From: Allacma fusca
Taxonomy: Eukaryota > Arthropoda > Collembola > Symphypleona > Sminthuridae
DNA: 64,000 bases
NCBI GenBank assembly: GCA_947179485.1
Contig: OX359246.1
Location: 49,455,632 to 49,519,631, forward strand
Direction: 5' to 3'
A program made the translations under genes and the position numbers. The notes under the pieces were generated by a model. That model was given only the letters and a program-made list of their open reading frames with translations. It had not been told where the DNA came from and did not search any database. Position 1 is the stretch's first letter. Each line of letters opens with the position of its first letter. Of this stretch, positions 1 to 64,000 are shown piece by piece.

Positions 1-81
1 TCGGTTTTATTGCAGTGTTTCTGAATACACATATAGTCTGTTGTTAATACCTTTTTAAGGTGTTAAAAAAATAATTATTCC

Positions 82-954
82 CAGGGTTGCACAAATGAAA
101 ATGCCCTGGGTTGTATGCCGGTCCACCTGAAAATGCCCTGAGATGCTCGGCATTTTTAGCAAGCATATTCAGCAGTTTGGCATAAAAATATGCACTATGA
201 ACATTATTGACCCTCTGGCGTAAACATGGGAATTTTTTAATGACATATTCAAGCCCATCCAGTCTGAAGAAAGTTTTAATGTCGATTTTCTAAAAAATCG
301 AATTATCCTAATTCATGATTTGTCAGTGGTTTAAAAAATGGATTAAGAAAGAATTTATAAAAACCGTTTTGCAACATTCATTTGATTTTAAAAGTTCCAA
401 GCACTCAACTCTACTACAGAAGACTTTACGGGGTTTAAAAGAACGATTTGACCAGTGCCTGTGAATGCTTCTAATTTTGTTAATGAACAGTACTTAAAAA
501 TTAGCACAAATTTCTATCACAAATGAAGTTTCATTAATAATGAACTTTGTATTTTATAACTTTATTACTTAAGATCTTGCGGTTATAGAATATTTCAAAA
601 CTAACTTGGAGTAAATTTTTATTCGCCCAAGTAAAACATTGTAAAGTTTAAAATTTTACAAGGCCAAAATTTACAATGTTTGCTGATGACGAGTTTTGAC
701 AAAGTGATTGAGTTTTGAGTCGTTGCAATAATGAACTGTTTGCTCTCGAAGTCGTATAATAATTATACATCATCATGTATGCGAACGACATCTTTCAGTA
801 ATATAAAATAAATAATGATCTGTTTCATAAAATTGTCTATTTAAACATACTACTTTGTGATTTAATATGCAAAATTAGTAGATAGCTAAAGCTCATATCG
901 AAAAATCGGGGAGAAAATGCCTTCCCTAAGCTGAATATGCCCAATTGTGCAACC
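82..954. repeat. Possible terminal-inverted-repeat element upstream of the helicase gene
   Basis: A stretch near 84-96 (GGGTTGCACAA) is answered in inverted orientation near 943-954 (TTGTGCAACC). The DNA between is AT-rich and has no convincing ORF. A related piece (CAGGGTTGC followed by a GAAAA-GCC motif) recurs near 40905-40950, which suggests an interspersed family. I could not find a clean target duplication, so the boundaries are tentative. The rest of 1-1050 holds nothing else I can name. Confidence 0.35.
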
Positions 955-1111
955 ATTCCTAGGGGGGCAAGGCCTCAGATGATTCGTCGTGGGTGAAATT
1001 TTTTAAAAATATTATTGGGTAAATGTGTGATGTTGATTACCCGGCGAAATATGAACTTGGATATCGAAAAAGCGGTCGAAATAATTGCTGTAATTTCGTC
1101 TAAATTGTGAA

Positions 1112-3716
1112 TTGAAGGTAAGCGGTCTATCAATTGCACAACCGGATTCTAAGCGGAAAGAAGAATCAACTTCTGCGGCACAGGAGGTTGGTGAAACTAC
1201 GGAAACTGAAAAGCCTCAGAATGAAGAGGAAATTACAGTTGCGGAGCGATCTTTGTTGCAGAAAATTATTCGTAAAGGTCTGATGGACACCAAGGCCCAG
1301 CTGGAAGTAAAGCAAAAGGATCCTACGTCTCCTTTGTACTCTGCAAAATCTTTTGAGGACTTGAATCTGTAAGAAAAACATACGGATATTATCAAGCACA
1401 TGGAACATGTCGAGTTTATAGAGTGCGAATGTATTTCGATTAAACTTCGCATCAATGGTGTTCCCCGTTATACAACATTTGGCTTCCACTTGAACTTTTC
1501 GTACGTACGTGCCCCTGGATTACGATATGAATTTTCGTTACAACTGCAAATGCTCTCCGTCCCCAACATTCCCTTGCAAACCCAAACCCAGGTGTCGATT
1601 CTGGTGGTGGCCCTTAGAGTGAAAGTTAGTTTAGTTTAGACTGGAAAGGAGTTTCGTCCATATGTGTCTCCTTCAGGGGTTATGAGTGACATTGGTATTC
1701 CTTTTTAGTCTAAACTAACCTTACCTGGTCCGAAACGACGGGTTAGGTTTCATACTGGACAGCTTGATGGGGCCTAGCTACGCTATATCACTTATGCTGG
1801 CAGTGTCAACGTTACACAGGACAACATAGTGGATACCGGAAACTTCTCATGTGGCCACATATCGTAGTCCGGGGCCACCTATCGTATAACGGAACATTGC
1901 CTTTTGGGACACATATCGTAGATGCCACGCTGAAAGTGATTGAATCAAAAAGGTTTCATTCATACGTTTGATACCTACATTGATACTGCAATGTCGTCTT
2001 ATTAATGAGACTTGTTCTGCCCGGTTTGCAAGTTTAATCTAAATGTATTTGTAGCATAACTTAAATTAAGATATATAGTAAATGTTTCTTAATTATTGCT
2101 GGTTCATTTAAGACGACCGGAATTGCTGAAAGGCGTTTATGCCATGGGTTTCAACACTCCATCCAGGATCCAAGAATCGGCGTTGCCTATACTTCTTGGA
2201 AATCCGTAAGCTAATGAATCGTAACAAGTAGTTTGTAAAATCCATACAATCCAAGAATTTAAAAATTATTTTATTTTAGACCCCAGAATTTGATAGCCCA
2301 GTCCCAGTCAGGAACTGGTAAAACAGCTGCTTTTGTTTTGGCTATGCTGAGCCGTGTTGACTCGAATTTAAACTATCCTCAGATTCTCTGTTTGTCCCCT
2401 ACGTATGAATTGGCAGTACAAACTGGAGAAGTAATAAGTCAGATGGGACAGTTTTGTCCTGAAATTCAAGTTGTTTTTGCTGTTCGAGGATATGACAGTA
2501 AGTTTTATTAATTCGACATTTACCTTTATTGAACAAATTTCAAATAGTTCTTGGTTTCATTTTTTAATGCGACCGATTTTCATAACAGTCAACGAAAAAC
2601 TTAGTGCGCACATTATTATTGGGACACCCGGAAAAATAATTGACTGGGCATTTCGGCACAAATTCTTCGACGTGTCGAAAATCAGGGTTTTTGTTTTGGA
2701 TGAAGCAGATGTAATGATAGCGACTCAAGGCTACCAAGATTTGAGTATCAAACTTCATAGGTATTACCTGGATGAATTACAAAAACAAAATCATTTCTTT
2801 CCGTGAGAAATTTTGCTAAGCATGACAGTTTGGATTAAGTATTTATTTTTCCTTTGATAAACTATAAAACCTCAATATAGAAAGTTACCACCAAACTGTC
2901 AGAAGATGTTGTTCTCAGCTACATATGAAGAAAATGTAATGCGATTTGCTGAAAAGCTCATACCTGATGCTACTATTTTACGCTTGAAACGAGAAGAAGA
3001 AAGTTTGGACAATATCAAGCAATTCTATATTGAGTGCAAAGATTCAAACGAGAAATACCGCGCAATTGCTAATATTTATGGGGCAATTACAATTGGGCAG
3101 GCGATGATATTTTGTCAGGTATTACGTATTACTGAGTTATTAGTTATACATTATGGGTGAAAAAACTTATTTAATTGCATTGGAACTTTGCTTACAGACA
3201 CGTAACACAGCTTCGTGGCTATCATCTCAGTTGACTAAAGATGGTCACGCTGTTGCTCTTTTATCTGGGGATTTAACAGTTGACCAAAGAATAGCAGTTC
3301 TTAATCGATTCCGCGAAGCACAGGAACGAATTCTCATCACAACCAACGTTATGGCCCGTGGTACATTTTGAACTTCTCATTTAGATTGTTGATTGGATTT
3401 TAAAATCCTAAAATTGAGTTGTAATGTGTTATGGTAGACGGGATTCATTTTTCTCCACACAGGTATCGACGTTGAGCAAGTAACTTTAGTTGTCAATTAC
3501 GACTTACCTGTGGACATGAACAAGCGACCGGACTGTGAAACTTACTTGCACAGAATAGGTCGCACAGGACGATTTGGTAAAGCTGGAATTGCTATTAATC
3601 TTGTTGATAGTTCACGGTCTATGAATGTATTAAGACAAATTGAACAACATTTTGGTAAACCCATTTTAAAATTGGATGCTGAAAATGTCGCGGAATTGGA
3701 ACAGTTAGAAAGTTAG
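1112..3716 (+). CDS. DDX19/Dbp5: DEAD-box ATP-dependent RNA helicase, Dbp5/DDX19 type (7 exons)
   Basis: Members of this family remodel mRNPs at the cytoplasmic face of the nuclear pore during mRNA export, with Gle1 and nucleoporins as partners. Exons by reading frame and GT-AG sites: (start uncertain)-1368, 2113-2205, 2280-2497, 2589-2760, 2881-3118, 3198-3360, 3463-3716. They join to about 464 in-frame codons, close to the usual 450-480. Visible motifs in order: SPLYSAKSF and GFNTPSRIQ (Q motif), [10 protein letters not shown] (Walker A), [19 protein letters not shown] (DEAD box), LFSAT, then [13 protein letters not shown] and [10 protein letters not shown] of the second RecA lobe. Intron 1 is 744 bp; the others are 74-120 bp. 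The frame is open back to a TAA at 1091 without an ATG. The true N terminus is therefore probably in an upstream exon I could not identify; a 19-codon ATG ORF at 1051-1110 lies in another frame. The gene looks intact. Confidence 0.92.
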
Positions 3717-3768
3717 TCTCCTTAACCATTGTATAGAATTATTATTCCGCCGGGTTTTTTGTTACACG

Positions 3769-3774
3769 AATAAA
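3769..3774 (+). promoter_or_regulatory. Polyadenylation signal AATAAA of the helicase gene
   Basis: A canonical AATAAA lies 53 bp after the helicase stop codon (TAG 3714-3716), the expected spacing for a short 3' UTR. Confidence 0.6.
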
Positions 3775-4679
3775 AACGGGTTGTTTAATCCCAAAAAATT
3801 TCCGGGTAGAACTTGCAGGATCTATTTCAATGAGATATACAAACTGATTCCGCTGAAAATTTATGTTACATCTTTTGTCTTGTCTTTGCACTACTATTTA
3901 TATGTTGATACTGTACCTATTTCAGTGAAAATGAAGATTTTGTGCATTTATTGTTGAAATCAATCTTTGTTGTCGGTTATGCAAAATACGAACTTTAATA
4001 ATTAGGAATAAATGTTTCAATCATTAAATTAAAGGCTGAAGACCAGGGAAATGTATGGAAACTAACGAATTATCAGCACAATATCCTGTGTTGGTTTCGT
4101 TAATTCATTTTAAGCACAATATATATAGTATATAAACAATTACCTCCCCTCCTCGCTAATAATTATTCAAAACAATGATTAGTTCATCAATAAATAAATA
4201 CATGAGAAGAGGTGATGCTTATAGTTTGCACTAGCCCAGTAATTATTCTCTCCTAATAGTCAGCCGAAATCCCTTAAATGGGTTTAATGATATAATTATT
4301 AATATAAATGAATGAAGATGATAAAAAACCAATGGTGAACTGTGGTGTGCCAGATCTGGTTTCCTTTCGGAGGATGATTGAAATAGTTAGCCAAGGTACA
4401 AATCAATGTCAGAGTCAAGTCTAGACGGAGCAGTGCTGCCCTAGTCTAGTCCGACTAGACTAGGAAACTAGGGAATTGAATAGAATAGCCCAGGTGTAGG
4501 AGCAAATTGAATAGACTAGACTTGAATAGCCTTGCTGCAAACTAAAAAGGAATAGAATAGACTGGAATAGTCAGAATGTTAACATTAGGCTTCCCACTTT
4601 TTTGAGACTTCATTCCGGGACAAAATAATTTTAAATTTTGTTTACCTATACACGATTCCTAATTGTATTTTTAAACCTT
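3775..4679. repeat. Non-coding spacer with a fragment of the CTAGACTTGACTAG repeat family
   Basis: No gene is seen. At about 4432-4575 the DNA begins CAGTGCTGCCCTAGTC and continues as a degenerate array of AATAGACTAG-type words. The same start and words form the ends of the complete element at 60010-62285, so this is a truncated relative. The rest is plain AT-rich DNA. Confidence 0.55.
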
Positions 4680-4837
4680 TTTATTATTATTATTATTATT
4701 ATTGTCTTTATTTCAGTGTCAAAGATATCAATACAAGTATTGGTTTTCATTCCAGACACTACAGAGTCAAAATCATTCACAAGTACTATCAAGAGTAGGC
4801 CGAGTTAGTTTACCAAATGTAGGAACAATTGAAATAA

Positions 4838-6378
4838 TTATATAAGTGTATTATCTAAGTTACGGTTTACCAGGATAAGTTTAGTTAGATTCCTAAGAAA
4901 AGTACACAAATGTAATTTACGGAGTCTGAGCTCAGATGGTAGGTCATTCCAGATTTTTACACAACAATACATAATATTTTTTTGTGCAATACAGAGTTTA
5001 ACAAGGGGATGATAAAGTGCAATACAGCTTGCTGAACGCAACCTCGAAGGATTAAGCTTTGCTAGCACAAGTCCATTTATATACATTATTTGTTCCCATC
5101 GTCTTAGTTACCTTCTTTAGTACATAGTGACAATGTTCCTTAAAACTTAGTTTTTCATCAATTATAATTCCCAGATATTTAAATGACCATAATCTTTCAA
5201 TTTCCTCATTACCGATCTGTAGTCTTTCATCCACTACCAGAGCTTTGGTTGACTTGTTAAAAATTACATACTTTGTTTTATGTGTACTAATAACAAGGAA
5301 ATTTAAATTCATCCAGTTTTGGAGTTTGTCCAACCAGAGTTGCATATTTATAAACAGGCTAGAAATACATACATCAGAAATAAGTAAAACCAGATCATCA
5401 GCATAAGCAACGTAGTCAATGTTTAGGAAGTATAAATAAGAACGGCCCTAATATAGAACCTTGAGGTACACCACTAAGGTCAGCGATTGCTTATTATTTA
5501 CATATATCATGAATTTTCTGTTATATAGATAATTCGATAGCACTCTTAACAGTATAGAATTGCACTTGAAGTTTCTGTTGATCTTCTCTAGTAGTAGTAA
5601 ACGGGAAACTGAGTTGAATGCCTTCTTCAAATCGATAAATACAGCCAACACTTTGACAGAAGGCACACACAAGTACATACAAGTTTATGCACGAAGCAAA
5701 AGATAGCAGTGAAACAAGAGCGTCCCCGGCGGAATCCATGCTGTCTTTCATCCAAATTACTTTTACACTCGAAGAGTAATCGCTTGTAGATAATTTTTTC
5801 AAATATTTTGTTGAGAAAAGGTAGGCAATGAATGGGACGGTATGAATCAGGACAAGTTTTGCTTCCTTTTCCTTTGTATATGGGAGTGATGATTGCTGTC
5901 TTGAACTTTGTTGGTATAGTGCAATTTAATAAAATTAGGTTAAACAAGATCACAATAGGAGGTCACAAGTGGAATTACAGAAAAGCTTACGGTTGATGCA
6001 TTCATAAGAACTAGACTTGCACTGTAGCTGGTTCACAGCAGTCCAAATTTCTTTACCAGTTATAGGAGTACAGTCAGTATCACTGGATATCGAATTTTTG
6101 AACGCAAGTATATCCTTATCAGTATAGTTGCATGGAACTACAAAGGAATCTGCAAGACTATTGCAGATGCCAGTGAAGGTAGTTACAGTAGTACTTTTGA
6201 AATTAAGCTCATCAATACATGTACCAGTCTTCTTATCTCTACCAGCTATCTTATCAACAACTTTCCATATTCCCTGACTCGAGTTATTGATATTAAGCTG
6301 TTGAGTAAAATACATTCTTTTGGCTTCGTAAATGGCATGCTTTACTTTGGCACGATATCTTTTGTACTCAGTCCACAT
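4838..6378 (-). pseudogene. LINE reverse transcriptase domain, broken by frameshifts
   Basis: Pieces in different frames follow the endonuclease in order: a linker (5950-6378), the RT N-terminal motifs PTKFKTAIITPIYKGKG and SYRPIHCLPFLNKIFEK (5627-5953), motif A FIDLKKAFNSV (5448-5678), the catalytic YADD box (codons 5405-5394, followed by LVLLIS), thumb-like sequence (5052-5345), and a C-terminal piece with KIWNDLPSELR (4838-5086). At least four frame changes are needed to read them as one protein, so the copy is dead. The catalytic aspartates of YADD remain. Confidence 0.82.
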
Positions 6379-6381
6379 AGG

Positions 6382-7419
6382 TCACGATCTATTTTCACTT
6401 GCTATACTCTTAATCCGGTCTCTCTGCATAATCAGCTTACGAATATCATTATTTACCCAGGAATGAGTTTTGTACTTTACATGTTTCCTTTTTAGAGCAG
6501 CATGTTGGTCGAGTAGGACCTTCACAGTTGTACTGATAACATTGTAAACTAAGTCAACACTGTAATTTGCATTATTAAGAAAATCCCAATTTATCTTGCA
6601 TAGCTCAGTGTTGAAAGACATCCAGTCCATATCATCAACATTACGGAACTGTATTTCTTTTACATTATTGGAAGAAGGTTTCTTAAAACTATACTTAAAA
6701 GTAATGTAGTCATGGTCAGATAGACCTGTAATGCTGCTATTCCAATCAAGTACAAGATTTACAGGGATGCATAAATGATCTATAAGGGAACTAGAGCACC
6801 TTTTACCAAAATCTCTCCTAGTCTGTACATTCATTACTTGCTTATAGTTGTACATACGCAAGCAAGACAATAACTTAATTACATCAGTTGACATATTGGA
6901 CAGGTCAATATTTACATCACCAACAAGTACAGATAAGCATTTCATATTAGTAATATGCTGCATCAGTCCATCCATGAAAAGCATAAAGTTTGCTATAGAG
7001 CTGTAAGGAGGTCGGTAGATCAAGATAACTACTAGCGATTGGAATTCTGTTAGGCCAATTTTACATATTAGCAGTTCTACATCAGAGTTAAAATAATCAA
7101 TGTCAAGTTCGATGACTCTATACCTGATTCGATTATGTAAACAAATTAAAAGATCACCTCCTTTCTTTTGGGACCGATTTTTCGTTACCAAATTATAACC
7201 AGGGATTTGATACATGTTAACATTCGTGCTATTAATAAAAACCGTTTCAATAAGTCCGACAAAATCTAAGTTCAGGTTACACATAATGGTTTTTAACTCT
7301 TCTAATTTATGAACTGTAAAGTTATTGATATTCAAACAGAAAAGATTTACAATTTTACATGAGAGAGAGTGTATATACCTTATATGAAGTCGGTGGAGGC
7401 AGGCAAATACTTGCGTCAA
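6382..7419 (-). pseudogene. LINE endonuclease domain (exonuclease-endonuclease-phosphatase fold)
   Basis: A 345-codon open stretch carries the apurinic-endonuclease signature of LINEs: LNINNFTVHKLEEL near the N terminus, the catalytic-glutamate region GLIETVF, then YRPPYSS, VGDVNIDL (GD-N motif), IDHLC and LSDHDYITF (SDH motif). In intact elements this domain nicks target DNA to prime reverse transcription. It ends at the frame break before the RT part. This is the best-preserved part of the element, but as the start of a broken ORF2 it is not expected to work alone. Confidence 0.85.
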
Positions 7420-7867
7420 GGTCAGTCACACAAGTGCTATCAGGAATTATTTCAGTATGATTTAGGCAGGTTACACAGCACCACAAGTCCAAATTAATTG
7501 AACTATAAACATTGAGGCTGAGATTTAAGCAAGTTCGATGATTTTTGACTTTTAATAACATTTTCTTGTTTTCCGGTTTGTTCGAAAAAGAAACCAATTT
7601 ACAACATGAAAAGGGCACATTAAGCCTGACTTGAAGCTCTGCCTTCACAAGTTTTTTTTGACATAGTTGTTGAGTTTCTCTCGGCTGTCCAAACTTTCTT
7701 TATTAGGCTGAAATAACTCTGCAAAATCTTTGATAACAGGAATTAATAGCACGAACGATACAAATTTGAATAGTTCAGGACATTGGTCTATCTTAAAAAA
7801 TCCGTGCACTGCACTGATTTGGGCAATATTTGTTTGCATGTGCAGGAAAGTGACTTATATTTAAAGA

Positions 7868-8170
7868 TTTTTAGTAGAGTAGGGAAATAGAGTTTGATTG
7901 TAATCTGTAAAGGACGCATGTCCATACGTCAGTCCGTTGGAAAGGTATAGCAAATGCGAGATTTTTTGATAATTGTATCCAGAAAATAATTTTCAGAGGT
8001 CAAACGGTTGACCCTGGGTCAGGGAAAATATCAAAAGGCACATCTAGAATGTATGTCCGATTTTTTGGGACAAGTCCCATGTCCGTATGTCATTCCGTTG
8101 TTGAGTTGTGCGACTCACAAGATTTTGTAGACGGACGGACGGAAATGGCTCGTCTATAAGAAAGTTTCAC
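7868..8170 (-). repeat. Interspersed 300-bp repeat, copy 1 (inverted copy at 43090-43395)
   Basis: The segment is a near match in reverse complement to 43090-43395, including GACGGACGGACGGAAATG, the words around CCCTGGGTCAGGG and GGTCAAACGGTTGACC, and a terminal ATGTCCATACGTCAG. Identity looks high by eye with few indels. No ORF and no clear inverted ends are seen, so the class is unknown. It abuts the 5' side of the LINE. Confidence 0.75.
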
Positions 8171-9205
8171 TTTCTAAAAACTCAGCCCACTTTGCACCGA
8201 CCGATCTCATGATCACCGATCACAATCAAAAACTCAAGTTTGACGAAGTAAGCAAAATTCATTGTACAGTTGGTCCTCGTTTAATTTAATACCGAGTGCA
8301 ACGGCAATATTTAGTAAATAAGCTATGGATACTACGAATTCCCCTGATTTCAAATTTAGTAGTTCCATTTTCAAAAAACACTTGAATCACTGAAATCAAA
8401 AAGTCTGCTTAAATAGGTCTGCAGTGATTTCAAAAATCCAAAGCTTCCTGTTTCGCTTTTTTTGTCGCGAGGGTAAAGTTTTCAGAATTGCATTAGGCTA
8501 CTTCCGTAAAATTTGTCGTATCGGTTACACGACTTTCCAGAAAAGATTTCATTATGGCGTAAACTTCCATAGAAGTACAATCATTACACTCCAACATTAA
8601 AACTGGCGAATTCATTTATTGTAAAATAATGTGCACAATATATAGGTAACATTCGGGCAGGCATTCTACTTTCGCAGAAACTTCATTGCTGTTATGACAT
8701 GCAACCTTAAGAATAACAGCAGGGAAGTCACTTTGTTCTTCAAAAGAAAATATGACTTCAAAGCTGGCATATTAGAAAGGAATCTGTCCAGTGCTGGAAG
8801 TAAGGAAAGCCACATCCACAAATTCACAGAACTGTTTTAAAGAGTAGTCTGCGCAGACGAGTTAGATTCGCTAAAAACCTTTAAAACTAAGCCTTCAACA
8901 TCCCTTGATAAGGACACCGCACAATCCTTACTAGAATATGCCCCCTGTTAGATCTCGATAAAAAAATTACTAGAGGGTGCGCCTTGAAGAGTAGATCATT
9001 TTTGATAATTGGCCCAAAGAAATCGCAAAACAGGATTCAGAGATATCCCGGGTTAAAGTTACCGAAAAATTAGGGGGGGCTCAAGGGGTACCAAAAATTT
9101 CAAACCGTGAAAATCACCAACTACACTTGAAAAATCGGAACAATAAAAATTAAATAACGGGTAAACAAAATTTGAACGAGGTACGACCTCCCAAACCCAA
9201 GATAT
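8171..9205. other. Spacer without recognisable features
   Basis: AT-rich DNA between the 300-bp repeat and the Gypsy element. I see no gene, inverted ends or tandem array in it. Confidence 0.6.
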
Positions 9206-9650
9206 TGTAGGAACCCAATCCCAAATTAGGTTACGCCGCGCTCACTCTGGTGAGGCGCGTCGTGACCACTACCCTTTCCCAATTCCCATTCCCTGTACCT
9301 CCACGTCATCCCTAATGAAAAAGCCTGGAGAGACATGCTCTCCATGCTCTCCATCGACCCAACGACGTGCATTCGCGTCCTCCCCCATCGAGAATACCAA
9401 GCTCTCTCTCTGCGCTCTGATTATTTTTCCCAAGGGATTTTAGGAGTTTTTTGTTTTTAAGAGGTTCGCCTCCGCTAATTATTTTTTTGTTTTCTGGCCT
9501 TGAGGCCTCCCTTTTTGTACGACTCCTGTGAGCATTTCTTTTTTTATATTGTTGAAATAAACGTGAGCATTTGTAGCTCAAAGAAGTTGACCTGATCCGG
9601 ACCGTCCCCAATTTTTATTTCCCTCGCTCCACCATCCATCTCACACATCA
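9206..9650 (+). repeat. 5' LTR of the Gypsy element
   Basis: 445 bp, identical in length to the 3' LTR. Contains AATAAA at 9556-9561, a candidate polyadenylation signal. A 99-codon antisense ORF occurs in both LTRs simply because the LTRs are copies. Confidence 0.95.
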
Positions 9651-11463
9651 AGGCGCCGGGTAGGCTCTCCGGTTTTTCCCCATCTCTCTTCACTTCGCCA
9701 GAAAAAGGTAAGTAAGTAGTAGCTAACTATATATATATAATTTGTAACCATTTTAAAATAATTTTAATCATTCAATCTTTTTACATTTCCTCCTAATACT
9801 CCCGTCCCCACTCAAAGATCCTCATCTCATATCCACCTCTTAGGAAGCCATTTTGTTTTTGACCCACGCCGTCTACCTTTTTCCTCACTTCACCCCAGAC
9901 GCTATCATATCTCCAAACTAATTTTCACCACGGATGAATTTTTTTTCCTTCTCCGGACTTATTTTGAACTAATAGTTTTAGGATATTTAGTAGGTTCGTT
10001 TTAGAAAGCAAATAATTATTATATTTAGATTTTAATTAATTATTTGACTAATCCCATAAAACTTCGTTATTAATTTTTTAGGTTCACGTTCTAATATACT
10101 TAATTCCTGAAATTACCATTGAGCCCGACCTTAATTCCGACTGCTGTTGTGCATTAATCCCACTTCTCAGAGCCCGCTCAATGTTTTAGTTGTGCTACTG
10201 TGAATTGGTAGAAAAAGGGCTGCAGTTTGGAAACTTGAAAATTTTGTGTTTCAAGGGAGAATAAAGTTTGAATCAGATTTTGTTTTTCTCTTAATGAAGC
10301 TCTGAAGTGCAGATAAACTTTATTGTCTCACCGAATTAACCTTACAATTAGTGGTTTCTACATTATTATTGTTAATATAAAGTGACTTTTTTATTAAAAG
10401 TACAGGTACCTTACATTTTTTTGGGCTGAAATTGAGGAATAATCCCTAGTCGACTGACCACCACCAACTTCAGAATACACCACGGGTTTAGTAGTGCCCC
10501 AAGCCGGAACAGAGTTGGTGAGGATTAAATTTATATTTGATCACTTTAAAAAAAACCCACCATCTACCTTCTTTCATCATTTTTCTCCATCTCTTTCAAA
10601 AGTTCCACCGGTATTCACCAAATATTAGGTTTCATTAAAACCCAATTCCAACCAGTGAAGACCCTAACCATTAGCTAACTGACCACCCTCTCACACTCCC
10701 CCAGAATCATCATCACCTTATTTCAATCTCAGAGCTCAAGTATCCCATTACATAGTCACTTATTTCGAAAAGCACCCATCAATCTACCCACTGTCGAAGT
10801 AAATTTTCCTCAACTGTCTCAACAACTCAATATACATATTTCAAGAGCTGACTCGAGGGCTGCATAGTCCCATACTTATAATTTGGAATTACATATAACT
10901 ACCTTAGTTACAATTGTGTACGCGGGTTAGAGTTACTTCGAAGTACATGAACCTACCAATAATTTAGCTGAATACTATTACCCCCCTTTGACCTACGGTT
11001 AATGATAATATACCGTGCTGTTTTGTTAACTAAATATTAATTTAGAAAATCAATCAAAATTTCTATAGTTCGGTGGTCATTCTCGGTAATAACTGTAGAC
11101 TTTTTGGCGGGAATTACCAATTATAAACAGTTCAATTGAAAGTTGTCATCTATAAGCGAAAGACCACTGTCCTACCTTTAAATTAGAAGGACAGGGGAAA
11201 TTAATTTCTCTTACCAAAACTTTCTTAATACGGTTCAAGTAGTAATTATTTAATAAAGTTGGCACTTTATAAATTTCCAACTCGTAACCAACAATTATCT
11301 ACTTCTAGGAATAAGGTGGTAGTCACCAGAGAACGGTCCTCTCACTCGCCAAGTTAGTTTTAATAGAACATACTGAAACACAGTAGTCAGTTGCAAATAG
11401 CAACAACTACCCTCTAATACACCCAAATTACTCTCCAGTAGTCATTATTTGAATTTCATAACA
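9651..11463 (+). other. Long 5' leader of the Gypsy element with candidate primer-binding site
   Basis: Immediately after the LTR the sequence AGGCGCCGGGTAGGC (9651-9665) resembles the GGCGCC-type primer-binding site of many LTR elements; the tRNA is not assigned. The next 1.8 kb before gag has no ORF I can support. It is unusually long for a leader and could hold packaging or internal-ribosome-entry signals, but nothing in it is recognisable. Confidence 0.6.
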
Positions 11464-12349
11464 ATGTCCCATATCCCATTGTCCCAAATATTCTCAGATT
11501 TACCCACGTATGATGGGAAATCCTCTGCAAATGAGTGGCTTTGAAGAGACAGCTCTTCACTATAAACTTGATGAATTCTGGCGCATGAGAAATATGCATA
11601 AGGTTCTAGAGGGAACTGCCCAAAGTTGGTGGACATTCAATGTCGGTCATCTCACAGCAGCGCTGAGCTCACAGTCTTCTAAAGCCCTTTATAGTAGATT
11701 TAAAGTTGATTTAAAGGAATATTTTCCTGAAACTGACTATGCCCGCAATGCGAAGGATCAAAATAAGAACCGTGTCTTTCGTATTGGTTGTGAGGATCCA
11801 ATCGATTATGTAACAGACAAATTGAGCCTCTTCAGCAAAATTGATCGTAACATGTCCGAGGAGGACAAGCTCCGATATCTTCTTAAAGGCCTCCTAACTA
11901 ACCTTTCCCACACTATCCGCTCCACTATCACCTCACAAGGAACAATTACGGATTTCACTCGGGAGTTGAAATACCACTGCCGGGATCCCAACTTTGCCCT
12001 ATTCTCAGTCCCACCTAACCCCGTATTCTCTCCTGAATCAGTTTCACACTCGGAGCTGTACAACCCGTTTCATCAATCCAAACCCCAACCAAATCCCTTC
12101 ACTACTCCAGAACCCCCTAAATCTCAATGCACGTATTGCTCAAAGGAAGGACATGTCCTGCGTAACTGCAGAATGATGCAGCGAGATTTCATGCCTCGAA
12201 ATCAAGCTGAAAATTTCGTTCAACGCAACGAGATAGATCAGCTTGTTATGAATGCCCGACATCCACCTCAAAACGTACGTTATAGTAATCCTAGACCTCA
12301 GCATAACCCCCTAATTTCCCAAACAACCCAAGGATCCCGAGCCTCATGA
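11464..12349 (+). pseudogene. gag: Gag polyprotein with zinc knuckle, one frame break near the start
   Basis: Gag forms the particle shell and binds element RNA. The main open frame (11510-12349) contains a capsid-like helical region (EGTAQSWWTF, YSRFKVDLKEYF) and a CCHC zinc knuckle at 12128-12169 (C-x2-C-x4-H-x4-C), then a basic proline/glutamine-rich tail. An ATG at 11464 opens a second frame whose peptide (PTYDGKSSANEWL) looks like the natural Gag start but hits TGA at about 11542, just where the main frame takes over. A single-nucleotide indel near 11535-11545 therefore separates start from body. In so young an element this could be a real mutation or a base-calling error. Confidence 0.82.
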
Positions 12350-12431
12350 GCCAACAATTTCCCCATCCACCTCAGAATAATCGAAACTCTTACTCCCACC
12401 CTAACTCGACCCCGTTAAACCCTTAGGCCTG

Positions 12432-15400
12432 GTGTTCTGGGCAGACCAGGCTGAAACTACCCCAGGTTTAGAAAATCCTGAGCTCTCTGAAGACCCAGAC
12501 TTCAACAGTAAATTAGAAATTAATATTAATTATTTAGAAGTAGAATTGGGATCCATTTATTCCTCATTGTGCATTCTTGGAGAAATGAATCATGTATCTC
12601 CTATCACCACTACGAGTAGGTTATTATTCGTACCGACCTATGTTAGCTTCATACAGACTACAGCACTAATTGATAGTGGAGCTGCTGTCTCTGTTATTAG
12701 TGAAGATTTCTACAAATCATTACCTTTGTATTTACATAGCACTGCTAAGCCACTTAATGTACCTATTATGTTAAAACTAGCTGTAAAATCTCCAACGAGA
12801 ATTGTAATTACACACGAAATCGAGTTACCTGTAAGTGTTGAAGATTACAGTACTTTCTGGAAATTTCTTATAGTCCCTAACTCCTCCTACGAAGTAATTA
12901 TAGGTTATGATTTTCTTTCGTTTACTAAGGCTAACCTGTCATTTGCTGACAATAAGTTAACATTCCCAGAACACAATCAAGCTACTCAAACCCTTCCACC
13001 AGGAATTCCTACTCACTTTAAGACTATGAAACCTTCAAACTCCCCGAGTCCTATCACCAGTACCGAAATCCCAACCCCAACTATATCCAAAACCACTCTA
13101 ACGGAAGCCCCTACCTTGAATACTGTCCCAATTAAATATGTTAGAACCAAATATCCAACCGAGATACCTCCATGTACCACTTTAGTAGTTCCTGTTTATT
13201 CCCCCGATCTATCCTCCGCAACAGCAGTCTTTTATCCCTTCAAACGGATTCAGTATGGAAAAAATATAGTTATTCCTAAATGCATTTTATCGTTTGAATA
13301 TGACCTAAGTTACATTACTATTTCAAACCCATCAGAATGGTACGTCTTCCTACCCTCCAAAACTTTGTTAGGACGTTTAGACCTTCAAGCTGAAATTTGC
13401 GGCGAATTGAATCCTGATCACTTAGACCTTCCTATTTCATCTATCCAACTCGACCTAGAAAATACCCCTTCTACCCTACAGGAAATCCCCATAGACCCAG
13501 ACATTAATACACTAAAATTTGCGGACCATTTAACCCCGGATCAGGTTCTAAAGCTCAAACATCTCCTTTCCTTCTATCGCCAAGCCTTCGCCTTCAATGA
13601 CGACGAATTTGGTTGCACCACTCTGTTAGAACATGACTTTGAATTAATAGATGATACCCCTGTGAAATCCCGCCCCTATAGAGTATCCCCCCTTGAACGT
13701 GCAGAGTTCGATAGACATGTCAAAACATTGATAGAACAAGGTGTAGTGGAAGAGAGCGATTCTCCCTGGAGTAGTCCAGCTCTTTTGGTCAAAAAATCTG
13801 ATGGCACTTATAGAATGTGTGTAGATTTCCGTAAGTTGAACGAGAAAACGAAAAAGTCTGTATTTATTCTTGACCGTAGTGATACAATTTTTGAAGCTTT
13901 ATCTGGGTTTCAGTTTATTTCCAAACTAGACTTTGTTTCCGCGTTCCATCAGATCAAAAACTCCAAAAGAGTAAAAGAATACTCTAGTTTTGTCACCCCA
14001 AATGGTCAGTTTACCTTCAATAGAATGCCCTTCGGTCAGAGCTCAGCGCCCCAAACTTTCCAAAGACTCATGGATAAGATGTTAGGATCCCTTAAATGGC
14101 AGATAGCTGTCTGCTTCATAGATGATGTAGCGATATATTCCAAATCATTTGACCAACATCTCTTAGATCTAGGAAGGGTTCTAGAAAAAGTTATTGATGG
14201 AGGACTTACTCTCAAGCCTTCTAAATGTGAATTTGCCATGAAGAGAGTAAAGTATTTAGGTCATTACATTTCCTGTGATGGAATGGAAGTAGACACAGAG
14301 AAAGTGAAAGCCATCGAAAATTTTCCTATCCCCAAGAGTATAAAAACTGCAAAGTCCTTCCATTGCATCTGCTCTTATTACCGACAGTTCGTACTTAATT
14401 TCAGTAAAATTTCAGCCCCTATTAGAGCCTTATTCAAAAAGAATTGTAAATTCGTTTGGTCAGAAGACTGTCAAAAGTCTTTTGAGGAGTTGAAGCGTAA
14501 GTTAGTCGAGGCCCCCATATTAACCCATTTCATAGACGAATGTCCCACCATTCTCGCCACCGATGCATGTCAAGACGGTATTGCAGGAATCCCTAGTCAA
14601 ATTCAAGACGGCAAGGAAAAAGTTGTCGCTTACTACTCTCGGTCCCTAAATGAACATGAGAAAAAATACCATGTATCAGAATTAGAGGGGTTAGCGGTAG
14701 TAGAGTCAGTCAAACATTTCCGCCCGTTTCTGTACGGCCGTCAGTTTGAAATTCAGACAGATCATAATTCCCTTACGTACTTAATGACTTGTAAAGATTT
14801 AAAAGGTAGGCTATCCCGGTGGAGTATGGCGTTGATGGAATATCAGTTTAACATAAAATACAAGAAAGGAATCCTAAATTCTAATGTAGATACCCTCTCC
14901 AGAAATCCTGTCAATCCCGCCCCAATTTCCGAAACCGACTACCCCGAATTATCCACCAGTCTAAATAACCTTAATCTCCCAGATCCCGAGCCTATAGAGC
15001 AGCTCATCACCAGCCAGAGAACTGATCCCTTTATTGCCCCTATAATTACCCATAAGCTACGACTTGGACGTCATGACACCGATAAATACCCTGAATTTTC
15101 CCTCCAAAATAAATTATTATATCGAGCGGAAAGTAATGTTGGTGATAGGCTTTGGAAACTGTGTATCCCAACAGATTCTCGCAAAAAATTAATCAAATTA
15201 GTACATGCCCACCCTACTGGTGGTCACTTTGGCGTGAGTAAAACCTTACATACAATCCAATCTAGATATTACTGGCCCCACTTAAAAAAAGATGTTCAAA
15301 AATTTATTGCCGCTTGTAACATTTGTCAAAGACATAATCGCAGGAATACTCCCACCTCTGGACCCATGATCCCCTTTCCATCCCCACAAAATCCATTCGA

Positions 15401-16460
15401 AACCGTGGCTATCGACTTTGCTGGCCCATTCCCCGAATCCCCCGGAGGAAATACCTCTTTTTTGATCGCAGTGGATCATCTCACCCGATATGTTGAAGTC
15501 TACCCAATTTCTACCCAAAATTCCTCTGAAGCCATTAGAGGGATCCTCCAGTCAATTATCTACAGGCATGGTATACCCAACCTTATTATTACCGACCCCG
15601 GAAGTCCGTTCACCTCAAAAGCTTTCCAAAAGTTCTGCGAGGACTTTCGAATAAACCACCATCTGACTCCCCCTCAGGCTCATCATGTGAATGGTTTGGT
15701 AGAACGTCACATTGGTACGGTAAAACGTGTAATTTCAAAGTTTTTGTCGGATAAACATGACCAGTGGGAAACTTGGTTATTTTCCTCCGTATTTGCACAT
15801 GATACCACATTAAACTCAATCTCCAAATTCACGCCTTACTATTTACTTTACGGACGAGACCCAATACTCCCGTGTGACAAGATATTCCCTAGTATAGATT
15901 GGCGAGGGGACGATCGCTACCCAGATAAGACTTTAAAACGTGTCACTTTTGCCTGTGATCAAGCTCGCTCTAACACCAACCTTACCCGTAAACTAGTGAA
16001 GGAGATATTTGATTCAAACCATCCCCCAGTAGAATATTATCCGAAACAATTAGTCTTAGTAGCAGAGTTTAAGCGCAAGGCAGGCTTCGTTGACAAGTTC
16101 TTACCCGCGTTTAAAGGCCCCTTCGAAGTTGTCGAGAAATTGAACCCCGTGACATACCTCCTCTATGACCTTCGACCTGATTCCCCCATCCAAAAGTACC
16201 GTAAGGCCCATGTTCAACATCTAAAATCCTATATTTCCACCAATAACTCCCATGACTCCGATGACTCCTCAAATTCGTCCTCATGCTCTTATAAATCCCC
16301 TCCCGCAGATGTTCCTAGTGACCTATCACATGCAAAACCTATGCCTACTCCCGATTATTCAGATGCGTTACCCCGACTTTTCTCAACCCCCTTGACTTCC
16401 CAGACAAAATATCCTACAACTTCCGAGGCGAAGCGTCCGTATACCAAAACGGAGAATTAA
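12432..16460 (+). CDS. pol: Gypsy Pol polyprotein: protease, reverse transcriptase, RNase H, integrase
   Basis: A 1342-codon open frame. Residues about 78-90 carry the aspartic-protease motif LIDSGAAVSVIS. RT spans about 400-640 with VDFRKLNEKT, SKLDFVSAFHQI and the catalytic FIDDV box near residue 563. RNase H follows (ATDACQDG, ELEGLAVVESV, TDHNSLTYL). The integrase has an HHCC zinc domain (HAHPTGGHFG ... CNICQRH, about 925-965) and the D,D-35-E triad in AIDFAGP, IITDPGSPF and NGLVERHIGT (about 994-1090). No ATG lies near the start: the frame opens after TAA at 12402-12404, 53 bp beyond the gag stop. Gag and pol frames do not overlap, so simple ribosomal frameshifting is not available. The first in-frame ATG is inside the protease leader (GEMNHV, near residue 52). 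Long intact coding implies recent activity. Confidence 0.93.
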   Translation: MFWADQAETTPGLENPELSEDPDFNSKLEININYLEVELGSIYSSLCILGEMNHVSPITTTSRLLFVPTYVSFIQTTALIDSGAAVSVISEDFYKSLPLYLHSTAKPLNVPIMLKLAVKSPTRIVITHEIELPVSVEDYSTFWKFLIVPNSSYEVIIGYDFLSFTKANLSFADNKLTFPEHNQATQTLPPGIPTHFKTMKPSNSPSPITSTEIPTPTISKTTLTEAPTLNTVPIKYVRTKYPTEIPPCTTLVVPVYSPDLSSATAVFYPFKRIQYGKNIVIPKCILSFEYDLSYITISNPSEWYVFLPSKTLLGRLDLQAEICGELNPDHLDLPISSIQLDLENTPSTLQEIPIDPDINTLKFADHLTPDQVLKLKHLLSFYRQAFAFNDDEFGCTTLLEHDFELIDDTPVKSRPYRVSPLERAEFDRHVKTLIEQGVVEESDSPWSSPALLVKKSDGTYRMCVDFRKLNEKTKKSVFILDRSDTIFEALSGFQFISKLDFVSAFHQIKNSKRVKEYSSFVTPNGQFTFNRMPFGQSSAPQTFQRLMDKMLGSLKWQIAVCFIDDVAIYSKSFDQHLLDLGRVLEKVIDGGLTLKPSKCEFAMKRVKYLGHYISCDGMEVDTEKVKAIENFPIPKSIKTAKSFHCICSYYRQFVLNFSKISAPIRALFKKNCKFVWSEDCQKSFEELKRKLVEAPILTHFIDECPTILATDACQDGIAGIPSQIQDGKEKVVAYYSRSLNEHEKKYHVSELEGLAVVESVKHFRPFLYGRQFEIQTDHNSLTYLMTCKDLKGRLSRWSMALMEYQFNIKYKKGILNSNVDTLSRNPVNPAPISETDYPELSTSLNNLNLPDPEPIEQLITSQRTDPFIAPIITHKLRLGRHDTDKYPEFSLQNKLLYRAESNVGDRLWKLCIPTDSRKKLIKLVHAHPTGGHFGVSKTLHTIQSRYYWPHLKKDVQKFIAACNICQRHNRRNTPTSGPMIPFPSPQNPFETVAIDFAGPFPESPGGNTSFLIAVDHLTRYVEVYPISTQNSSEAIRGILQSIIYRHGIPNLIITDPGSPFTSKAFQKFCEDFRINHHLTPPQAHHVNGLVERHIGTVKRVISKFLSDKHDQWETWLFSSVFAHDTTLNSISKFTPYYLLYGRDPILPCDKIFPSIDWRGDDRYPDKTLKRVTFACDQARSNTNLTRKLVKEIFDSNHPPVEYYPKQLVLVAEFKRKAGFVDKFLPAFKGPFEVVEKLNPVTYLLYDLRPDSPIQKYRKAHVQHLKSYISTNNSHDSDDSSNSSSCSYKSPPADVPSDLSHAKPMPTPDYSDALPRLFSTPLTSQTKYPTTSEAKRPYTKTEN

Positions 16461-16485
16461 TTGTGTTTTGTTCTCTGATATAGAT

Positions 16486-17754
16486 ATGGAGAACGAGTCG
16501 ATCCTTTTGGAGGAGAATTCGGATCAAACTCCGGACCCTGGTTCCTCAATTCTAACTCTCGAAGAAGAGGAAATTGTCCGCGGGTTCAGTCTCAGTCCAC
16601 CTGGATCCCCAACCGGAATGGAGACATCGGAGGCCGAGGACAAGTCCGTTTCCGACGATGGGGCTACATGCGATCTTCAGACTTTGATGGAACAACCGCA
16701 GATCCCTCCAATAGTCACTTCCCCTGAAAAAGTCCCCATCATCACTCAAAGAATTGAATCCATGACCCTAGATTCCCCTCCCAAACCTACCTCCTTGATA
16801 AATGAAATTATTCCCACCCCCAATCCCAAGAGAAGAGTAACCTTTGAGTTGATCCCGACTATCCATATTATCCCCTCGACCGAGCCCATAGAAATGGATT
16901 CCCTTAACCCTGAAAGTATCCCAGAAGAGCTTGTTGAGGCGGAAATCCTGAACCCCATTGATGCTTCTGAAACCGACCCGATGTTTCCCGACTTTGACAC
17001 CCTTATCCCCGAATCCAACCCAATCTTCCCCGACCTTGAGACCCTAATCCCCGAAATTGTCCTTGAGACTCTCCCCATTTTGAAGTCTCCAACCCCCGAA
17101 ACCATTCCCATCTTAGAGACTCCAACCCGCGAAACCATTCCCATCTTAGAGACTCCGACCCCCAAAACCATTCCCACAGTAGAGACCCCAACCCCCAAAA
17201 CCATTCCCACAGTAGAGACCCCAATCCCCGAAACCATTTCCATAGTAGAGGCTCTGATCTCTGAAATCCTCCCCGTCGTAGTAACTCCGAGCCCCGAATT
17301 TCTCCCTGTAGTAAAGACCCCTATACCCCAAGTTATTACCCATACTCCCGAAAATACCCCTGCCTCAGAGGGTTACATTAGAATGGACCTCTCAACTGCC
17401 CCACCAAAAAATACTCCATTTGACATTTGGAACAGTCCTCAAGTCGTTCCCCTTATGTCCATAGTTTTTAATCGACCACCCACACCGCCCCGCCAAACTC
17501 GTCCCATCGAACCTCTCTTATCCCTCAATTTGGACCCCGCTCCTCAAAATACCCGCCCACAGTCATCTCACCCAGACCACGTTCCATACCATCTCCGATT
17601 CCACCCGTATAATTCCCGTCCTGGTCCAAACTCCCCTGGATCTCAGCTCGACAGAGGCTTACGAGTCCGTCGTCCCTCCGAACTGCCCCCGTCACGCATC
17701 CCACGTCAAAGACCATCTGGTCGGGACGACCAGGCCCCAGAGGGGGGCATGTAG
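16486..17754 (+). CDS. Third ORF of the Gypsy element, acidic/proline-rich with short tandem repeats, function unknown
   Basis: Begins just after pol; the best ATG is 16486 (MENESILLEENS). The predicted protein is about 422 residues. It is acidic at the N terminus, then carries around residues 195-280 a tandem array of 11-residue units like PETIPILETPT, and ends in an arginine/proline-rich tail. No signal peptide, membrane segment, or fusion-peptide-like stretch is visible, so I do not call it an envelope. Its stop TAG (17752-17754) lies in the first bases of the 3' LTR, and its 3' end overlaps the polypurine tract. Possible roles include a nucleocapsid accessory or movement-type factor, but nothing in the sequence decides this. 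Confidence 0.75.
   Translation: MENESILLEENSDQTPDPGSSILTLEEEEIVRGFSLSPPGSPTGMETSEAEDKSVSDDGATCDLQTLMEQPQIPPIVTSPEKVPIITQRIESMTLDSPPKPTSLINEIIPTPNPKRRVTFELIPTIHIIPSTEPIEMDSLNPESIPEELVEAEILNPIDASETDPMFPDFDTLIPESNPIFPDLETLIPEIVLETLPILKSPTPETIPILETPTRETIPILETPTPKTIPTVETPTPKTIPTVETPIPETISIVEALISEILPVVVTPSPEFLPVVKTPIPQVITHTPENTPASEGYIRMDLSTAPPKNTPFDIWNSPQVVPLMSIVFNRPPTPPRQTRPIEPLLSLNLDPAPQNTRPQSSHPDHVPYHLRFHPYNSRPGPNSPGSQLDRGLRVRRPSELPPSRIPRQRPSGRDDQAPEGGM
17741..17749 (+). promoter_or_regulatory. Polypurine tract of the Gypsy element
   Basis: AGAGGGGGG-type purine run directly before the 3' LTR start at 17750, the usual site for plus-strand priming. It also encodes the last codons of the third ORF. 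Confidence 0.75.
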
Positions 17755-18194
17755 GAACCCAATCCCAAATTAGGTTACGCCGCGCTCACTCTGGTGAGGC
17801 GCGTCGTGACCACTACCCTTTCCCAATTCCCATTCCCTGTACCTCCACGTCATCCCTAATGAAAAAGCCTGGAGAGACATGCTCTCCATGCTCTCCATCG
17901 ACCCAACGACGGGCATTCGCGTCCTCCCCCATCGAGAATACCAAGCTCTCTCTCTGCGCTCTGATTATTTTTCCCAAGGGATTTTAGGAGTTTTTTGTTT
18001 TTAAGAGGTTCGCCTCCGCTAATTATTTTTTTGTTTTCTGGCCTTGAGGCCTCCCTTTTTGTACGACTCCTGTGAGCATTTCTTTTTTTATATTGTTGAA
18101 ATAAACGTGAGCATTTGTAGCTCAAAGAAGTTGACCTGATCCGGACCGTCCCCAATTTTTATTTCCCTCGCTCCACCATCCATCTCACACATCA
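17750..18194 (+). repeat. 3' LTR of the Gypsy element
   Basis: 445 bp, same length as the 5' LTR; one substitution noticed. It is followed by the target duplication ATAT. Confidence 0.95.
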
Positions 18195-18311
18195 ATATTG
18201 ACCTCCAGAGGTCAAAGAGCTCCGATACCGGTTTCTTAGGCTAGCCGGTGATGAAATTGGCCCACAATAGAATTAAGCGCTTTTATTAGACCTGTAACAA
18301 AAGGGGAACCG

Positions 18312-18574
18312 AGTTTGGTTCCAGTTCGTGACCTCGTGACCCAGCAGTGACCTCGTATATAAGTATCACACCTATACCGGTTTCCCACCCCTAACCTTCA
18401 TGGAATCGTTCCGGAATAGACTAGATCGTTCCCAGGTTGTACTAGCAAGGCGTCTTCCAAGTTTGGTTCCACTTGGTGACCTCGTGACCCAGCAGTGACC
18501 TCGTATATAAATATCACACCTATACCGGTTTCCCACCCCTAACCTTCATGGAATCGTTCCGGAATAGACTATCT
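18312..18574 (+). repeat. Two tandem copies of an about 148-bp repeat
   Basis: Copies at about 18312-18427 and 18460-18574 share TTTGGTTCCA, GACCCAGCAGTGACCTCG, TCACACCTATACCGGTTTCC and TCATGGAATCGTTCCGG. The array ends about 25 bp before the Polinton target duplication. It lies outside that element and belongs to the insertion locus. No ORF is seen. Confidence 0.75.
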
Positions 18575-18606
18575 GGACTTCCGGAAACATGTTGCGGTGC
18601 TGTACT

Positions 18607-18700
18607 AGTAGGTATTAGGTATATGCCCATTCTCAATGAAACGCTCCATGCTGTAGGTATAGGTGACCTTAATCCTTTAAGTACCGCAATGACCTCGATG
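18607..18700 (+). repeat. Left terminal inverted repeat of the Polinton
   Basis: About 94 bp, roughly 75-80% identical by eye to the right repeat, with a 29-bp perfect core around 18648-18676. A (TA)n run follows at 18700-18718. Confidence 0.88.
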
Positions 18701-18772
18701 ATATATATATATATATATACCACCATATATACATCTATATATGCATGAGCTGTAAGGTTAATGTAGTAAGCA

Positions 18773-18999
18773 CCTGTGTATAAGGAGCCATGTGCGGCCC
18801 CTTTGGAAAAATATTTACAAGTCCAGCCGTCAATCACATGCAATTAAATTGTGAAAGTATGTTCAAAGTTCTAAATAACGGGCTTCCATGTATAAGGAGC
18901 CATGTGCGGCGCCTTTGGAAAAAATATTGACAAGTCCACCCGTCAATCACATGTTAATAAAATGTGAAAGTATGGTCAAAGTTCTAAATAAAGGGCTCG
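18773..18999 (+). repeat. Two tandem copies of an about 116-bp repeat inside the Polinton left end
   Basis: Copies at about 18773-18883 and 18889-18999 share TGTATAAGGAGCCATGTGCG, CAAGTCCA-CCGTCAATCACATG and CAAAGTTCTAAATAA-GGGCT. They are non-coding. Subterminal tandem repeats are common in Polintons, but the function here is unknown. Confidence 0.75.
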
Positions 19000-19265
19000 T
19001 AAAGGGACCGTCAAAGGAAAGGATTAAGTCCAAAATAAAATGTGTCCAGCCGGTGCGGATTAGCTGCTTGCCTGTAAAATTAGAAAGTTGTCAGAGTGGG
19101 AGTATAATAAGGATCCTCACTTGTTCATTGTCAAGATTGATATTCTTACTGCCTGAACTGCTGAGTCCTTAGTTGTTTTACCCAAGTCTTGAAAAATATT
19201 CCTTTTCGTATTTCTGTAACCTTGAACCAAGTTTTTTTTTCGAAATTTTGAAAATAATTATAATA

Positions 19266-19626
19266 ATGGCTGGAAATCAAGCTGAGTGTGCTGGAAGTTC
19301 TACCGCTACTCCTCTCAAGTGTGAGTTTGTGGAAGTAGTGAATGGCTACAGTTTTAGTACGGAAATTTGTCTGTGTTTGCCCAAATGGATTTTCCACAAT
19401 CGAAGAACTCCGCACTCATTACAAGCTGAAGTGCATGGGTTGGCATTCGAACTCCAGAAGCTGGAAAAAAGTTAATGGGTCCTTCATCAGGCCGTATTTC
19501 CTCTACAAGTGCAATGTAAAACAGTTCAAGATCGAAGATTTGGCTCAACACTTTGCTGAAAAATGCCCTCGCAATGAGGTTAGAATGAGGTACCAGGCAG
19601 CTAGGAGAGCTGAGGAGCAACGTTAA
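19266..19626 (+). pseudogene. Small zinc-finger-like ORF of the Polinton, frame break near 19345-19385
   Basis: Two overlapping frames together resemble one small protein: an ATG at 19266 (MAGNQAECAG) and a second frame (ATG 19342 to 19626). The second frame has two C-C/H-C-like fingers, CVCPNGFSTIEELRTHYKLKC and a second C...L..H...C pattern ending FAEKCPRNE, then a basic tail. It is the only plus-strand gene in the element and converges on integrase. If the ATG at 19342 is used, the ORF is intact at 94 codons. I know no firm homologue; a nucleic-acid-binding role is only a guess from the cysteines and histidines. Confidence 0.5.
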
Positions 19627-20241
19627 ACTTGGGCTTGTCATAAGATTTTAATTCCTTATTTTCATACAGATGAAACCATACCTCCATGTCATTCTTAGAG
19701 TTAACATTTACTGGAGCAAATTTAGTGCTGGGATGAACAGTTGTATTATAATTCCGAACTAACTTTTGCAGAACATGAACGAATTTGTAGTTTCCTTTAT
19801 GCTGAACATATCGACTTATTTTTTCCATAATGGTTCGATTAAATCTTTCAACGATGCATGCCTTCAGTTCAGATTGAACATGAAAAATTGCGATCCCGTT
19901 ATTCACACAAAATCTTTTTTAAACTCACCGCCTTTGTCACATTGAATTCTTTTTGGCTGTCTTCCCGAATCTTTCAGTACTTTCTTGAAAACTGTTAAAA
20001 CATCTAAGCTATTTTTATTTTTCACAGGTCGAACAAATGCATATTTACTGAAAGCGTCAATGATGCTTAACAGATATCGGTGGTTATTATTATTTTTGCT
20101 GTAAGCTGATATGTCTATCAAATCAATAACCCACTGCTCATCAATTCCATGGACCACGACCTGACGTCTTGGAAATTTGCGTATTGCAGGTTTGCTTTCA
20201 GCGTATGCTGGAATACCTCGTAAAACTCCAAACAGCTGGTT
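19601..20241 (-). pseudogene. Polinton integrase (retroviral-type DDE), N-terminally truncated and frameshifted
   Basis: The first frame (open from 20241 to stop 19903) has GIDEQWVIDLIDIS with the first catalytic aspartate, DAFSKYAFVRPV, and IQCDKGGEFKK with the second aspartate. The second frame (19906-19601) has SELKACIVERFNRTI with the catalytic glutamate and the following helix region. The two frames overlap at an A6/T4 homopolymer region near 19911-19921, so one indel explains the break. The N-terminal zinc domain expected in full integrases is missing; instead the frame runs back into the remnant protease at a deletion junction near 20220-20245. The whole is non-functional as it stands. 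Confidence 0.85.
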
Positions 20242-20429
20242 TTACTCTCTTTATAGAATGCTAGCCAATGATCCGCAGGTTTTGTAATAGGATCTCAAGT
20301 AACCACTAGACACAGTGGAAATCTGCTAAGTTTAACATTTTTTAATTCATCACATGATATAACATCAAATTTAGCATTTCTCCGTTTACATATTACATTA
20401 AGATAGTTATAAACTTCATCAGTATTCAT
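20220..20429 (-). pseudogene. N-terminal remnant of the Polinton adenain-like cysteine protease
   Basis: Starting at ATG 20429-20427, which overlaps the upstream capsid-gene stop as ATGA, a frame reads 44 codons to TGA (20297-20295). It then continues with DPITKPADHWLAFYKES. The HW followed by AF with an upstream VV-DP pattern is the catalytic-histidine region of adenain-type (C5/C48-like) proteases of adenoviruses and Polintons. Soon after (EFYE, near 20225) the similarity stops and integrase sequence begins in another frame, so the aspartate and cysteine regions are deleted. In intact elements this enzyme matures capsid proteins. The call rests on a short match and on gene context. Confidence 0.62.
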
Positions 20430-21753
20430 GATTGCATGGCCTCGTGCGAGTAATCCGTAAAGTATATTGATTTATTTTTGTCGATATTTAGAATACTCTG
20501 AGACTCTGTATAACAAAGAACCGTTAAAGGCTCCGTCGTAGCGGTTCTAAACCGGAGCTCGATTTTAATATTTCCAAATCTGGGTAGTGCACGCGCGTCA
20601 CTGGTTGGAGAGATCTCATATACAAACAATGCACGGTTATTTGCAAAATCCGAGGCGTTAAAATCAATACTTGCATCCTTGTTATCAATTCCAATAGCTC
20701 TGTAAATATTGCTAACTGCATCTTGAATTCTGATACTGTCTTGCCTGAAGTCCACTTCCAAAGGATACGTTTCATTCGTGTCTCCATTTACTGATACATT
20801 TACATGTGATAAATTATAGTCACCAAAGACGAATGGATTAGTTAATTGCGTGCCGTTTACATTTGTGCTGGGTACAATGGCAAGTACAAGACGTTCGGGT
20901 AATTGCCCCCTTTAAATACTCCCTCTTCAATTCTTGACAAGGTTCCAGTATTCAATGAAAAGCTCTTCATATCCACTTTGTTTAAGTATAGATTTGCAAC
21001 ATCACCCCCTTCCCATTGGCGTACATGTTCAATTGCTGCAGCTGCTAGTACTTTATGTCTTGTAACTTGTAGTTTTGCTTCCAAAATGCTTAGTCTAAAT
21101 CGCCTTTGAACAGTTCCTTGAGCGGCTGCTGGGCAATGCAGCGCAGAAGCATCCGTAGACCGATGAAATACAATTTTTAAATCAACTCCTGGTGGCAAAA
21201 AATCCGACTGAGCAAATAGATCCACATGGGGTCTACCAATTACTTCAAATTCTCTGCTACCATTACACATTGTATCTCTCGCTATAAGAAGTGTTATCAA
21301 CAGTTGATGTTGATTCACAGTCTGTGTTTTTAAAATATCCAGCACATTGCGATTGAGTTTTATTATATTCCTTGGAAAACAATAACAGTCTTTCGAACAT
21401 GCATCTATAAGCATAGTAGCGTTTGTGGGCGTAATCAATGTTTCATTCAAGTACACAGAACACTGTGAAAAAACTGAATGAAGAATATTGTGGACAGGTG
21501 CTACTAAAACTCCTGCAGCATTTACAGCATTTGCATTGTCTAATACCCTCATTCGTAAATAAACTCTTGTTTTACTAGGATCAATATAATGCGCGTCAGT
21601 ACTATTAACAATAAATGTTAATGGAACAGCTTTTTCGGATAGTGGGCAGTTTGGATAAATATCGCATGATTGAGTAGTTAGTATGCTCATGTCATAACCC
21701 TCGCGTTTAAAAATATCCAGCTCACTTCGGAGAAAATGATGGTTTGCAGCCAT
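20426..21753 (-). pseudogene. Polinton capsid-type protein of the F54H12.2-like family (probable major capsid), one frameshift
   Basis: ATG 21753 opens a 298-codon frame with the family's conserved start (SELDIFKREGYD), PLTFIVNSTDAHYIDPSKT and PVHNILHSVFSQCSVYLNE. Database proteins named F54H12.2-like in nematodes, Hydra and insects share this pattern and, from memory of the families, accompany Polinton-type integrases. The frame leaves the family pattern at a run of five C (20906-20910, G on the coding strand). It resumes in another frame that stays open to TGA at 20428-20426. Together the pieces span about 441 codons. One homopolymer indel explains the break. Whether this is the double-jelly-roll major capsid or another structural subunit is my inference. 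Confidence 0.75.
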
Positions 21754-21843
21754 TATTATGAAAAAATATTCAGACCTCGTCTACGTTTTTTATGTTTGGG
21801 TTTAAGACACCCAAACATAAAAAACGTTTAGTTAAGTTTAGTT

Positions 21844-22314
21844 TCAAGACACCGCGACCAGTCTTACGCTTTTTAGGAGTTTTTTCTTGATTCCACGCCC
21901 GATTTTTGCACTACGTTTAATTTTCTTATAACTGAATAGACGATCTTCATCAAGCTTTCGTTTCCAACAAAACCCAGACCCAGACTGATTAATAACGTCA
22001 TTTCCCACCCCTTTAAGTGCAGAGAGACCTCTGTCTCTCAAAGACTCACGTAAAGGACGACCACCTTCCAATACATCTATAGCAACATTTTTTAAGGTCG
22101 CTTTTGCATGTGGTAGATTATACTTTGTCGCAAAAGGTATTAACCGTCTGGCAATAGATCCAAAGAATGATCCCAAACCACTGCCCTTCTGGCGAACATT
22201 TGATCCTCGATAAAACAGTAATCCTCGACCATATTGAACTCCATACCCATATTGTGGTGTGTGAATTCTATAAAACTTACTCTCTTTATTAGAACATTTG
22301 TATGTTTTAACCAT
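21844..22314 (-). CDS. Basic core/minor virion protein of the Polinton
   Basis: I prefer the ATG at 22314 (MVKTYKCSNK, 156 codons) over the longer frame from 22404, because the upstream neighbour ends at 22337, leaving a 22-bp gap. The protein has GYGVQYGRGLLFYRGSNVRQ, a glycine-rich GSGLGSFFGSIARRLIPF segment, an amphipathic middle with GRPLRESLRDRG, and a very basic C terminus (KIGRGIKKKLLKSVR). Proteins with this order sit beside capsid genes in Polintons and adintoviruses and resemble adenoviral core or pVI/pX-type proteins that bind DNA or membranes. The frame is intact. Confidence 0.6.
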   Translation of the reverse strand: MVKTYKCSNKESKFYRIHTPQYGYGVQYGRGLLFYRGSNVRQKGSGLGSFFGSIARRLIPFATKYNLPHAKATLKNVAIDVLEGGRPLRESLRDRGLSALKGVGNDVINQSGSGFCWKRKLDEDRLFSYKKIKRSAKIGRGIKKKLLKSVRLVAVS

Positions 22315-22336
22315 TATTGTTTCTTCATGCGCAGCA

Positions 22337-23712
22337 TTAACCCCGAAAATGCAGTGTACACTTAAAGTCACCAACTTCGAATGGGGGCGGTGCTCCCGAT
22401 TCATTCATTATATACACATGTATACTCTCAAATGAATGGGTTTTCAATGGAAGATAAGTCAGATTTTTAAATTCATGCTCAAACGTCCGACCGTTATTAT
22501 ATGTGAGCGGCATACATCTTAAAAGAGGTGCATAGGCATCTCCAACAAATTGATTGGCTACGACGTCGCAGTATACAAACAGAAGCTCGTTTGCAAAGTC
22601 CTTGTGGAACCTGTGACGTGCTCTAAACCTTGGAAATGGACTTGATCTGATGGTAAGTGATGTAGGTATTGATTGAAATCCCAAATGAAACTGCAGAAGC
22701 GCGGTAAAGTCATACTCATTCATTTTTGAGTTTTTGTTATACTCTAAAATCATTTTGTCGGATCTAATTTGCCAGTTAAACTGAAGTTGCTCGCTTAATA
22801 CCGTCATCATTTGTTCAAATGAAGTACAGTTAACCCCGGCCTTAATAACAATTGTAGAATCTTTTGTTCTAAAGTATCATGCGGATGACTTTCAAGCCCC
22901 AAGTTCATAAATAAATGTTTGTAAATTGTTACTGCTATAACTTCATCTTTACTTGGACTTGTATCAACATTAAAAACATTGAGTTCTACATGTGGATGTA
23001 CCTTATCTTTATATATAAAAGCGTCAATAAGGCTCCTTCTTGTTGGTACTATGTAAAAAGGCGGTACCTGCCAAAGTTGATTAACCGGGTCAACTACCCT
23101 TCTTACTTCTATACGAACCCCATGTTGGGACGTTGCAAACAGCATTGGTGTTTTCAATATATTATGGTTACCAGTAATAATTGTTTTATCAGTGTCTAAA
23201 ATTGCTCTCGCTACAGCAGGTTCCATCTTGATCATACCGTCCTGAAGCCCGAAAACGTTCTTTAACCGAGCTTTTAGTTCAAAGTCGTAAATCAATTTTT
23301 GATTACCGCTTTCCTTTGTAATTTCAACATAGTCTCCAGCATTCAGTTTATATAAATCTCTTGTTACGGTGGATAAATATTCCAGAAACATGTACTCTGC
23401 TGAAAAGTTTGACGGTGCGAATAACTTACACTTTACAGTATCTCCTTCAATCCATTTAACGGCACTCAGGTCTAGTATAGAAGTTGATATTAAATCCGAT
23501 TCTGTCCACCGGATTGATGCAGTACCCAACTCTTCACCTTCTTTAATAAATACATCTGTAGATGTATATGTGCATGAACTTAATGCAACCTCATATTCTC
23601 GAGAGTCCAACTCAAGTCTTGTAGCTAACTTGTTTCGAAAATTAGTTATAGTGTTTTCAGGGTAAAAATTATAAGATGAATCGCTAAGCAAGGTATCTGT
23701 GAATCCTGACAT
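22337..23712 (-). pseudogene. Polinton minor-capsid/penton-like structural protein, split in two frames
   Basis: Frame one (ATG 23712 to TGA 22809-22807, 301 codons) starts with SDSSYNFYPENTITNFRNKL and EYEVALSSCTYTSTDV. Frame two (to 22337) ends with ELLFVYCDVVANQFVGD, APLLRCMP and a C-terminal FEVGDFKCTLHFRG. Both ends match one protein family of Polinton-like elements in my memory of Hydra and nematode sequences. Frame two has its own ATG at 22810 overlapping the stop of frame one as ATGA, yet it is already open from 22876, so the likely break is an indel within 22810-22876. Alternatively, two cistrons are translationally coupled. The penton role is inferred from size and neighbours. Confidence 0.65.
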
Positions 23713-23821
23713 GTTGAAGCTGAAGGATCGAGTGAATGATTAATAATTCAGCATAATATTTATATACAAGAGTGAGAAATTCTGTTTTTTATTATTTATC
23801 AAGCTTTGTTTTTACAATCAA

Positions 23822-25444
23822 TTAAATTGTATAAAAAATAATCTCATGCTGAGATCCTGTGGAAAAAACACTCGCTTCTTCCATTTGACGATCTGCATCC
23901 TTCTTCATACAGCAAGAGGGAACGCACCATGGACGTTTGAAAGCTTCATTTGCATTAAACGAGCCAAACCCGCCACAGTAAACGCAATATGCCGTACCTC
24001 CGCTCTGTGCAACGTAATACATCTCAGCCATAGGTTCTTCTTCTCCATCTAATCTTCTATAATCGCTATTTATTCCATCTGTAGCAGCGGTGTCAGCATC
24101 ATCATCATCATAATTGTAATAACCCCAATGTGTTTTAAACGAATTTATACGGTAAGCCAAATCCATTGCAGCTGGAAATTTAGGTAAGTTCAGAATCGCT
24201 GTTTCTCTAGGTGTATCCAGATTATTTACAAGATGGTGCGGCCTATGGTTTTGGTACATCGAGAAAGAAATAGCTGGATCATAGGGTAACATGGCATTTA
24301 ACCCTTTAATCCGATCAGCCCACATAGACCTAAAATTATCAAATTCTTTACAATTACACAGACACGTTAGATTGTATTCATATGGAAACTCTGGGCATTC
24401 ATGTTCCAGCATTATCTCAGATAATCGATCCATCAGTTCATAAACAAAACGTTTTCGTGACCAATACCACCTCGCATCTTCTTCATGTTTCTTGTTAATC
24501 CTCAAATCATAGCTTTTCTTCACACGATGGTAAGCTTGGGGGGCCGTTTTCTGTTCTTCAACTGGTTCCTCAATCTTGGAATGAAATGTCGGCAAGTCAC
24601 CGTCCCACAAAAGTTTTTCTCGATAACGCTCTTTTTCAGGATCTGGAATACGTTTCTTCAAAGCGCAAGTAGGTAGGCACCATGGGCGAGTCATTGGATG
24701 GTGATTTCTGAAGGAGCCATAACCTCCGCAATAAACACAGTATGCAGTACCTCCAGCTTGACCTACATAAAAATTTTGTGACATATCTGTGCCTTTGTGA
24801 TCCGTATAGGGCATCCCAGTGTAGAAATGATTATCATTCCAGTTTACGCTAAATGATTTTAGCCGGTATGCAAGATCCATGGCTTTTGGAAATTTCGGGA
24901 GTTCTGGAACTGATAGTTGTTTAGGTGGGGATAAATGATTTAGTAGAAACTGTGGGAACATGTTACGGTAGTTCTGATAGTTGTGAGATTCGGTCTTGTG
25001 TCTTCGGAACCATCGAACTTTATTTCTCCACTCTCGTCTTAGAAATTCGAATTCTTTACAATTACAGAGTAAAGACAGTTGTAGCTGGTTGAATGGATGT
25101 TGACACACATGATAGAACATGATAGTCGCCAAGTAAAGTATATGTTCATGTATTTGTCGTTTTCCAATCCAGTACCGTTTTGCCTTAGGAATAAGCTCCA
25201 TATCAATCTTCAAATCCAAGTTTTCCTTAACTCCAGAGATTTTTTCCTCCGGATGTTCCCACATGTGTTCTTCTTCACGCGGATAAACTTTGATGTGTTC
25301 ATGGATTTCTTCATCGTCTTCGATAAAGATAGTTTCTACTCGCGGAAATTTTGCGGGAGATGGGTCTTCCAATGCGACCTCAATTATATCGGGAGATGCA
25401 GGTGGGTTTTCAAAAATTACTGACATTTTGAAATTAGATTTCAC
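23822..25444 (-). CDS. 540-residue Polinton-borne protein with a duplicated cysteine-rich domain, family unknown
   Basis: An intact ORF, first gene at the right end of the Polinton. After an acidic N-terminal 85 residues it consists of two homologous halves, about 90-264 and 325-515. Each half has, in order: an R-YW--KR helix-like stretch, LCNCKEF (127-132 and 363-368), KFP-AMDLAYR (184-194 and 422-432), and GGTAYCVYCGG-GSF followed by RPWC-P-C (232-260 and 483-511). The spaced C-x-C, C-x2-C and C-x3-C sets look like zinc ligands, repeated identically. An alternative start at residue 7 is possible. I do not recognise the domain in any named family. Position and orientation put it in the structural gene block; it is not required to be structural. 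Frameshifts that hit its neighbours are absent here. Confidence 0.85.
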   Translation of the reverse strand: MKSNFKMSVIFENPPASPDIIEVALEDPSPAKFPRVETIFIEDDEEIHEHIKVYPREEEHMWEHPEEKISGVKENLDLKIDMELIPKAKRYWIGKRQIHEHILYLATIMFYHVCQHPFNQLQLSLLCNCKEFEFLRREWRNKVRWFRRHKTESHNYQNYRNMFPQFLLNHLSPPKQLSVPELPKFPKAMDLAYRLKSFSVNWNDNHFYTGMPYTDHKGTDMSQNFYVGQAGGTAYCVYCGGYGSFRNHHPMTRPWCLPTCALKKRIPDPEKERYREKLLWDGDLPTFHSKIEEPVEEQKTAPQAYHRVKKSYDLRINKKHEEDARWYWSRKRFVYELMDRLSEIMLEHECPEFPYEYNLTCLCNCKEFDNFRSMWADRIKGLNAMLPYDPAISFSMYQNHRPHHLVNNLDTPRETAILNLPKFPAAMDLAYRINSFKTHWGYYNYDDDDADTAATDGINSDYRRLDGEEEPMAEMYYVAQSGGTAYCVYCGGFGSFNANEAFKRPWCVPSCCMKKDADRQMEEASVFSTGSQHEIIFYTI

Positions 25445-25846
25445 GGAATTTGGTTGATTTGTTATAATTCAAATGGAATTGTGGAGCGAATGATGTCCTA
25501 TATACTATAGCAAAAACAAACCCCATATATAGGGGAAACAAACTATTTTTGTTTTTCATTATCCACTTACCGTTTTGGAGTGACCTTATTCAACCTGTAA
25601 ACGTTTTTCATCAAGGTTAGCTAGTTTCGAAGCATATATTTCTACTTATATTTCAATGCATTAACTACTCTGCCATATGACGTGGCATTAGTTACAATGC
25701 GTTTTATCACTGATATATACATGTACCTTCCAAGTTTCTCTACCACCCAGGTAAGGGTATACACATTGTCGTAAATGATTCAATGCAAACCTTTTACCAT
25801 TGATACAAATAGCCCGCCCTTGAGCAATACTGTATAAAACTTTCCC

Positions 25847-25940
25847 TATCAAGGGCATAACGGGACTTAGGGGATTAAGGTCACCTATACCTACAGCATG
25901 GGGCGTTTCAACACATGTAGGCATACACTTAATATCTACT
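25847..25940 (-). repeat. Right terminal inverted repeat of the Polinton
   Basis: Reverse-complement match to 18607-18700; the conserved core lies at about 25871-25899. It is followed by the target duplication TGTACT at 25941-25946. Confidence 0.88.
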
Positions 25941-25946
25941 TGTACT

Positions 25947-26565
25947 ATTTCTTTTCATATGAAAAGTCTTCTCACACTTGCCATTTCGTTAAATTCTTAG
26001 CGTTTATTATGGCACTTTTAACCAAATTATCCTTATTATCAAATTATCCAAGTTTCATCAGGATCCCCTATTACATCCTTTGATTTAACCAGAACTTTAA
26101 CAAAAAACTAGTTTTTCGTTACACAATCGAATTACAAAACTGATGTGTGGCAGTAACAAAAGACAAGATTTTGAATATTAATATCCCCCAAAACGGGGAG
26201 AAATCCCCCCACATTTGCGAAACGTATTTCAGATTAAAATACGGAATAGAAATTATTTATAATCCAATACCAAACTTGTACATCATTATAGTTGTAGAAA
26301 TATTACAGATAGTGTAATTGCATTTCATGTAATTACATGTAGTGAAACATTCCGGATGCTTCGGAACGGAACGGATTCGGAACAGTAAAATTAGCATAAT
26401 CCGCAACGGAACACAAACTGTGACGGAAACAAAACTTTACTTCTTTGTTCCGAACGATTTCAGTTAAAATGTTCCGATGTCCCGAAAATCGGAAAGAAAC
26501 CGGGAACAATATTTCTAATCTCCCATATAAGATGCATTGAATTTGTTGACGGTCAAATTTTGAAG
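25947..26565. repeat. Spacer with a degenerate GGAACGGA word array
   Basis: No gene is seen. At about 26336-26510 the DNA is rich in variants of TTCCG/GGAACGGA (for example GGAACGGAACGGATTCGG and GTTCCGATGTCCCG). This resembles the interiors of the hAT-like elements elsewhere, but I could not find ends or a target duplication. Confidence 0.5.
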
Positions 26566-26573
26566 GGTGCAAT

Positions 26574-27251
26574 TAGTGGTCGGACTAATTCAGTCCAGAA
26601 CCGAAATTTTTCGATTCAATTCGATTCAATTCAATTCGATTCGTAGTTTTTTGGATTCAGTTTGCATTCAGTTTACATATTGAACCGAACCGAACGATTC
26701 AGTTCACACTGCTGGACTGTATTGAATTGTTTACTCTGAATTGCAGTCCAAACGATTAATCATTGCTCAGAACCGGTTAATACTGAAACCTCGTATAGCG
26801 TGAAGCGGAATCTCACGTGAAAAATATGCACACTTTCGTCATAACGTTGTGATTGTTGTTTTGGATCATTCGACACAGCTAACAATCAGCAATGTTCTGA
26901 CATATCATAATTTAATTCAACTTCCAGTAATTTCTGATTATTAATTAAGAAATGGGAATTACATAATAATTTTAATATTAAACTTAATTTTATATTATTA
27001 AATTATTATTAATTCATGTATTTCTAAATGCATGAACAAAACTCATTTACGTGTGGTAGCAGGTACTGCGTGTTAAATTTGTCTGCCCGCAAAAAACAAA
27101 CGATTTTCAATTCAATTCACGGAGTAAAACCGAATTGAATTGAATTGTTTTTATACTGGACCGAATCACAAAACGGTTAACGATTCAGTCCACATAACTA
27201 ATTGGATTGAATCAAAAATTTCTGAATTGAATTGAATCGTTCCGACCACTA
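26574..27251. mobile_element. hAT-like non-autonomous element, AATTGAATT word family
   Basis: The ends TAGTGGTCGG...CCGACCACTA are exact inverted repeats. The flanks GGTGCAAT (26566-26573) and GGTGCAAC (27252-27259) form an 8-bp duplication with one mismatch. Both subterminal zones are degenerate runs of TTCAATTCGATT-like words, mirrored across the element. There is no ORF. Relatives lie at 45993-46806, inside 52041-52424, and at 54864-55307. Confidence 0.8.
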
Positions 27252-27383
27252 GGTGCAACTGAGTGGCACCAACCTATTTGTGCATAATCTCTGTAATAAC
27301 CAATAATCAATATAATAATAACAATAGGGTTTTATTAGTCCATATAGTGGCCTCAGCCATTTCAACCTTTAATAATCAATATG

Positions 27384-27870
27384 GTGACAGTCAAAGTCAT
27401 GTGACTATTACTGACACAGTAAGGTCAATGTGAGGTCATGTGACTATAACTGACACAGTAAGGTCAATGTGAGGTCATGTGACTATAACTGACACAGTAA
27501 GGTCAATGTGAGGTCATGTGACTATTACTGACACAGTAAGGTCAATGTGAGGTCATGTGACTATTACTGACACAGTAAGGTCAATGTGAGGTCATGTGAC
27601 TATTAGTGACACAGTAAGATCAATGTGAGGTCATGTGACTATTACTGACACAGTAAGGTCAATGTGAGGTCATGTGACTATTACTGACACAGTAAGGTCA
27701 ATGTGAGGTCATGTGACTATTACTGACACAGTAAGGTCAATGTGAGGTCATGTGACTATTAGTGACGCAGTAAGGTCAATGTGAGGTCATGTGACTATTA
27801 GTGACGCAGTAAGGTCAATCTGAGGTCATGTGACTATTAGTGACGCAGTAAGGTCAATCTGAGGTCATGT
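27384..27870 (+). repeat. 39-bp minisatellite, about 12 copies
   Basis: The unit is GTGACTATTACTGACACAGT followed by AAGGTCAATGTGAGGTCAT, repeated with few substitutions (ATTACT/ATAACT/ATTAGT, CACAG/CGCAG, AATGTG/AATCTG). Every unit contains AGGTCA-N5-AGGTCA. There are no unique spacers between units. Variant classes are grouped: CGCAG units sit together at the right end, as expected from unequal exchange. Confidence 0.93.
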
Positions 27871-27879
27871 GACCTCAAA

Positions 27880-29566
27880 TGGACCTTATTGGGTCACCAA
27901 TAGTCTCATGACAGATTACGGTTTTAAGGGGCGCATGACCTATAATGAAACTTGTGAGTAACTAACAGTAATTCACCTATGATTGACTTTATTAGCGCAT
28001 TAATGGTCACATGACACTAGAATGAAAGACTCAATGTAAGTATATATTTCATATGGGCGGTAGTAGGCGAATCTACCGATAATTAGTCAATGCCCAATTT
28101 TTGTGCTTTGACGTGTTTTTTCACGATTCCAATTACACAAATCAATTCCTATGTGCTCTAGAAATATATTACAACAATCACTTTAGTAAATTTCTAGCGT
28201 CTTCTAGAACCTTGAAACAATACAATTTGGATTGTATTGTTTTTTTCAATTTCTATTTTGTTTTTGTTTTAGTTTTGTATCTCGAAAATTGATATTGTTT
28301 GTTTAGTTTTGTACCAAAGACAAAAACAATACAAAAGTACAAACTAAACGAGTACAATATTACAGCACTACCTGTACCCATATACCCGGATACTAATTTT
28401 ACCCATGAGGAACACTAGTTCCTACTATGAAGGAACAGCGCCCCACGGTCGAGTGCCAGGCGAAGTACCCGGATCCTTCCTGTTTCCTGGTTTGCACAAA
28501 ACTCCAATCTCAGACCTTTACCTCTTGACATATACACCCCGACATTGATCCTCGCCGTTTGGATCCGAAACTCCGTCTGCAAAATAGCCAAATTCATCCA
28601 CCGACTGATGCGACATCGGAATTCGGGCGACGGGTTACTTGTGCGTCACGTCATCTATCGGGAGTAGGGTAAATTCAATATATTTGCCGATACGTCGGGT
28701 AAGTTCTGCTTTGTGTTGGCTATCGCCCAAGTTTCCCCTTCGCCCGACATACGTCGGCTAACTTTACCAGACATAGGTCGGACGTCGGACAACTTTAAGC
28801 ATCCCATCATTTCGAACTTCAGTCTTATTATTATTCTACGCCAAGCCTCAAGTATTGAAGGTGCTCGTGTTTTTCAAAATCGATGCTTACCTATAGTGCG
28901 TGTGACCTTTGACCTTTCACATCTGTGGAACTAGATGTTTGCTGGCAATTATTTCAGATTCTTAATCTACTATTTAAACAGTGCGTGTGTACCTGTCTTT
29001 TAAAATCCATTCATAGCTACCGATGTAAACGTGTTCGCTGTACTACGTTGTGACGGTGACATGTGAGGAGTTGGTAACTTATGAATTCCTTTATCAATTC
29101 TTTCCTGTTGTGTAAACGGATCCAAATACCGAATGCAAATTTATAAAATTGCGAAGGAACAACTGCTTCGCGGGGACTAGATTTTACAATCCCGGCCGTT
29201 TCCACCTTTTTTTCCACTTTTTCCACCTTTTTCCACTTTTCCACTTTTTCCATTTTTTTCCACTTTTTCCACCTTTTTCCACCCTAAATTTCAAAATTCC
29301 CGCCGCACATTCGCCGTATATTTCGGCCAAATTAATGGCCAAAGGTCACAACTTACTTGATACTACGGATAGGTAAATAACTAAATTGTAAATAATTAGG
29401 ATACTGATGGTGGATTGACATCCCTTCGAAATCTTATTACTTTCAATTTGTACTAGGTGTGGTTAAGAATGGAAAAGATTGATCACATCCAGGTTAAAAT
29501 TTTGATTGATAACACCACTCGCCATTTTTATACTTTTACACAGGTCCGGACTCCTTTAACCATTAA
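27880..29566. other. Spacer with degenerate short-word stretches and no supported gene
   Basis: Contains a CGTCGGG-like word stretch near 28640-28800, an AT-rich segment with small hairpins (28205-28350) and a GC-richer segment (28413-28640). On the minus strand the last reads a 60-codon ORF (28597-28415) without recognisable motifs. I do not call a gene here. Confidence 0.5.
29199..29285 (+). repeat. Polypyrimidine TTTTCCAC repeat
   Basis: About 85 bp of imperfect CCACTTTTT/CCACCTTTTT units with no purine except A. It produces spurious lysine/glutamate-rich ORFs on the other strand. Confidence 0.85.
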
Positions 29567-29806
29567 CCCTAAAGCTGCCAGATCTCGAAAAACAAAAGAG
29601 ATTTAATTTTAATCTCTTTTGAGATTTAATAAATTTGTAAGATTCATTCAGGTATAAACCGCTGAATATTTAAAAGGATTTGAACAAACACTTCATCGAA
29701 AAAAACCAATTTCTTTGAAATATTCTAGTTTTTTACATACATAAATAGATCTTAAATTAAAATCACAGAGCCCACTTTTTGTTTTTCGGATCTGGCAGCT
29801 TGAGGG
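29567..29806. mobile_element. piggyBac-like MITE
   Basis: The inverted ends CCCTAAAGCTGCCAGATC and GATCTGGCAGCTTGAGGG are flanked by TTAA on the left (29563-29566) and TTAG on the right (29807-29810). TTAA duplications and CCCT starts are typical of piggyBac. The 240-bp interior is AT-rich and non-coding. The one-base difference in the right TTAA lowers certainty. Confidence 0.6.
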
Positions 29807-29954
29807 TTAGGTAATGGTTAAAGGATTTTACATTAATGTGAAAGCACATTTAAAATTGCAAGTGTTTTAAAATTTAAAGTAGGACATTTTCGAGGGGATG
29901 TAAATCCATGATCAGTAAACCAATTATTTAGTGTTTACCCAGAGATGCCCAAAT

Positions 29955-30154
29955 NNNNNNNNNNNNNNNNNNNNNNNNNNNNNNNNNNNNNNNNNNNNNN
30001 NNNNNNNNNNNNNNNNNNNNNNNNNNNNNNNNNNNNNNNNNNNNNNNNNNNNNNNNNNNNNNNNNNNNNNNNNNNNNNNNNNNNNNNNNNNNNNNNNNNN
30101 NNNNNNNNNNNNNNNNNNNNNNNNNNNNNNNNNNNNNNNNNNNNNNNNNNNNNN
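29955..30154. other. Assembly gap of 200 N
   Basis: Exactly 200 N, a conventional placeholder for unknown length. Confidence 1.
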
Positions 30155-30294
30155 TCAAATTTAGCTACTCACTGTCTTTGGTCTGGTTTGGTCCGAACGA
30201 CTGGATCAGACCAGACCATTGGCATCACTAGTTTCTAGAATGCATGTTGCAGAAGTGCGAAAAACCGAGGGAGAAGAACGCACAAAGCAAGCAA

Positions 30295-30715
30295 ACGTTG
30301 GAACTAAGATACTTGAATCGGTACTTGAAGTGCAAGTTCGGGTTCAAGTAAAATCCATGTCCAGACCCGAACTTGAACTTGATCCTTAGTTCAAGTCAAT
30401 TCTGTGGGCTTGCACTTGGACCAGAACCGACTTGCAGTTCCAAGTTCGGATCCACCAAATACTTGAACTTGACCCGATTCAACGAAGTAGAAACGCTCAT
30501 GATCCCGAACTTGATCCGAACTTGACCTGACTTGATACTTGTCAAGTACTACTTGAACTTGAGCGCAGCTCTGATCTTAACCCGGTTTCATTGTTTTAGT
30601 GCAGCCCGAACCCGGTCGGAACCCGACGTAAGTTCATATTTGCAGCCCGAACCCGGCCAAAAGCCCGCTTCGGGTTTGGGTCGGCCCGAATCAAAAAGCC
30701 CGCTTCCGGGCTCCA
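30295..30715. repeat. Degenerate ACTTGAAC and CCCGAACC word arrays
   Basis: From 30300 to 30560 the DNA is made of variants of CAAGTTC/GAACTTG. From 30595 to 30715 it is made of variants of CCCGAACCCGG/CGGGTTTGGG. Both look like the word-array elements described elsewhere, but the left end may lie in the nearby gap and I cannot define ends. Confidence 0.6.
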
Positions 30716-30723
30716 CCTCTAAT

Positions 30724-31216
30724 TAGTGTTTCTGAACGGTACCAAAACATGGACTCGACCCGACTCGTTTTCCCGAACCGAAAAAATTCCAATTCTGTTC
30801 CCGAAACCGGAACCGATATTTTCGAGTCCGGGACATTTTTGGCTTCCGGAACCGATCCCGAAAGTAAAAGCCGTTCCCGAACCGGTTCCGGTTCCTTTCC
30901 GAACCGACAGAAAATGTATATGATTCATTTTTATGGAAGTCAAAATTGTGTCGCCTTTTCTAATGATAGTTGACAAATGCTGGCCAAATGCAAGTTTCGC
31001 GTTTTCATCCAAATCGGCAGCTTTAACAAACCCTTCCCGAAAACTGTCGGTTTTGATTTTTGTACCCGAAACCGGACCGAAATTTGACGGTTCATAAACC
31101 GTTGACCCGAAACCGGACCGAAATGTAACGGTTCTTTAAAACGTTGACCCGAAACCGTACCGGAACCGAAACCGAACCGGAACCTCGGGAATTCCCGATA
31201 CCGAACAGAAACACTG
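30724..31216. mobile_element. hAT-like non-autonomous element, GAACCG word family
   Basis: The ends TAGTGTTTCTG...CAGAAACACTG are flanked by a perfect 8-bp duplication CCTCTAAT (30716-30723 and 31217-31224). Inside, both arms consist of GAACCGGAACCGA-type words around a short unique centre (30910-31020). No transposase is encoded. Confidence 0.9.
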
Positions 31217-31224
31217 CCTCTAAT

Positions 31225-32490
31225 CCATAGCTATAGACCCAGAACAATTTTCTTATTCAATGTTTAATTTTCGCCTTTGTTTGAATGAAATTGGTAAGAG
31301 CTGTGGTTGCTTCCACTGCAGAATTCTTAAAATTATGTTTGGCCAGAGTTGTCCGTCCTTGTCGCGATTGCCTGCTAAAATATTCCTGCATTCGTTGCAC
31401 TTCACATAATTTATAGACACCTATGTTCAACTAGTATCTGTTTAAATGTTTTCCAACCTTGCAATCTTCCGACTATTTCATGTAATTAAAGTCGTTGACA
31501 TTGAATGTCAAGGCTTTGTTTTAAAGGTAAAATTGCAAACGTTTGAAAATCGTTCCATGTATTCAAGTTAATGTACTTTTACAACCCCCGATCCAGCATG
31601 CACCACACATGCATTTTTTCACGGTCTTTTTTAACCGCATTGAAAAAACCGTACCCGCCCGTAACTAGTCAAGTGTAATAAATTTTACCGTTACCCGCCC
31701 GAAGCCCGGGGGCCGGGCTTTTTACGGGCTTACCCGCAAATTTTAACCGCCCGAGATGTTCTACTGTCTTACTATGCGTTTCTCATGCAATGCGCCTCTG
31801 AAACATTTTGTTTTTGGAAAGTTGCTTTATCTTCTCTCTGTCACATTTTTAATTTTTTGCAAAACAACTTTTCTGGCCTTAAAAAGCAACTACCTCTGCT
31901 ATCACTCGAGGGTAAAAAAATGATTTTGCATGTGACTTTTAAACGAAAGGTCCGATTTGAAATTTTAAGGGCTTAAAGTCGATTGGAGACTTTATTATAT
32001 TGGAACATATTATATTATAAAATATTTGTGTGAATTAAAAATAGTGATCGCGTTGCTTTTTCAATAAATAATTTCATTGTTCCTGCATATTTTTGTACTA
32101 TAAAATAATTATTGTACCATAACTTGTTTATTACTTTTAAGGGCGAAAAAGCAACTTTACTTTTAAGCTTTTTTGCTGCTAAGTTTTTCCACATAACTTT
32201 AACGTACAAGGTCATAACATTGATTTTGACCCCCCAGCCCGGCCTCAGGACGGGCCGGGGGGTCAAAATTTCCCGATTTTTCCAAGGGGGGTCAAAAGTA
32301 ACTTTGGTATGCCCTTTGTACATGTATGGCCTTAACCCTAAACGTACCCATAAATTAGAGGGTAGAACAAAACATTTTTGGCCAAATAGGTACCTAGGCT
32401 ACCTAGGAATAGTCAAACTGTTTTGATCAACTAAGTAGTAATAACCAACAAGTGACAAACTTCTCGCCGGGCAACTGTCGGGTTAACTTA
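31225..32490. other. Spacer with a GC-rich word patch and a GC hairpin
   Basis: No gene is seen. A CCCGCCCGAA-type patch lies at about 31610-31755. Near 32224-32270 a strong hairpin is formed by GACCCCCCAGCCCGGCC and its near complement GGGCCGGGGGGTC separated by about 8 bases; the arms extend into TTTTGACC/GGTCAAAA. The rest is AT-rich. Confidence 0.55.
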
Positions 32491-32770
32491 AACAACAATC
32501 CTGGGGGGTTATTCTCGAAAGACTTACGATTGTAACTTCAGTCGCAACTCTCGAGTTACGATAGTTGGGATTCTCAAAACATTTTGAAAATCGCAAGTTC
32601 TCAAAAAAACGCAAAAGTTGTCGTAACTTTACGACAACTAAAAAGCAGTTGTAAGTACTTACGATCAAGCATTCTTTATATGACGGGGTTCATTTGAAAG
32701 CCGTTCTGTCATTACAAAAATTTTTATTTGCTACATAGGCCTTACAGTAGTGGCAGGGCTAATTTTAACG

Positions 32771-32957
32771 ATGGAGTTATTAGCTGTACTGGAAGACGAA
32801 AATTGAAGAGCTTTAAAAAGACAGAGTTTTTCTTGACCGCACTAATCTATTGGAAGTTTTTGATGACCAAGGACTAATTATGCACTACAGATTTCCTAAA
32901 GTCGAAATTTTAAAATTAATAGAAATGTGTAGTGTTCAACTTCGGCGAGAAACTTAA
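32771..32957 (+). pseudogene. N-terminal fragment of a HARBI1-like transposase
   Basis: ATG at 32771 (MELLAVLEDEN, then a stop) and, in another frame from about 32829 to the TAA at 32955, FLDRTNLLEVFDDQGLIMHY followed by RFPKVEILKLIEM. This is the conserved N-terminal part of Harbinger nucleases (R-x-N-L-y-D-e-i-YRFpk-iL-LI). The DDE catalytic region is absent, so the element cannot transpose itself. Confidence 0.75.
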
Positions 32958-32963
32958 GGACTT

Positions 32964-33185
32964 TTAAATATGCCATTCAAAATGAGTTATGCTTACCATA
33001 TCGGTTATTGTAGCCCGCAGTGCTTCCTTTGTCTGATGACTAATTGAATTTGAAAACTTTCCAAAAAATTTTGAATAATTCGAAATTACACTGGTGACCA
33101 AATCATCACGGTCTCCCCCACTCCAATTCGGTGAGCGTTTTGGCTGCTCTGATAAATTCGTTTTTATATATTTTCCCATTTTCAA
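32964..33185 (-). pseudogene. Myb/SANT-like Harbinger DNA-binding protein, N-terminal fragment
   Basis: 73 codons: a basic start, then RSPNWSGGDRDDLVTSVISN and an ALRATITDMV helix. This fits the trihelix/Myb-like domain of the second Harbinger ORF, which helps nuclear import and end binding of the transposase. Truncated at the right side of the deletion. Confidence 0.65.
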
Positions 33186-33752
33186 TCCTTACAATTAACG
33201 TTAAATTGTTTTGTAGAGACAATCAATAAGTAAACCTGATAGAAAGGACAAATTGGGTGAATTTTATGGCTTATTGGATGGCTTAAGATTCAAAAATTCT
33301 GACAGCCAATCACAGCGTCCGTTACATGAGATTAAGGCGCTTACGATTCGTAAGTGTGATCGTAGCTGCGATACACTTGCGATAGTTTTTGAGAATATTA
33401 AAATTTGAAAATCGTAGAGGCATCGTACGACACCTGTCGTAAGTCCTTACGAAGTCGTAACTTGCGATATCGTAAATTCTGTTCGAGAATGACCCCCCTG
33501 GAATCTTGGATTGTAGGATCGTGAGAGTGAAGTTTTTCCAAACACGGCAAGGGGGAAAGACAAGGATTGAGGATATGATGATATGAAGCGCCCTGTACAT
33601 AACTTATTAATGAATGGCACCTATGGCAGGGGTAGTGGAAATGGATACCCAAGATGTTGTTAAGGCCAAGGCGTAGAAAATATTAGTTGCAGAAGGATTC
33701 CAATAATTCAGTGGTCCGAGGCGTGCAATTTATCGTTCTATTACTTTTCAGA

Positions 33753-35081
33753 ATGTCCAACTTTATCACTTCAATCCGTGGAGGGTTCAGGGGGCGTGGA
33801 CGAGGTTTTGGTGACACCGGTCGTGGGAGCGATTTTGGTGACCCAGATTCAGGTTGTGCACGATCTCCTTCCAGACAGAGACAGAGATCTCCAGTTCAGC
33901 AAATTCTCAGGAACAGACTGGATGATGTCGAAGCGCCAGGAAGTTTTACTTACTCGTACAGCCTCCCCAGACGTAGTAGGGGTAACCCACTCTCACCTAG
34001 AGGAGTAGCAAGAGGTCTCGCCCAACGAGCTTTATTTTTTCATCCATATTTGAAAACTGAGAGGGATTCAATTCAGCCTGCTCGATTCCAATCGAATCTT
34101 TACAGATTGCCACCACAATTACCACAAAATAATGGGTTTCGTTCAATTACTGCTTCACATGTTGGACAAGCTAGAGGATTCAATCAGACGGCTTTACGTT
34201 TTTGCAGTTCAGTTACTGTTGAAGATTCTCAAAGCGATAATATTTGGCCACCTGGGAACCCGTGGGGATTTACCGGTAACAAGAAGTTCCCTCCAGGAAC
34301 CAAGTCCCTGCTCCAACCTGAATACTTGCTAGGTGATAGTACAAGCAATAGTCAAGTTTCAACTAATCCTCAACACAATACTGGTTTGCAAACTGTCGCT
34401 GGCTCACATTTAACTGGTAACGTGCAGAACCCTTTTAATAACCATGGTCCGATTCATGCAAGTACTCCTTCCTTCTCCTGCCATTCGACCATACCAGCAC
34501 AAACGACTTTGGTTCCAAACGTATTACATCAGCGAATGACTGTTCAGCCTTTGGTACACATTCGATCAAACCCAGCTGTACCAGGGATATCATTAGTTTC
34601 AGTAAATACAGCAGGTTTCAATAATACAATGCAGACTGTGTCAGTGATAAATCCACTTGTTCCCAGAACACCGGCACCAGTAAGTAAAATAACACCTGTC
34701 ACATCAACAACTAATGACTTCAACGGGATGTTTATAAAGTCTTCCATTTCTTACAATAATAACAACCAGGACTTAAGATATGCACCTCCGAATGCAGTTT
34801 CGGAGGTAGGAACATCTAAAAATAGCAATTTGAACGAACTAAAGTCACATACTACCAACTCACAAAGCCCGGCATCTGTTGTTGTGAAGCCCCAACCTCC
34901 TCCTCCACCCAAAATTGGCGGCTCTAGAATGGAGCCAACGAAAGAACCAGTTGACATGGACAGTGTTTCATATGAATTACAGTTCATCGATCTGAGTAAC
35001 AGTTACAATCTAGACGTGAAAAGCTCCCCAAGTATTAAAATAGATGAGAATGGAAAGAAGACCTTTGCTTTTACTATAGAG
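33753..35081 (+). CDS. Exon 1 of the dsRBD-like gene (RGG region and first half of module 1)
   Basis: 443 codons. I take ATG 33753 (MSNFITSIRGG) because the longer frame upstream lacks an ATG. The bases just before it (TTCTATTACTTTTCAG) look like a splice acceptor, suggesting a 5' UTR intron. The donor is GAG|GTACGC at 35081/35082, phase 0. It ends with KKTFAFTIE, the strand that is continued by exon 2. Confidence 0.8.
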
Positions 35082-38000
35082 GTACGCTAATTACATAACT
35101 ATTTCCTGGAAATTTTCAGTACATCAGCGTACACTGGATTGTTTGATGAAGTACATATATTGAGTCAGGGGGCAGTAACTAGGGTTGTCGGTATTTGGTA
35201 TCTCTCAATTTTGAAATGTTAATAATGATCGCTATGGTTCGGTCGAAAAAAACCGATAACAATATTAAGGAACGATAATATCGATAAATGTTTTAAATAA
35301 TTTACAATAGGTCTGAGAATAACATTAATCACACAAATGGTTGTGCTGTACTAGGATAAGTGGCCTATAAAACCTCCGAAGCCTCACTCTGGCGCAGAGA
35401 AGAAGGCTTCAGCCTTCGAAGGGTAGCCTTCCAAGAAGGCTTCCTTGAAGGCGGAAAGGTCACTTTCTTAACGTTTCAGAAGGAATGGAAGGATGGGGAT
35501 ACTTTTTTCTGAAGGCTGAAGGAAGCCTTCACAAAAACTAGCAATGAAGGATTGTGAAGGAAGGGTTCCTAAATATTAGCCCTCTAAGGCCGTGAAGGCT
35601 TCCAGGTACATGAAATATCTGTAACGTGAAAGCATAGCATATGCAACGACGTTTTGCTGCTAGAGCAACAATACAGCCAATTCGTGAACTCACAACTGAC
35701 AATGTGTGCCCGCTCTCTTCACTGTACTGACTCCTGCTGGTGCAAAACGTTTTTTAGCGGGTTGTAGTTTAAAATTGAAGGACGGATATTTTTAGAAGAA
35801 GACTGAAGGCAAAAATGAGTGTATGTATTTTGGAAGGAAGGGTGAAGGAAGGCAGATTTTTTAGAGGGCTTCATTCTACGACATGTTGAAGGGGAAATTT
35901 TTACTGAATTTACACCTTCGAAGGCTTGAAGGAAGGCTATTTCCTTTGCGCATCTCTGCCTGGCGACCTCTTAAACGAGCACTCACAATCAGAACGTCTG
36001 GTGTCACCTTTTATTTTACACCTTTACCTGCATCTTGTACGACCAGTTGTGGATTCTGGTGGTCGACGTTGAGGACAGTGAAGGTTAGATCTATTAGTTT
36101 AGGCGGGAAAGGGGTGACGTGACACGTGACCATGATGGCCTCGAAGGAGCCTTCTAGTAGAGCATTTCGGGCTGTTAAATTCCTGAGTTGTGCATGAAGG
36201 AGCAGCAATTGTGAATACTAGGTAGGCATGTTCATATCGTTCGATTTTAAAATATCGTTCATATCGTTATCGTTCTGTGAAAAATTACCGATAACGATAT
36301 CGAGGAACGATATAACGATATATCACGTTGTGGCTTCTGGCATTATTTAACGAAAATTAATGGAATTTAATTTCGTGTACAAGCTAATTATTATTACTAA
36401 GACTCCATAAGAACCAAATTTTCAACTCAAATTAGCACAGATTACATTTTATTCCAAATACATGAGTCAAAAAGGCATTGAGTTGCAAATATGCACAACT
36501 TGAAGCAGTTCAAAGATAATAATGCGAGGCATCAGCAAGAGGAAGAAAACAATAAAACTACACATAATAATTACACCATAGAATTTCTGTTCATCCGTAC
36601 ATTGACAACTGACGCCCGAATTCGGATAACCTTATTAGGGAACTTAAGTCATTAAAGTTTCTAACTTTTTCAAAGTTTTCTGAAGTCAACAAAATAGCGA
36701 AAATCCAAAATTATAGTTGCACATCTTTATTCGGAAAAATGCTAAATCCTGTGTATTAGAATGACGGCCAGTTCACTAATGTCGACTGTTAAAAGGATCA
36801 GGTCCATGGTTCCTACAAATCAATCCTTACTTCATAATGATATTTTTAGGGGATATAAAGATCATATGTATGGATGTTAAGGCATGTAATTCAAAAATAG
36901 TGAGCAAATAACTTCAGCAATACAAACTATGAGAATTTATCTGACATTAAATATAAAAGGTGTTCCAAAAGTGCTCTCATTCCATTTGCTTTTTCCTAAT
37001 AAGAATCCCACACTTATGTGTACAAAGTTCAGCCATTAAAATTCTCCTCTTATCAAAATTTTTAGTGCTGTAACCGAACGTAGTTTTTCTCACTACCAGT
37101 CTTGATTTAATCCAAATTTGATGTTTTATGTCTAATGTGTATAATAATTATGATTAGCGCTTTTAAGTGATATTAATCAAAAAGTGCATAATATTTCGAG
37201 CTTCCAGTAGGCTGCAAGCAGTTGGTATTAAGGTTCTCAACGGATCGGGTATATCCGAACGGATACGGATCGGATACGGATAGGATAAAACTGAAGATTA
37301 TCCGATCCGATATTTATCCGAACGGATCGATTTTGTCATTCCCATCCGAGAAAAATCCCGGATAGGATCGGATACTACTACGCAAACTATCCGAACGGAT
37401 CGGATGGCGAGTTTTTGTTTTACGGATTATCCGACGGATATCCACGGATAAACGAATTTTTGAAAACATGACGACCACTCTAATCATTACTATCTTCTGC
37501 AATCACCGACAGGACATTAGTTCGGCAATTTCTCAAAACTTTTGTACTTTTTTCATTTCATGTAGCTTTTGTAGCAAACCTAAAACCGAACCTCACAAAT
37601 ATAAGCATGCCGTCAAGTATTTACGTTATGACCAGAAATTCAGTTATATTTTGAATTTCAGCTGCTTATTCTAGTTACCCGTTCTTATAGGCTGCAAATT
37701 GTTAAACGTGTTCAGTTTGTTAAATTAATTTTTGAGAATATCTGATATGCGAAAAAGAAAACTCTCAATTCTTAAATTATTTATATTAAATGTTTTTCCA
37801 AGCAACAACCGTGCATTGCACGGTTTCTTCTGTCATTACAATACGTTATACGCAAACAGTACTATATTGTAATTAAAGCTAAAATCAAAACTCCAGGATC
37901 AATTTCACCTTCTACAATTAATTCGTGTATCCGCAGATAGGATAGGATATCCGCGGATAGGATCGGATAGCTAATTTTTCGTATCCGACGGCTTCGGATA

Positions 38001-41000
38001 GGATAAATACGTCATCCGAAAATTTACGGATAAGCTTCGGATAAGATAACTTTTAATCCGATGGAAGCGGATAGGATCGGATACGCTTCAGTTTTATCGG
38101 TAAAAATTCGGATCGGATAGGATACGGATAGGATAAGGGAATTATCCTATCCGTTGAGAACCTTAGTTGGTATACTATACAGCATAGAAGCACAGCGAGC
38201 TGAAAAAGCTCTCCTCTGCGACAGAGTTTCAGCCCGCTGTGCTTCTCGGCTTGCTGTGTATACCACCCACTTGCTTGGCTATATAGTGAAATAATATAGT
38301 ACATAGCGGCTTGTTAAATAGTGAAATGAGCTGCGAAGGTTTGAATTGTAAAGCCAACGCCGCGAAAGTTTGAATTGTAAAGCCAATGCCGCGAAAGTTT
38401 AAATCAACGGACAGGAAGTGGTCAATATTAATATAGACTAGTAAAAGCCCCGTGCTTCGCACAGGAGCAATTACTTGTGTAAATAAATAGTGTAAATAAT
38501 AAAAGTGTAAATGGCAATAGATCTCGTATCAAGGCCTGTCGAGAAGGCTTAATATTAATATCCCGCGTCCCCAGGCAAAGTAATCTCATGTAAGACGTGA
38601 AGTATTAACTGTAAGACTAACAATTCGTTTCATATAGGTAGTTGGCATTTCATCATCAAAATATTATGGGATACCAGCTTTCGGCCCACTAAAGTTTTCT
38701 CCCAATCTCAATATTTGGCTATACACGTGGAATTTAACTAACCGCTTGATCAATTTAATACCAACGTCGTTATTAAATCTTGCTGTTGCATCACTGTATG
38801 GTGCTTCACTCCTTATTGTTAGTGGATCAGCACACTGTGCTGATCAAATATGATTTTTTATGTTATTATAATTTGTATATAAATCCGTTGTACCGCATTA
38901 TTGTAACTGAAGCCTCAGACACTGGACGCACTGATTATTTAATTTTTCCTAGTAAGAGTCCCACACTAATGTGAACAAAGTTCAGTCATTAAAATGCTCC
39001 TCTTATCAAATTATTCTGTACTGTAACCGAACGTAGTTTTTCTCACTACCAGTCTTAATTTAATCCAAATTATTGATGATTTATGTCTAATGTTTATATA
39101 ATAATTATGATTAGCGCTTTTAAGTGATAATCTAAAATGGCGTAATATTGAGAGCTTCCCTTCCAGTAGGCTGCAAGCAGTTGGTACATATATGATTAGC
39201 CGAGAAGAAAAGCGAGCTTAGCGAGCTGAAAAAGCTCTCCTCCTCCTCTGCGACAGAGTCTCAGCTTTCACCCGCTGTGCTTCTCGGCTTGTTGTATATA
39301 CCACCGACTTGCTTGGCTTAAGCCGGGATGGTTTGAATTCGTGAAATAAGCCGCGAAGGTTTAAATCAAAGGACAGGTCGAGACGTCGAGAGCAATAAGA
39401 AGAAGGATAAGCCGCGAAGGTTTAAATCAAAGGACAGGTCGAGAGCAATAAGAAGAAGGATTGCCTTCAATACTTACATTTGCCTTCCAGAGTACTGTGC
39501 TAGGGATATAGTGATTTATATCACGACGAGCAATTGCTGGGTCAGCGAGGAAAATGTAAATAGGGAAGGCAGTAAATGGTTGCATGCAATAGCTACTATA
39601 GCTAGCTGCACAGTACCATAGTCGTCGATACATCTAGAGCGCGCGAATATTTGATTCTTACCATCACGGTCACGGTCACTATCCACTCTTTCAACTTAGA
39701 AGAGAGGATTACTGCCGTTTGTGCTGACAAATTAGGACCAAACAAAATGTAAATCCACTTATGGCTTATAGTCTGTTGCTTCACTACTAACACAAATATC
39801 CGTCGGGTACTGGAACCGGGTAATACAATACCCTATATCCATAAATATTCAAAAATTAGTGATTTTCGCTGCATCAATATGTTTTAATGATTGTTAGACG
39901 TCTGACTATTTTAGTGCCAATGGCATCCAGACATTGGCACTTGGACGTTTGGTCCTAATTGGAAAGAACAAACGAGTTATCGTGATGTAACCATGCCAAC
40001 CTAAGCCGAGTATCCTGTTACCCGAATAGGCCCAAAAAATTTATTTAAGCTACTGGTGTGCTGTTGAACACATTTGTGTCGGGTTTGCCTTAAACACAGT
40101 ATTTTGGAAATAGCATGAGGCAGTGATGGGTAACGTTATTGGTTAACGTTAATGAATAACGTTATTATTGATAAAATCCTACTAACGGTTAATGAGATAT
40201 TACGTTTAGCATATTCCACTTGGTTAACAAAAACTTAACGGAAACCAGTGCTCGGACTGGGTACGGGTAATACTCGGGTAAATGGGTACGGGTACAGGTA
40301 TGGGTACTACCCGGGTACAGAAATTGCGTACTCGCAAGTACGCGGGTACTACCCGGGTACTCTTGATTTTAGGAAATAAAGTGGGTACAGGTACGGGTAC
40401 GGGTATGGGTACTCACTCAGTGGCAATCGGGTAGTAACCAATGGGTACGGGTATCACTATGTAAAATACCTGTACCCGTGGGTGCTGTACCCGAGTATTT
40501 TTGGGTACTTCAAGGATTCCTAATGAGATGGATTACTATGGTTAACAATAAGACCTACCAACCGTGGAGTTGCTTATTTCGTAGTATACAGATACTTGTG
40601 TTAGTGACAGAGCCAAGTGGCTTCGTCTCATCTATGATTACGTGGTAGTTGCAATCTAACGCTTCTAATAATTCATCAAAGGAATCTAATAAAGAAATAG
40701 AGCGTAGAGTCAGTGAAATCATCTATTTAACGACTTAAGTAGTGAAGCTCATGAACGAAGAATTTCAAGAAGGAGGTTCTTGGGATTCAATTTAATTAGC
40801 TTCATTGGGAGCGTAACATTACAATTATTTAAAGACGTATTACGAGATAAGATCGCAATAAATATACATTTATTAGCAGATCCATTTCTTAACGTTACAA
40901 GTACCCAGGGTTGCCCATTTGAAAACGCCAAGGCATTTTGTGCAGGCAATTTGAGCATTTTCAATTCTGGGTATTTATGACACTTTGAGTATTTATGGAG

Positions 41001-44000
41001 GTGATTATTTATAACATTTTAGAATGAAAAATATTATTCCTTGCACGCAATATTTATATTTCAGTCCATTTGATTAATCTTGATAATTTTGATGTTAAAA
41101 GAACTTGAGACATCTGAACTTGGCGTTCAAAACTTCCATGGGGTTGCATTTTAGTCCTATTTTGCTTGCATTTTTCGAAAATCTCCGTCTCGGGCCTCAT
41201 AAATGTGAGAGACAGTTTACGAATGTTTGTTTTATAAAGCTGTAATATAAAATGAATATTCAATATTGCCTCCCACATTTATTTCCTGAAACCGCAATAT
41301 TTGACATGGAAAACTTATGATCAACTCAATTTTTCCGTATAACATTTTCTATACACAGTGTTCAATTAGCCGTAAACGATTAGCCGAAAAAAAATTGTTT
41401 CTTGTTCTCCAAGTTGAAAAGCAAGTTATGGAGAGCTTAGTATTAAAGAATCCGTCCCAATTCCAATTAGCGAGAACGTTTCATTTCATTCAGCAGGTTA
41501 TTATTTTGGGGCAGTAGGATTTGAATTTCGTCAGTGTTTATTAAAAAAATCAGAATGCCTTAAATAATTTTTTCAAAAAATTCAAATAGGATGTCTTTAA
41601 CACCTGAGGAAAATTCCCAAAATCCCTGACACTTTTAATGGAGGTCAAAAAATTGACAAATTAAATTTTTTTAGCTGGGCAGGCTAATGTCGTCGGGGAT
41701 TTTAAATCGGCTTAACTTCCAGTACCCGAGTAATACCCGGGTACACACAATAGATACTCGGGTACTGGTGCAGGTTTTGGGTACATTACGGGTACGGGTA
41801 AATTGTGGGTACAGGTACTACATTGTATTTTCAGGTACGGGTACGGGTACTGAAATAATTTACCCGGGTACTCGGGTATGGGTACGGGTATAGGTACAGC
41901 ATTTTGTAGTACCCGTTATTCGGGTACGGGTATGGGTACGGGTACACGGTTTCTGTACCCAGTCCGAGCACTGACGGAAACCGAAACCTCTGGACAGCAA
42001 ATAACATAAACCGAATCACAATAACGTTATTATCCGTTATTAAAAATCCTTGCCACGCTTACAATTTACTACCATCCAAACATGGGCGCCTGCCTAGATT
42101 CTAGGCCCTATAATAGGCTAAGGCTCTAGGATGCTGCAAGTTGGGATATAAATCTAGGCGAGGTTCTAGGCTAGGCAATCACCACTACAATATAGGCTTA
42201 GGGAAAATCTAGGATATTCAGATATTTCTGAAAAAGGGACTGGGCTTTTCAGGCAGGCTCAGAGATGCGCAAAGTAAATAGCCTTCCTTCAAGCCTTCGA
42301 AAGCGAAAATTCAGTAAAAGTTTTCCCCTCAACATGTCCTAGAATGAAGCCCTCTAAAAAATCTGCCTTCCTTCACCCTTCCTTCCAAAATACATACAAT
42401 TGTTTTTGCCTTCAGCCTTCTTCTAAAAATAGCCTTCCTTCAATTTTACAACTACAACCCGCTTAAAAACGTTTTGCACCAGCAGGGTTCAATATTCAAT
42501 GCAGTGGAGAGAGCGGGCACACATTATATGTTGTGAGCTCACTAATTGGCTATATTGTTGTACGCCGTTGCATATGCTATGCTTTCACGTTATAGATATT
42601 TCATGTACCTGGAAGCCTTCACGGCCTTAGAGGGCTAATATTTAGGAACCCTTCCTTCACAATCCTTCATTGCTAGTTTTTGTGAAGGCTTCCTTCAGCC
42701 TTCAGAAAAAAGTATACCAATTAGCGATGGCAAATATCGCCACATTGCTCATATCGGAAATATCGCTATCGCCAAAAACAGTTTTGGCGATATATCGCAT
42801 ATCGCCGATATATGACCAAGTTTATGCCCCATTCAATATCAATCAAGTTATCCCATGCAAAGACCATTTCTTTTTAAAATATTTGTAAATGTAACAGATC
42901 GGTAAAGATTAATGCGAATATTTTGAGTACTTTCCTTACAGTAGTTGCACTTTGCTTTCAACAAATATTTTAGCCTCAAAAAGTAATTTCAAACAACTGC
43001 CCGTCGCCCTGCCCTTCCACTGTATTCAATACATTTACTGTTGTGAATACTTTGTCCATATTTGTGGTGTTAATCTTTTTTGGTCGAATTAGACGAGTCA
43101 TTTCCGTCTGTCCGTCCGTCCGTCTACAAAATATTGTGAGTCGCACAACTCAACAACGGAATGACATACGGACATGGGACTTGTCCCAAAAAATCGGACA
43201 TACATTCTAGATGTGCCTTTTGATATTTTCCCTGACCCAGGGTCAACCGTTTGACCTCTGAAAATTATTTTCTGGATACAATTATCAAAAAATCTCGCAT
43301 TTGCTATACCTTTCCGACGGATTGACGTATGGACATGCGTCCTTTACAGATAACAATCAAACTATTTCCCTATCCTACTAAAAATCAGTACGTAAAATAC
43401 AGACGGGGATAGTATTTGGAGCTTCAGCCGCGGATTCAAAGGATTCTTTTTCAAAATCATTTTTTGGCTAAACTTCTGTTATGAATTGTGAGTAGTGAGC
43501 GCTTGAATTGAGGGTGATATCACCTAGTTCTGTAGAGCCTAGAGACCCACTGACTCTGTCATACTTCGTCATCCAAGTCAAAACTGACTCACCCACATAA
43601 AGGATGACATCATTGATGGACGTTCCCTTATTTTAATAGTAGCGCGCGGAGCTTTAAATTAACACAGCCCGGCAGGATTCGGCCAGTAATATAGTGATTT
43701 TACCATGGCCGTAAGCGTGAAAATAGATGAATGGACCTTTCTGTATTCAATCTGAGGGCCTTTTCGCTGTTTTTTACCCTTGCCGGGCCAGTGTGGGTCA
43801 CCCGTAAATCTAGCCCTGCTTTGTTAGGCTGGAAATGTTGGGAATGATGCCTACGGTGTTGGTCTATGGGAATATGTCTAAGGGAGCACATACTCGTGTA
43901 CATTGCCTGTGTTTCAAGTTTTTATTGCATCAGTTGCGTTCTTGGTTTTGCTCAGTTCGGAAACAAATTCGGCAAGACTGATTCAGCACAAGGACAGTAT

Positions 44001-47000
44001 TTTCCCTCAATCAACGAAGCTAGAGAAAATGCTTACCGTTTCGCATGCCAAAGGGTTGAAAATGTATTTAGTACGAGTGAAAGCCAACTAGGACACATGT
44101 TGGTCAAGAAACGACCGTTCCGCTCGCAGGACTCATGGTCACAAGCTTCCGTCGACGATAATTGTGAATCATTGGCTTTACGACCGTCATTACCCAAAAT
44201 TCCTGCGTTGTTGGATTCTGCTTTTCCTGGTCCAACCCCAAACCCGGCTACACCTGAGGCAAAGACAATTACGCAATTGCTGCCGCCGTGCAGCAGATCG
44301 AAGCAACCATTTGAAAATAAATTCAAAGACTACATGGACATTCTGCATATGCAATGCTGGTTGAAAACCAAAACAAGATACGATGACAAGGGCAATAGAC
44401 TGTTTGGAGTGGAGATCGAAATTCAGGTATCGTTGTAATGCTGTTTTCCATTTCATGTAATTTAAATTGTAAATCAGTCACGTGTGTATATGTTTGTGTC
44501 TTGTGTACTGACAAGAATCCCTCGCCCCATGCCGACTCGGGGTCGGAACGAAATTTTGTGTGAGCTTCGGTACCTGACCCAATGTCCCAGCACGGAAAAA
44601 AAGTTAGGGCCATTCTGGTTTGCTCGGGAAGTCGTTGAATTAAGGTAATGTATGCTGAAAGGAAAGCCACATTGGTATGTGTTCATCATAAGTGGTTCCA
44701 TGGATCAAATACTAGCTGGTTTCTTGGCCTCAGATAGGCCAACTTATTTGATTTCCCTGATTTGACTCAAATTCGCTTTCAGGTTTTCTAAAATTCGTTT
44801 CATTGTCATAGATTAATTTTAGTCATCATGGGAATGGATTTTTAATCCGGGATTAATTTAATCCCGGATTACAAATTTTAAAAGAAATAATTAACCCAAT
44901 CCCAATCCCGGTGTTGGTGAAACCTGGATCTAATCCTTAATCCTCAATCCTGGCTCAATGCTTTCATTTTAATCTACTAGTTAAATCCGATTATTTGTAT
45001 GGCAACGATTTAATCCCAAATCCTAATCCAATACTTAATGGATTATTTGGTCAATCCTAATCCCAAAATCCACTGCTGTCAGTAGTATGGATTGGATTAT
45101 ATCTGCTGCTATACCATTGCTACATTTTTCAACATGTAGCAGCTTTGTAATGGACTTGTAGCTTGTGTTCATATTCTTCATATGTCACAATTCCTAGGCT
45201 GTTTTCAAACAGGAATCGTCGTTATGGTTTGTTAAAAATATAAATCTTAGCAAAGAACGTGGGAGCACAGAAGCTTCTGGCTTTTTTTACTGATTACGGA
45301 GTAACAAATTCTCTTTACCCTTGCCTCAAATATGTGCATATTTTGATTACTAGTATTTTAGCCCGCATAGAAATTAGCAGCACAATTGTGCTCAAACATA
45401 TCCCGGGCAATAAATGTGAAGCGTTTTTATGTGGGAGTTTAATATAATAATTGAAATGTGTATCGTAAATGTGTAGGCTGGAATTGTGAATTGAACTCTA
45501 TTTTAAGCAGATTATTTCTGGTTCCACTCCATCCATAATAATTTACCGTATACTGATGTGTTTGCATAAATAGGACCAACCTTGTAATTTTAACCAACTA
45601 TTAGGATATTCGTCATCGCATCATCCCAATCTGAATTACTGAATTTATGGTGGCCAATAGCGCAAACCATATAAGTATGTATTAACAAATGTTGACCCGT
45701 TAATCTGACTTATGTAAGAATTAAATTGGTCTACGTGCTAATCCATTATAAAATTTTTGATTTTCTTCATCAATCCTTAATATCTACATATTTATTGGAA
45801 ATTCAATGTAAATCTGCGAATTTTTATTCATCAACCATTTCCCCGTCAATCCCTTCATCCAATTCAAGTTGTCAGAATTTCCCCCCTCAATCCCTTAATC
45901 CAATCCAAGTGATCGGAATTTTTTACTAAAGAACTAAAGTCTAAATACTTAATGGATTTTGAATTGTGGTATTATCGGGTATCGCTGATTAGTGGTTGGA
46001 CCAATTCAGTTTAAATTGCAATTTTACAATTCAATTCAATTCAGTTCAATTCAATTCAGGAATTTTTCAATTCAATTCGATCATTTACTGAACCGAATAA
46101 TTCAATTCGCCTGTTGAATCGAATTGAATTGTTTTCTTTGAATTCCAATTCAAAACAATTTCAGGCTGAATCAAAACCGATATTGTAAAGATAAGTTTAG
46201 CACCACCTTTGCGTCAATGTAACCAGTATTAAAACGTATGTGTTAATATTTTTAGGGTGGCGTCAGTCCCCTTACAAGATAATGTTGTCCGTGGATACTT
46301 GGGACTGTTTGTCCCGACGTTTTCCTCCGATCCAATTTTGTTCAAACCTTTTGTGAACAGTCTTTAGACCACTCTCTTGGAGGAGTTCGTTATTGGTTAA
46401 AATCGTTAATGCGAGTTCGTACGTAAAAAACAAAAACGACAAACTGTTCCACCGATTCCAATGGAATTTTTTTACACTTACCAGTCAGTACAACTACATT
46501 AATTTTTTCAAAAATTATCAAAATTTTATTTTTTCAAAATTTTACATTTTTATTTTTTAAATGAGCTCAACATAATACCATAAAAAGGGTAAGGAGAGAT
46601 GACCTTAGCTGACGCGCCACCCTAGCCACCTTTGCTTAAATATACCCTGCGAACCAAATGGTTTACAATTCAGTTCAGTTAATAGAGTGAACTGAATTGA
46701 ATTGTTTTTTACTAAACCGAATTGAAACGAAACCCCAATTTTAATCCAGTTCAGTATTCGAACTGGATTGAATTGTAAATTTTGAATTGAATTGAATTGT
46801 TCCTACCAGACATGTGTAACCTCGTGTAGGATTCCCATAAGCGACGTCCCGTGATGACCCTGTGACGTCACACAAGTTTCCCCTCGGGCTATTTCTGTGT
46901 TTTCTGTGAAATACTGGGTTTAAGGCAAAACCAACGACGCGAATCGTTTCCATATAATACCAGGAGCTTAAATTAATTTTTAGAGCCCATTCGGGTAACA

Positions 47001-50000
47001 GGATACCAGGCCTAGGTTAGCATGTTTAAATGACGATTACTGCCGTTTGTGTTGGTCAATTAGGACCAAACAAAATGCAAACCCACTTGTGGCTTATAGT
47101 ATGTTGCTTTAATGTTAATGCAAATATTCGGCGGGTACTGGAACTGGGTAATATAATACCCGATATTCAAAAATATTACAGAATTCGTGGTTTTTACTGC
47201 AGTAATATGTTTTAATACTTGTTTTTTTATTTTTGAATATCGGGTATTGTATTACCCGGGTGAAATGCCCGGACGTCATTAGCACGAAGATAACCTGACG
47301 CCTAACAAGTATTAACACATATTACTGCAGTAAAAATCACGAATTCTTTAATATTTTTGAATATCGGGTATTGTATTACAGAAAGGAATATATATATATA
47401 TATATATTCCTTTCTGTTGGAGTCTTTCATAATTGGCAAATGACGATTCAAAATACCCTAATTCGTGTTAGTCTGACTCTCCTGCTCATTACTTTTTCCA
47501 AATCTTTAAGTTTCTTCCAGAACTTAACGTTTTTCACAACTAACGTGACTAATACAACTGACAACTAAACAATTGATTCAAATTATTGATTGCTTTATGA
47601 ATAGTAAATAGTACTCAACCAATGAATGCCATTTGTGATTACTTTACGAAAAAGGCTCAATTACTGGTTACAAGTAATGATTAAATAGTAGAAAATATTC
47701 AAATACTATTTACAATTAACGATTACATCTAAAATTTGAACATGGATAATTTGCGATTAGTGATTATTAATCTTTAATCGTTGATAATTATTTGCGAATA
47801 TTAATCCTTGACATATCTGCCGCTTGTTGAATGCTTCCTAAAAATGAGTCATTTAGCTTATATTGCCGTACTTCACCAACTTTCGGATATGAAAGTTTCT
47901 TATAAGGATTAACATTGGAAAATTGAAGTTGGACAAGAACCCTGTAGCGATGAGTTAGTTTATCATTTATAGCTTTGGCCTGTGGATCGATTTCCCGCGC
48001 AAACCATGGTGAGATGGTCCGAACATTTTTCCGCGCTGGGACAATGGGCCAGGTACTACCTAAACATAAAATTTCATTATGATTTTGAGTAGGCATGGGA
48101 AGTGGGTTACTTGTCAACAGTGGGGGGTACGGACATAACCCCGTCGGCATGTTCCCGTGGTCACAATCCAGAATGCAATAATCCCGACGTACATATGAAC
48201 AGTGACACATTCCTGCCGTTCGGGAAATAAGCAATTCTAAGCTTGAAAGAAAGTACTAATTCAGTTGTTACTATAGCAGCAAAGCATTGCCCTACAGAGC
48301 ACAAGTAGCACACTTCGTTCCCCTAACCAAAAATTAATGTTCTGCCTTCGAATCTTGTGTAAAGCACTTCATGTAATTGTTGTGTATATAATTCATTGGG
48401 TAATGTTTGTATTACTCGGTGAGCTTCCTCCCACAAAAATCCCACATAGCTCCAATTTTAATGAAATCTGTTCGCGAAAGTAAAATCCAAAGCTGGGCGC
48501 ATACCCTACATGTATGCGTACAAGTAGGAGTAGGTTTTGCTCAAATTTTCTAATATTTTGTAGGCAATTGTATGTAGGCAGGGGTCGGATTTTTGTTTTT
48601 CGTAAATCACCTCAACAAATTTGAAAATCCCTGCTGACCAAAAATCATTTTCGTAAATCACCTCAACAATTTCGAAAATCCCTGCCAAAAAAAAGGTCAA
48701 CAGATTTGAAAATCCCTGTTTGCAATCCCGTTTGAAAATTTCCCTGCCGACAATTTTTTTCCCTGGGAAGATTCTTCCCGTCTTCCTACATAAATCCGAC
48801 CCCTGTAATGTAGGCTGCATATTTCAAGAAAAATTCTGCAATTGACGTATACTGGGAATAATCAGTATGTAGGTACTAGGCATGAGCGGAACGATATACC
48901 GATACGATATATCGGTCCATATCGTACATTTTTAAGCAACGATATGTCACGATATTTCTCGCAATTTTAAAGCGATATTTCGGTTAATTTTAATATCGTA
49001 CATAGGCAGTTTAATTTTCAAAAATGCCACCCTGTGTCCCTCTTACTACTTGTTTTTTAAGTAAAGCTATCAAGGAATGTGAAACGTTACAAATGTCATT
49101 GAAAACGTCTGTGCAAAACGGATAAAACTCGAGCATTTTAAAAATACTTGTCCGAATTCGAAGTTAGAACTGTAGTAATACAAAAAAAAACAAAACAAAA
49201 TGCTTATTTGCAGTAAGCAAGCATTTTGAAACTTAGTTTGTTTGAGCTTGCCGATGCCGATAGTGCTCGGACCAATTCAATTCTGAGTCGGAAAATTTCG
49301 ATTCAATTCAAGACGAAACTGAACCGGTTGGTTCAGTTTGAATTGAACGGAATCATTTTACTTAAATTATTGAAGTTCAAACGATCCACCGTTTACCAGC
49401 TCTCCAGTTCCTAATATGAAAAAATCCAGGGCATGTCATAAGTGAAGTATTACAGGTCTTAAAGTTCAATATTTCAAGGAATTTGATTTTACAGGCTGTT
49501 TTAAGGAGAATAAATTTTAAATATTGAATATTCTGCAAAGATACGTTGAATCTGATAGTCTCATCAAAATTAGTATATTGCTTTAAATTTAATCAAATAC
49601 CGATATATCGCTCATGGATATCGGTATCGTGATTTTTCTTGTTAACGATACCGATATTAACGATATTTTAAAATTGAACGATACGCTCATGCCTAGTACT
49701 CACAAATACGTGGGTACTACCCGGACACTCTGGATTAAAGATAATAAAGTGGGTATGGGTACGGGTATGGGTACTCACACTGACTCAGTGGAAATCGGGT
49801 AGTACCCAGTAGATACGGGTATCGCTACGTAAAATATCTGTACCCATGCATGCTGTAAACGAGTATTTTTGGGTACTTCAAGGATTCCTACTGGGATGGA
49901 TTACTATGGCTAAGACGGGGAGTTTGGCGTAAACCTACTTTGCTCGTATCAGTAAAAGACCCATGAGCAGAGGTGGCCATTCAATTTTCCACAACACTAT

Positions 50001-53000
50001 ATACTCTAAAAGCTTAGTCAGGGTAAATGCCACTACTTACCACTACACTACACACAAAAATAGTTTTCACAACTATTCTATAATACTCTGTTTTGTTGTT
50101 ACTCAAGACTACCACTACACTACTTTTCAGTAGAGTTTTACTTTCACAGGGCACCTTTACGCTACTCTACCACTACTTGTCGGAAGCTAAAAATTAGCTA
50201 TACTCTACACTACAACTATCACACTACTCTACGTAGTAAAAAAGCCACACTATGCAATATACAACTAGTTTACTGAATAGCCGTGCAATTTAATCTCAGC
50301 CTAAAATCATATAATTTTAATATAAACCTAAAAAGGCTCCTAAGTTCTAAATATATGCTATAAATATGACTCCTAGAGGAAAAAATCCAGTTCCATCGTA
50401 TGTAAATACAGTTTATACTATGTGGATGAAGCTAGACGTTCATGCTAAATTACAGGTGTACAGGACCGACCTTTACAAGAATCAATTGTAGGTTAGGCAT
50501 TTTGAAAAACTAGTTTATTGTTTTAGACAGCATTCACATGCGCGTACAGATATAACTCAAGTACATACATACATGAGACCGCTGACTATACCTTATAAAA
50601 ACGTGTTACAAGTTGACACAAGGAATAATTAGATTTGACAATGGACTGTCCGTTGCCACTTTATGTACGGATTCTGCTATAATATGGATTTGGCTTGAAT
50701 TTTAGAACTGTTAATTAACGCAGGATTAAAGCACTTAAAAAATAGAGATCAATACTGTGATTTTGCTTTTGCAGATTCAACTACTGCTAAAAAGGATCAC
50801 AAAGTAGAATTTACAATGCTCCAATACAAATACAAGACGTTACTACATCCAATCAGGCAAACGCACAATGTTTCGACTATTGAAACGATGTAAGATATAG
50901 AAAGTTATGAAAAGACATAGTCACACATTCCATGTTTAAGTATAGTGCTTACTCGGGTAGCACTATTTTTTATTGGACTTTGAGTTTGCGTGTAAACTAC
51001 TTCTACACTACATCCAAACTGAAGTCAGTTCCACTATTCTACACTATATTTTAGGAACAATGGTGAACGGCCACTAGTAGTTACTGGTATTTACTTACCT
51101 GCTGATGTCTCCGTCGTCCTACTCTACCAATAAATATTATTTTATTTCATTTTCAATAACTACTCTACTTTTTGCACTATTCCACTACCACTACTAAAAA
51201 GTAGAGTAGTGTGGCCATCTCTGCCCATGAGGCTTCGTTTCCTTTTCTGATTACTGGTGGTTGTTGCATTTTAACTCAATTGTGTATTACGATCAGTGCA
51301 TCAATTTGAGTATTGTTGATAATTTTGATGTTAATAGTAGGCATGAGCGTATCGTTCAATTTTAAAATATNNNNNNNNNNNNNNNNNNNNNNNNNNNNNN
51401 NNNNNNNNNNNNNNNNNNNNNNNNNNNNNNNNNNNNNNNNNNNNNNNNNNNNNNNNNNNNNNNNNNNNNNNNNNNNNNNNNNNNNNNNNNNNNNNNNNNN
51501 NNNNNNNNNNNNNNNNNNNNNNNNNNNNNNNNNNNNNNNNNNNNNNNNNNNNNNNNNNNNNNNNNNNNNNGTACCCGGTAGGCATGAGCGTATCGTTCAA
51601 TTTTAAAATATCGTTAATATCGGTATCGTTAACAAGAAAATTCACGATACCGATATCCATGAACGATGTATCGGTATTTGGTTAAATTTAAAATAACATC
51701 CTAAATTTGATGAAATTCTATCAGATTTAACATGGTTTCGCAGAATATTTAATATTTGTAATTTATTCTTTGACAAAACAGCCTCTAAGATCTAATTACT
51801 TGAAAGATTGAACTATAAGATCTGTAATAATTCAATTATGTCTTGCCCCGGATTTTTTAATAGGAACATCCTAGCTATTTCAAATACAATTAAACGTACA
51901 ATTACAAATTAAACGGATTACAAGATTCTAAAAAGTAGTGCACGTACTTAGTAGTAACTGCAGTGTGGTAGTAAAGTTATGCACTGTAAGGGCCGAATTA
52001 AAAATATAGAGTTGCAAGAAACGATACTAACTTGTGACTAGTAGTTGGAACGGTTCAATTCAGTTCAGTTTTTTTCCAGTTCAGTTAAATTCACAAGCTG
52101 AACTGAATTGAAATGAGATTTTCGATTCAATTCAGTAAAAAAAATTCAATTCAATTCAGTTCAAAATTTTGAATTGTATTGAACTGAATAAAAAACCAGC
52201 GGTTTCTGCAGATACAACTAACAACTGACACTTTGTAGAAAAGATGGTAGCATTTTCCAAGCACACTCCAGAATGAAGTTAAATCGTTTGAACTTCAATT
52301 TAAGAAAAATGATTTCGTTCAATTTAAACTTATGAACTGAACTAATGGGTTCAGTTTCATCTTGAATTGAATCGAAAATTTCTGACTGAGAATTAAATTG
52401 GTCCGAGCACTACCGGTTAGTTCAAACAAACTAAGTTTGAAAATGCTTGCTAGTAGGTATTTCTACAGTTCTAACTCCGAATTCGGAAAAGTATTTTAAA
52501 CATGCTCAAGTTTTATCCGTTATGCACATACATTTCAGTGACATTTTTAACGTTTCACATTCCTTGATCGCTTTACTTACAAAACATGTAGTAAGAGGGA
52601 TACGTTGTGGCTTTTTCGAAAATTGAACCTCCTATGTACGATAATAAAATTAACCGATATATCGCTTTAAAATTGCGAGAAATATCGTGACATATCGTTG
52701 CTTAAAAATGTACGATATGGACCGATATATCGTATGGTTATATCGTTCCGCTCATGCCTAGTACCCGGGTAGTACCCATACCTGTACCCACGCCCATTTA
52801 CCCGAGTATTACCCGTACCCAGTCCGAGCAATGGTGGTCAACCAACCCATAAGGTCTTTTTCTGACCAGATCTAAAAGAATGTTGTTATGGTAAATCAGA
52901 CGGGCGAAGGACTATTTCGGCGGGATTAGTGTTTTCAAACGTTACTGACGGGGTTATTGTTGTAAGATAATTGACCGTGGGAGTGTAACCGCACATGTAG

Positions 53001-54286
53001 CAGTCAAGTAATATTTTTGATGATTATTTTCCTTGTCATAATAAACTAGAGTTACGACAAGAAATTCCATCAGTTTGATTATGGTGAATATTTTGTCGTG
53101 GAAGATACGGCAAAAGAAAATGCATTTGAAACTGCCTGTCGTAAGTTGGATTTGATGTTCCCAAAAGAATTACAAGAATTTATTGAACAGGATACGTCTT
53201 CCCCTAGTCAACGAAAATTTATGGACTTACGGTAGGTTTCTTGGTGTCATAAATAGTCACATGTAATGATAGATTTGTAGTGACAATTATTATAAGCAAT
53301 TTTACTGTTATCTACAGTAGTCATAATGAAAAATAATATACATGCACCACGGTGATTACACGTAATATTATTGTGGTATATGTCCATACTCGTAGATCAA
53401 CCCTAGGCTTGACTGTGCGATGTCTTCCAGAAATTAAAAGGGATTCTCATGGGCAGCTAACGTATGCCTTCAATATTGAAGTAATTTCTTGATATATACG
53501 CATAACAAGAAGTCAGGAAGATTATTAAATTGGTGATATTTTGTGCATTAATAAACTTTTTACCGTAAACAGTTTTGTCGAGGAGGTGTAGTTGAGATAG
53601 TTTACGGAGATTTTGGACCCGATGAGAAAAATTCCAAGGAGAAAGCTTTTGAGTTAGCGACGTGGCGAGTTAAGTACCTCTACGGACCTGAGCTCGATTT
53701 AGCAAATAATAAACCGCTACTACTCCCTCCCCATGAGCCGACAAAGCCATTATCCAAAGATCCGGATATTTCATTTGTGGACTGGAATCCTTCAAACAGA
53801 AAGTTTTATAATCCACATTATTCTGGGAACATGCCCAGTTCGATAGGACAGAGGACGGACAAACCGTCTTACGCGATGGTTTCACCGCGTGTACAACAAC
53901 CCGAGACACCGGTACCTGCTTGGAGCCCCCTGCCAGATCACACTAGCCACGTCGAATACAACCGTACGTATGAGTACCGCTTCAAAGAAATTACTGACAT
54001 TTTAAACGTTGAATACTTTTTAAGAAAAATTCCAAAGTTTGAAGGCGGGCATAAAATATTTGCGTTTGAGATAACTTTTCAGGTTTGTCTTATTAAAACT
54101 TTTCTGATGTTTACTTTCTGGGCCTTATCAGGGAAGAAAGCTAATTTTAGCCATATGTAATTGGTTCTAATGCAGGGCATACGTGGGAACCTGTCTCGTC
54201 AACAATCTGTGGGAGAATATTTCCGAGATGAAGGAATGGCTAAGGAGAGCGCATTTAAGTATGCCTGTGAACAACTTAATTCTTAA
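33753..54286 (+). CDS. Gene for an 895-residue RGG-rich protein with four dsRBD-like modules (6 exons, two giant introns)
   Basis: Exons: 33753-35081, 43956-44426, 53050-53231, 53396-53480, 53573-54082, 54176-54286; all introns are GT-AG and the joins keep one frame (895 codons, TAA 54284-54286). The N terminus has GGFRGRGRGFG (residues 9-25), then a long low-complexity Ser/Pro/Asn/Gln region with a PPPPP run. Four related modules follow at about 406-483, 568-640, 658-730 and 820-895. Each is a strand ending in F-A-F-x-I-E/T, then an intron, then G-E/Q-Y-F and a helix A-K/R-E-x-A-F-x-x-A-C. This beta-beta-alpha pattern resembles double-stranded RNA-binding domains, but the canonical KKxAK is changed to AKENA/AKESA. 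Every module carries a phase-0 intron at the same position, so the modules arose by exon duplication. I know no named orthologue; RNA binding is inferred. Confidence 0.78.
35180..35300. repeat. Fragment of a CGATATCG word-array element
   Basis: In intron 1 of the dsRBD-like gene. Words such as CCGATAACAATA and CGATAATATCG suggest a decayed relative of the TAGGCATGAGCG family (unit at 48877). Confidence 0.45.
35395..35958. mobile_element. hAT-like element, CCTTCGAAGG word family, copy A
   Basis: Starts CAGAGA and ends GCGCATCTCTG. Along its length it matches the complete copy at 59256-59805, including the centre with GCATAGCATATGCAACGACG. The flanks share CTGGCG but not a clean 8-bp duplication. 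Arms are made of GAAGGCTTGAAGG-type words; no ORF. Confidence 0.82.
36222..36340. repeat. Partial CGATATCG-family element
   Basis: Begins TAGGCATGTTCATATCG, close to the end of the unit at 48877-49695 (TAGGCATGAGCG), then continues with ATCGTTATCGTT and AACGATATAACG words. The far end is not found. Confidence 0.55.
36990..39440 (+). repeat. Two direct copies of an about 0.5-1 kb segment, one interrupted by a hAT-like element
   Basis: Copy 1 (about 36997-37227 plus 38165-38440) and copy 2 (about 38948-39440) share CCCACACT-ATGTG, GTAACCGAACGTAGTTTTTC, AATTATGATTAGCGCTTTTA, TAGGCTGCAAGCAGTTGGTA, AGCGAGCTGAAAAAGCTCTC and GCCGCGAA-GTTT words. Copy 1 is split by the element at 37228-38164. Copy 2 is unsplit at that site. 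Confidence 0.85.
37228..38164. mobile_element. hAT-like non-autonomous element, CGGATAGGAT word family
   Basis: The ends TTAAGGTTCTCAACGGAT and ATCCGTTGAGAACCTT are flanked by a perfect 8-bp duplication AGTTGGTA (37220-37227 and 38165-38172). The unfilled paralogous site with one AGTTGGTA is at 39179-39186. Both arms are arrays of GGATCGGATAGGATA words; the centre (about 37450-37920) is AT-rich and non-coding. Confidence 0.92.
39700..40110. repeat. Interspersed repeat shared with 46880-47230
   Basis: ATTACTGCCGTTTGTG, TTAGGACCAAACAAAATG and GGGTACTGGAAC-GGGTAAT match 47037-47165 in direct orientation. ATCCTGTTACCCGAAT and GGTTTGCCTTAAAC match 46918-47006 in inverted orientation. The pieces are rearranged between copies; class unknown. 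Confidence 0.6.
40246..41973. mobile_element. hAT-like element, GGGTACGGGTA word family (1.7 kb)
   Basis: The ends CAGTGCTCGGACTGGGTAC and the complement of GTACCCAGTCCGAGCACTG are flanked by a perfect 8-bp duplication ACGGAAAC (40238-40245 and 41974-41981). Subterminal arrays of GGGTACGGGTACTACCCG run 40260-40510 and 41700-41955. The 1.2-kb centre has no ORF resembling a transposase. It sits in a decayed TAACGTTA-word region (about 40121-42040), showing nesting. Confidence 0.92.
42085..42245. repeat. CTAGGCTAGG word array fragment
   Basis: GCCTAGATTCTAGGCCC, TAGGCTAAGGCTCTAGG and similar words; related stretches occur at 57360-57520 and 58505-58690. Ends are not defined. Confidence 0.55.
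42251..42715. mobile_element. hAT-like CCTTCGAAGG family, truncated copy in opposite orientation
   Basis: Starts CAGAGATGCGCAAAG and matches the complement of 59256-59805 across the centre. It stops in CTTCAGAAAAAAGTATACC, where the GGCGATAT-family element at 42721 begins, so the right arm was lost or cut by that insertion. Confidence 0.8.
42721..43085. mobile_element. GGCGATAT-family element, truncated half copy
   Basis: Begins TAGCGATGGCAAATATCGCC and matches the left half of the copy at 56243-57016 to about position 43080. There it is joined directly to the 300-bp repeat (43090). Confidence 0.75.
43090..43395 (+). repeat. Interspersed 300-bp repeat, copy 2
   Basis: Reverse-complement partner of 7868-8170. 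It begins at GACGAGTCATTTCCGTCTG with a CCGT microsatellite and ends near CCTACTAAAAATCAG. Confidence 0.75.
43956..44426 (+). CDS. Exon 2 of the dsRBD-like gene (end of module 1, linker, first half of module 2)
   Basis: 157 codons in phase 0. The acceptor is TTGGTTTTGCTCAG|TTC and the donor CAG|GTATCG. It starts FGNKFGKTDSAQGQYF followed by ARENAYRFACQRV, completing module 1. After a proline-rich linker it starts module 2 (DYMDILHMQCWLKTKT to GVEIEIQ). Confidence 0.8.
44427..45990. repeat. Start of intron 2 with AATCC word arrays
   Basis: No exon is seen. At 44826-45075 and again at 45770-45960 the DNA is rich in AATCCTAATCCCA/GGATTAA words, consistent with the two arms of another word-array element. 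I could not fix the ends. Confidence 0.5.
45993..46806. mobile_element. Decayed AATTGAATT-family element interrupted by a MITE
   Basis: Starts TAGTGGTTGGACCAATTCAG and ends near GAATTGTTCCTACCAG, a diverged version of the ends at 26574-27251. The arms at 46015-46165 and 46665-46800 are AATTCAATTC words. The centre is interrupted by the TA-flanked element at 46255-46622. No clean target duplication remains. Confidence 0.65.
46255..46622. mobile_element. TA-flanked MITE (mariner-like)
   Basis: The ends GGGTGGCGTCAG and CTGACGCGCCACCC are flanked by TA on both sides (46253-46254 and 46623-46624). 368 bp with no ORF, nested in the element at 45993-46806. Confidence 0.7.
46880..47377. repeat. Rearranged interspersed repeat with repeated TATCGGGTATTGTATTAC motifs
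   Basis: Shares segments with 39700-40110. Within it GAATATCGGGTATTGTATTAC occurs at about 47237 and 47358, and CAGTAATATG-like pieces occur in both orientations, suggesting a fold-back structure. Confidence 0.5.
47378..47417. repeat. Perfect 40-bp palindrome with a TA core
   Basis: ACAGAAAGGAATATATA is followed by its exact complement across a (TA)n centre. It can extrude as a cruciform or mark fused MITE ends. Confidence 0.85.
47788..48234 (-). CDS. Antisense 148-codon ORF with one dsRBD-like module, inside intron 2
   Basis: The minus-strand ORF has a proline-rich N-terminal part (LLTSNPLPMPT) and a C-terminal part, RYRVLVQLQF then YPKVGEVRQYKLNDSFLGSI-QAAD. The order strand, VGE, aromatic, helix with F--x-A resembles modules 1-4 of the surrounding plus-strand gene, but here without the phase-0 intron. 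The ORF ends soon after the helix. A splice acceptor-like TTTATGTTTAG precedes codons for GSTWPIVPA (near 48052), so the real exon may start there. It could be a processed copy, the last exon of a separate antisense gene, or chance. The module likeness is seen by eye only. Confidence 0.4.
   Translation of the reverse strand: MLISRTAGMCHCSYVRRDYCILDCDHGNMPTGLCPYPPLLTSNPLPMPTQNHNEILCLGSTWPIVPARKNVRTISPWFAREIDPQAKAINDKLTHRYRVLVQLQFSNVNPYKKLSYPKVGEVRQYKLNDSFLGSIQQAADMSRINIRK
48488..48870. mobile_element. TATGTAGG-family hAT-like element, partial, with a nested AAAATCCCTG-family element
   Basis: Starts CAAAGCTGGGCGCATA, like the complete copy at 62676-63291, and ends without its right inverted end. 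Nested at about 48583-48806 is a unit with ends CAGGGGTCGGATTTTTGT and the complement of ACATAAATCCGACCCCTG, filled with GAAAATCCCTG words; its relative is at 61043-61385. Confidence 0.65.
48877..49695 (+). mobile_element. CGATATATCG-family element, unit 1
   Basis: The ends TAGGCATGAGCG and CGCTCATGCCTA are exact inverted repeats. Arms are ACGATATACCGATACG-type words. The centre includes an AATTCAATT-word piece (49258-49400) related to the element at 26574. It is 819 bp long. A second unit lies inverted at 51579-52760. Confidence 0.8.
49696..51338. mobile_element. Second copy of the GGGTACGGGTA-family element, left end missing, interrupted
   Basis: From TACTCACAAATACGTGGG to GATGGATTACTATGG it follows 40310-40550; after the insertion at 49968-51223 it continues to GATAATTTTGATGTTAA, matching 41080-41098. 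Its left end is found inverted at 52761-52828, beyond the second CGATATATCG unit. Confidence 0.75.
49968..51223. mobile_element. hAT-like element, CTACACTACT word family (1.26 kb)
   Basis: The ends CAGAGGTGGCCA and TGGCCATCTCTG are flanked by a perfect 8-bp duplication CCCATGAG (49960-49967 and 51224-51231). The arms at 50025-50240 and 50990-51215 are CCACTACACTACT words. The centre is AT-rich and non-coding. Confidence 0.92.
51371..51570. other. Assembly gap of 200 N inside a repeat
   Basis: Exactly 200 N. The 34 bases left of the gap (51337-51370, beginning GTAGGCATGAGCGTATCG) recur directly right of it (51578-51611). Confidence 1.
51579..52760 (-). mobile_element. CGATATATCG-family element, unit 2 (inverted relative to unit 1)
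   Basis: Same ends as unit 1 but reversed. The complement of 48877-49695 is followed closely at both ends; between about 52041 and 52424 it contains a fuller AATTCAGTT-word piece with ends TAGTAGTTGG and GAGCACTA. 1182 bp. Confidence 0.8.
52761..52828 (-). mobile_element. Displaced inverted left end of the GGGTACGGGTA-family element
   Basis: The complement begins TGCTCGGACTGGGTACGGGT and follows 40247-40315, ending where unit 2 begins. It completes the copy at 49696-51338 if the DNA between the two CGATATATCG units was inverted. Confidence 0.75.
53050..54286 (+). CDS. Exons 3-6 of the dsRBD-like gene (modules 2-4)
   Basis: Exon 3 (53050-53231) completes module 2 with YDKKFHQFDYGEYF and TAKENAFETACRKL. 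Exon 4 (53396-53480, phase 2 entry) gives STLGLTVRCLPEIKRD and LTYAFNIE. Exon 5 (53573-54082) gives FCRGGVVEIVYGDF, SKEKAFELATWRV, a proline-rich linker and KIFAFEITFQ. Exon 6 (54176-54286) gives GIRGNLSRQQSVGEYF and AKESAFKYACEQL, then stop. The small introns here are 164, 92 and 93 bp. Confidence 0.8.
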
Positions 54287-54630
54287 GGTCAAATGGTTCA
54301 ACAAGCAGTCTTGAATCTACTCACAAGTATCGTGCAACATTTTGCGGGGAGAAACTAATTACGAAAGTGACATCATTTACCCTGTTCAATTGATCACGAC
54401 GTTCTGTTCTGAAATGTATGTTTAAAGTGGTTCTCTGCATATTTCAGTCGTTTTGTTTACCACCACGAAACTTCGAAAAACTTTCTCAAAATGAGCCATT
54501 TATTCTGTTGTTTTCTCTGATATTTTTTTTATGAATTTACAAATATTATTGTTCATATGTGCTTACTGAATATTGCAAGCCCCACCTTTCATAAAATCTA
54601 TTGTAATTGTTTCGTAGTAATGAATTATCC

Positions 54631-54636
54631 AATAAA
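54631..54636 (+). promoter_or_regulatory. Candidate polyadenylation signal of the dsRBD-like gene
   Basis: AATAAA 345 bp after the stop at 54286. The intervening DNA is an AT-rich 3' UTR-like stretch with no other feature. Confidence 0.4.
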
Positions 54637-54863
54637 TAACATGCAGTTTTATATTTCGCAGCATAGAACTGCCACACTAGAACTGACTTTAATTTCGTTA
54701 GAGTTTCAAGGCTTGGTTCGAATGCCATTTAGTACTGACTGACGACTGACACTAACTCATTGACATACATTTCACACTTTTCTACACCATGCTAAATTTT
54801 ATACAGGATATAGTAATGTAGTCGTTCTCACGCAAGATGAGCATTAAAACATGGACTGGGGAC

Positions 54864-55307
54864 TAGTGGTCGGACCAGTTCAGTTCAGTTTGGTTCATAC
54901 AAATTCTGGTTCAGTTCGATACACAAACTAAACTAAATGGTTCGGTTCCAGCATAAAACTGAACTGAATCGTTTGAACTGATTGCTACGCATGCACAATA
55001 AAACCTGTTTCTGTCGTTTTGTATGACGCACTTCTCATCTCTAACTGTTACTTTTTAAGGAATATCTACGTAAAATGTGATTACATTTGCAGTGCAAGAA
55101 CAGTACTAGATTGAACATATTTAAAATCGGGATTAAGTGGGATGCAAAGAACTGTGTACCTCGTATTTAAAAAACCTCTCTCTATATATACATATTCAGT
55201 TCCGAAGAATAGCTAACTGAACTGAAATTTTGATTTTCGATTCAGTTCACTTTGTGAACCGAACTAAACTGAATTTTACTAACTAAACTGAACTAGTCCG
55301 ACCACTG
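54864..55307. mobile_element. hAT-like element, TTCAGTTCAGTT word family
   Basis: The ends TAGTGGTCGGACC and GTCCGACCACTG are flanked by CTGGGGAC (54856-54863) and CAGGGGAC (55308-55315), an 8-bp duplication with one mismatch. The arms are AACTGAACTGAA words. It is closely related in its ends to 26574-27251. Confidence 0.82.
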
Positions 55308-55403
55308 CAGGGGACCCATCGTCTAAAGAATGAATACATTGTTCATTAGGGGCTGCTGTGGTAGCGCTAGCGCCCTTTGTAAGTTTGTGATGTCTGTATG
55401 TAC

Positions 55404-56188
55404 TAGTGATGGCAAATGGCTATATGGCGATACGATATATCGAAAATATCGCCACAACGAGTGGCGATATTTAAGGCGATAAATCTCGCCAAGTTGATCG
55501 ATAATATCGGCTTATCGCACAATTACTACGGTTAAATAGCTCACGACTTTTGTGCGAAATTGTGAATGTAATAATTACATACTCTTTAAAAATGGTAAAA
55601 ACTCTTTAATTATTAAAGAGTTTCGTACCATGCATATTTCTTTTCGACCATTTAATGCAACCTTTGAGCTTACCTACTATTACTTACTTCATCAATCCTC
55701 ATTCTTACATTATTCATATGGTGGGTAGCAGGTATTCCGTATTAACGGTGAGCAGATTATATTTAAACTTTTAAGTAGTCCTTTTAATATTCGTTTAAAA
55801 TGAATAAAAGTAAAAAACTAATTCCACTAAAAAGATTGACGCCACCAATATGGATAAAGCATTCACTACAGTAAATGTATTGACTACAGTGGAAGGGCAG
55901 GGCGATGGACTGTTGCTTGAAATTATTTTTTGAGACGAAAAGATTGTTTGAAAGCAAAGTGCAACTATTTGTAAGGAAAGTACTCAAAATATTCGCATTA
56001 ATCTTTACCGATCTGTTACATTTACAAATATTTTAAAAAGAAATGGTCTTTGCATGGGATAACTTGATTGATATTGAATGGGGCATAAACTTGGTCATAT
56101 ATCGGCGATATGCGATATATCGACAAAACTGTTTTTGTCGATAGCGATATTTCCGATATGAGCAATGTGGCGATATTTGCCATCACTA
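55404..56188. mobile_element. hAT-like element, GGCGATAT word family, complete copy
   Basis: The ends TAGTGATGGCAAAT and ATTTGCCATCACTA are flanked by a perfect 8-bp duplication GTATGTAC (55396-55403 and 56189-56196). Arms carry CGATATATCG/GGCGATATT words; the centre is non-coding. Confidence 0.92.
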
Positions 56189-56242
56189 GTATGTACTTAC
56201 AAGGTAATACTTTCAGATGGTACACGTGGAGTCAAACAAAGC

Positions 56243-57016
56243 ATCGCCACATTGCTCATATCGGAAATATCGCTATCGCCAAAAACAGTTTTGGCGATGT
56301 ATCGCATATCGCCGATATATCGCCAAGTTTATGCCCCATTCAATATCAATCAAGTTATCCCATGCAAACACCATTTCTTTTTAAAATATTTGTAAATGTA
56401 ACAGATCGGTAAAGATTAATGCGAATATTTTGAGTACTTTCCTTACAATAGTTGCACTTTGCTTTCAAACAATCTTTTCGTCTCAAAAAATAATTTCAAG
56501 CAACAGCCCATCGCCCTGCCCTTCCACTGTATTCAATACATTTACTGTTGTGAATACTTTGTCCATATTTGTGGCCTGAATATTTTTTGGTTGAATTAGT
56601 TTTTTAGTTTTATTCATTTTAAACGAATATTAAAAGGACTACTTAAAAGTTTAAATATAATCTGCTCACCGTTAATACGGAATACCTGCTACCCACCATA
56701 TGAATAATGTAAGAATGAGGATTGATGTAGTAAGTAATAGTGTAGGTATGCTCAAAGGTTGCATTAAATGGTCGCAAAGAAATATGCATGGTACGAAACT
56801 TTAATATTACCACCGAGTTTTTACCACTTTTTAAAGCGTATGTAATTATTACATTCACAGTTTCGCACAAAAGTTGTGAGCTATTTAACCGTAGTAATTG
56901 AGCGATAAGCCGATATTATCGATAAACTTGGCGAGATTTGTCGCCTTAAATATCGCCACTCGTTGTGGCGATATTTTCGATATATGGTGTCGCCATATCG
57001 CCATTTGCCATCACTA
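56243..57016 (-). mobile_element. GGCGATAT-family element, inverted second copy, one end truncated
   Basis: A near-exact complement of 55404-56188 from ATCGCCACATTGC to TTTGCCATCACTA. Only the outermost bases of its left end are lost. It lies 54 bp from the first copy, so the pair forms a large inverted repeat. Confidence 0.85.
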
Positions 57017-57523
57017 GTACTCATGTAGTGTGTTTCAAAACTCATGTAACTCGAGTGCATTTTGCCCCGTTCACCTAGGACTAGTCACCAAAGTTTCAAA
57101 ATTTAAAACGATACCTGTCTTTTCAAAAAAAGTTAATGTTAAATCCCATAAGGATTTTGAGTTTTTGAAAGTCGGCGAAATGTTTAGTTTGACTATTTCA
57201 ATGAAATTCAAGTTTTTACGTACACATTTATATATCCCCCAACAAAAATCCCCAAAAAGTAATGCCTCTGTCATGGCGCATCTGCATGTATGGTGTCGAT
57301 GTGATATATTCACTCCATATTTAATCACTTGGATTTAATCATTTGGAAATTTTTGTCGCAGAATCTTATCTAGATAATCTAGATCTAGGATAGAATATAG
57401 GCCCAGATCTGGGGTGCAAAATAAAATGAGAAATGTAGGCACGGATATAGACTAGGGCTCAAAATAAATATAGGCTAGGATGAGAATCTAGGTAGGGTCT
57501 CCAAATTGCTTCTCGGGGTTAGG
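57017..57523. repeat. Spacer with CTAGATCTAGG words
   Basis: 57017-57355 holds no gene I can support. 57360-57520 is a CTAGGATAGAATATAGGCC-type array, the left part of the CTAGG family that reappears at 58505-58690. Confidence 0.5.
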
Positions 57524-57531
57524 GAATATAG

Positions 57532-58122
57532 CAGACATGTCCAAATGAAATAGCCTTCCTTCAAACCTTCGAAGGCAATTTTTTGAAAAAACGCATTCCT
57601 TCACCCTTCTATTAAAGGAAGCCTTCAAAATATTTTGCCTTTCTTCAGCCCTACTTTACTTATTAATTTAATGCCTCCAGCCTTCAGCCTTCAAAAAATA
57701 TCAGCCTTCCTTCCTATTCAGCCTTCATAACACGAAATACCATAGAAATGCATTTAAACAACCCTTTTGCAGGTAAAACATCTAAAAATCAGCGATACAA
57801 TTTACTCAATTGAGTTGAGTCTCATTGTGCATATAACTATACATTTGTGCATTTGTAGTGTTTTTAGTGCACTCTCATTGTTGTATTTGTAACTATCTAT
57901 TGTCGTTCATTGCATGCGTGAAGCCTTCTAAGTAGCAGAAGGCTACTTTATATACTTCCTTCCTTCACCTTCCGTTTTCTGTTAATACTAGGAAGCCTTC
58001 CTTCAGCCTTCCCGAATTAATACAGCCATCCCGCCTTCCCTTCCCAACTCTCTGGAAAATTGATATTCCGCCTTCAATGAAGCCTTCATTGAAGGCTAGC
58101 CTTCGAAGGCTGGACATGTCTG
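57532..58122. mobile_element. hAT-like element, second CCTTCGAAGG family with CAGACATGTCC ends
   Basis: The ends CAGACATGTCC and GGACATGTCTG are flanked by GAATATAG (57524-57531) and GAATAAAG (58123-58130), an 8-bp duplication with one mismatch. Its arms use the same GCCTTCCTTC/GAAGGC word as the CAGAGATGCGCA family, but its ends and centre differ. Confidence 0.85.
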
Positions 58123-58206
58123 GAATAAAGGCTAGGCTTCCTGAAACAACCCACACCTAGAACGCATATAGGTAAGCCGGTGTGTAAATATGTTCCGCTC
58201 GTAATA

Positions 58207-58392
58207 CAGTCAAACCTCTTTATAGTCACATCGCAGGGTACCGCATATAAAAGTTGACTATAGAGAACGTTGACTACTGAGTAGCGAATTATTTAACATT
58301 ACAGTATACGTGAGAATCGCTGGGGCCAAATTACTTTATGACTGTAGAGAGAAGTTGCTTATAGCGGTAGTGACTATAAAGAGGTTTGACTG
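58207..58392. mobile_element. Short Tc1/mariner (pogo/Tigger-like) MITE
   Basis: The ends CAGTCAAACCTCTTTATAG and the matching complement are flanked by TA on both sides (58205-58206 and 58393-58394). CAGT starts and TA duplications fit pogo/Tigger-type MITEs. 186 bp, no ORF. Confidence 0.85.
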
Positions 58393-58399
58393 TAGTTAT

Positions 58400-59247
58400 G
58401 TATCATGTGCACTTTGTTACTACACGGGTAGTAAATATACACATTGGAAAGTATTAATAATGTATACATAATTATCCAGGGGTTTAGGGGAAAGTAATGT
58501 CTTCTAGGCTAGGACAAGTTCTAGGCAGGCGGTCCCTTACTCTAATAGCCTATATAGGATTACAAGCAGGCACTTTCCGCCACCAGCCTTGAGGGACATT
58601 GGCATAAATCTTAAATTGAAATTCTGGGCCTATAAGGGGGCCTCAGAAGATTTTAATATTATAGGCAGGATATAGGCTAGGGTAATGAAAAGGCCCACCT
58701 TTGACGTGAGTACTAAAACATATGGTATGCTTTGTTTGACTCCACGTGTACCATCTAAAAGTCTTAACTTGTGTATGTACGTCTGTACTTCTGTCTGCGG
58801 GCACGATGAGTCAACAACTTGTTTAAGATTTTGTTGAAACTTGGTACACATGGTCTGCGGGAATAAAGCTTGGATGAATGCGTAGATGAACTTGATCTAC
58901 CGTGTCGAAGTTACCCAGATTTTTACTTATAACTTTAGAATCAGTTTCTAGATTTTGTTGAAACTTGGTATACAAAGTCTCCGTGGATAACGCTTAGATA
59001 TAAATGAGCTTCATTGGTCAGACTGATTTGGAGAATGTATGTATTTATTTAGCACTTATTGACATATATTTTAATAGTACATACATCGAAATATCATGCC
59101 AATTTTACTTTAATCATATACAGCTATACTGTTTCCATCTCCTTTACTAGTGAGTCTTATTCCGGATCTCATCGGTTTACGTACCCGTGTGACTGAGTGC
59201 GATTAGTGGGACCATATGTCCATCCCCTGCAGCCCTACATGTATCTG
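58400..59247. repeat. Spacer with CTAGG words and a GTTGAAACTTGGTA repeat
   Basis: 58505-58690 is a CTAGGCTAGG-type array. A short piece (58730-58764, TTTGACTCCACGTGTACCAT) matches the complement of the spacer at 56208-56242. TTTTGTTGAAACTTGGTA occurs twice (58831 and 58953). No gene is seen. Confidence 0.5.
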
Positions 59248-59255
59248 GTACATGC

Positions 59256-59805
59256 CAGAGATGCGCAGCCTTCGAAGGCTAGCCTTCCAAGAAGGCTTCT
59301 TTGAAGGCGGAAAGGTAACTTTCTTAACGTTGCAGAAGGAATGAAGGATGGAGATAATTTTTTCTGAAGGCTGAAGGAAGCCTTTACAAAAACTAGCAGT
59401 GAAGGATTGTGAAGGAAGGCTTCCTAAATATTAGCCCTCCAAGGCCGTGAAGGCTTCCAGGTACACGAAATATCTATAACGTGAAAGCATAGCATATGCA
59501 ACGACGTTTTGCTGCTAGCGCAACAATGCAGCCAATTCGTGAATTGACAATGTGTGCCGCTATCTTCACTTCACTGAATCCTGCTGGTGCAAAACGTTTT
59601 TAAGCGGGTTGTAGTATACAATTGAAGGAATGCTATTTTTAGAAGAAGGCTGAAGGCAAAAATGAGCATATTTATTTTGGAAGGAAGGGTGAAGGAAGGC
59701 AGATTTTTTAGAGGACTTCATTCTAGGACATGTTGAGGGGGAAATTTTGATTGAATTTTCGCCTTCGAAGGCTTGAAGGAAGGCTGTTTCCTTTGCGCAT
59801 CTCTG
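59256..59805. mobile_element. hAT-like element, CCTTCGAAGG family, complete reference copy
   Basis: The ends CAGAGATGCGCA and TGCGCATCTCTG are flanked by a perfect 8-bp duplication GTACATGC (59248-59255 and 59806-59813). Both arms are GAAGGCTGAAGGAAGGC words; the unique centre is 59430-59610. It is the best-preserved of three copies. Confidence 0.94.
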
Positions 59806-60721
59806 GTACATGCACATTTCTCATATAGCTAAGTGTAAAGACAGATAGAAAATACCCACGAAGATATGCAGTGGGAGCTGGAGTCGAAGCCGACTCCTCT
59901 GCAGACATACTACACCACCGAGAAGCCTGGACACCTCATAACTGGTTCCGAGTTACCCGGGAATTCTATAAACAGCAACAAGGTATCCGATTTTGTTTAA
60001 ACTTTCTATCACTGCTGCCCTAGTCTAGTCAGACTTGACTAGGAAAGTGTAGACTTGACTAGACTAGAAGCCAAAATACAAGTAAAAGAATAGACTTGAC
60101 TAGACTACGCCTGGTGTTAATATTTTGAGACTTGACTAGAATAGACTAGGGCAACTTCCAAAAACACAGGACTTGACTAGACTTGACTTGCTTGACTTCA
60201 TGGAAAAGCTAGTCAAGTCACAATTACTTGAGGTTCCCTCAATTATTGAAATCAAAACTAGAAAGCCAGCATGGAATTCCAGTGTACACGAAACGCTCAT
60301 CGTCAGGGACGTTTAGTGTGCTTAGTATAAGATATCGTTTTGAAGGATCAAAACATATTGTTCCCTGAGACATGTGTTTAGGAAAAATCTAGTTTTTAGT
60401 TACAATTTATTCTTTAAAAAAGTTGCAAAAACTAACTACTTTATTGACTGACTATTGTTAGTTTTAAACTTTCCTACCTGGTATATAGGAATTTAACATG
60501 GGTTTTTATGGGTTACATTATATGGAATTTCCACTGGGACACACCAGGGAAACACATGGTCCAAGTTGTGGAATTCATTGTAGGCTGTACCATGTTATAA
60601 ATCCATTGTATCAGTTATTAACTCAACCGCAAAATGACAACGTTAAAGGGCACGTTATAAAGAGTGGTTCTTTGGTTTGGAGTGGGGTTTTGGACGAATG
60701 AAAGAAGTGCCAGCCATGTAA

Positions 60722-61763
60722 TTGGTATTAATTGAAGAAAAACTGGTGGTGACAATCATGTATGTTGTACATAGTATGTTTCAAATGCACCTGCAACGTA
60801 GGTGGTAGTAATTTTTCTGAAACAGGTGCTGACAACAAGGAATCACGCAGGTTCCACCAAGTATGTTTTGCCTCCATCAGAAACCAACTTGGTATTAATT
60901 TTTGAGAAACTGGTGCTGACAATAAGAAATCGCGCAGGTTTCACCAAGTATGTTTGGATTTCACCAGAACCAAACTTGGTAACAATTGAACCAAAACTTG
61001 GGTGGTGAATCCGAATTTGGGGAATTGGAAACAACCCATCGCCAGAGATCAGATTTTTGTAAATATCACTGGACGATCATTTCAGAATTTCCCTGCTGAA
61101 TTTTATATCCCTGCAGGGAGGTCCTGAACGATTTCATAAATCTTTGCTGAAAAAAGGTCAACGATTTTCAAAATCCCTGTTGGCAAAAATAATTTTGCTA
61201 CAAGACTTCAAATCCCCCAAACAATCGCCAAACAAATTTAAAAATCCCTGCCAAAATAAAGGTCAACGAATTTAAAAATCCCTGTTCGCGAAAAAGAATC
61301 CCTTCCCTATGAGATGTTTTCCTGAGACAGAAATATTTTTCCCTGGGAAGAATCTTCTCGTCTTTCCACAAAAATCCGATCTCTGCCCGTCGCTTCGAAC
61401 GTTCAGGTTAGGTTAGTTCGACTGAAAAGGAGTGACGGGGGTCATCGCACGACGACCCACAACAGTTGTCACATCTGTTGGTGAGCATACAAAGGAAATT
61501 GATATCATTTGATACAAGAACATTTTGTGGATATGTATCGTTGCCTAGTTTCTGATTCCTCATAGTCAGCACTAGTTTTTCTTCAAGTAATACCAACTTC
61601 TTGTTGGAATTAAAATACTTGGTGGTACTTATATGTTTTCTCATTGTTAGCACCTTATTTCCTTGAATTACTACCAACTATGTTGTCGGTGGGGTCCAAA
61701 TATACTTGGTTCACCTTAGGTGAATCCTCATTGTCAGCACTAGTTTGTAAAAATTAATACCAA
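60722..61763. mobile_element. TIR element with CCAACTTGGTA words, nested
   Basis: The ends TTGGTATTAATT and AATTAATACCAA are exact inverted repeats, extended with mismatches through ACTGGTG-TGACAAT. The arms contain several ACCAAGTATGTTT/AAACTTGGTA words in mirrored order. No clean target duplication. It is interrupted by 61043-61385. Confidence 0.65.
61043..61385. mobile_element. hAT-like element, AAAATCCCTG word family
   Basis: The ends CAGAGATCAGATTTTTGT and the complement of ACAAAAATCCGATCTCTG are flanked by CCCATCGC (61035-61042) and CCCGTCGC (61386-61393), an 8-bp duplication with one mismatch. Filled with AATCCCTGCCAAAA-type words. The relative at 48583-48806 shares both ends. Confidence 0.83.
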
Positions 61764-62675
61764 CTATACTCACGGTTCAGCAAGTGCCTAGTACATTGTA
61801 GTTTTCCTATACCTAACATAATCATACCAGGTATACATATATTCGGGGGTCTCTACCAGGAAGGAAAGTTTGCTGGGCGAAAATCTTGCTGAACACAATT
61901 TTTGTACTGACGTTGTGAACTACATGTGTTGTTTGTCATTTGTGCGTTATTGGATTAAAATAAACATGAGCTAGTTTTTTTTACATGTACACCCTAAAAT
62001 CTGAAATTTTTAAGCTCAACGAGACGTTATATTTCACTGGACAATTTTTTTAAACAATATTTTTTATATGTTGCTAATAAAAATGAAGGAACTTTTATAA
62101 AAAATACACTGTGACTAGGGGAATAGACTAGACTTGACTAGGGAACCAGCTGCAGATTCAAGACTAGGACTAGACTAGACTATTGCTGCTTAAACATACC
62201 GCTGACTTGACTAGACTTGACTAGTTGAGGCTCTAAACTTTAAAGAATAGACTAGACTTGACTAGGTAGCCTGGCGGCAGCAGTGCTTTCTATACTCAGT
62301 CTCATGTTTCAGCAAAGGTGAATGCGTTAAACTTTCCAGAACGTGAAAATAATGTCAAACACATTACGGTAACGTACTTCACAGTTTGTGGGGAAATTAT
62401 TGCAAAATTGGTTCGCTTACTTTCACAGCGCATGTACGTGACCCTCGTGTGTCTGTCCCTTTGTACACGTAGAGTGCGATCTTTTACGACAAAGAACCTT
62501 TCAAGATTGTAGGTCAAAAATTGGATTCATCAGTTAATAGCTTCAAACGTAGGATTTTTTACGTACCCTAAACGGCACGAGGTCAAGATTAAGGAAATAG
62601 TAAGGAGTGGGAATATGGGAAAAGGAATTGAATAAACTGTCGGAGCTCATTCCATATGGACAAATGGCTGCAAGG

Positions 62676-63291
62676 CAAAGCTGGGCACATATCCTACATT
62701 TATGCATAAATATACGCAGTTTTTTATGTATGTTTGCACATTTTCCGAATATTTGTATGCAATATATGTAGGCTGCATGTTTCTACTAAAAAACGTATGA
62801 TATATGTATGCTATGAATACTGTATGTACGAGTATGTATGTATAAAAGTCCGGGAGATTTAGGTATGTATGTACTATGTGTGTTCAGCGAGCTCCATCTG
62901 TATCTTCTTGGCACGGTCTGTCTATTGGTGTATCCATCCGCATTTGTTATTTCCTGCTGCAGTGCAAACGATTTCCACACGTTCTGACTGAAACCTGCAA
63001 AAACGAAACTAGAAATTAATAATTTTAAACTTAATTAATTAGCTATACACACGCCGAAGCAATGCTTCATTAGTTTTTATAAAGGTTCAGAAGGTTCAAC
63101 ATACACTTTTGTAGGCACGTGTACATATATTTATGCATACATTTATTTATATGCTGCTTATATGTATGATTAAATTTCTGGACAAATTTATGTATGCAAA
63201 ATGTATGCAAAATGTATGCAAAATGTATGCTCTTTGTAAACTATAAAATGTATGTATGATTTAGGATACGCAATTTTTTTGCCCAGCTTTG
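62676..63291. mobile_element. hAT-like element, TATGTATG word family
   Basis: The ends CAAAGCTGGGCA and GCCCAGCTTTG are flanked by a perfect 8-bp duplication CTGCAAGG (62668-62675 and 63292-63299). Arms are rich in ATGTATGC words, including four tandem AAAATGTATGC units (63190-63232). No ORF of note. Confidence 0.9.
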
Positions 63292-63299
63292 CTGCAAGG

Positions 63300-64000
63300 A
63301 CTTATTCGTACTTGAGGATGATGTAACCAGGCCTACCTTACAGATAGTGTCAAAGAGAAACACCGTAGACGTAAAGAAAATAAAGTAACGTTTTCTCCTT
63401 TCTTTAACTGGTTGAGGTTCACGCATGGCACTTATTAACTGCTTTTCCGACTGTTTCAATTACAACTTAACAGGCTACAAGAAATATTAGCTAAAACTAA
63501 TTAGTTCTGACTGTTCTTATAATTTTCTGTTCTCACTAACTTACTAACTATCCTCTTACTGATGATTTATTACAGGTTTTTTATATATAAAGCATAATTG
63601 TTTATGTTATCCAAACTGTTCGAGCATACATTCCATTGGTTTGACATCGTATTTCTGTGCCTCATTATTAACCTACATAGCTTGCAGTCAAAGGTGGGCA
63701 AAATAGTTTACCTCGCCTATATCCTACATATATTTTTAATACCCGAACCTGCCTTCAGTTTGCCTACATTAATGTCGCTAAAAAATATACCGACATATAT
63801 GGAAGGATTATTTGCAAGCCGGATCCCCTAGTTCACTGTATGACCAGTCATGTTCACTCTGAAATCATGCTCCGAATGACCCCGAACTAATTTTGGGATC
63901 CTCAGTAAAAGCCCAAGAGAGGCAAGGAGGTGATCTTGTGGATCCTCTGGTTTCAGTTTGAACTGAAATTACGACTATTGGGTTGGGAGACGATAACCTA
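63300..64000. other. Right end of the window, no supported feature
   Basis: AT-rich with no inverted ends or conserved ORF that I can recognise. The last 150 bases are more GC-rich and might enter another repeat or exon beyond the window. Confidence 0.5.

Follow-up and report, generated by a model that had tools for sequence, protein, structure and literature searches.

Transposons of the hAT superfamily have short terminal inverted repeats (TIRs) with the consensus start YARNG, and the subterminal repeats of the maize element Ac are mirrored near its tips. The Ac transposase binds a repeated subterminal hexamer, AAACGG, next to a short TIR, and each end needs approximately 200 bp; Ds1 has little in common with Ac beyond the tips and a few repeats (PMC3260210). 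For Herves from Anopheles gambiae, it was found experimentally that one motif, repeated at both ends together with weaker variants, suffices for transposase binding, which maps to the outermost ~100 bp at either end (PMC3143072). In Hermes from Musca domestica, short subterminal repeats (STRs) are bound by the BED finger and approximately 220 bp of end is needed. The left-end STR2-7 are all antisense and the right-end STR1-5 all sense, and transposition was not dramatically lowered when putative BED sites within the left end were mutated (PMC10368747). Because LE-STR1 and RE-STR1 align, we take both ends to be read inward from the tip; on that reading the Hermes repeats would lie on the same strand in both arms. 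Kat1, a domesticated hAT of Kluyveromyces, has the hexamer AATTCA/TGAATT repeated between its TIRs, and this was suggested to stimulate cleavage (PMC4763223). The hAT-derived BED proteins of the CGGBP/hAT-19 group prefer different 8-mers, and for four BED proteins encoded by hAT elements the motifs match the subterminal regions of their own elements (PMC8097297). Coral MITEs (PMC2872659) were set aside as a comparison, as they are piggyBac-type elements.

Inverted ends and target site duplications

The window is a 64,000-nucleotide stretch of the Allacma fusca genome. The first-pass annotation had listed twelve insertions with inverted ends and 8-bp target site duplications (TSDs), and all twelve were recovered with these features, eight with perfect duplications and four with one mismatch. 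Element C is better read with TAAGG..CCTTA as its ends and GTTGGTAT as its TSD. With one further insertion, element M, the window holds 13 elements (Table 1), of which nine have a perfect 8-bp TSD and four a TSD with one mismatch, as expected of hAT elements. The TIR starts with YARNG in ten; those of H (CAGAC), J (CACTG) and M (TAGGC) each depart from it by a single base.

Whether such duplications are commoner than chance was assessed with 134 TIR pairs starting YARNG at 26–64 kb of the window, a set in which H, J and M are not included owing to their deviating starts, and with 40 shifted offsets as control. Perfect 8-bp duplications flank six pairs, versus a shifted mean of 0.025 (maximum 1), and eight are flanked when one mismatch is allowed (shifted mean 0.2, maximum 2). 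Perfect duplications of other lengths were found for three pairs at 4 bp, one at 5 bp and none at 6, 7, 9 or 10 bp. In the first 26 kb of the window none of 49 YARNG pairs has an 8-bp duplication. When TIR pairs are taken regardless of their starting bases, the excess is slight (16 perfect versus a mean of 7.0, maximum 17). These TSD and TIR statistics, together with autonomous hAT elements of the same architecture elsewhere in the genome, support the assignment to the hAT superfamily. Comparison of the sequence with a plasmid collection returned no match.

Table 1. Elements identified in the window, with their ends, words and duplications
Element	Coordinates	Strand	TIR	Word	TSD	Remarks
A	26574..27251	.	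TAGTGGTCGGAC	GAATTGAATT	GGTGCAA(T/C)	Non-autonomous hAT; arm direction nearly balanced
B	30724..31216	.	TAGTGTTTCTG/CAGTGTTTCTG	CCGAA/GAACCG	CCTCTAAT	Direct arrays; two more copies in flanks, ~93% identical
C	37229..38165	.	TAAGGTTCTCAAC	CGGATA	GTTGGTAT	Arms 80% and 84% identical to autonomous L053
D	40246..41973	.	CAGTGCTCGGAC	GGGTACGGGTA	ACGGAAAC	Direct arrays; sits inside AACGTTA-rich sequence
E	49968..51223	.	CAGAG(G/A)TGGCCA	CCACTACACTACT	CCCATGAG	Direct arrays
F	54864..55307	.	(T/C)AGTGGTCGGAC	AACTGAACTG	C(T/A)GGGGAC	Arm direction balanced
G	55404..56188	.	TAGTGATGGCAA	CGATATATCG	GTATGTAC	Near-palindromic word; second copy, inverted, at 56243-57016
H	57532..58122	.	CAGACATGTCCA	CCTTCGAAGG	GAATA(T/A)AG	Direct arrays; arms homologous to I
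I	59256..59805	.	CAGAGATGCGCA	CCTTCGAAGG/GAAGGC	GTACATGC	Direct arrays; other window copies at 35410-35958 and 42260-42715
J	60010..62285	.	CACTGCTGCC	GACTTGACTAG	CTTTCTAT	Strongly direct arrays; K nested within
K	61043..61385	.	CAGAGATC(A/G)GAT	AAAATCCCTG	CCC(A/G)TCGC	6-mer array not above shuffles; relative at 48661-48805
L	62676..63291	.	CAAAGCTGGGCA	TATGTATG	CTGCAAGG	Direct arrays
M	51579..52760	.	TAGGCATGAGCG	ATATCG/ACGATA	GTACCCGG	Absent from first-pass list; arm direction nearly balanced

Subterminal word arrays

In each element a degenerate, family-specific word fills approximately 200–250 bp at either end. Repeated 6-mers in the arms were compared with 300 dinucleotide shuffles per element, and 12 of the 13 window elements exceed all 300; K does not (48, versus a shuffle maximum of 50). 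The comparison was extended to 28 elements from the window and its 200 kb of flanking sequence, with H, J and M added, as their tips lie outside the YARNG filter, and with two rows judged to be chance (L035:1061-7050 and window:57199-62039) excluded. Arrays above every shuffle are present in 25 of the 28. The arrays of K, L033:5979, L039:3772 and the inner element of locus L049 fail to beat every shuffle. In a pooled profile of 20 longer elements the arrays end at about 250–275 bp, and by about 275 bp from the tip the density of words has dropped to that of the flanks (0.012). By our own grouping, approximately 21 hAT families with their own word arrays lie inside these 264 kb, and more than one copy was seen for each of B, D, E, G, I, K and M. 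Two further descriptions of the elements hold in part: in 9 of 13 elements AT content is higher in the centre than in the arms, a weak tendency, and some of the words are self-complementary and others are not.

Transposase loci and an autonomous partner

Candidate hAT transposases in the genome number in the hundreds, with 150 scored matches to PF05699, the hAT C-terminal dimerisation domain, of 860 candidates, and none of 14 control genomes gave a match. Five of eight fetched transposase loci lie between inverted tips with an 8-bp TSD, one of these with a mismatch; the search for ends found none at L051 and L055, and a single arm at L056. The proposal to look for transposases whose own ends carry the same words was fruitful at L053, a PF05699-bearing autonomous hAT with the tips and word of element C. 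Both arms of the two elements align (228 and 237 bp; identities in Table 1), and their centres differ apart from one 45-bp stretch. Among the 13 window elements, sequence comparison thus demonstrates an autonomous partner for C only. An exact tandem duplication of 36 bp, located 11 bp from the tip, sets L054 apart from L053.

A BED finger scores above the Pfam cut-off in L050 and L051 and below it in L055, and none was found in the scanned frames of L049, L052 and L053, the last being the partner of C's word. L053 also scores 21.5 bits against PF14372 (hAT-like RNase-H), under the cut-off of 27. The L049 transposase was considered as a member of the family of element E and rejected: the outer element of this locus is a relative of E, into which an inner element with the AACGTTA word (TIR CAGRCCTGGATAAC; perfect TSD GCTAGTAG) has inserted, and it is this inner element that holds the transposase.

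Words run in one direction in both arms

The arrays had been described as mirrored around the centre, which is not borne out. Sharing of 7-mers between the two arms is direct rather than inverted, and three tests agree. All 28 elements of the window and flanks lean towards direct arrays, 16 of them clearly, and none is mirrored. The best arm-to-arm local match likewise scores higher in direct than in inverted orientation in J (64 versus 25) and K (64 versus 17). The words of these hAT elements run one way in both arms.

We give even odds to the explanation that the common direction just reflects the way arrays grow, through tandem duplication or template switching, and plays no part in discriminating the ends. 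The direct 36-bp duplication separating L053 from L054 is what such growth would leave, and the direct matches in J and K agree with it. Against this, the repeat polarity of Kat1 is reported to differ between its ends (PMC4763223), which argues that growth need not impose one direction; moreover, the three B copies contain no indel of at least 5 bp, and the ends of D and L045 include only one exact direct copy in 23 indels of at least 5 bp. The pair L033 and L039:3772 is left out of these comparisons, as its alignment set the two in opposite orientations. A more tentative suggestion, which we regard as possible but rather doubtful, is that word direction labels the ends, as left and right ends, read inward from the tips, would present opposite strands to the transposase. 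Such a label would break the symmetry of the inverted tips, and a multimeric transposase could then pair a left end with a right end only.

Arms shared between elements

The arms of element D align with those of L045:6045-7343 and the centres do not. Similarly, the arms of H and I align over approximately 165 bp at 73% and 45 bp at 87% identity. The two families that the first-pass annotation described as having one word and different centres are thus real in the case of H and I, but since their arms align, the shared word is explained by descent rather than by the word being the recognised unit. More generally, it is improbable that a family-specific word alone is recognised and can hence be shared by unrelated elements. 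The CCTTC word is common to H, I and L040:1215, whose tips are one to three bases apart, but the arms of all three align by descent, which makes the sharing inheritance. ATATCG is common to G and M, with tips six bases apart; these two do not align, but the words are short and near-palindromic and may coincide by chance.

The converse, common tips with different words, is also seen. A and F agree at all 12 tip bases and D is one to two mismatches away, and the words differ; those of A and F nevertheless show some likeness (cosine 0.33), and their arms align over short stretches. I and L042:2530 likewise have 12 of 12 tip bases in common, with different words and nothing alignable. Modularity of TIR and word is only suggestive, because 378 pairs and the conserved hAT start allow chance matches between tips.

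Families A and L across the genome

Two families, A and L, were followed across the genome. Element A has 40 long genomic matches, the window copy included, and perfect TSDs at 23 of 28 fetched loci; for element L, 40 more genomic matches were found, mostly ending close to the predicted tips, and nine of ten fetched copies have a perfect TSD. Within each family the word counts are similar: the 28 A loci, at differing TSDs, resemble one another in word count and align throughout, and so do the ten L copies. Substitution rates in arms versus centre are 0.018 versus 0.046 in A and 0.044 versus 0.061 in L, with 0.009 and 0.008, respectively, at the tips. The gap between arms and centre is weak in A, where 42 of 671 circular shifts match it, and in L, where the fastest 50-bp bin (150–200, rate 0.102) lies across the point at which the left arm ends.

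Proposed origin and role of the arrays

With a probability of roughly 0.83, we take the insertions to be MITE-like, non-autonomous representatives of many hAT families within a single animal genome, with arms that carry subterminal transposase-binding repeats. The window elements are read as non-autonomous hATs because C has tips, word and arms in common with L053. In several families the centre can change while the arms stay alignable; copies of two families inherit their arms, and one family has arms in common with an autonomous hAT bearing a transposase gene. The suggestion that the arrays are amplified transposase-binding sites is consistent with this pair and with the autonomous elements of the same architecture. 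The insertions are therefore best read as retaining their parent's ~200-bp arms of putative transposase-binding repeats, like those of Ac, Herves and Hermes.

In the mechanism that we propose, the word would be the site held by the BED zinc finger of the family's own transposase, and many weak sites could gather several fingers of a multimeric transposase. An element without a gene would move as long as its arms are kept. The arrays may lengthen through tandem duplication and be retained by selection for binding, and their common direction could come from such growth or serve to distinguish the left end from the right. As transposition of Hermes is not dramatically lowered by mutating putative BED sites of its left end, long arrays need not be bound throughout.

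It is quite unlikely that the arrays are instead neutral, minisatellite-like expansions that slip easily, are tolerated near hAT tips and are unbound by transposase. The tandem duplication in L054 and the tolerance of Hermes for mutated putative sites within its left end (PMC10368747) would fit this, but the arms change less than the centres in A and L, though weakly, they are the part common to elements with unrelated centres (C/L053, D/L045, H/I), and the pooled arrays end at about 250–275 bp. Generation of the arrays by a repair step at each insertion, also raised in the first-pass annotation, found no support and is refuted as their general origin, because independent insertions of one family, at the 28 A loci and in the ten L copies, carry the same array.

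Comparison with known hAT systems

The transposase-binding reading places these elements beside several described systems. As in Ac/Ds, there is a short TIR and a repeated subterminal word, and the extent of the arrays is near that of the ~200-bp ends of Ac and the ~220-bp ends of Hermes; unlike Ac/Ds, the arms here are filled by the array, and a single genome has many different words, which keep one direction in both arms. Herves similarly has one repeated motif at both ends, but the portion of its description used here reports no diversity of words. The Hermes sites are short (AAGT/C) and scattered rather than forming word arrays, and in the structures BED domains are engaged by the left end alone; the asymmetric layout of its BED sites does the job of left/right pairing proposed here for word direction. 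Read inward as above, its repeats would keep to one strand in both arms, as the words here do. In Kat1 the repeat polarity is reported to change from one end to the other, contrary to the rule seen here (PMC4763223). The CGGBP/hAT-19 work is a protein-side study, and the sections of it used here describe no element arms like these (PMC8097297).

One genome with approximately 21 array-bearing families in 264 kb, and autonomous hATs elsewhere, offers material for studying the coevolution of BED-finger specificity and arms. The one-way polarity across these families is the part most worth pursuing: should it prove general, hAT ends would follow a rule of array polarity, and its presence in other hAT elements would make testable how transposases pair left and right ends when the tips are inverted copies. 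The earlier statement that standard hAT elements lack such arms was overstated, given the repeated subterminal motifs of Ac (PMC3260210), Herves (PMC3143072), Hermes (PMC10368747) and Kat1 (PMC4763223). The kind of end is already known; beside these four systems, as far as the cited sections describe them, the length and number of the words look unusual, and the principle does not.

Inverted ends and target duplications

The window lies at C8:49455632-49519631 of the genome searched (392.7 Mb, 91 contigs). The tips reported for 12 hAT-like insertions by the first-pass annotation were confirmed for all 12, together with their 8-bp target duplications (TSDs), eight perfect and four with one mismatch; a further element, M, was added (51579-52760, perfect TSD GTACCCGG). 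A scan of 26-64 kb for pairs of terminal inverted repeats (TIRs; start YARNG, 12-bp tips, at most 3 mismatches, spacing at most 2.5 kb) gave 134 pairs, among which 6 carried perfect 8-bp duplications and 8 carried perfect or one-mismatch ones, compared with means of 0.025 and 0.2 for the same pairs at 40 shifted positions. Perfect duplications of 4, 5, 6, 7, 8, 9 and 10 bp numbered 3, 1, 0, 0, 6, 0 and 0, and no 8-bp duplication was found at the 49 TIR pairs of the first 26 kb. The TSD signal rests on hAT-like starts, as the excess was small for TIR pairs of any start (16 perfect against a shifted mean of 7.0 and maximum of 17).

The same procedure was applied one by one to ten 10-kb stretches on each side of the window, and over the resulting 264 kb there were 23 perfect and 4 one-mismatch TSD matches (15 control shifts: mean 0.4 perfect, 1.3 in all). 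After two scan rows were removed as chance and window elements H, J and M were added, the set comprised 28 elements (13 window, 15 flank), which we group by tips, word profile and alignment into about 21 families. For a decayed hAT fragment in the flanks, the sole protein match (E<=0.001) comes from the springtail Allacma fusca, probably the source species; it covers 18% of the query at 80% identity.

Word arrays and their inheritance

The arms, the outer 200-250 bp or so at each end, were said to be arrays of a family-specific word, and this is borne out: of the 13 window elements, 12 have arms richer in 6-mer repeats (pooled over both strands) than any of 300 dinucleotide shuffles, and K falls narrowly short. 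The arms of these 12 score 129-592, against a background mean of 36.9 and maximum of 103 (the first 26 kb cut into 86 consecutive 300-bp windows). With a slightly altered arm definition, 25 of 28 elements exceeded all 200 shuffles, K and two flank elements (L033:5979, L039:3772) being those that did not. In the 20 of 28 elements longer than 550 bp, the density of words taken from the outer 15-110 bp is 0.11-0.20 at 100-225 bp from the tip, and drops to 0.08 at 225-250, 0.03 at 250-275 and 0.012, the flank level, at 275-300 bp; more distant bins range from 0 to 0.015.

Genome searches returned at least 40 long matches for element A, window copy included (40 scored of 690 first-look candidates), and at least 40 further matches for element L (40 scored of 407), the latter mostly ending near the predicted tips. 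The predicted A element is spanned tip to tip by 35 of its 40 scored matches, and at 28 fetched loci (window copy included) the TSD is perfect in 23, one-mismatch in 3 and unrecognisable in 2; it is perfect in nine of ten fetched L copies. Substitution rates in tips, arms and centre are 0.009, 0.018 and 0.046 for A, the arm-centre difference being matched by 42 of 671 circular shifts, and 0.008, 0.044 and 0.061 for L (window copy included), whose fastest 50-bp bin is 150-200 (0.102). The proposal that a repair step at insertion produces the arrays does not hold in these two families, where the arrays are inherited instead.

Direction of the arrays

The arrays had also been described as mirrored in both arms. 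Counts of 7-mers common to both arms run the other way, with direct (D) exceeding inverted (I) matches in all 28 elements and at least two-fold in 16, which belong to 11 of the families; none is inverted by the two-fold criterion. Several are near balance (D/I: A 54/49, F 28/27, G 20/19, M 17/14), and all ten fetched L copies lean direct. Among 1120 random segments of matched lengths, a direct lean is seen in 528 and an inverted one in 439 (at least two-fold in 99 and 61 of these); arms randomly paired from different elements have little in common (on average 5.5 D and 5.9 I). For 20 of 28 elements, the excess of D over I is larger than in every one of 100 dinucleotide shuffles.

When 33 elements, five of them autonomous, are split by depth, the bias is only mild in the outer 12-60 bp (19 direct, 13 inverted), with 26 versus 3 at 60-130 bp and 24 versus 5 at 130-200 bp. 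The tips are thus inverted, yet the arrays read one way through the whole element. This polarity, which may or may not have a function, is the surprising part of these elements. No description of one-way arrays as a rule was met in the literature listings covered, which include few subscription papers, and this is weak evidence of absence.

Autonomous partners and the arm as a unit

A PF05699 profile search gave at least 150 scored matches from 860 candidates in the genome, and none in 14 control genomes. Eight of the 150 places were fetched, picked for long open frames, and five of these transposase loci lie inside elements with TIRs and an 8-bp TSD (see table); L056 retains a single CGGATA arm, and element ends were looked for and not found at L051 and L055. 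All five autonomous elements lean direct, and the arms of four, the inner L049 element excepted, exceed all 200 shuffles. L050 is similar to Hermes chains (E 4e-11) and weakly to a ZBED1 BED-finger structure (E 0.003).

The ends of window element C and autonomous L053 align over 228 bp (80%) and 237 bp (84%), and outside the arms nothing was alignable except one 45-bp stretch and repeated words. Window element D and flank element L045:6045 have arms of about 255 bp in common and unrelated centres, and H and I share about 165 bp and 45 bp of arms. The recurring pattern is of arms retained as a unit with the centre free to change. Relative to L053, to which it is about 95% identical, L054 (reverse strand) has 36 bp of word sequence duplicated exactly and in tandem 11 bp inside its left tip, which shows one route for array growth. 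Three B copies have no indels of 5 bp or more among them; D and L045 ends differ by 23, just one of which is an exact direct copy; these comparisons thus show little tandem duplication.

Neighbouring features

Two inverted G copies form a long palindrome (55404-57016), and sequence flanking the left copy is found again, in inverted form, at 58728-58772, which would fit recombination between two copies. Inverted M copies (48877-49913 and 51579-52833) are each adjoined by a D-type arm piece, which suggests that M copies had inserted in a D element and that an inversion took place between them; this region is adjoined by an assembly gap (N, 51371-51570).

Neighbouring features in the window and autonomous elements elsewhere in the genome
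Feature	Position	Word	Remarks
Gypsy-type LTR retrotransposon	11462-16457		protease, RT, RNase H, integrase domains in frame 12405-16457
Integrase core fragment, several long minus-strand open frames	19906-25468		virus-like in look; three of the long frames without Pfam match
Clean tandem array	27396-27873		39-bp unit, 12.3 copies, 97% matches; adjoins element A
Degraded word-array sequence	30165-30712	CTTGAACTTG/CCCGAACCCGG	by eye; without clean TSD
GGGGGTTATTCTCGAA-like inverted ends	32509-33512	TTACGA-type, repeated	by eye; ends not hAT-like in look
Degraded word-array sequence	45990-46812	AATTGAATT	by eye; without clean TSD
Degraded word-array sequence	48579-48808	AAAATCCCTG	by eye; without clean TSD
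Open frames resembling host-gene exons with repeated domain	33687-35090, 43848-44438, 53555-54160		by eye; no match in Pfam
L053, transposase locus		CGGATA	TIR, 8-bp TSD
L054, transposase locus		CGGATA	TIR, 8-bp TSD; left tip diverged
L052, transposase locus		AACGTTA	TIR, 8-bp TSD with one mismatch
L049 inner element, transposase locus		AACGTTA	TIR, 8-bp TSD
L050, transposase locus		CAACAA	TIR, 8-bp TSD

Comparison with known hAT systems

As to mechanism, we judge the arrays to be transposase-binding arrays with a probability of 0.83. Ac transposase binds repeated AAACGG and requires about 200 bp per end (PMC3260210), and Herves transposase binds CGATTCAT, a probe of four copies being sufficient (PMC3143072). 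Hermes forms an asymmetric complex with BED domains on short subterminal repeats, left-end STR2-7 being antisense and right-end STR1-5 sense, and its activity is described there as not dramatically lowered by mutated putative left-end inner sites (PMC10368747). Repeat polarity in Kat1 is reportedly unlike at the two ends (PMC4763223), and the preferred motif varies among hAT-derived BED proteins (PMC8097297). Set beside these systems, the elements described here are non-autonomous hAT elements with subterminal repeats, ordinary in kind and striking in degree and number.
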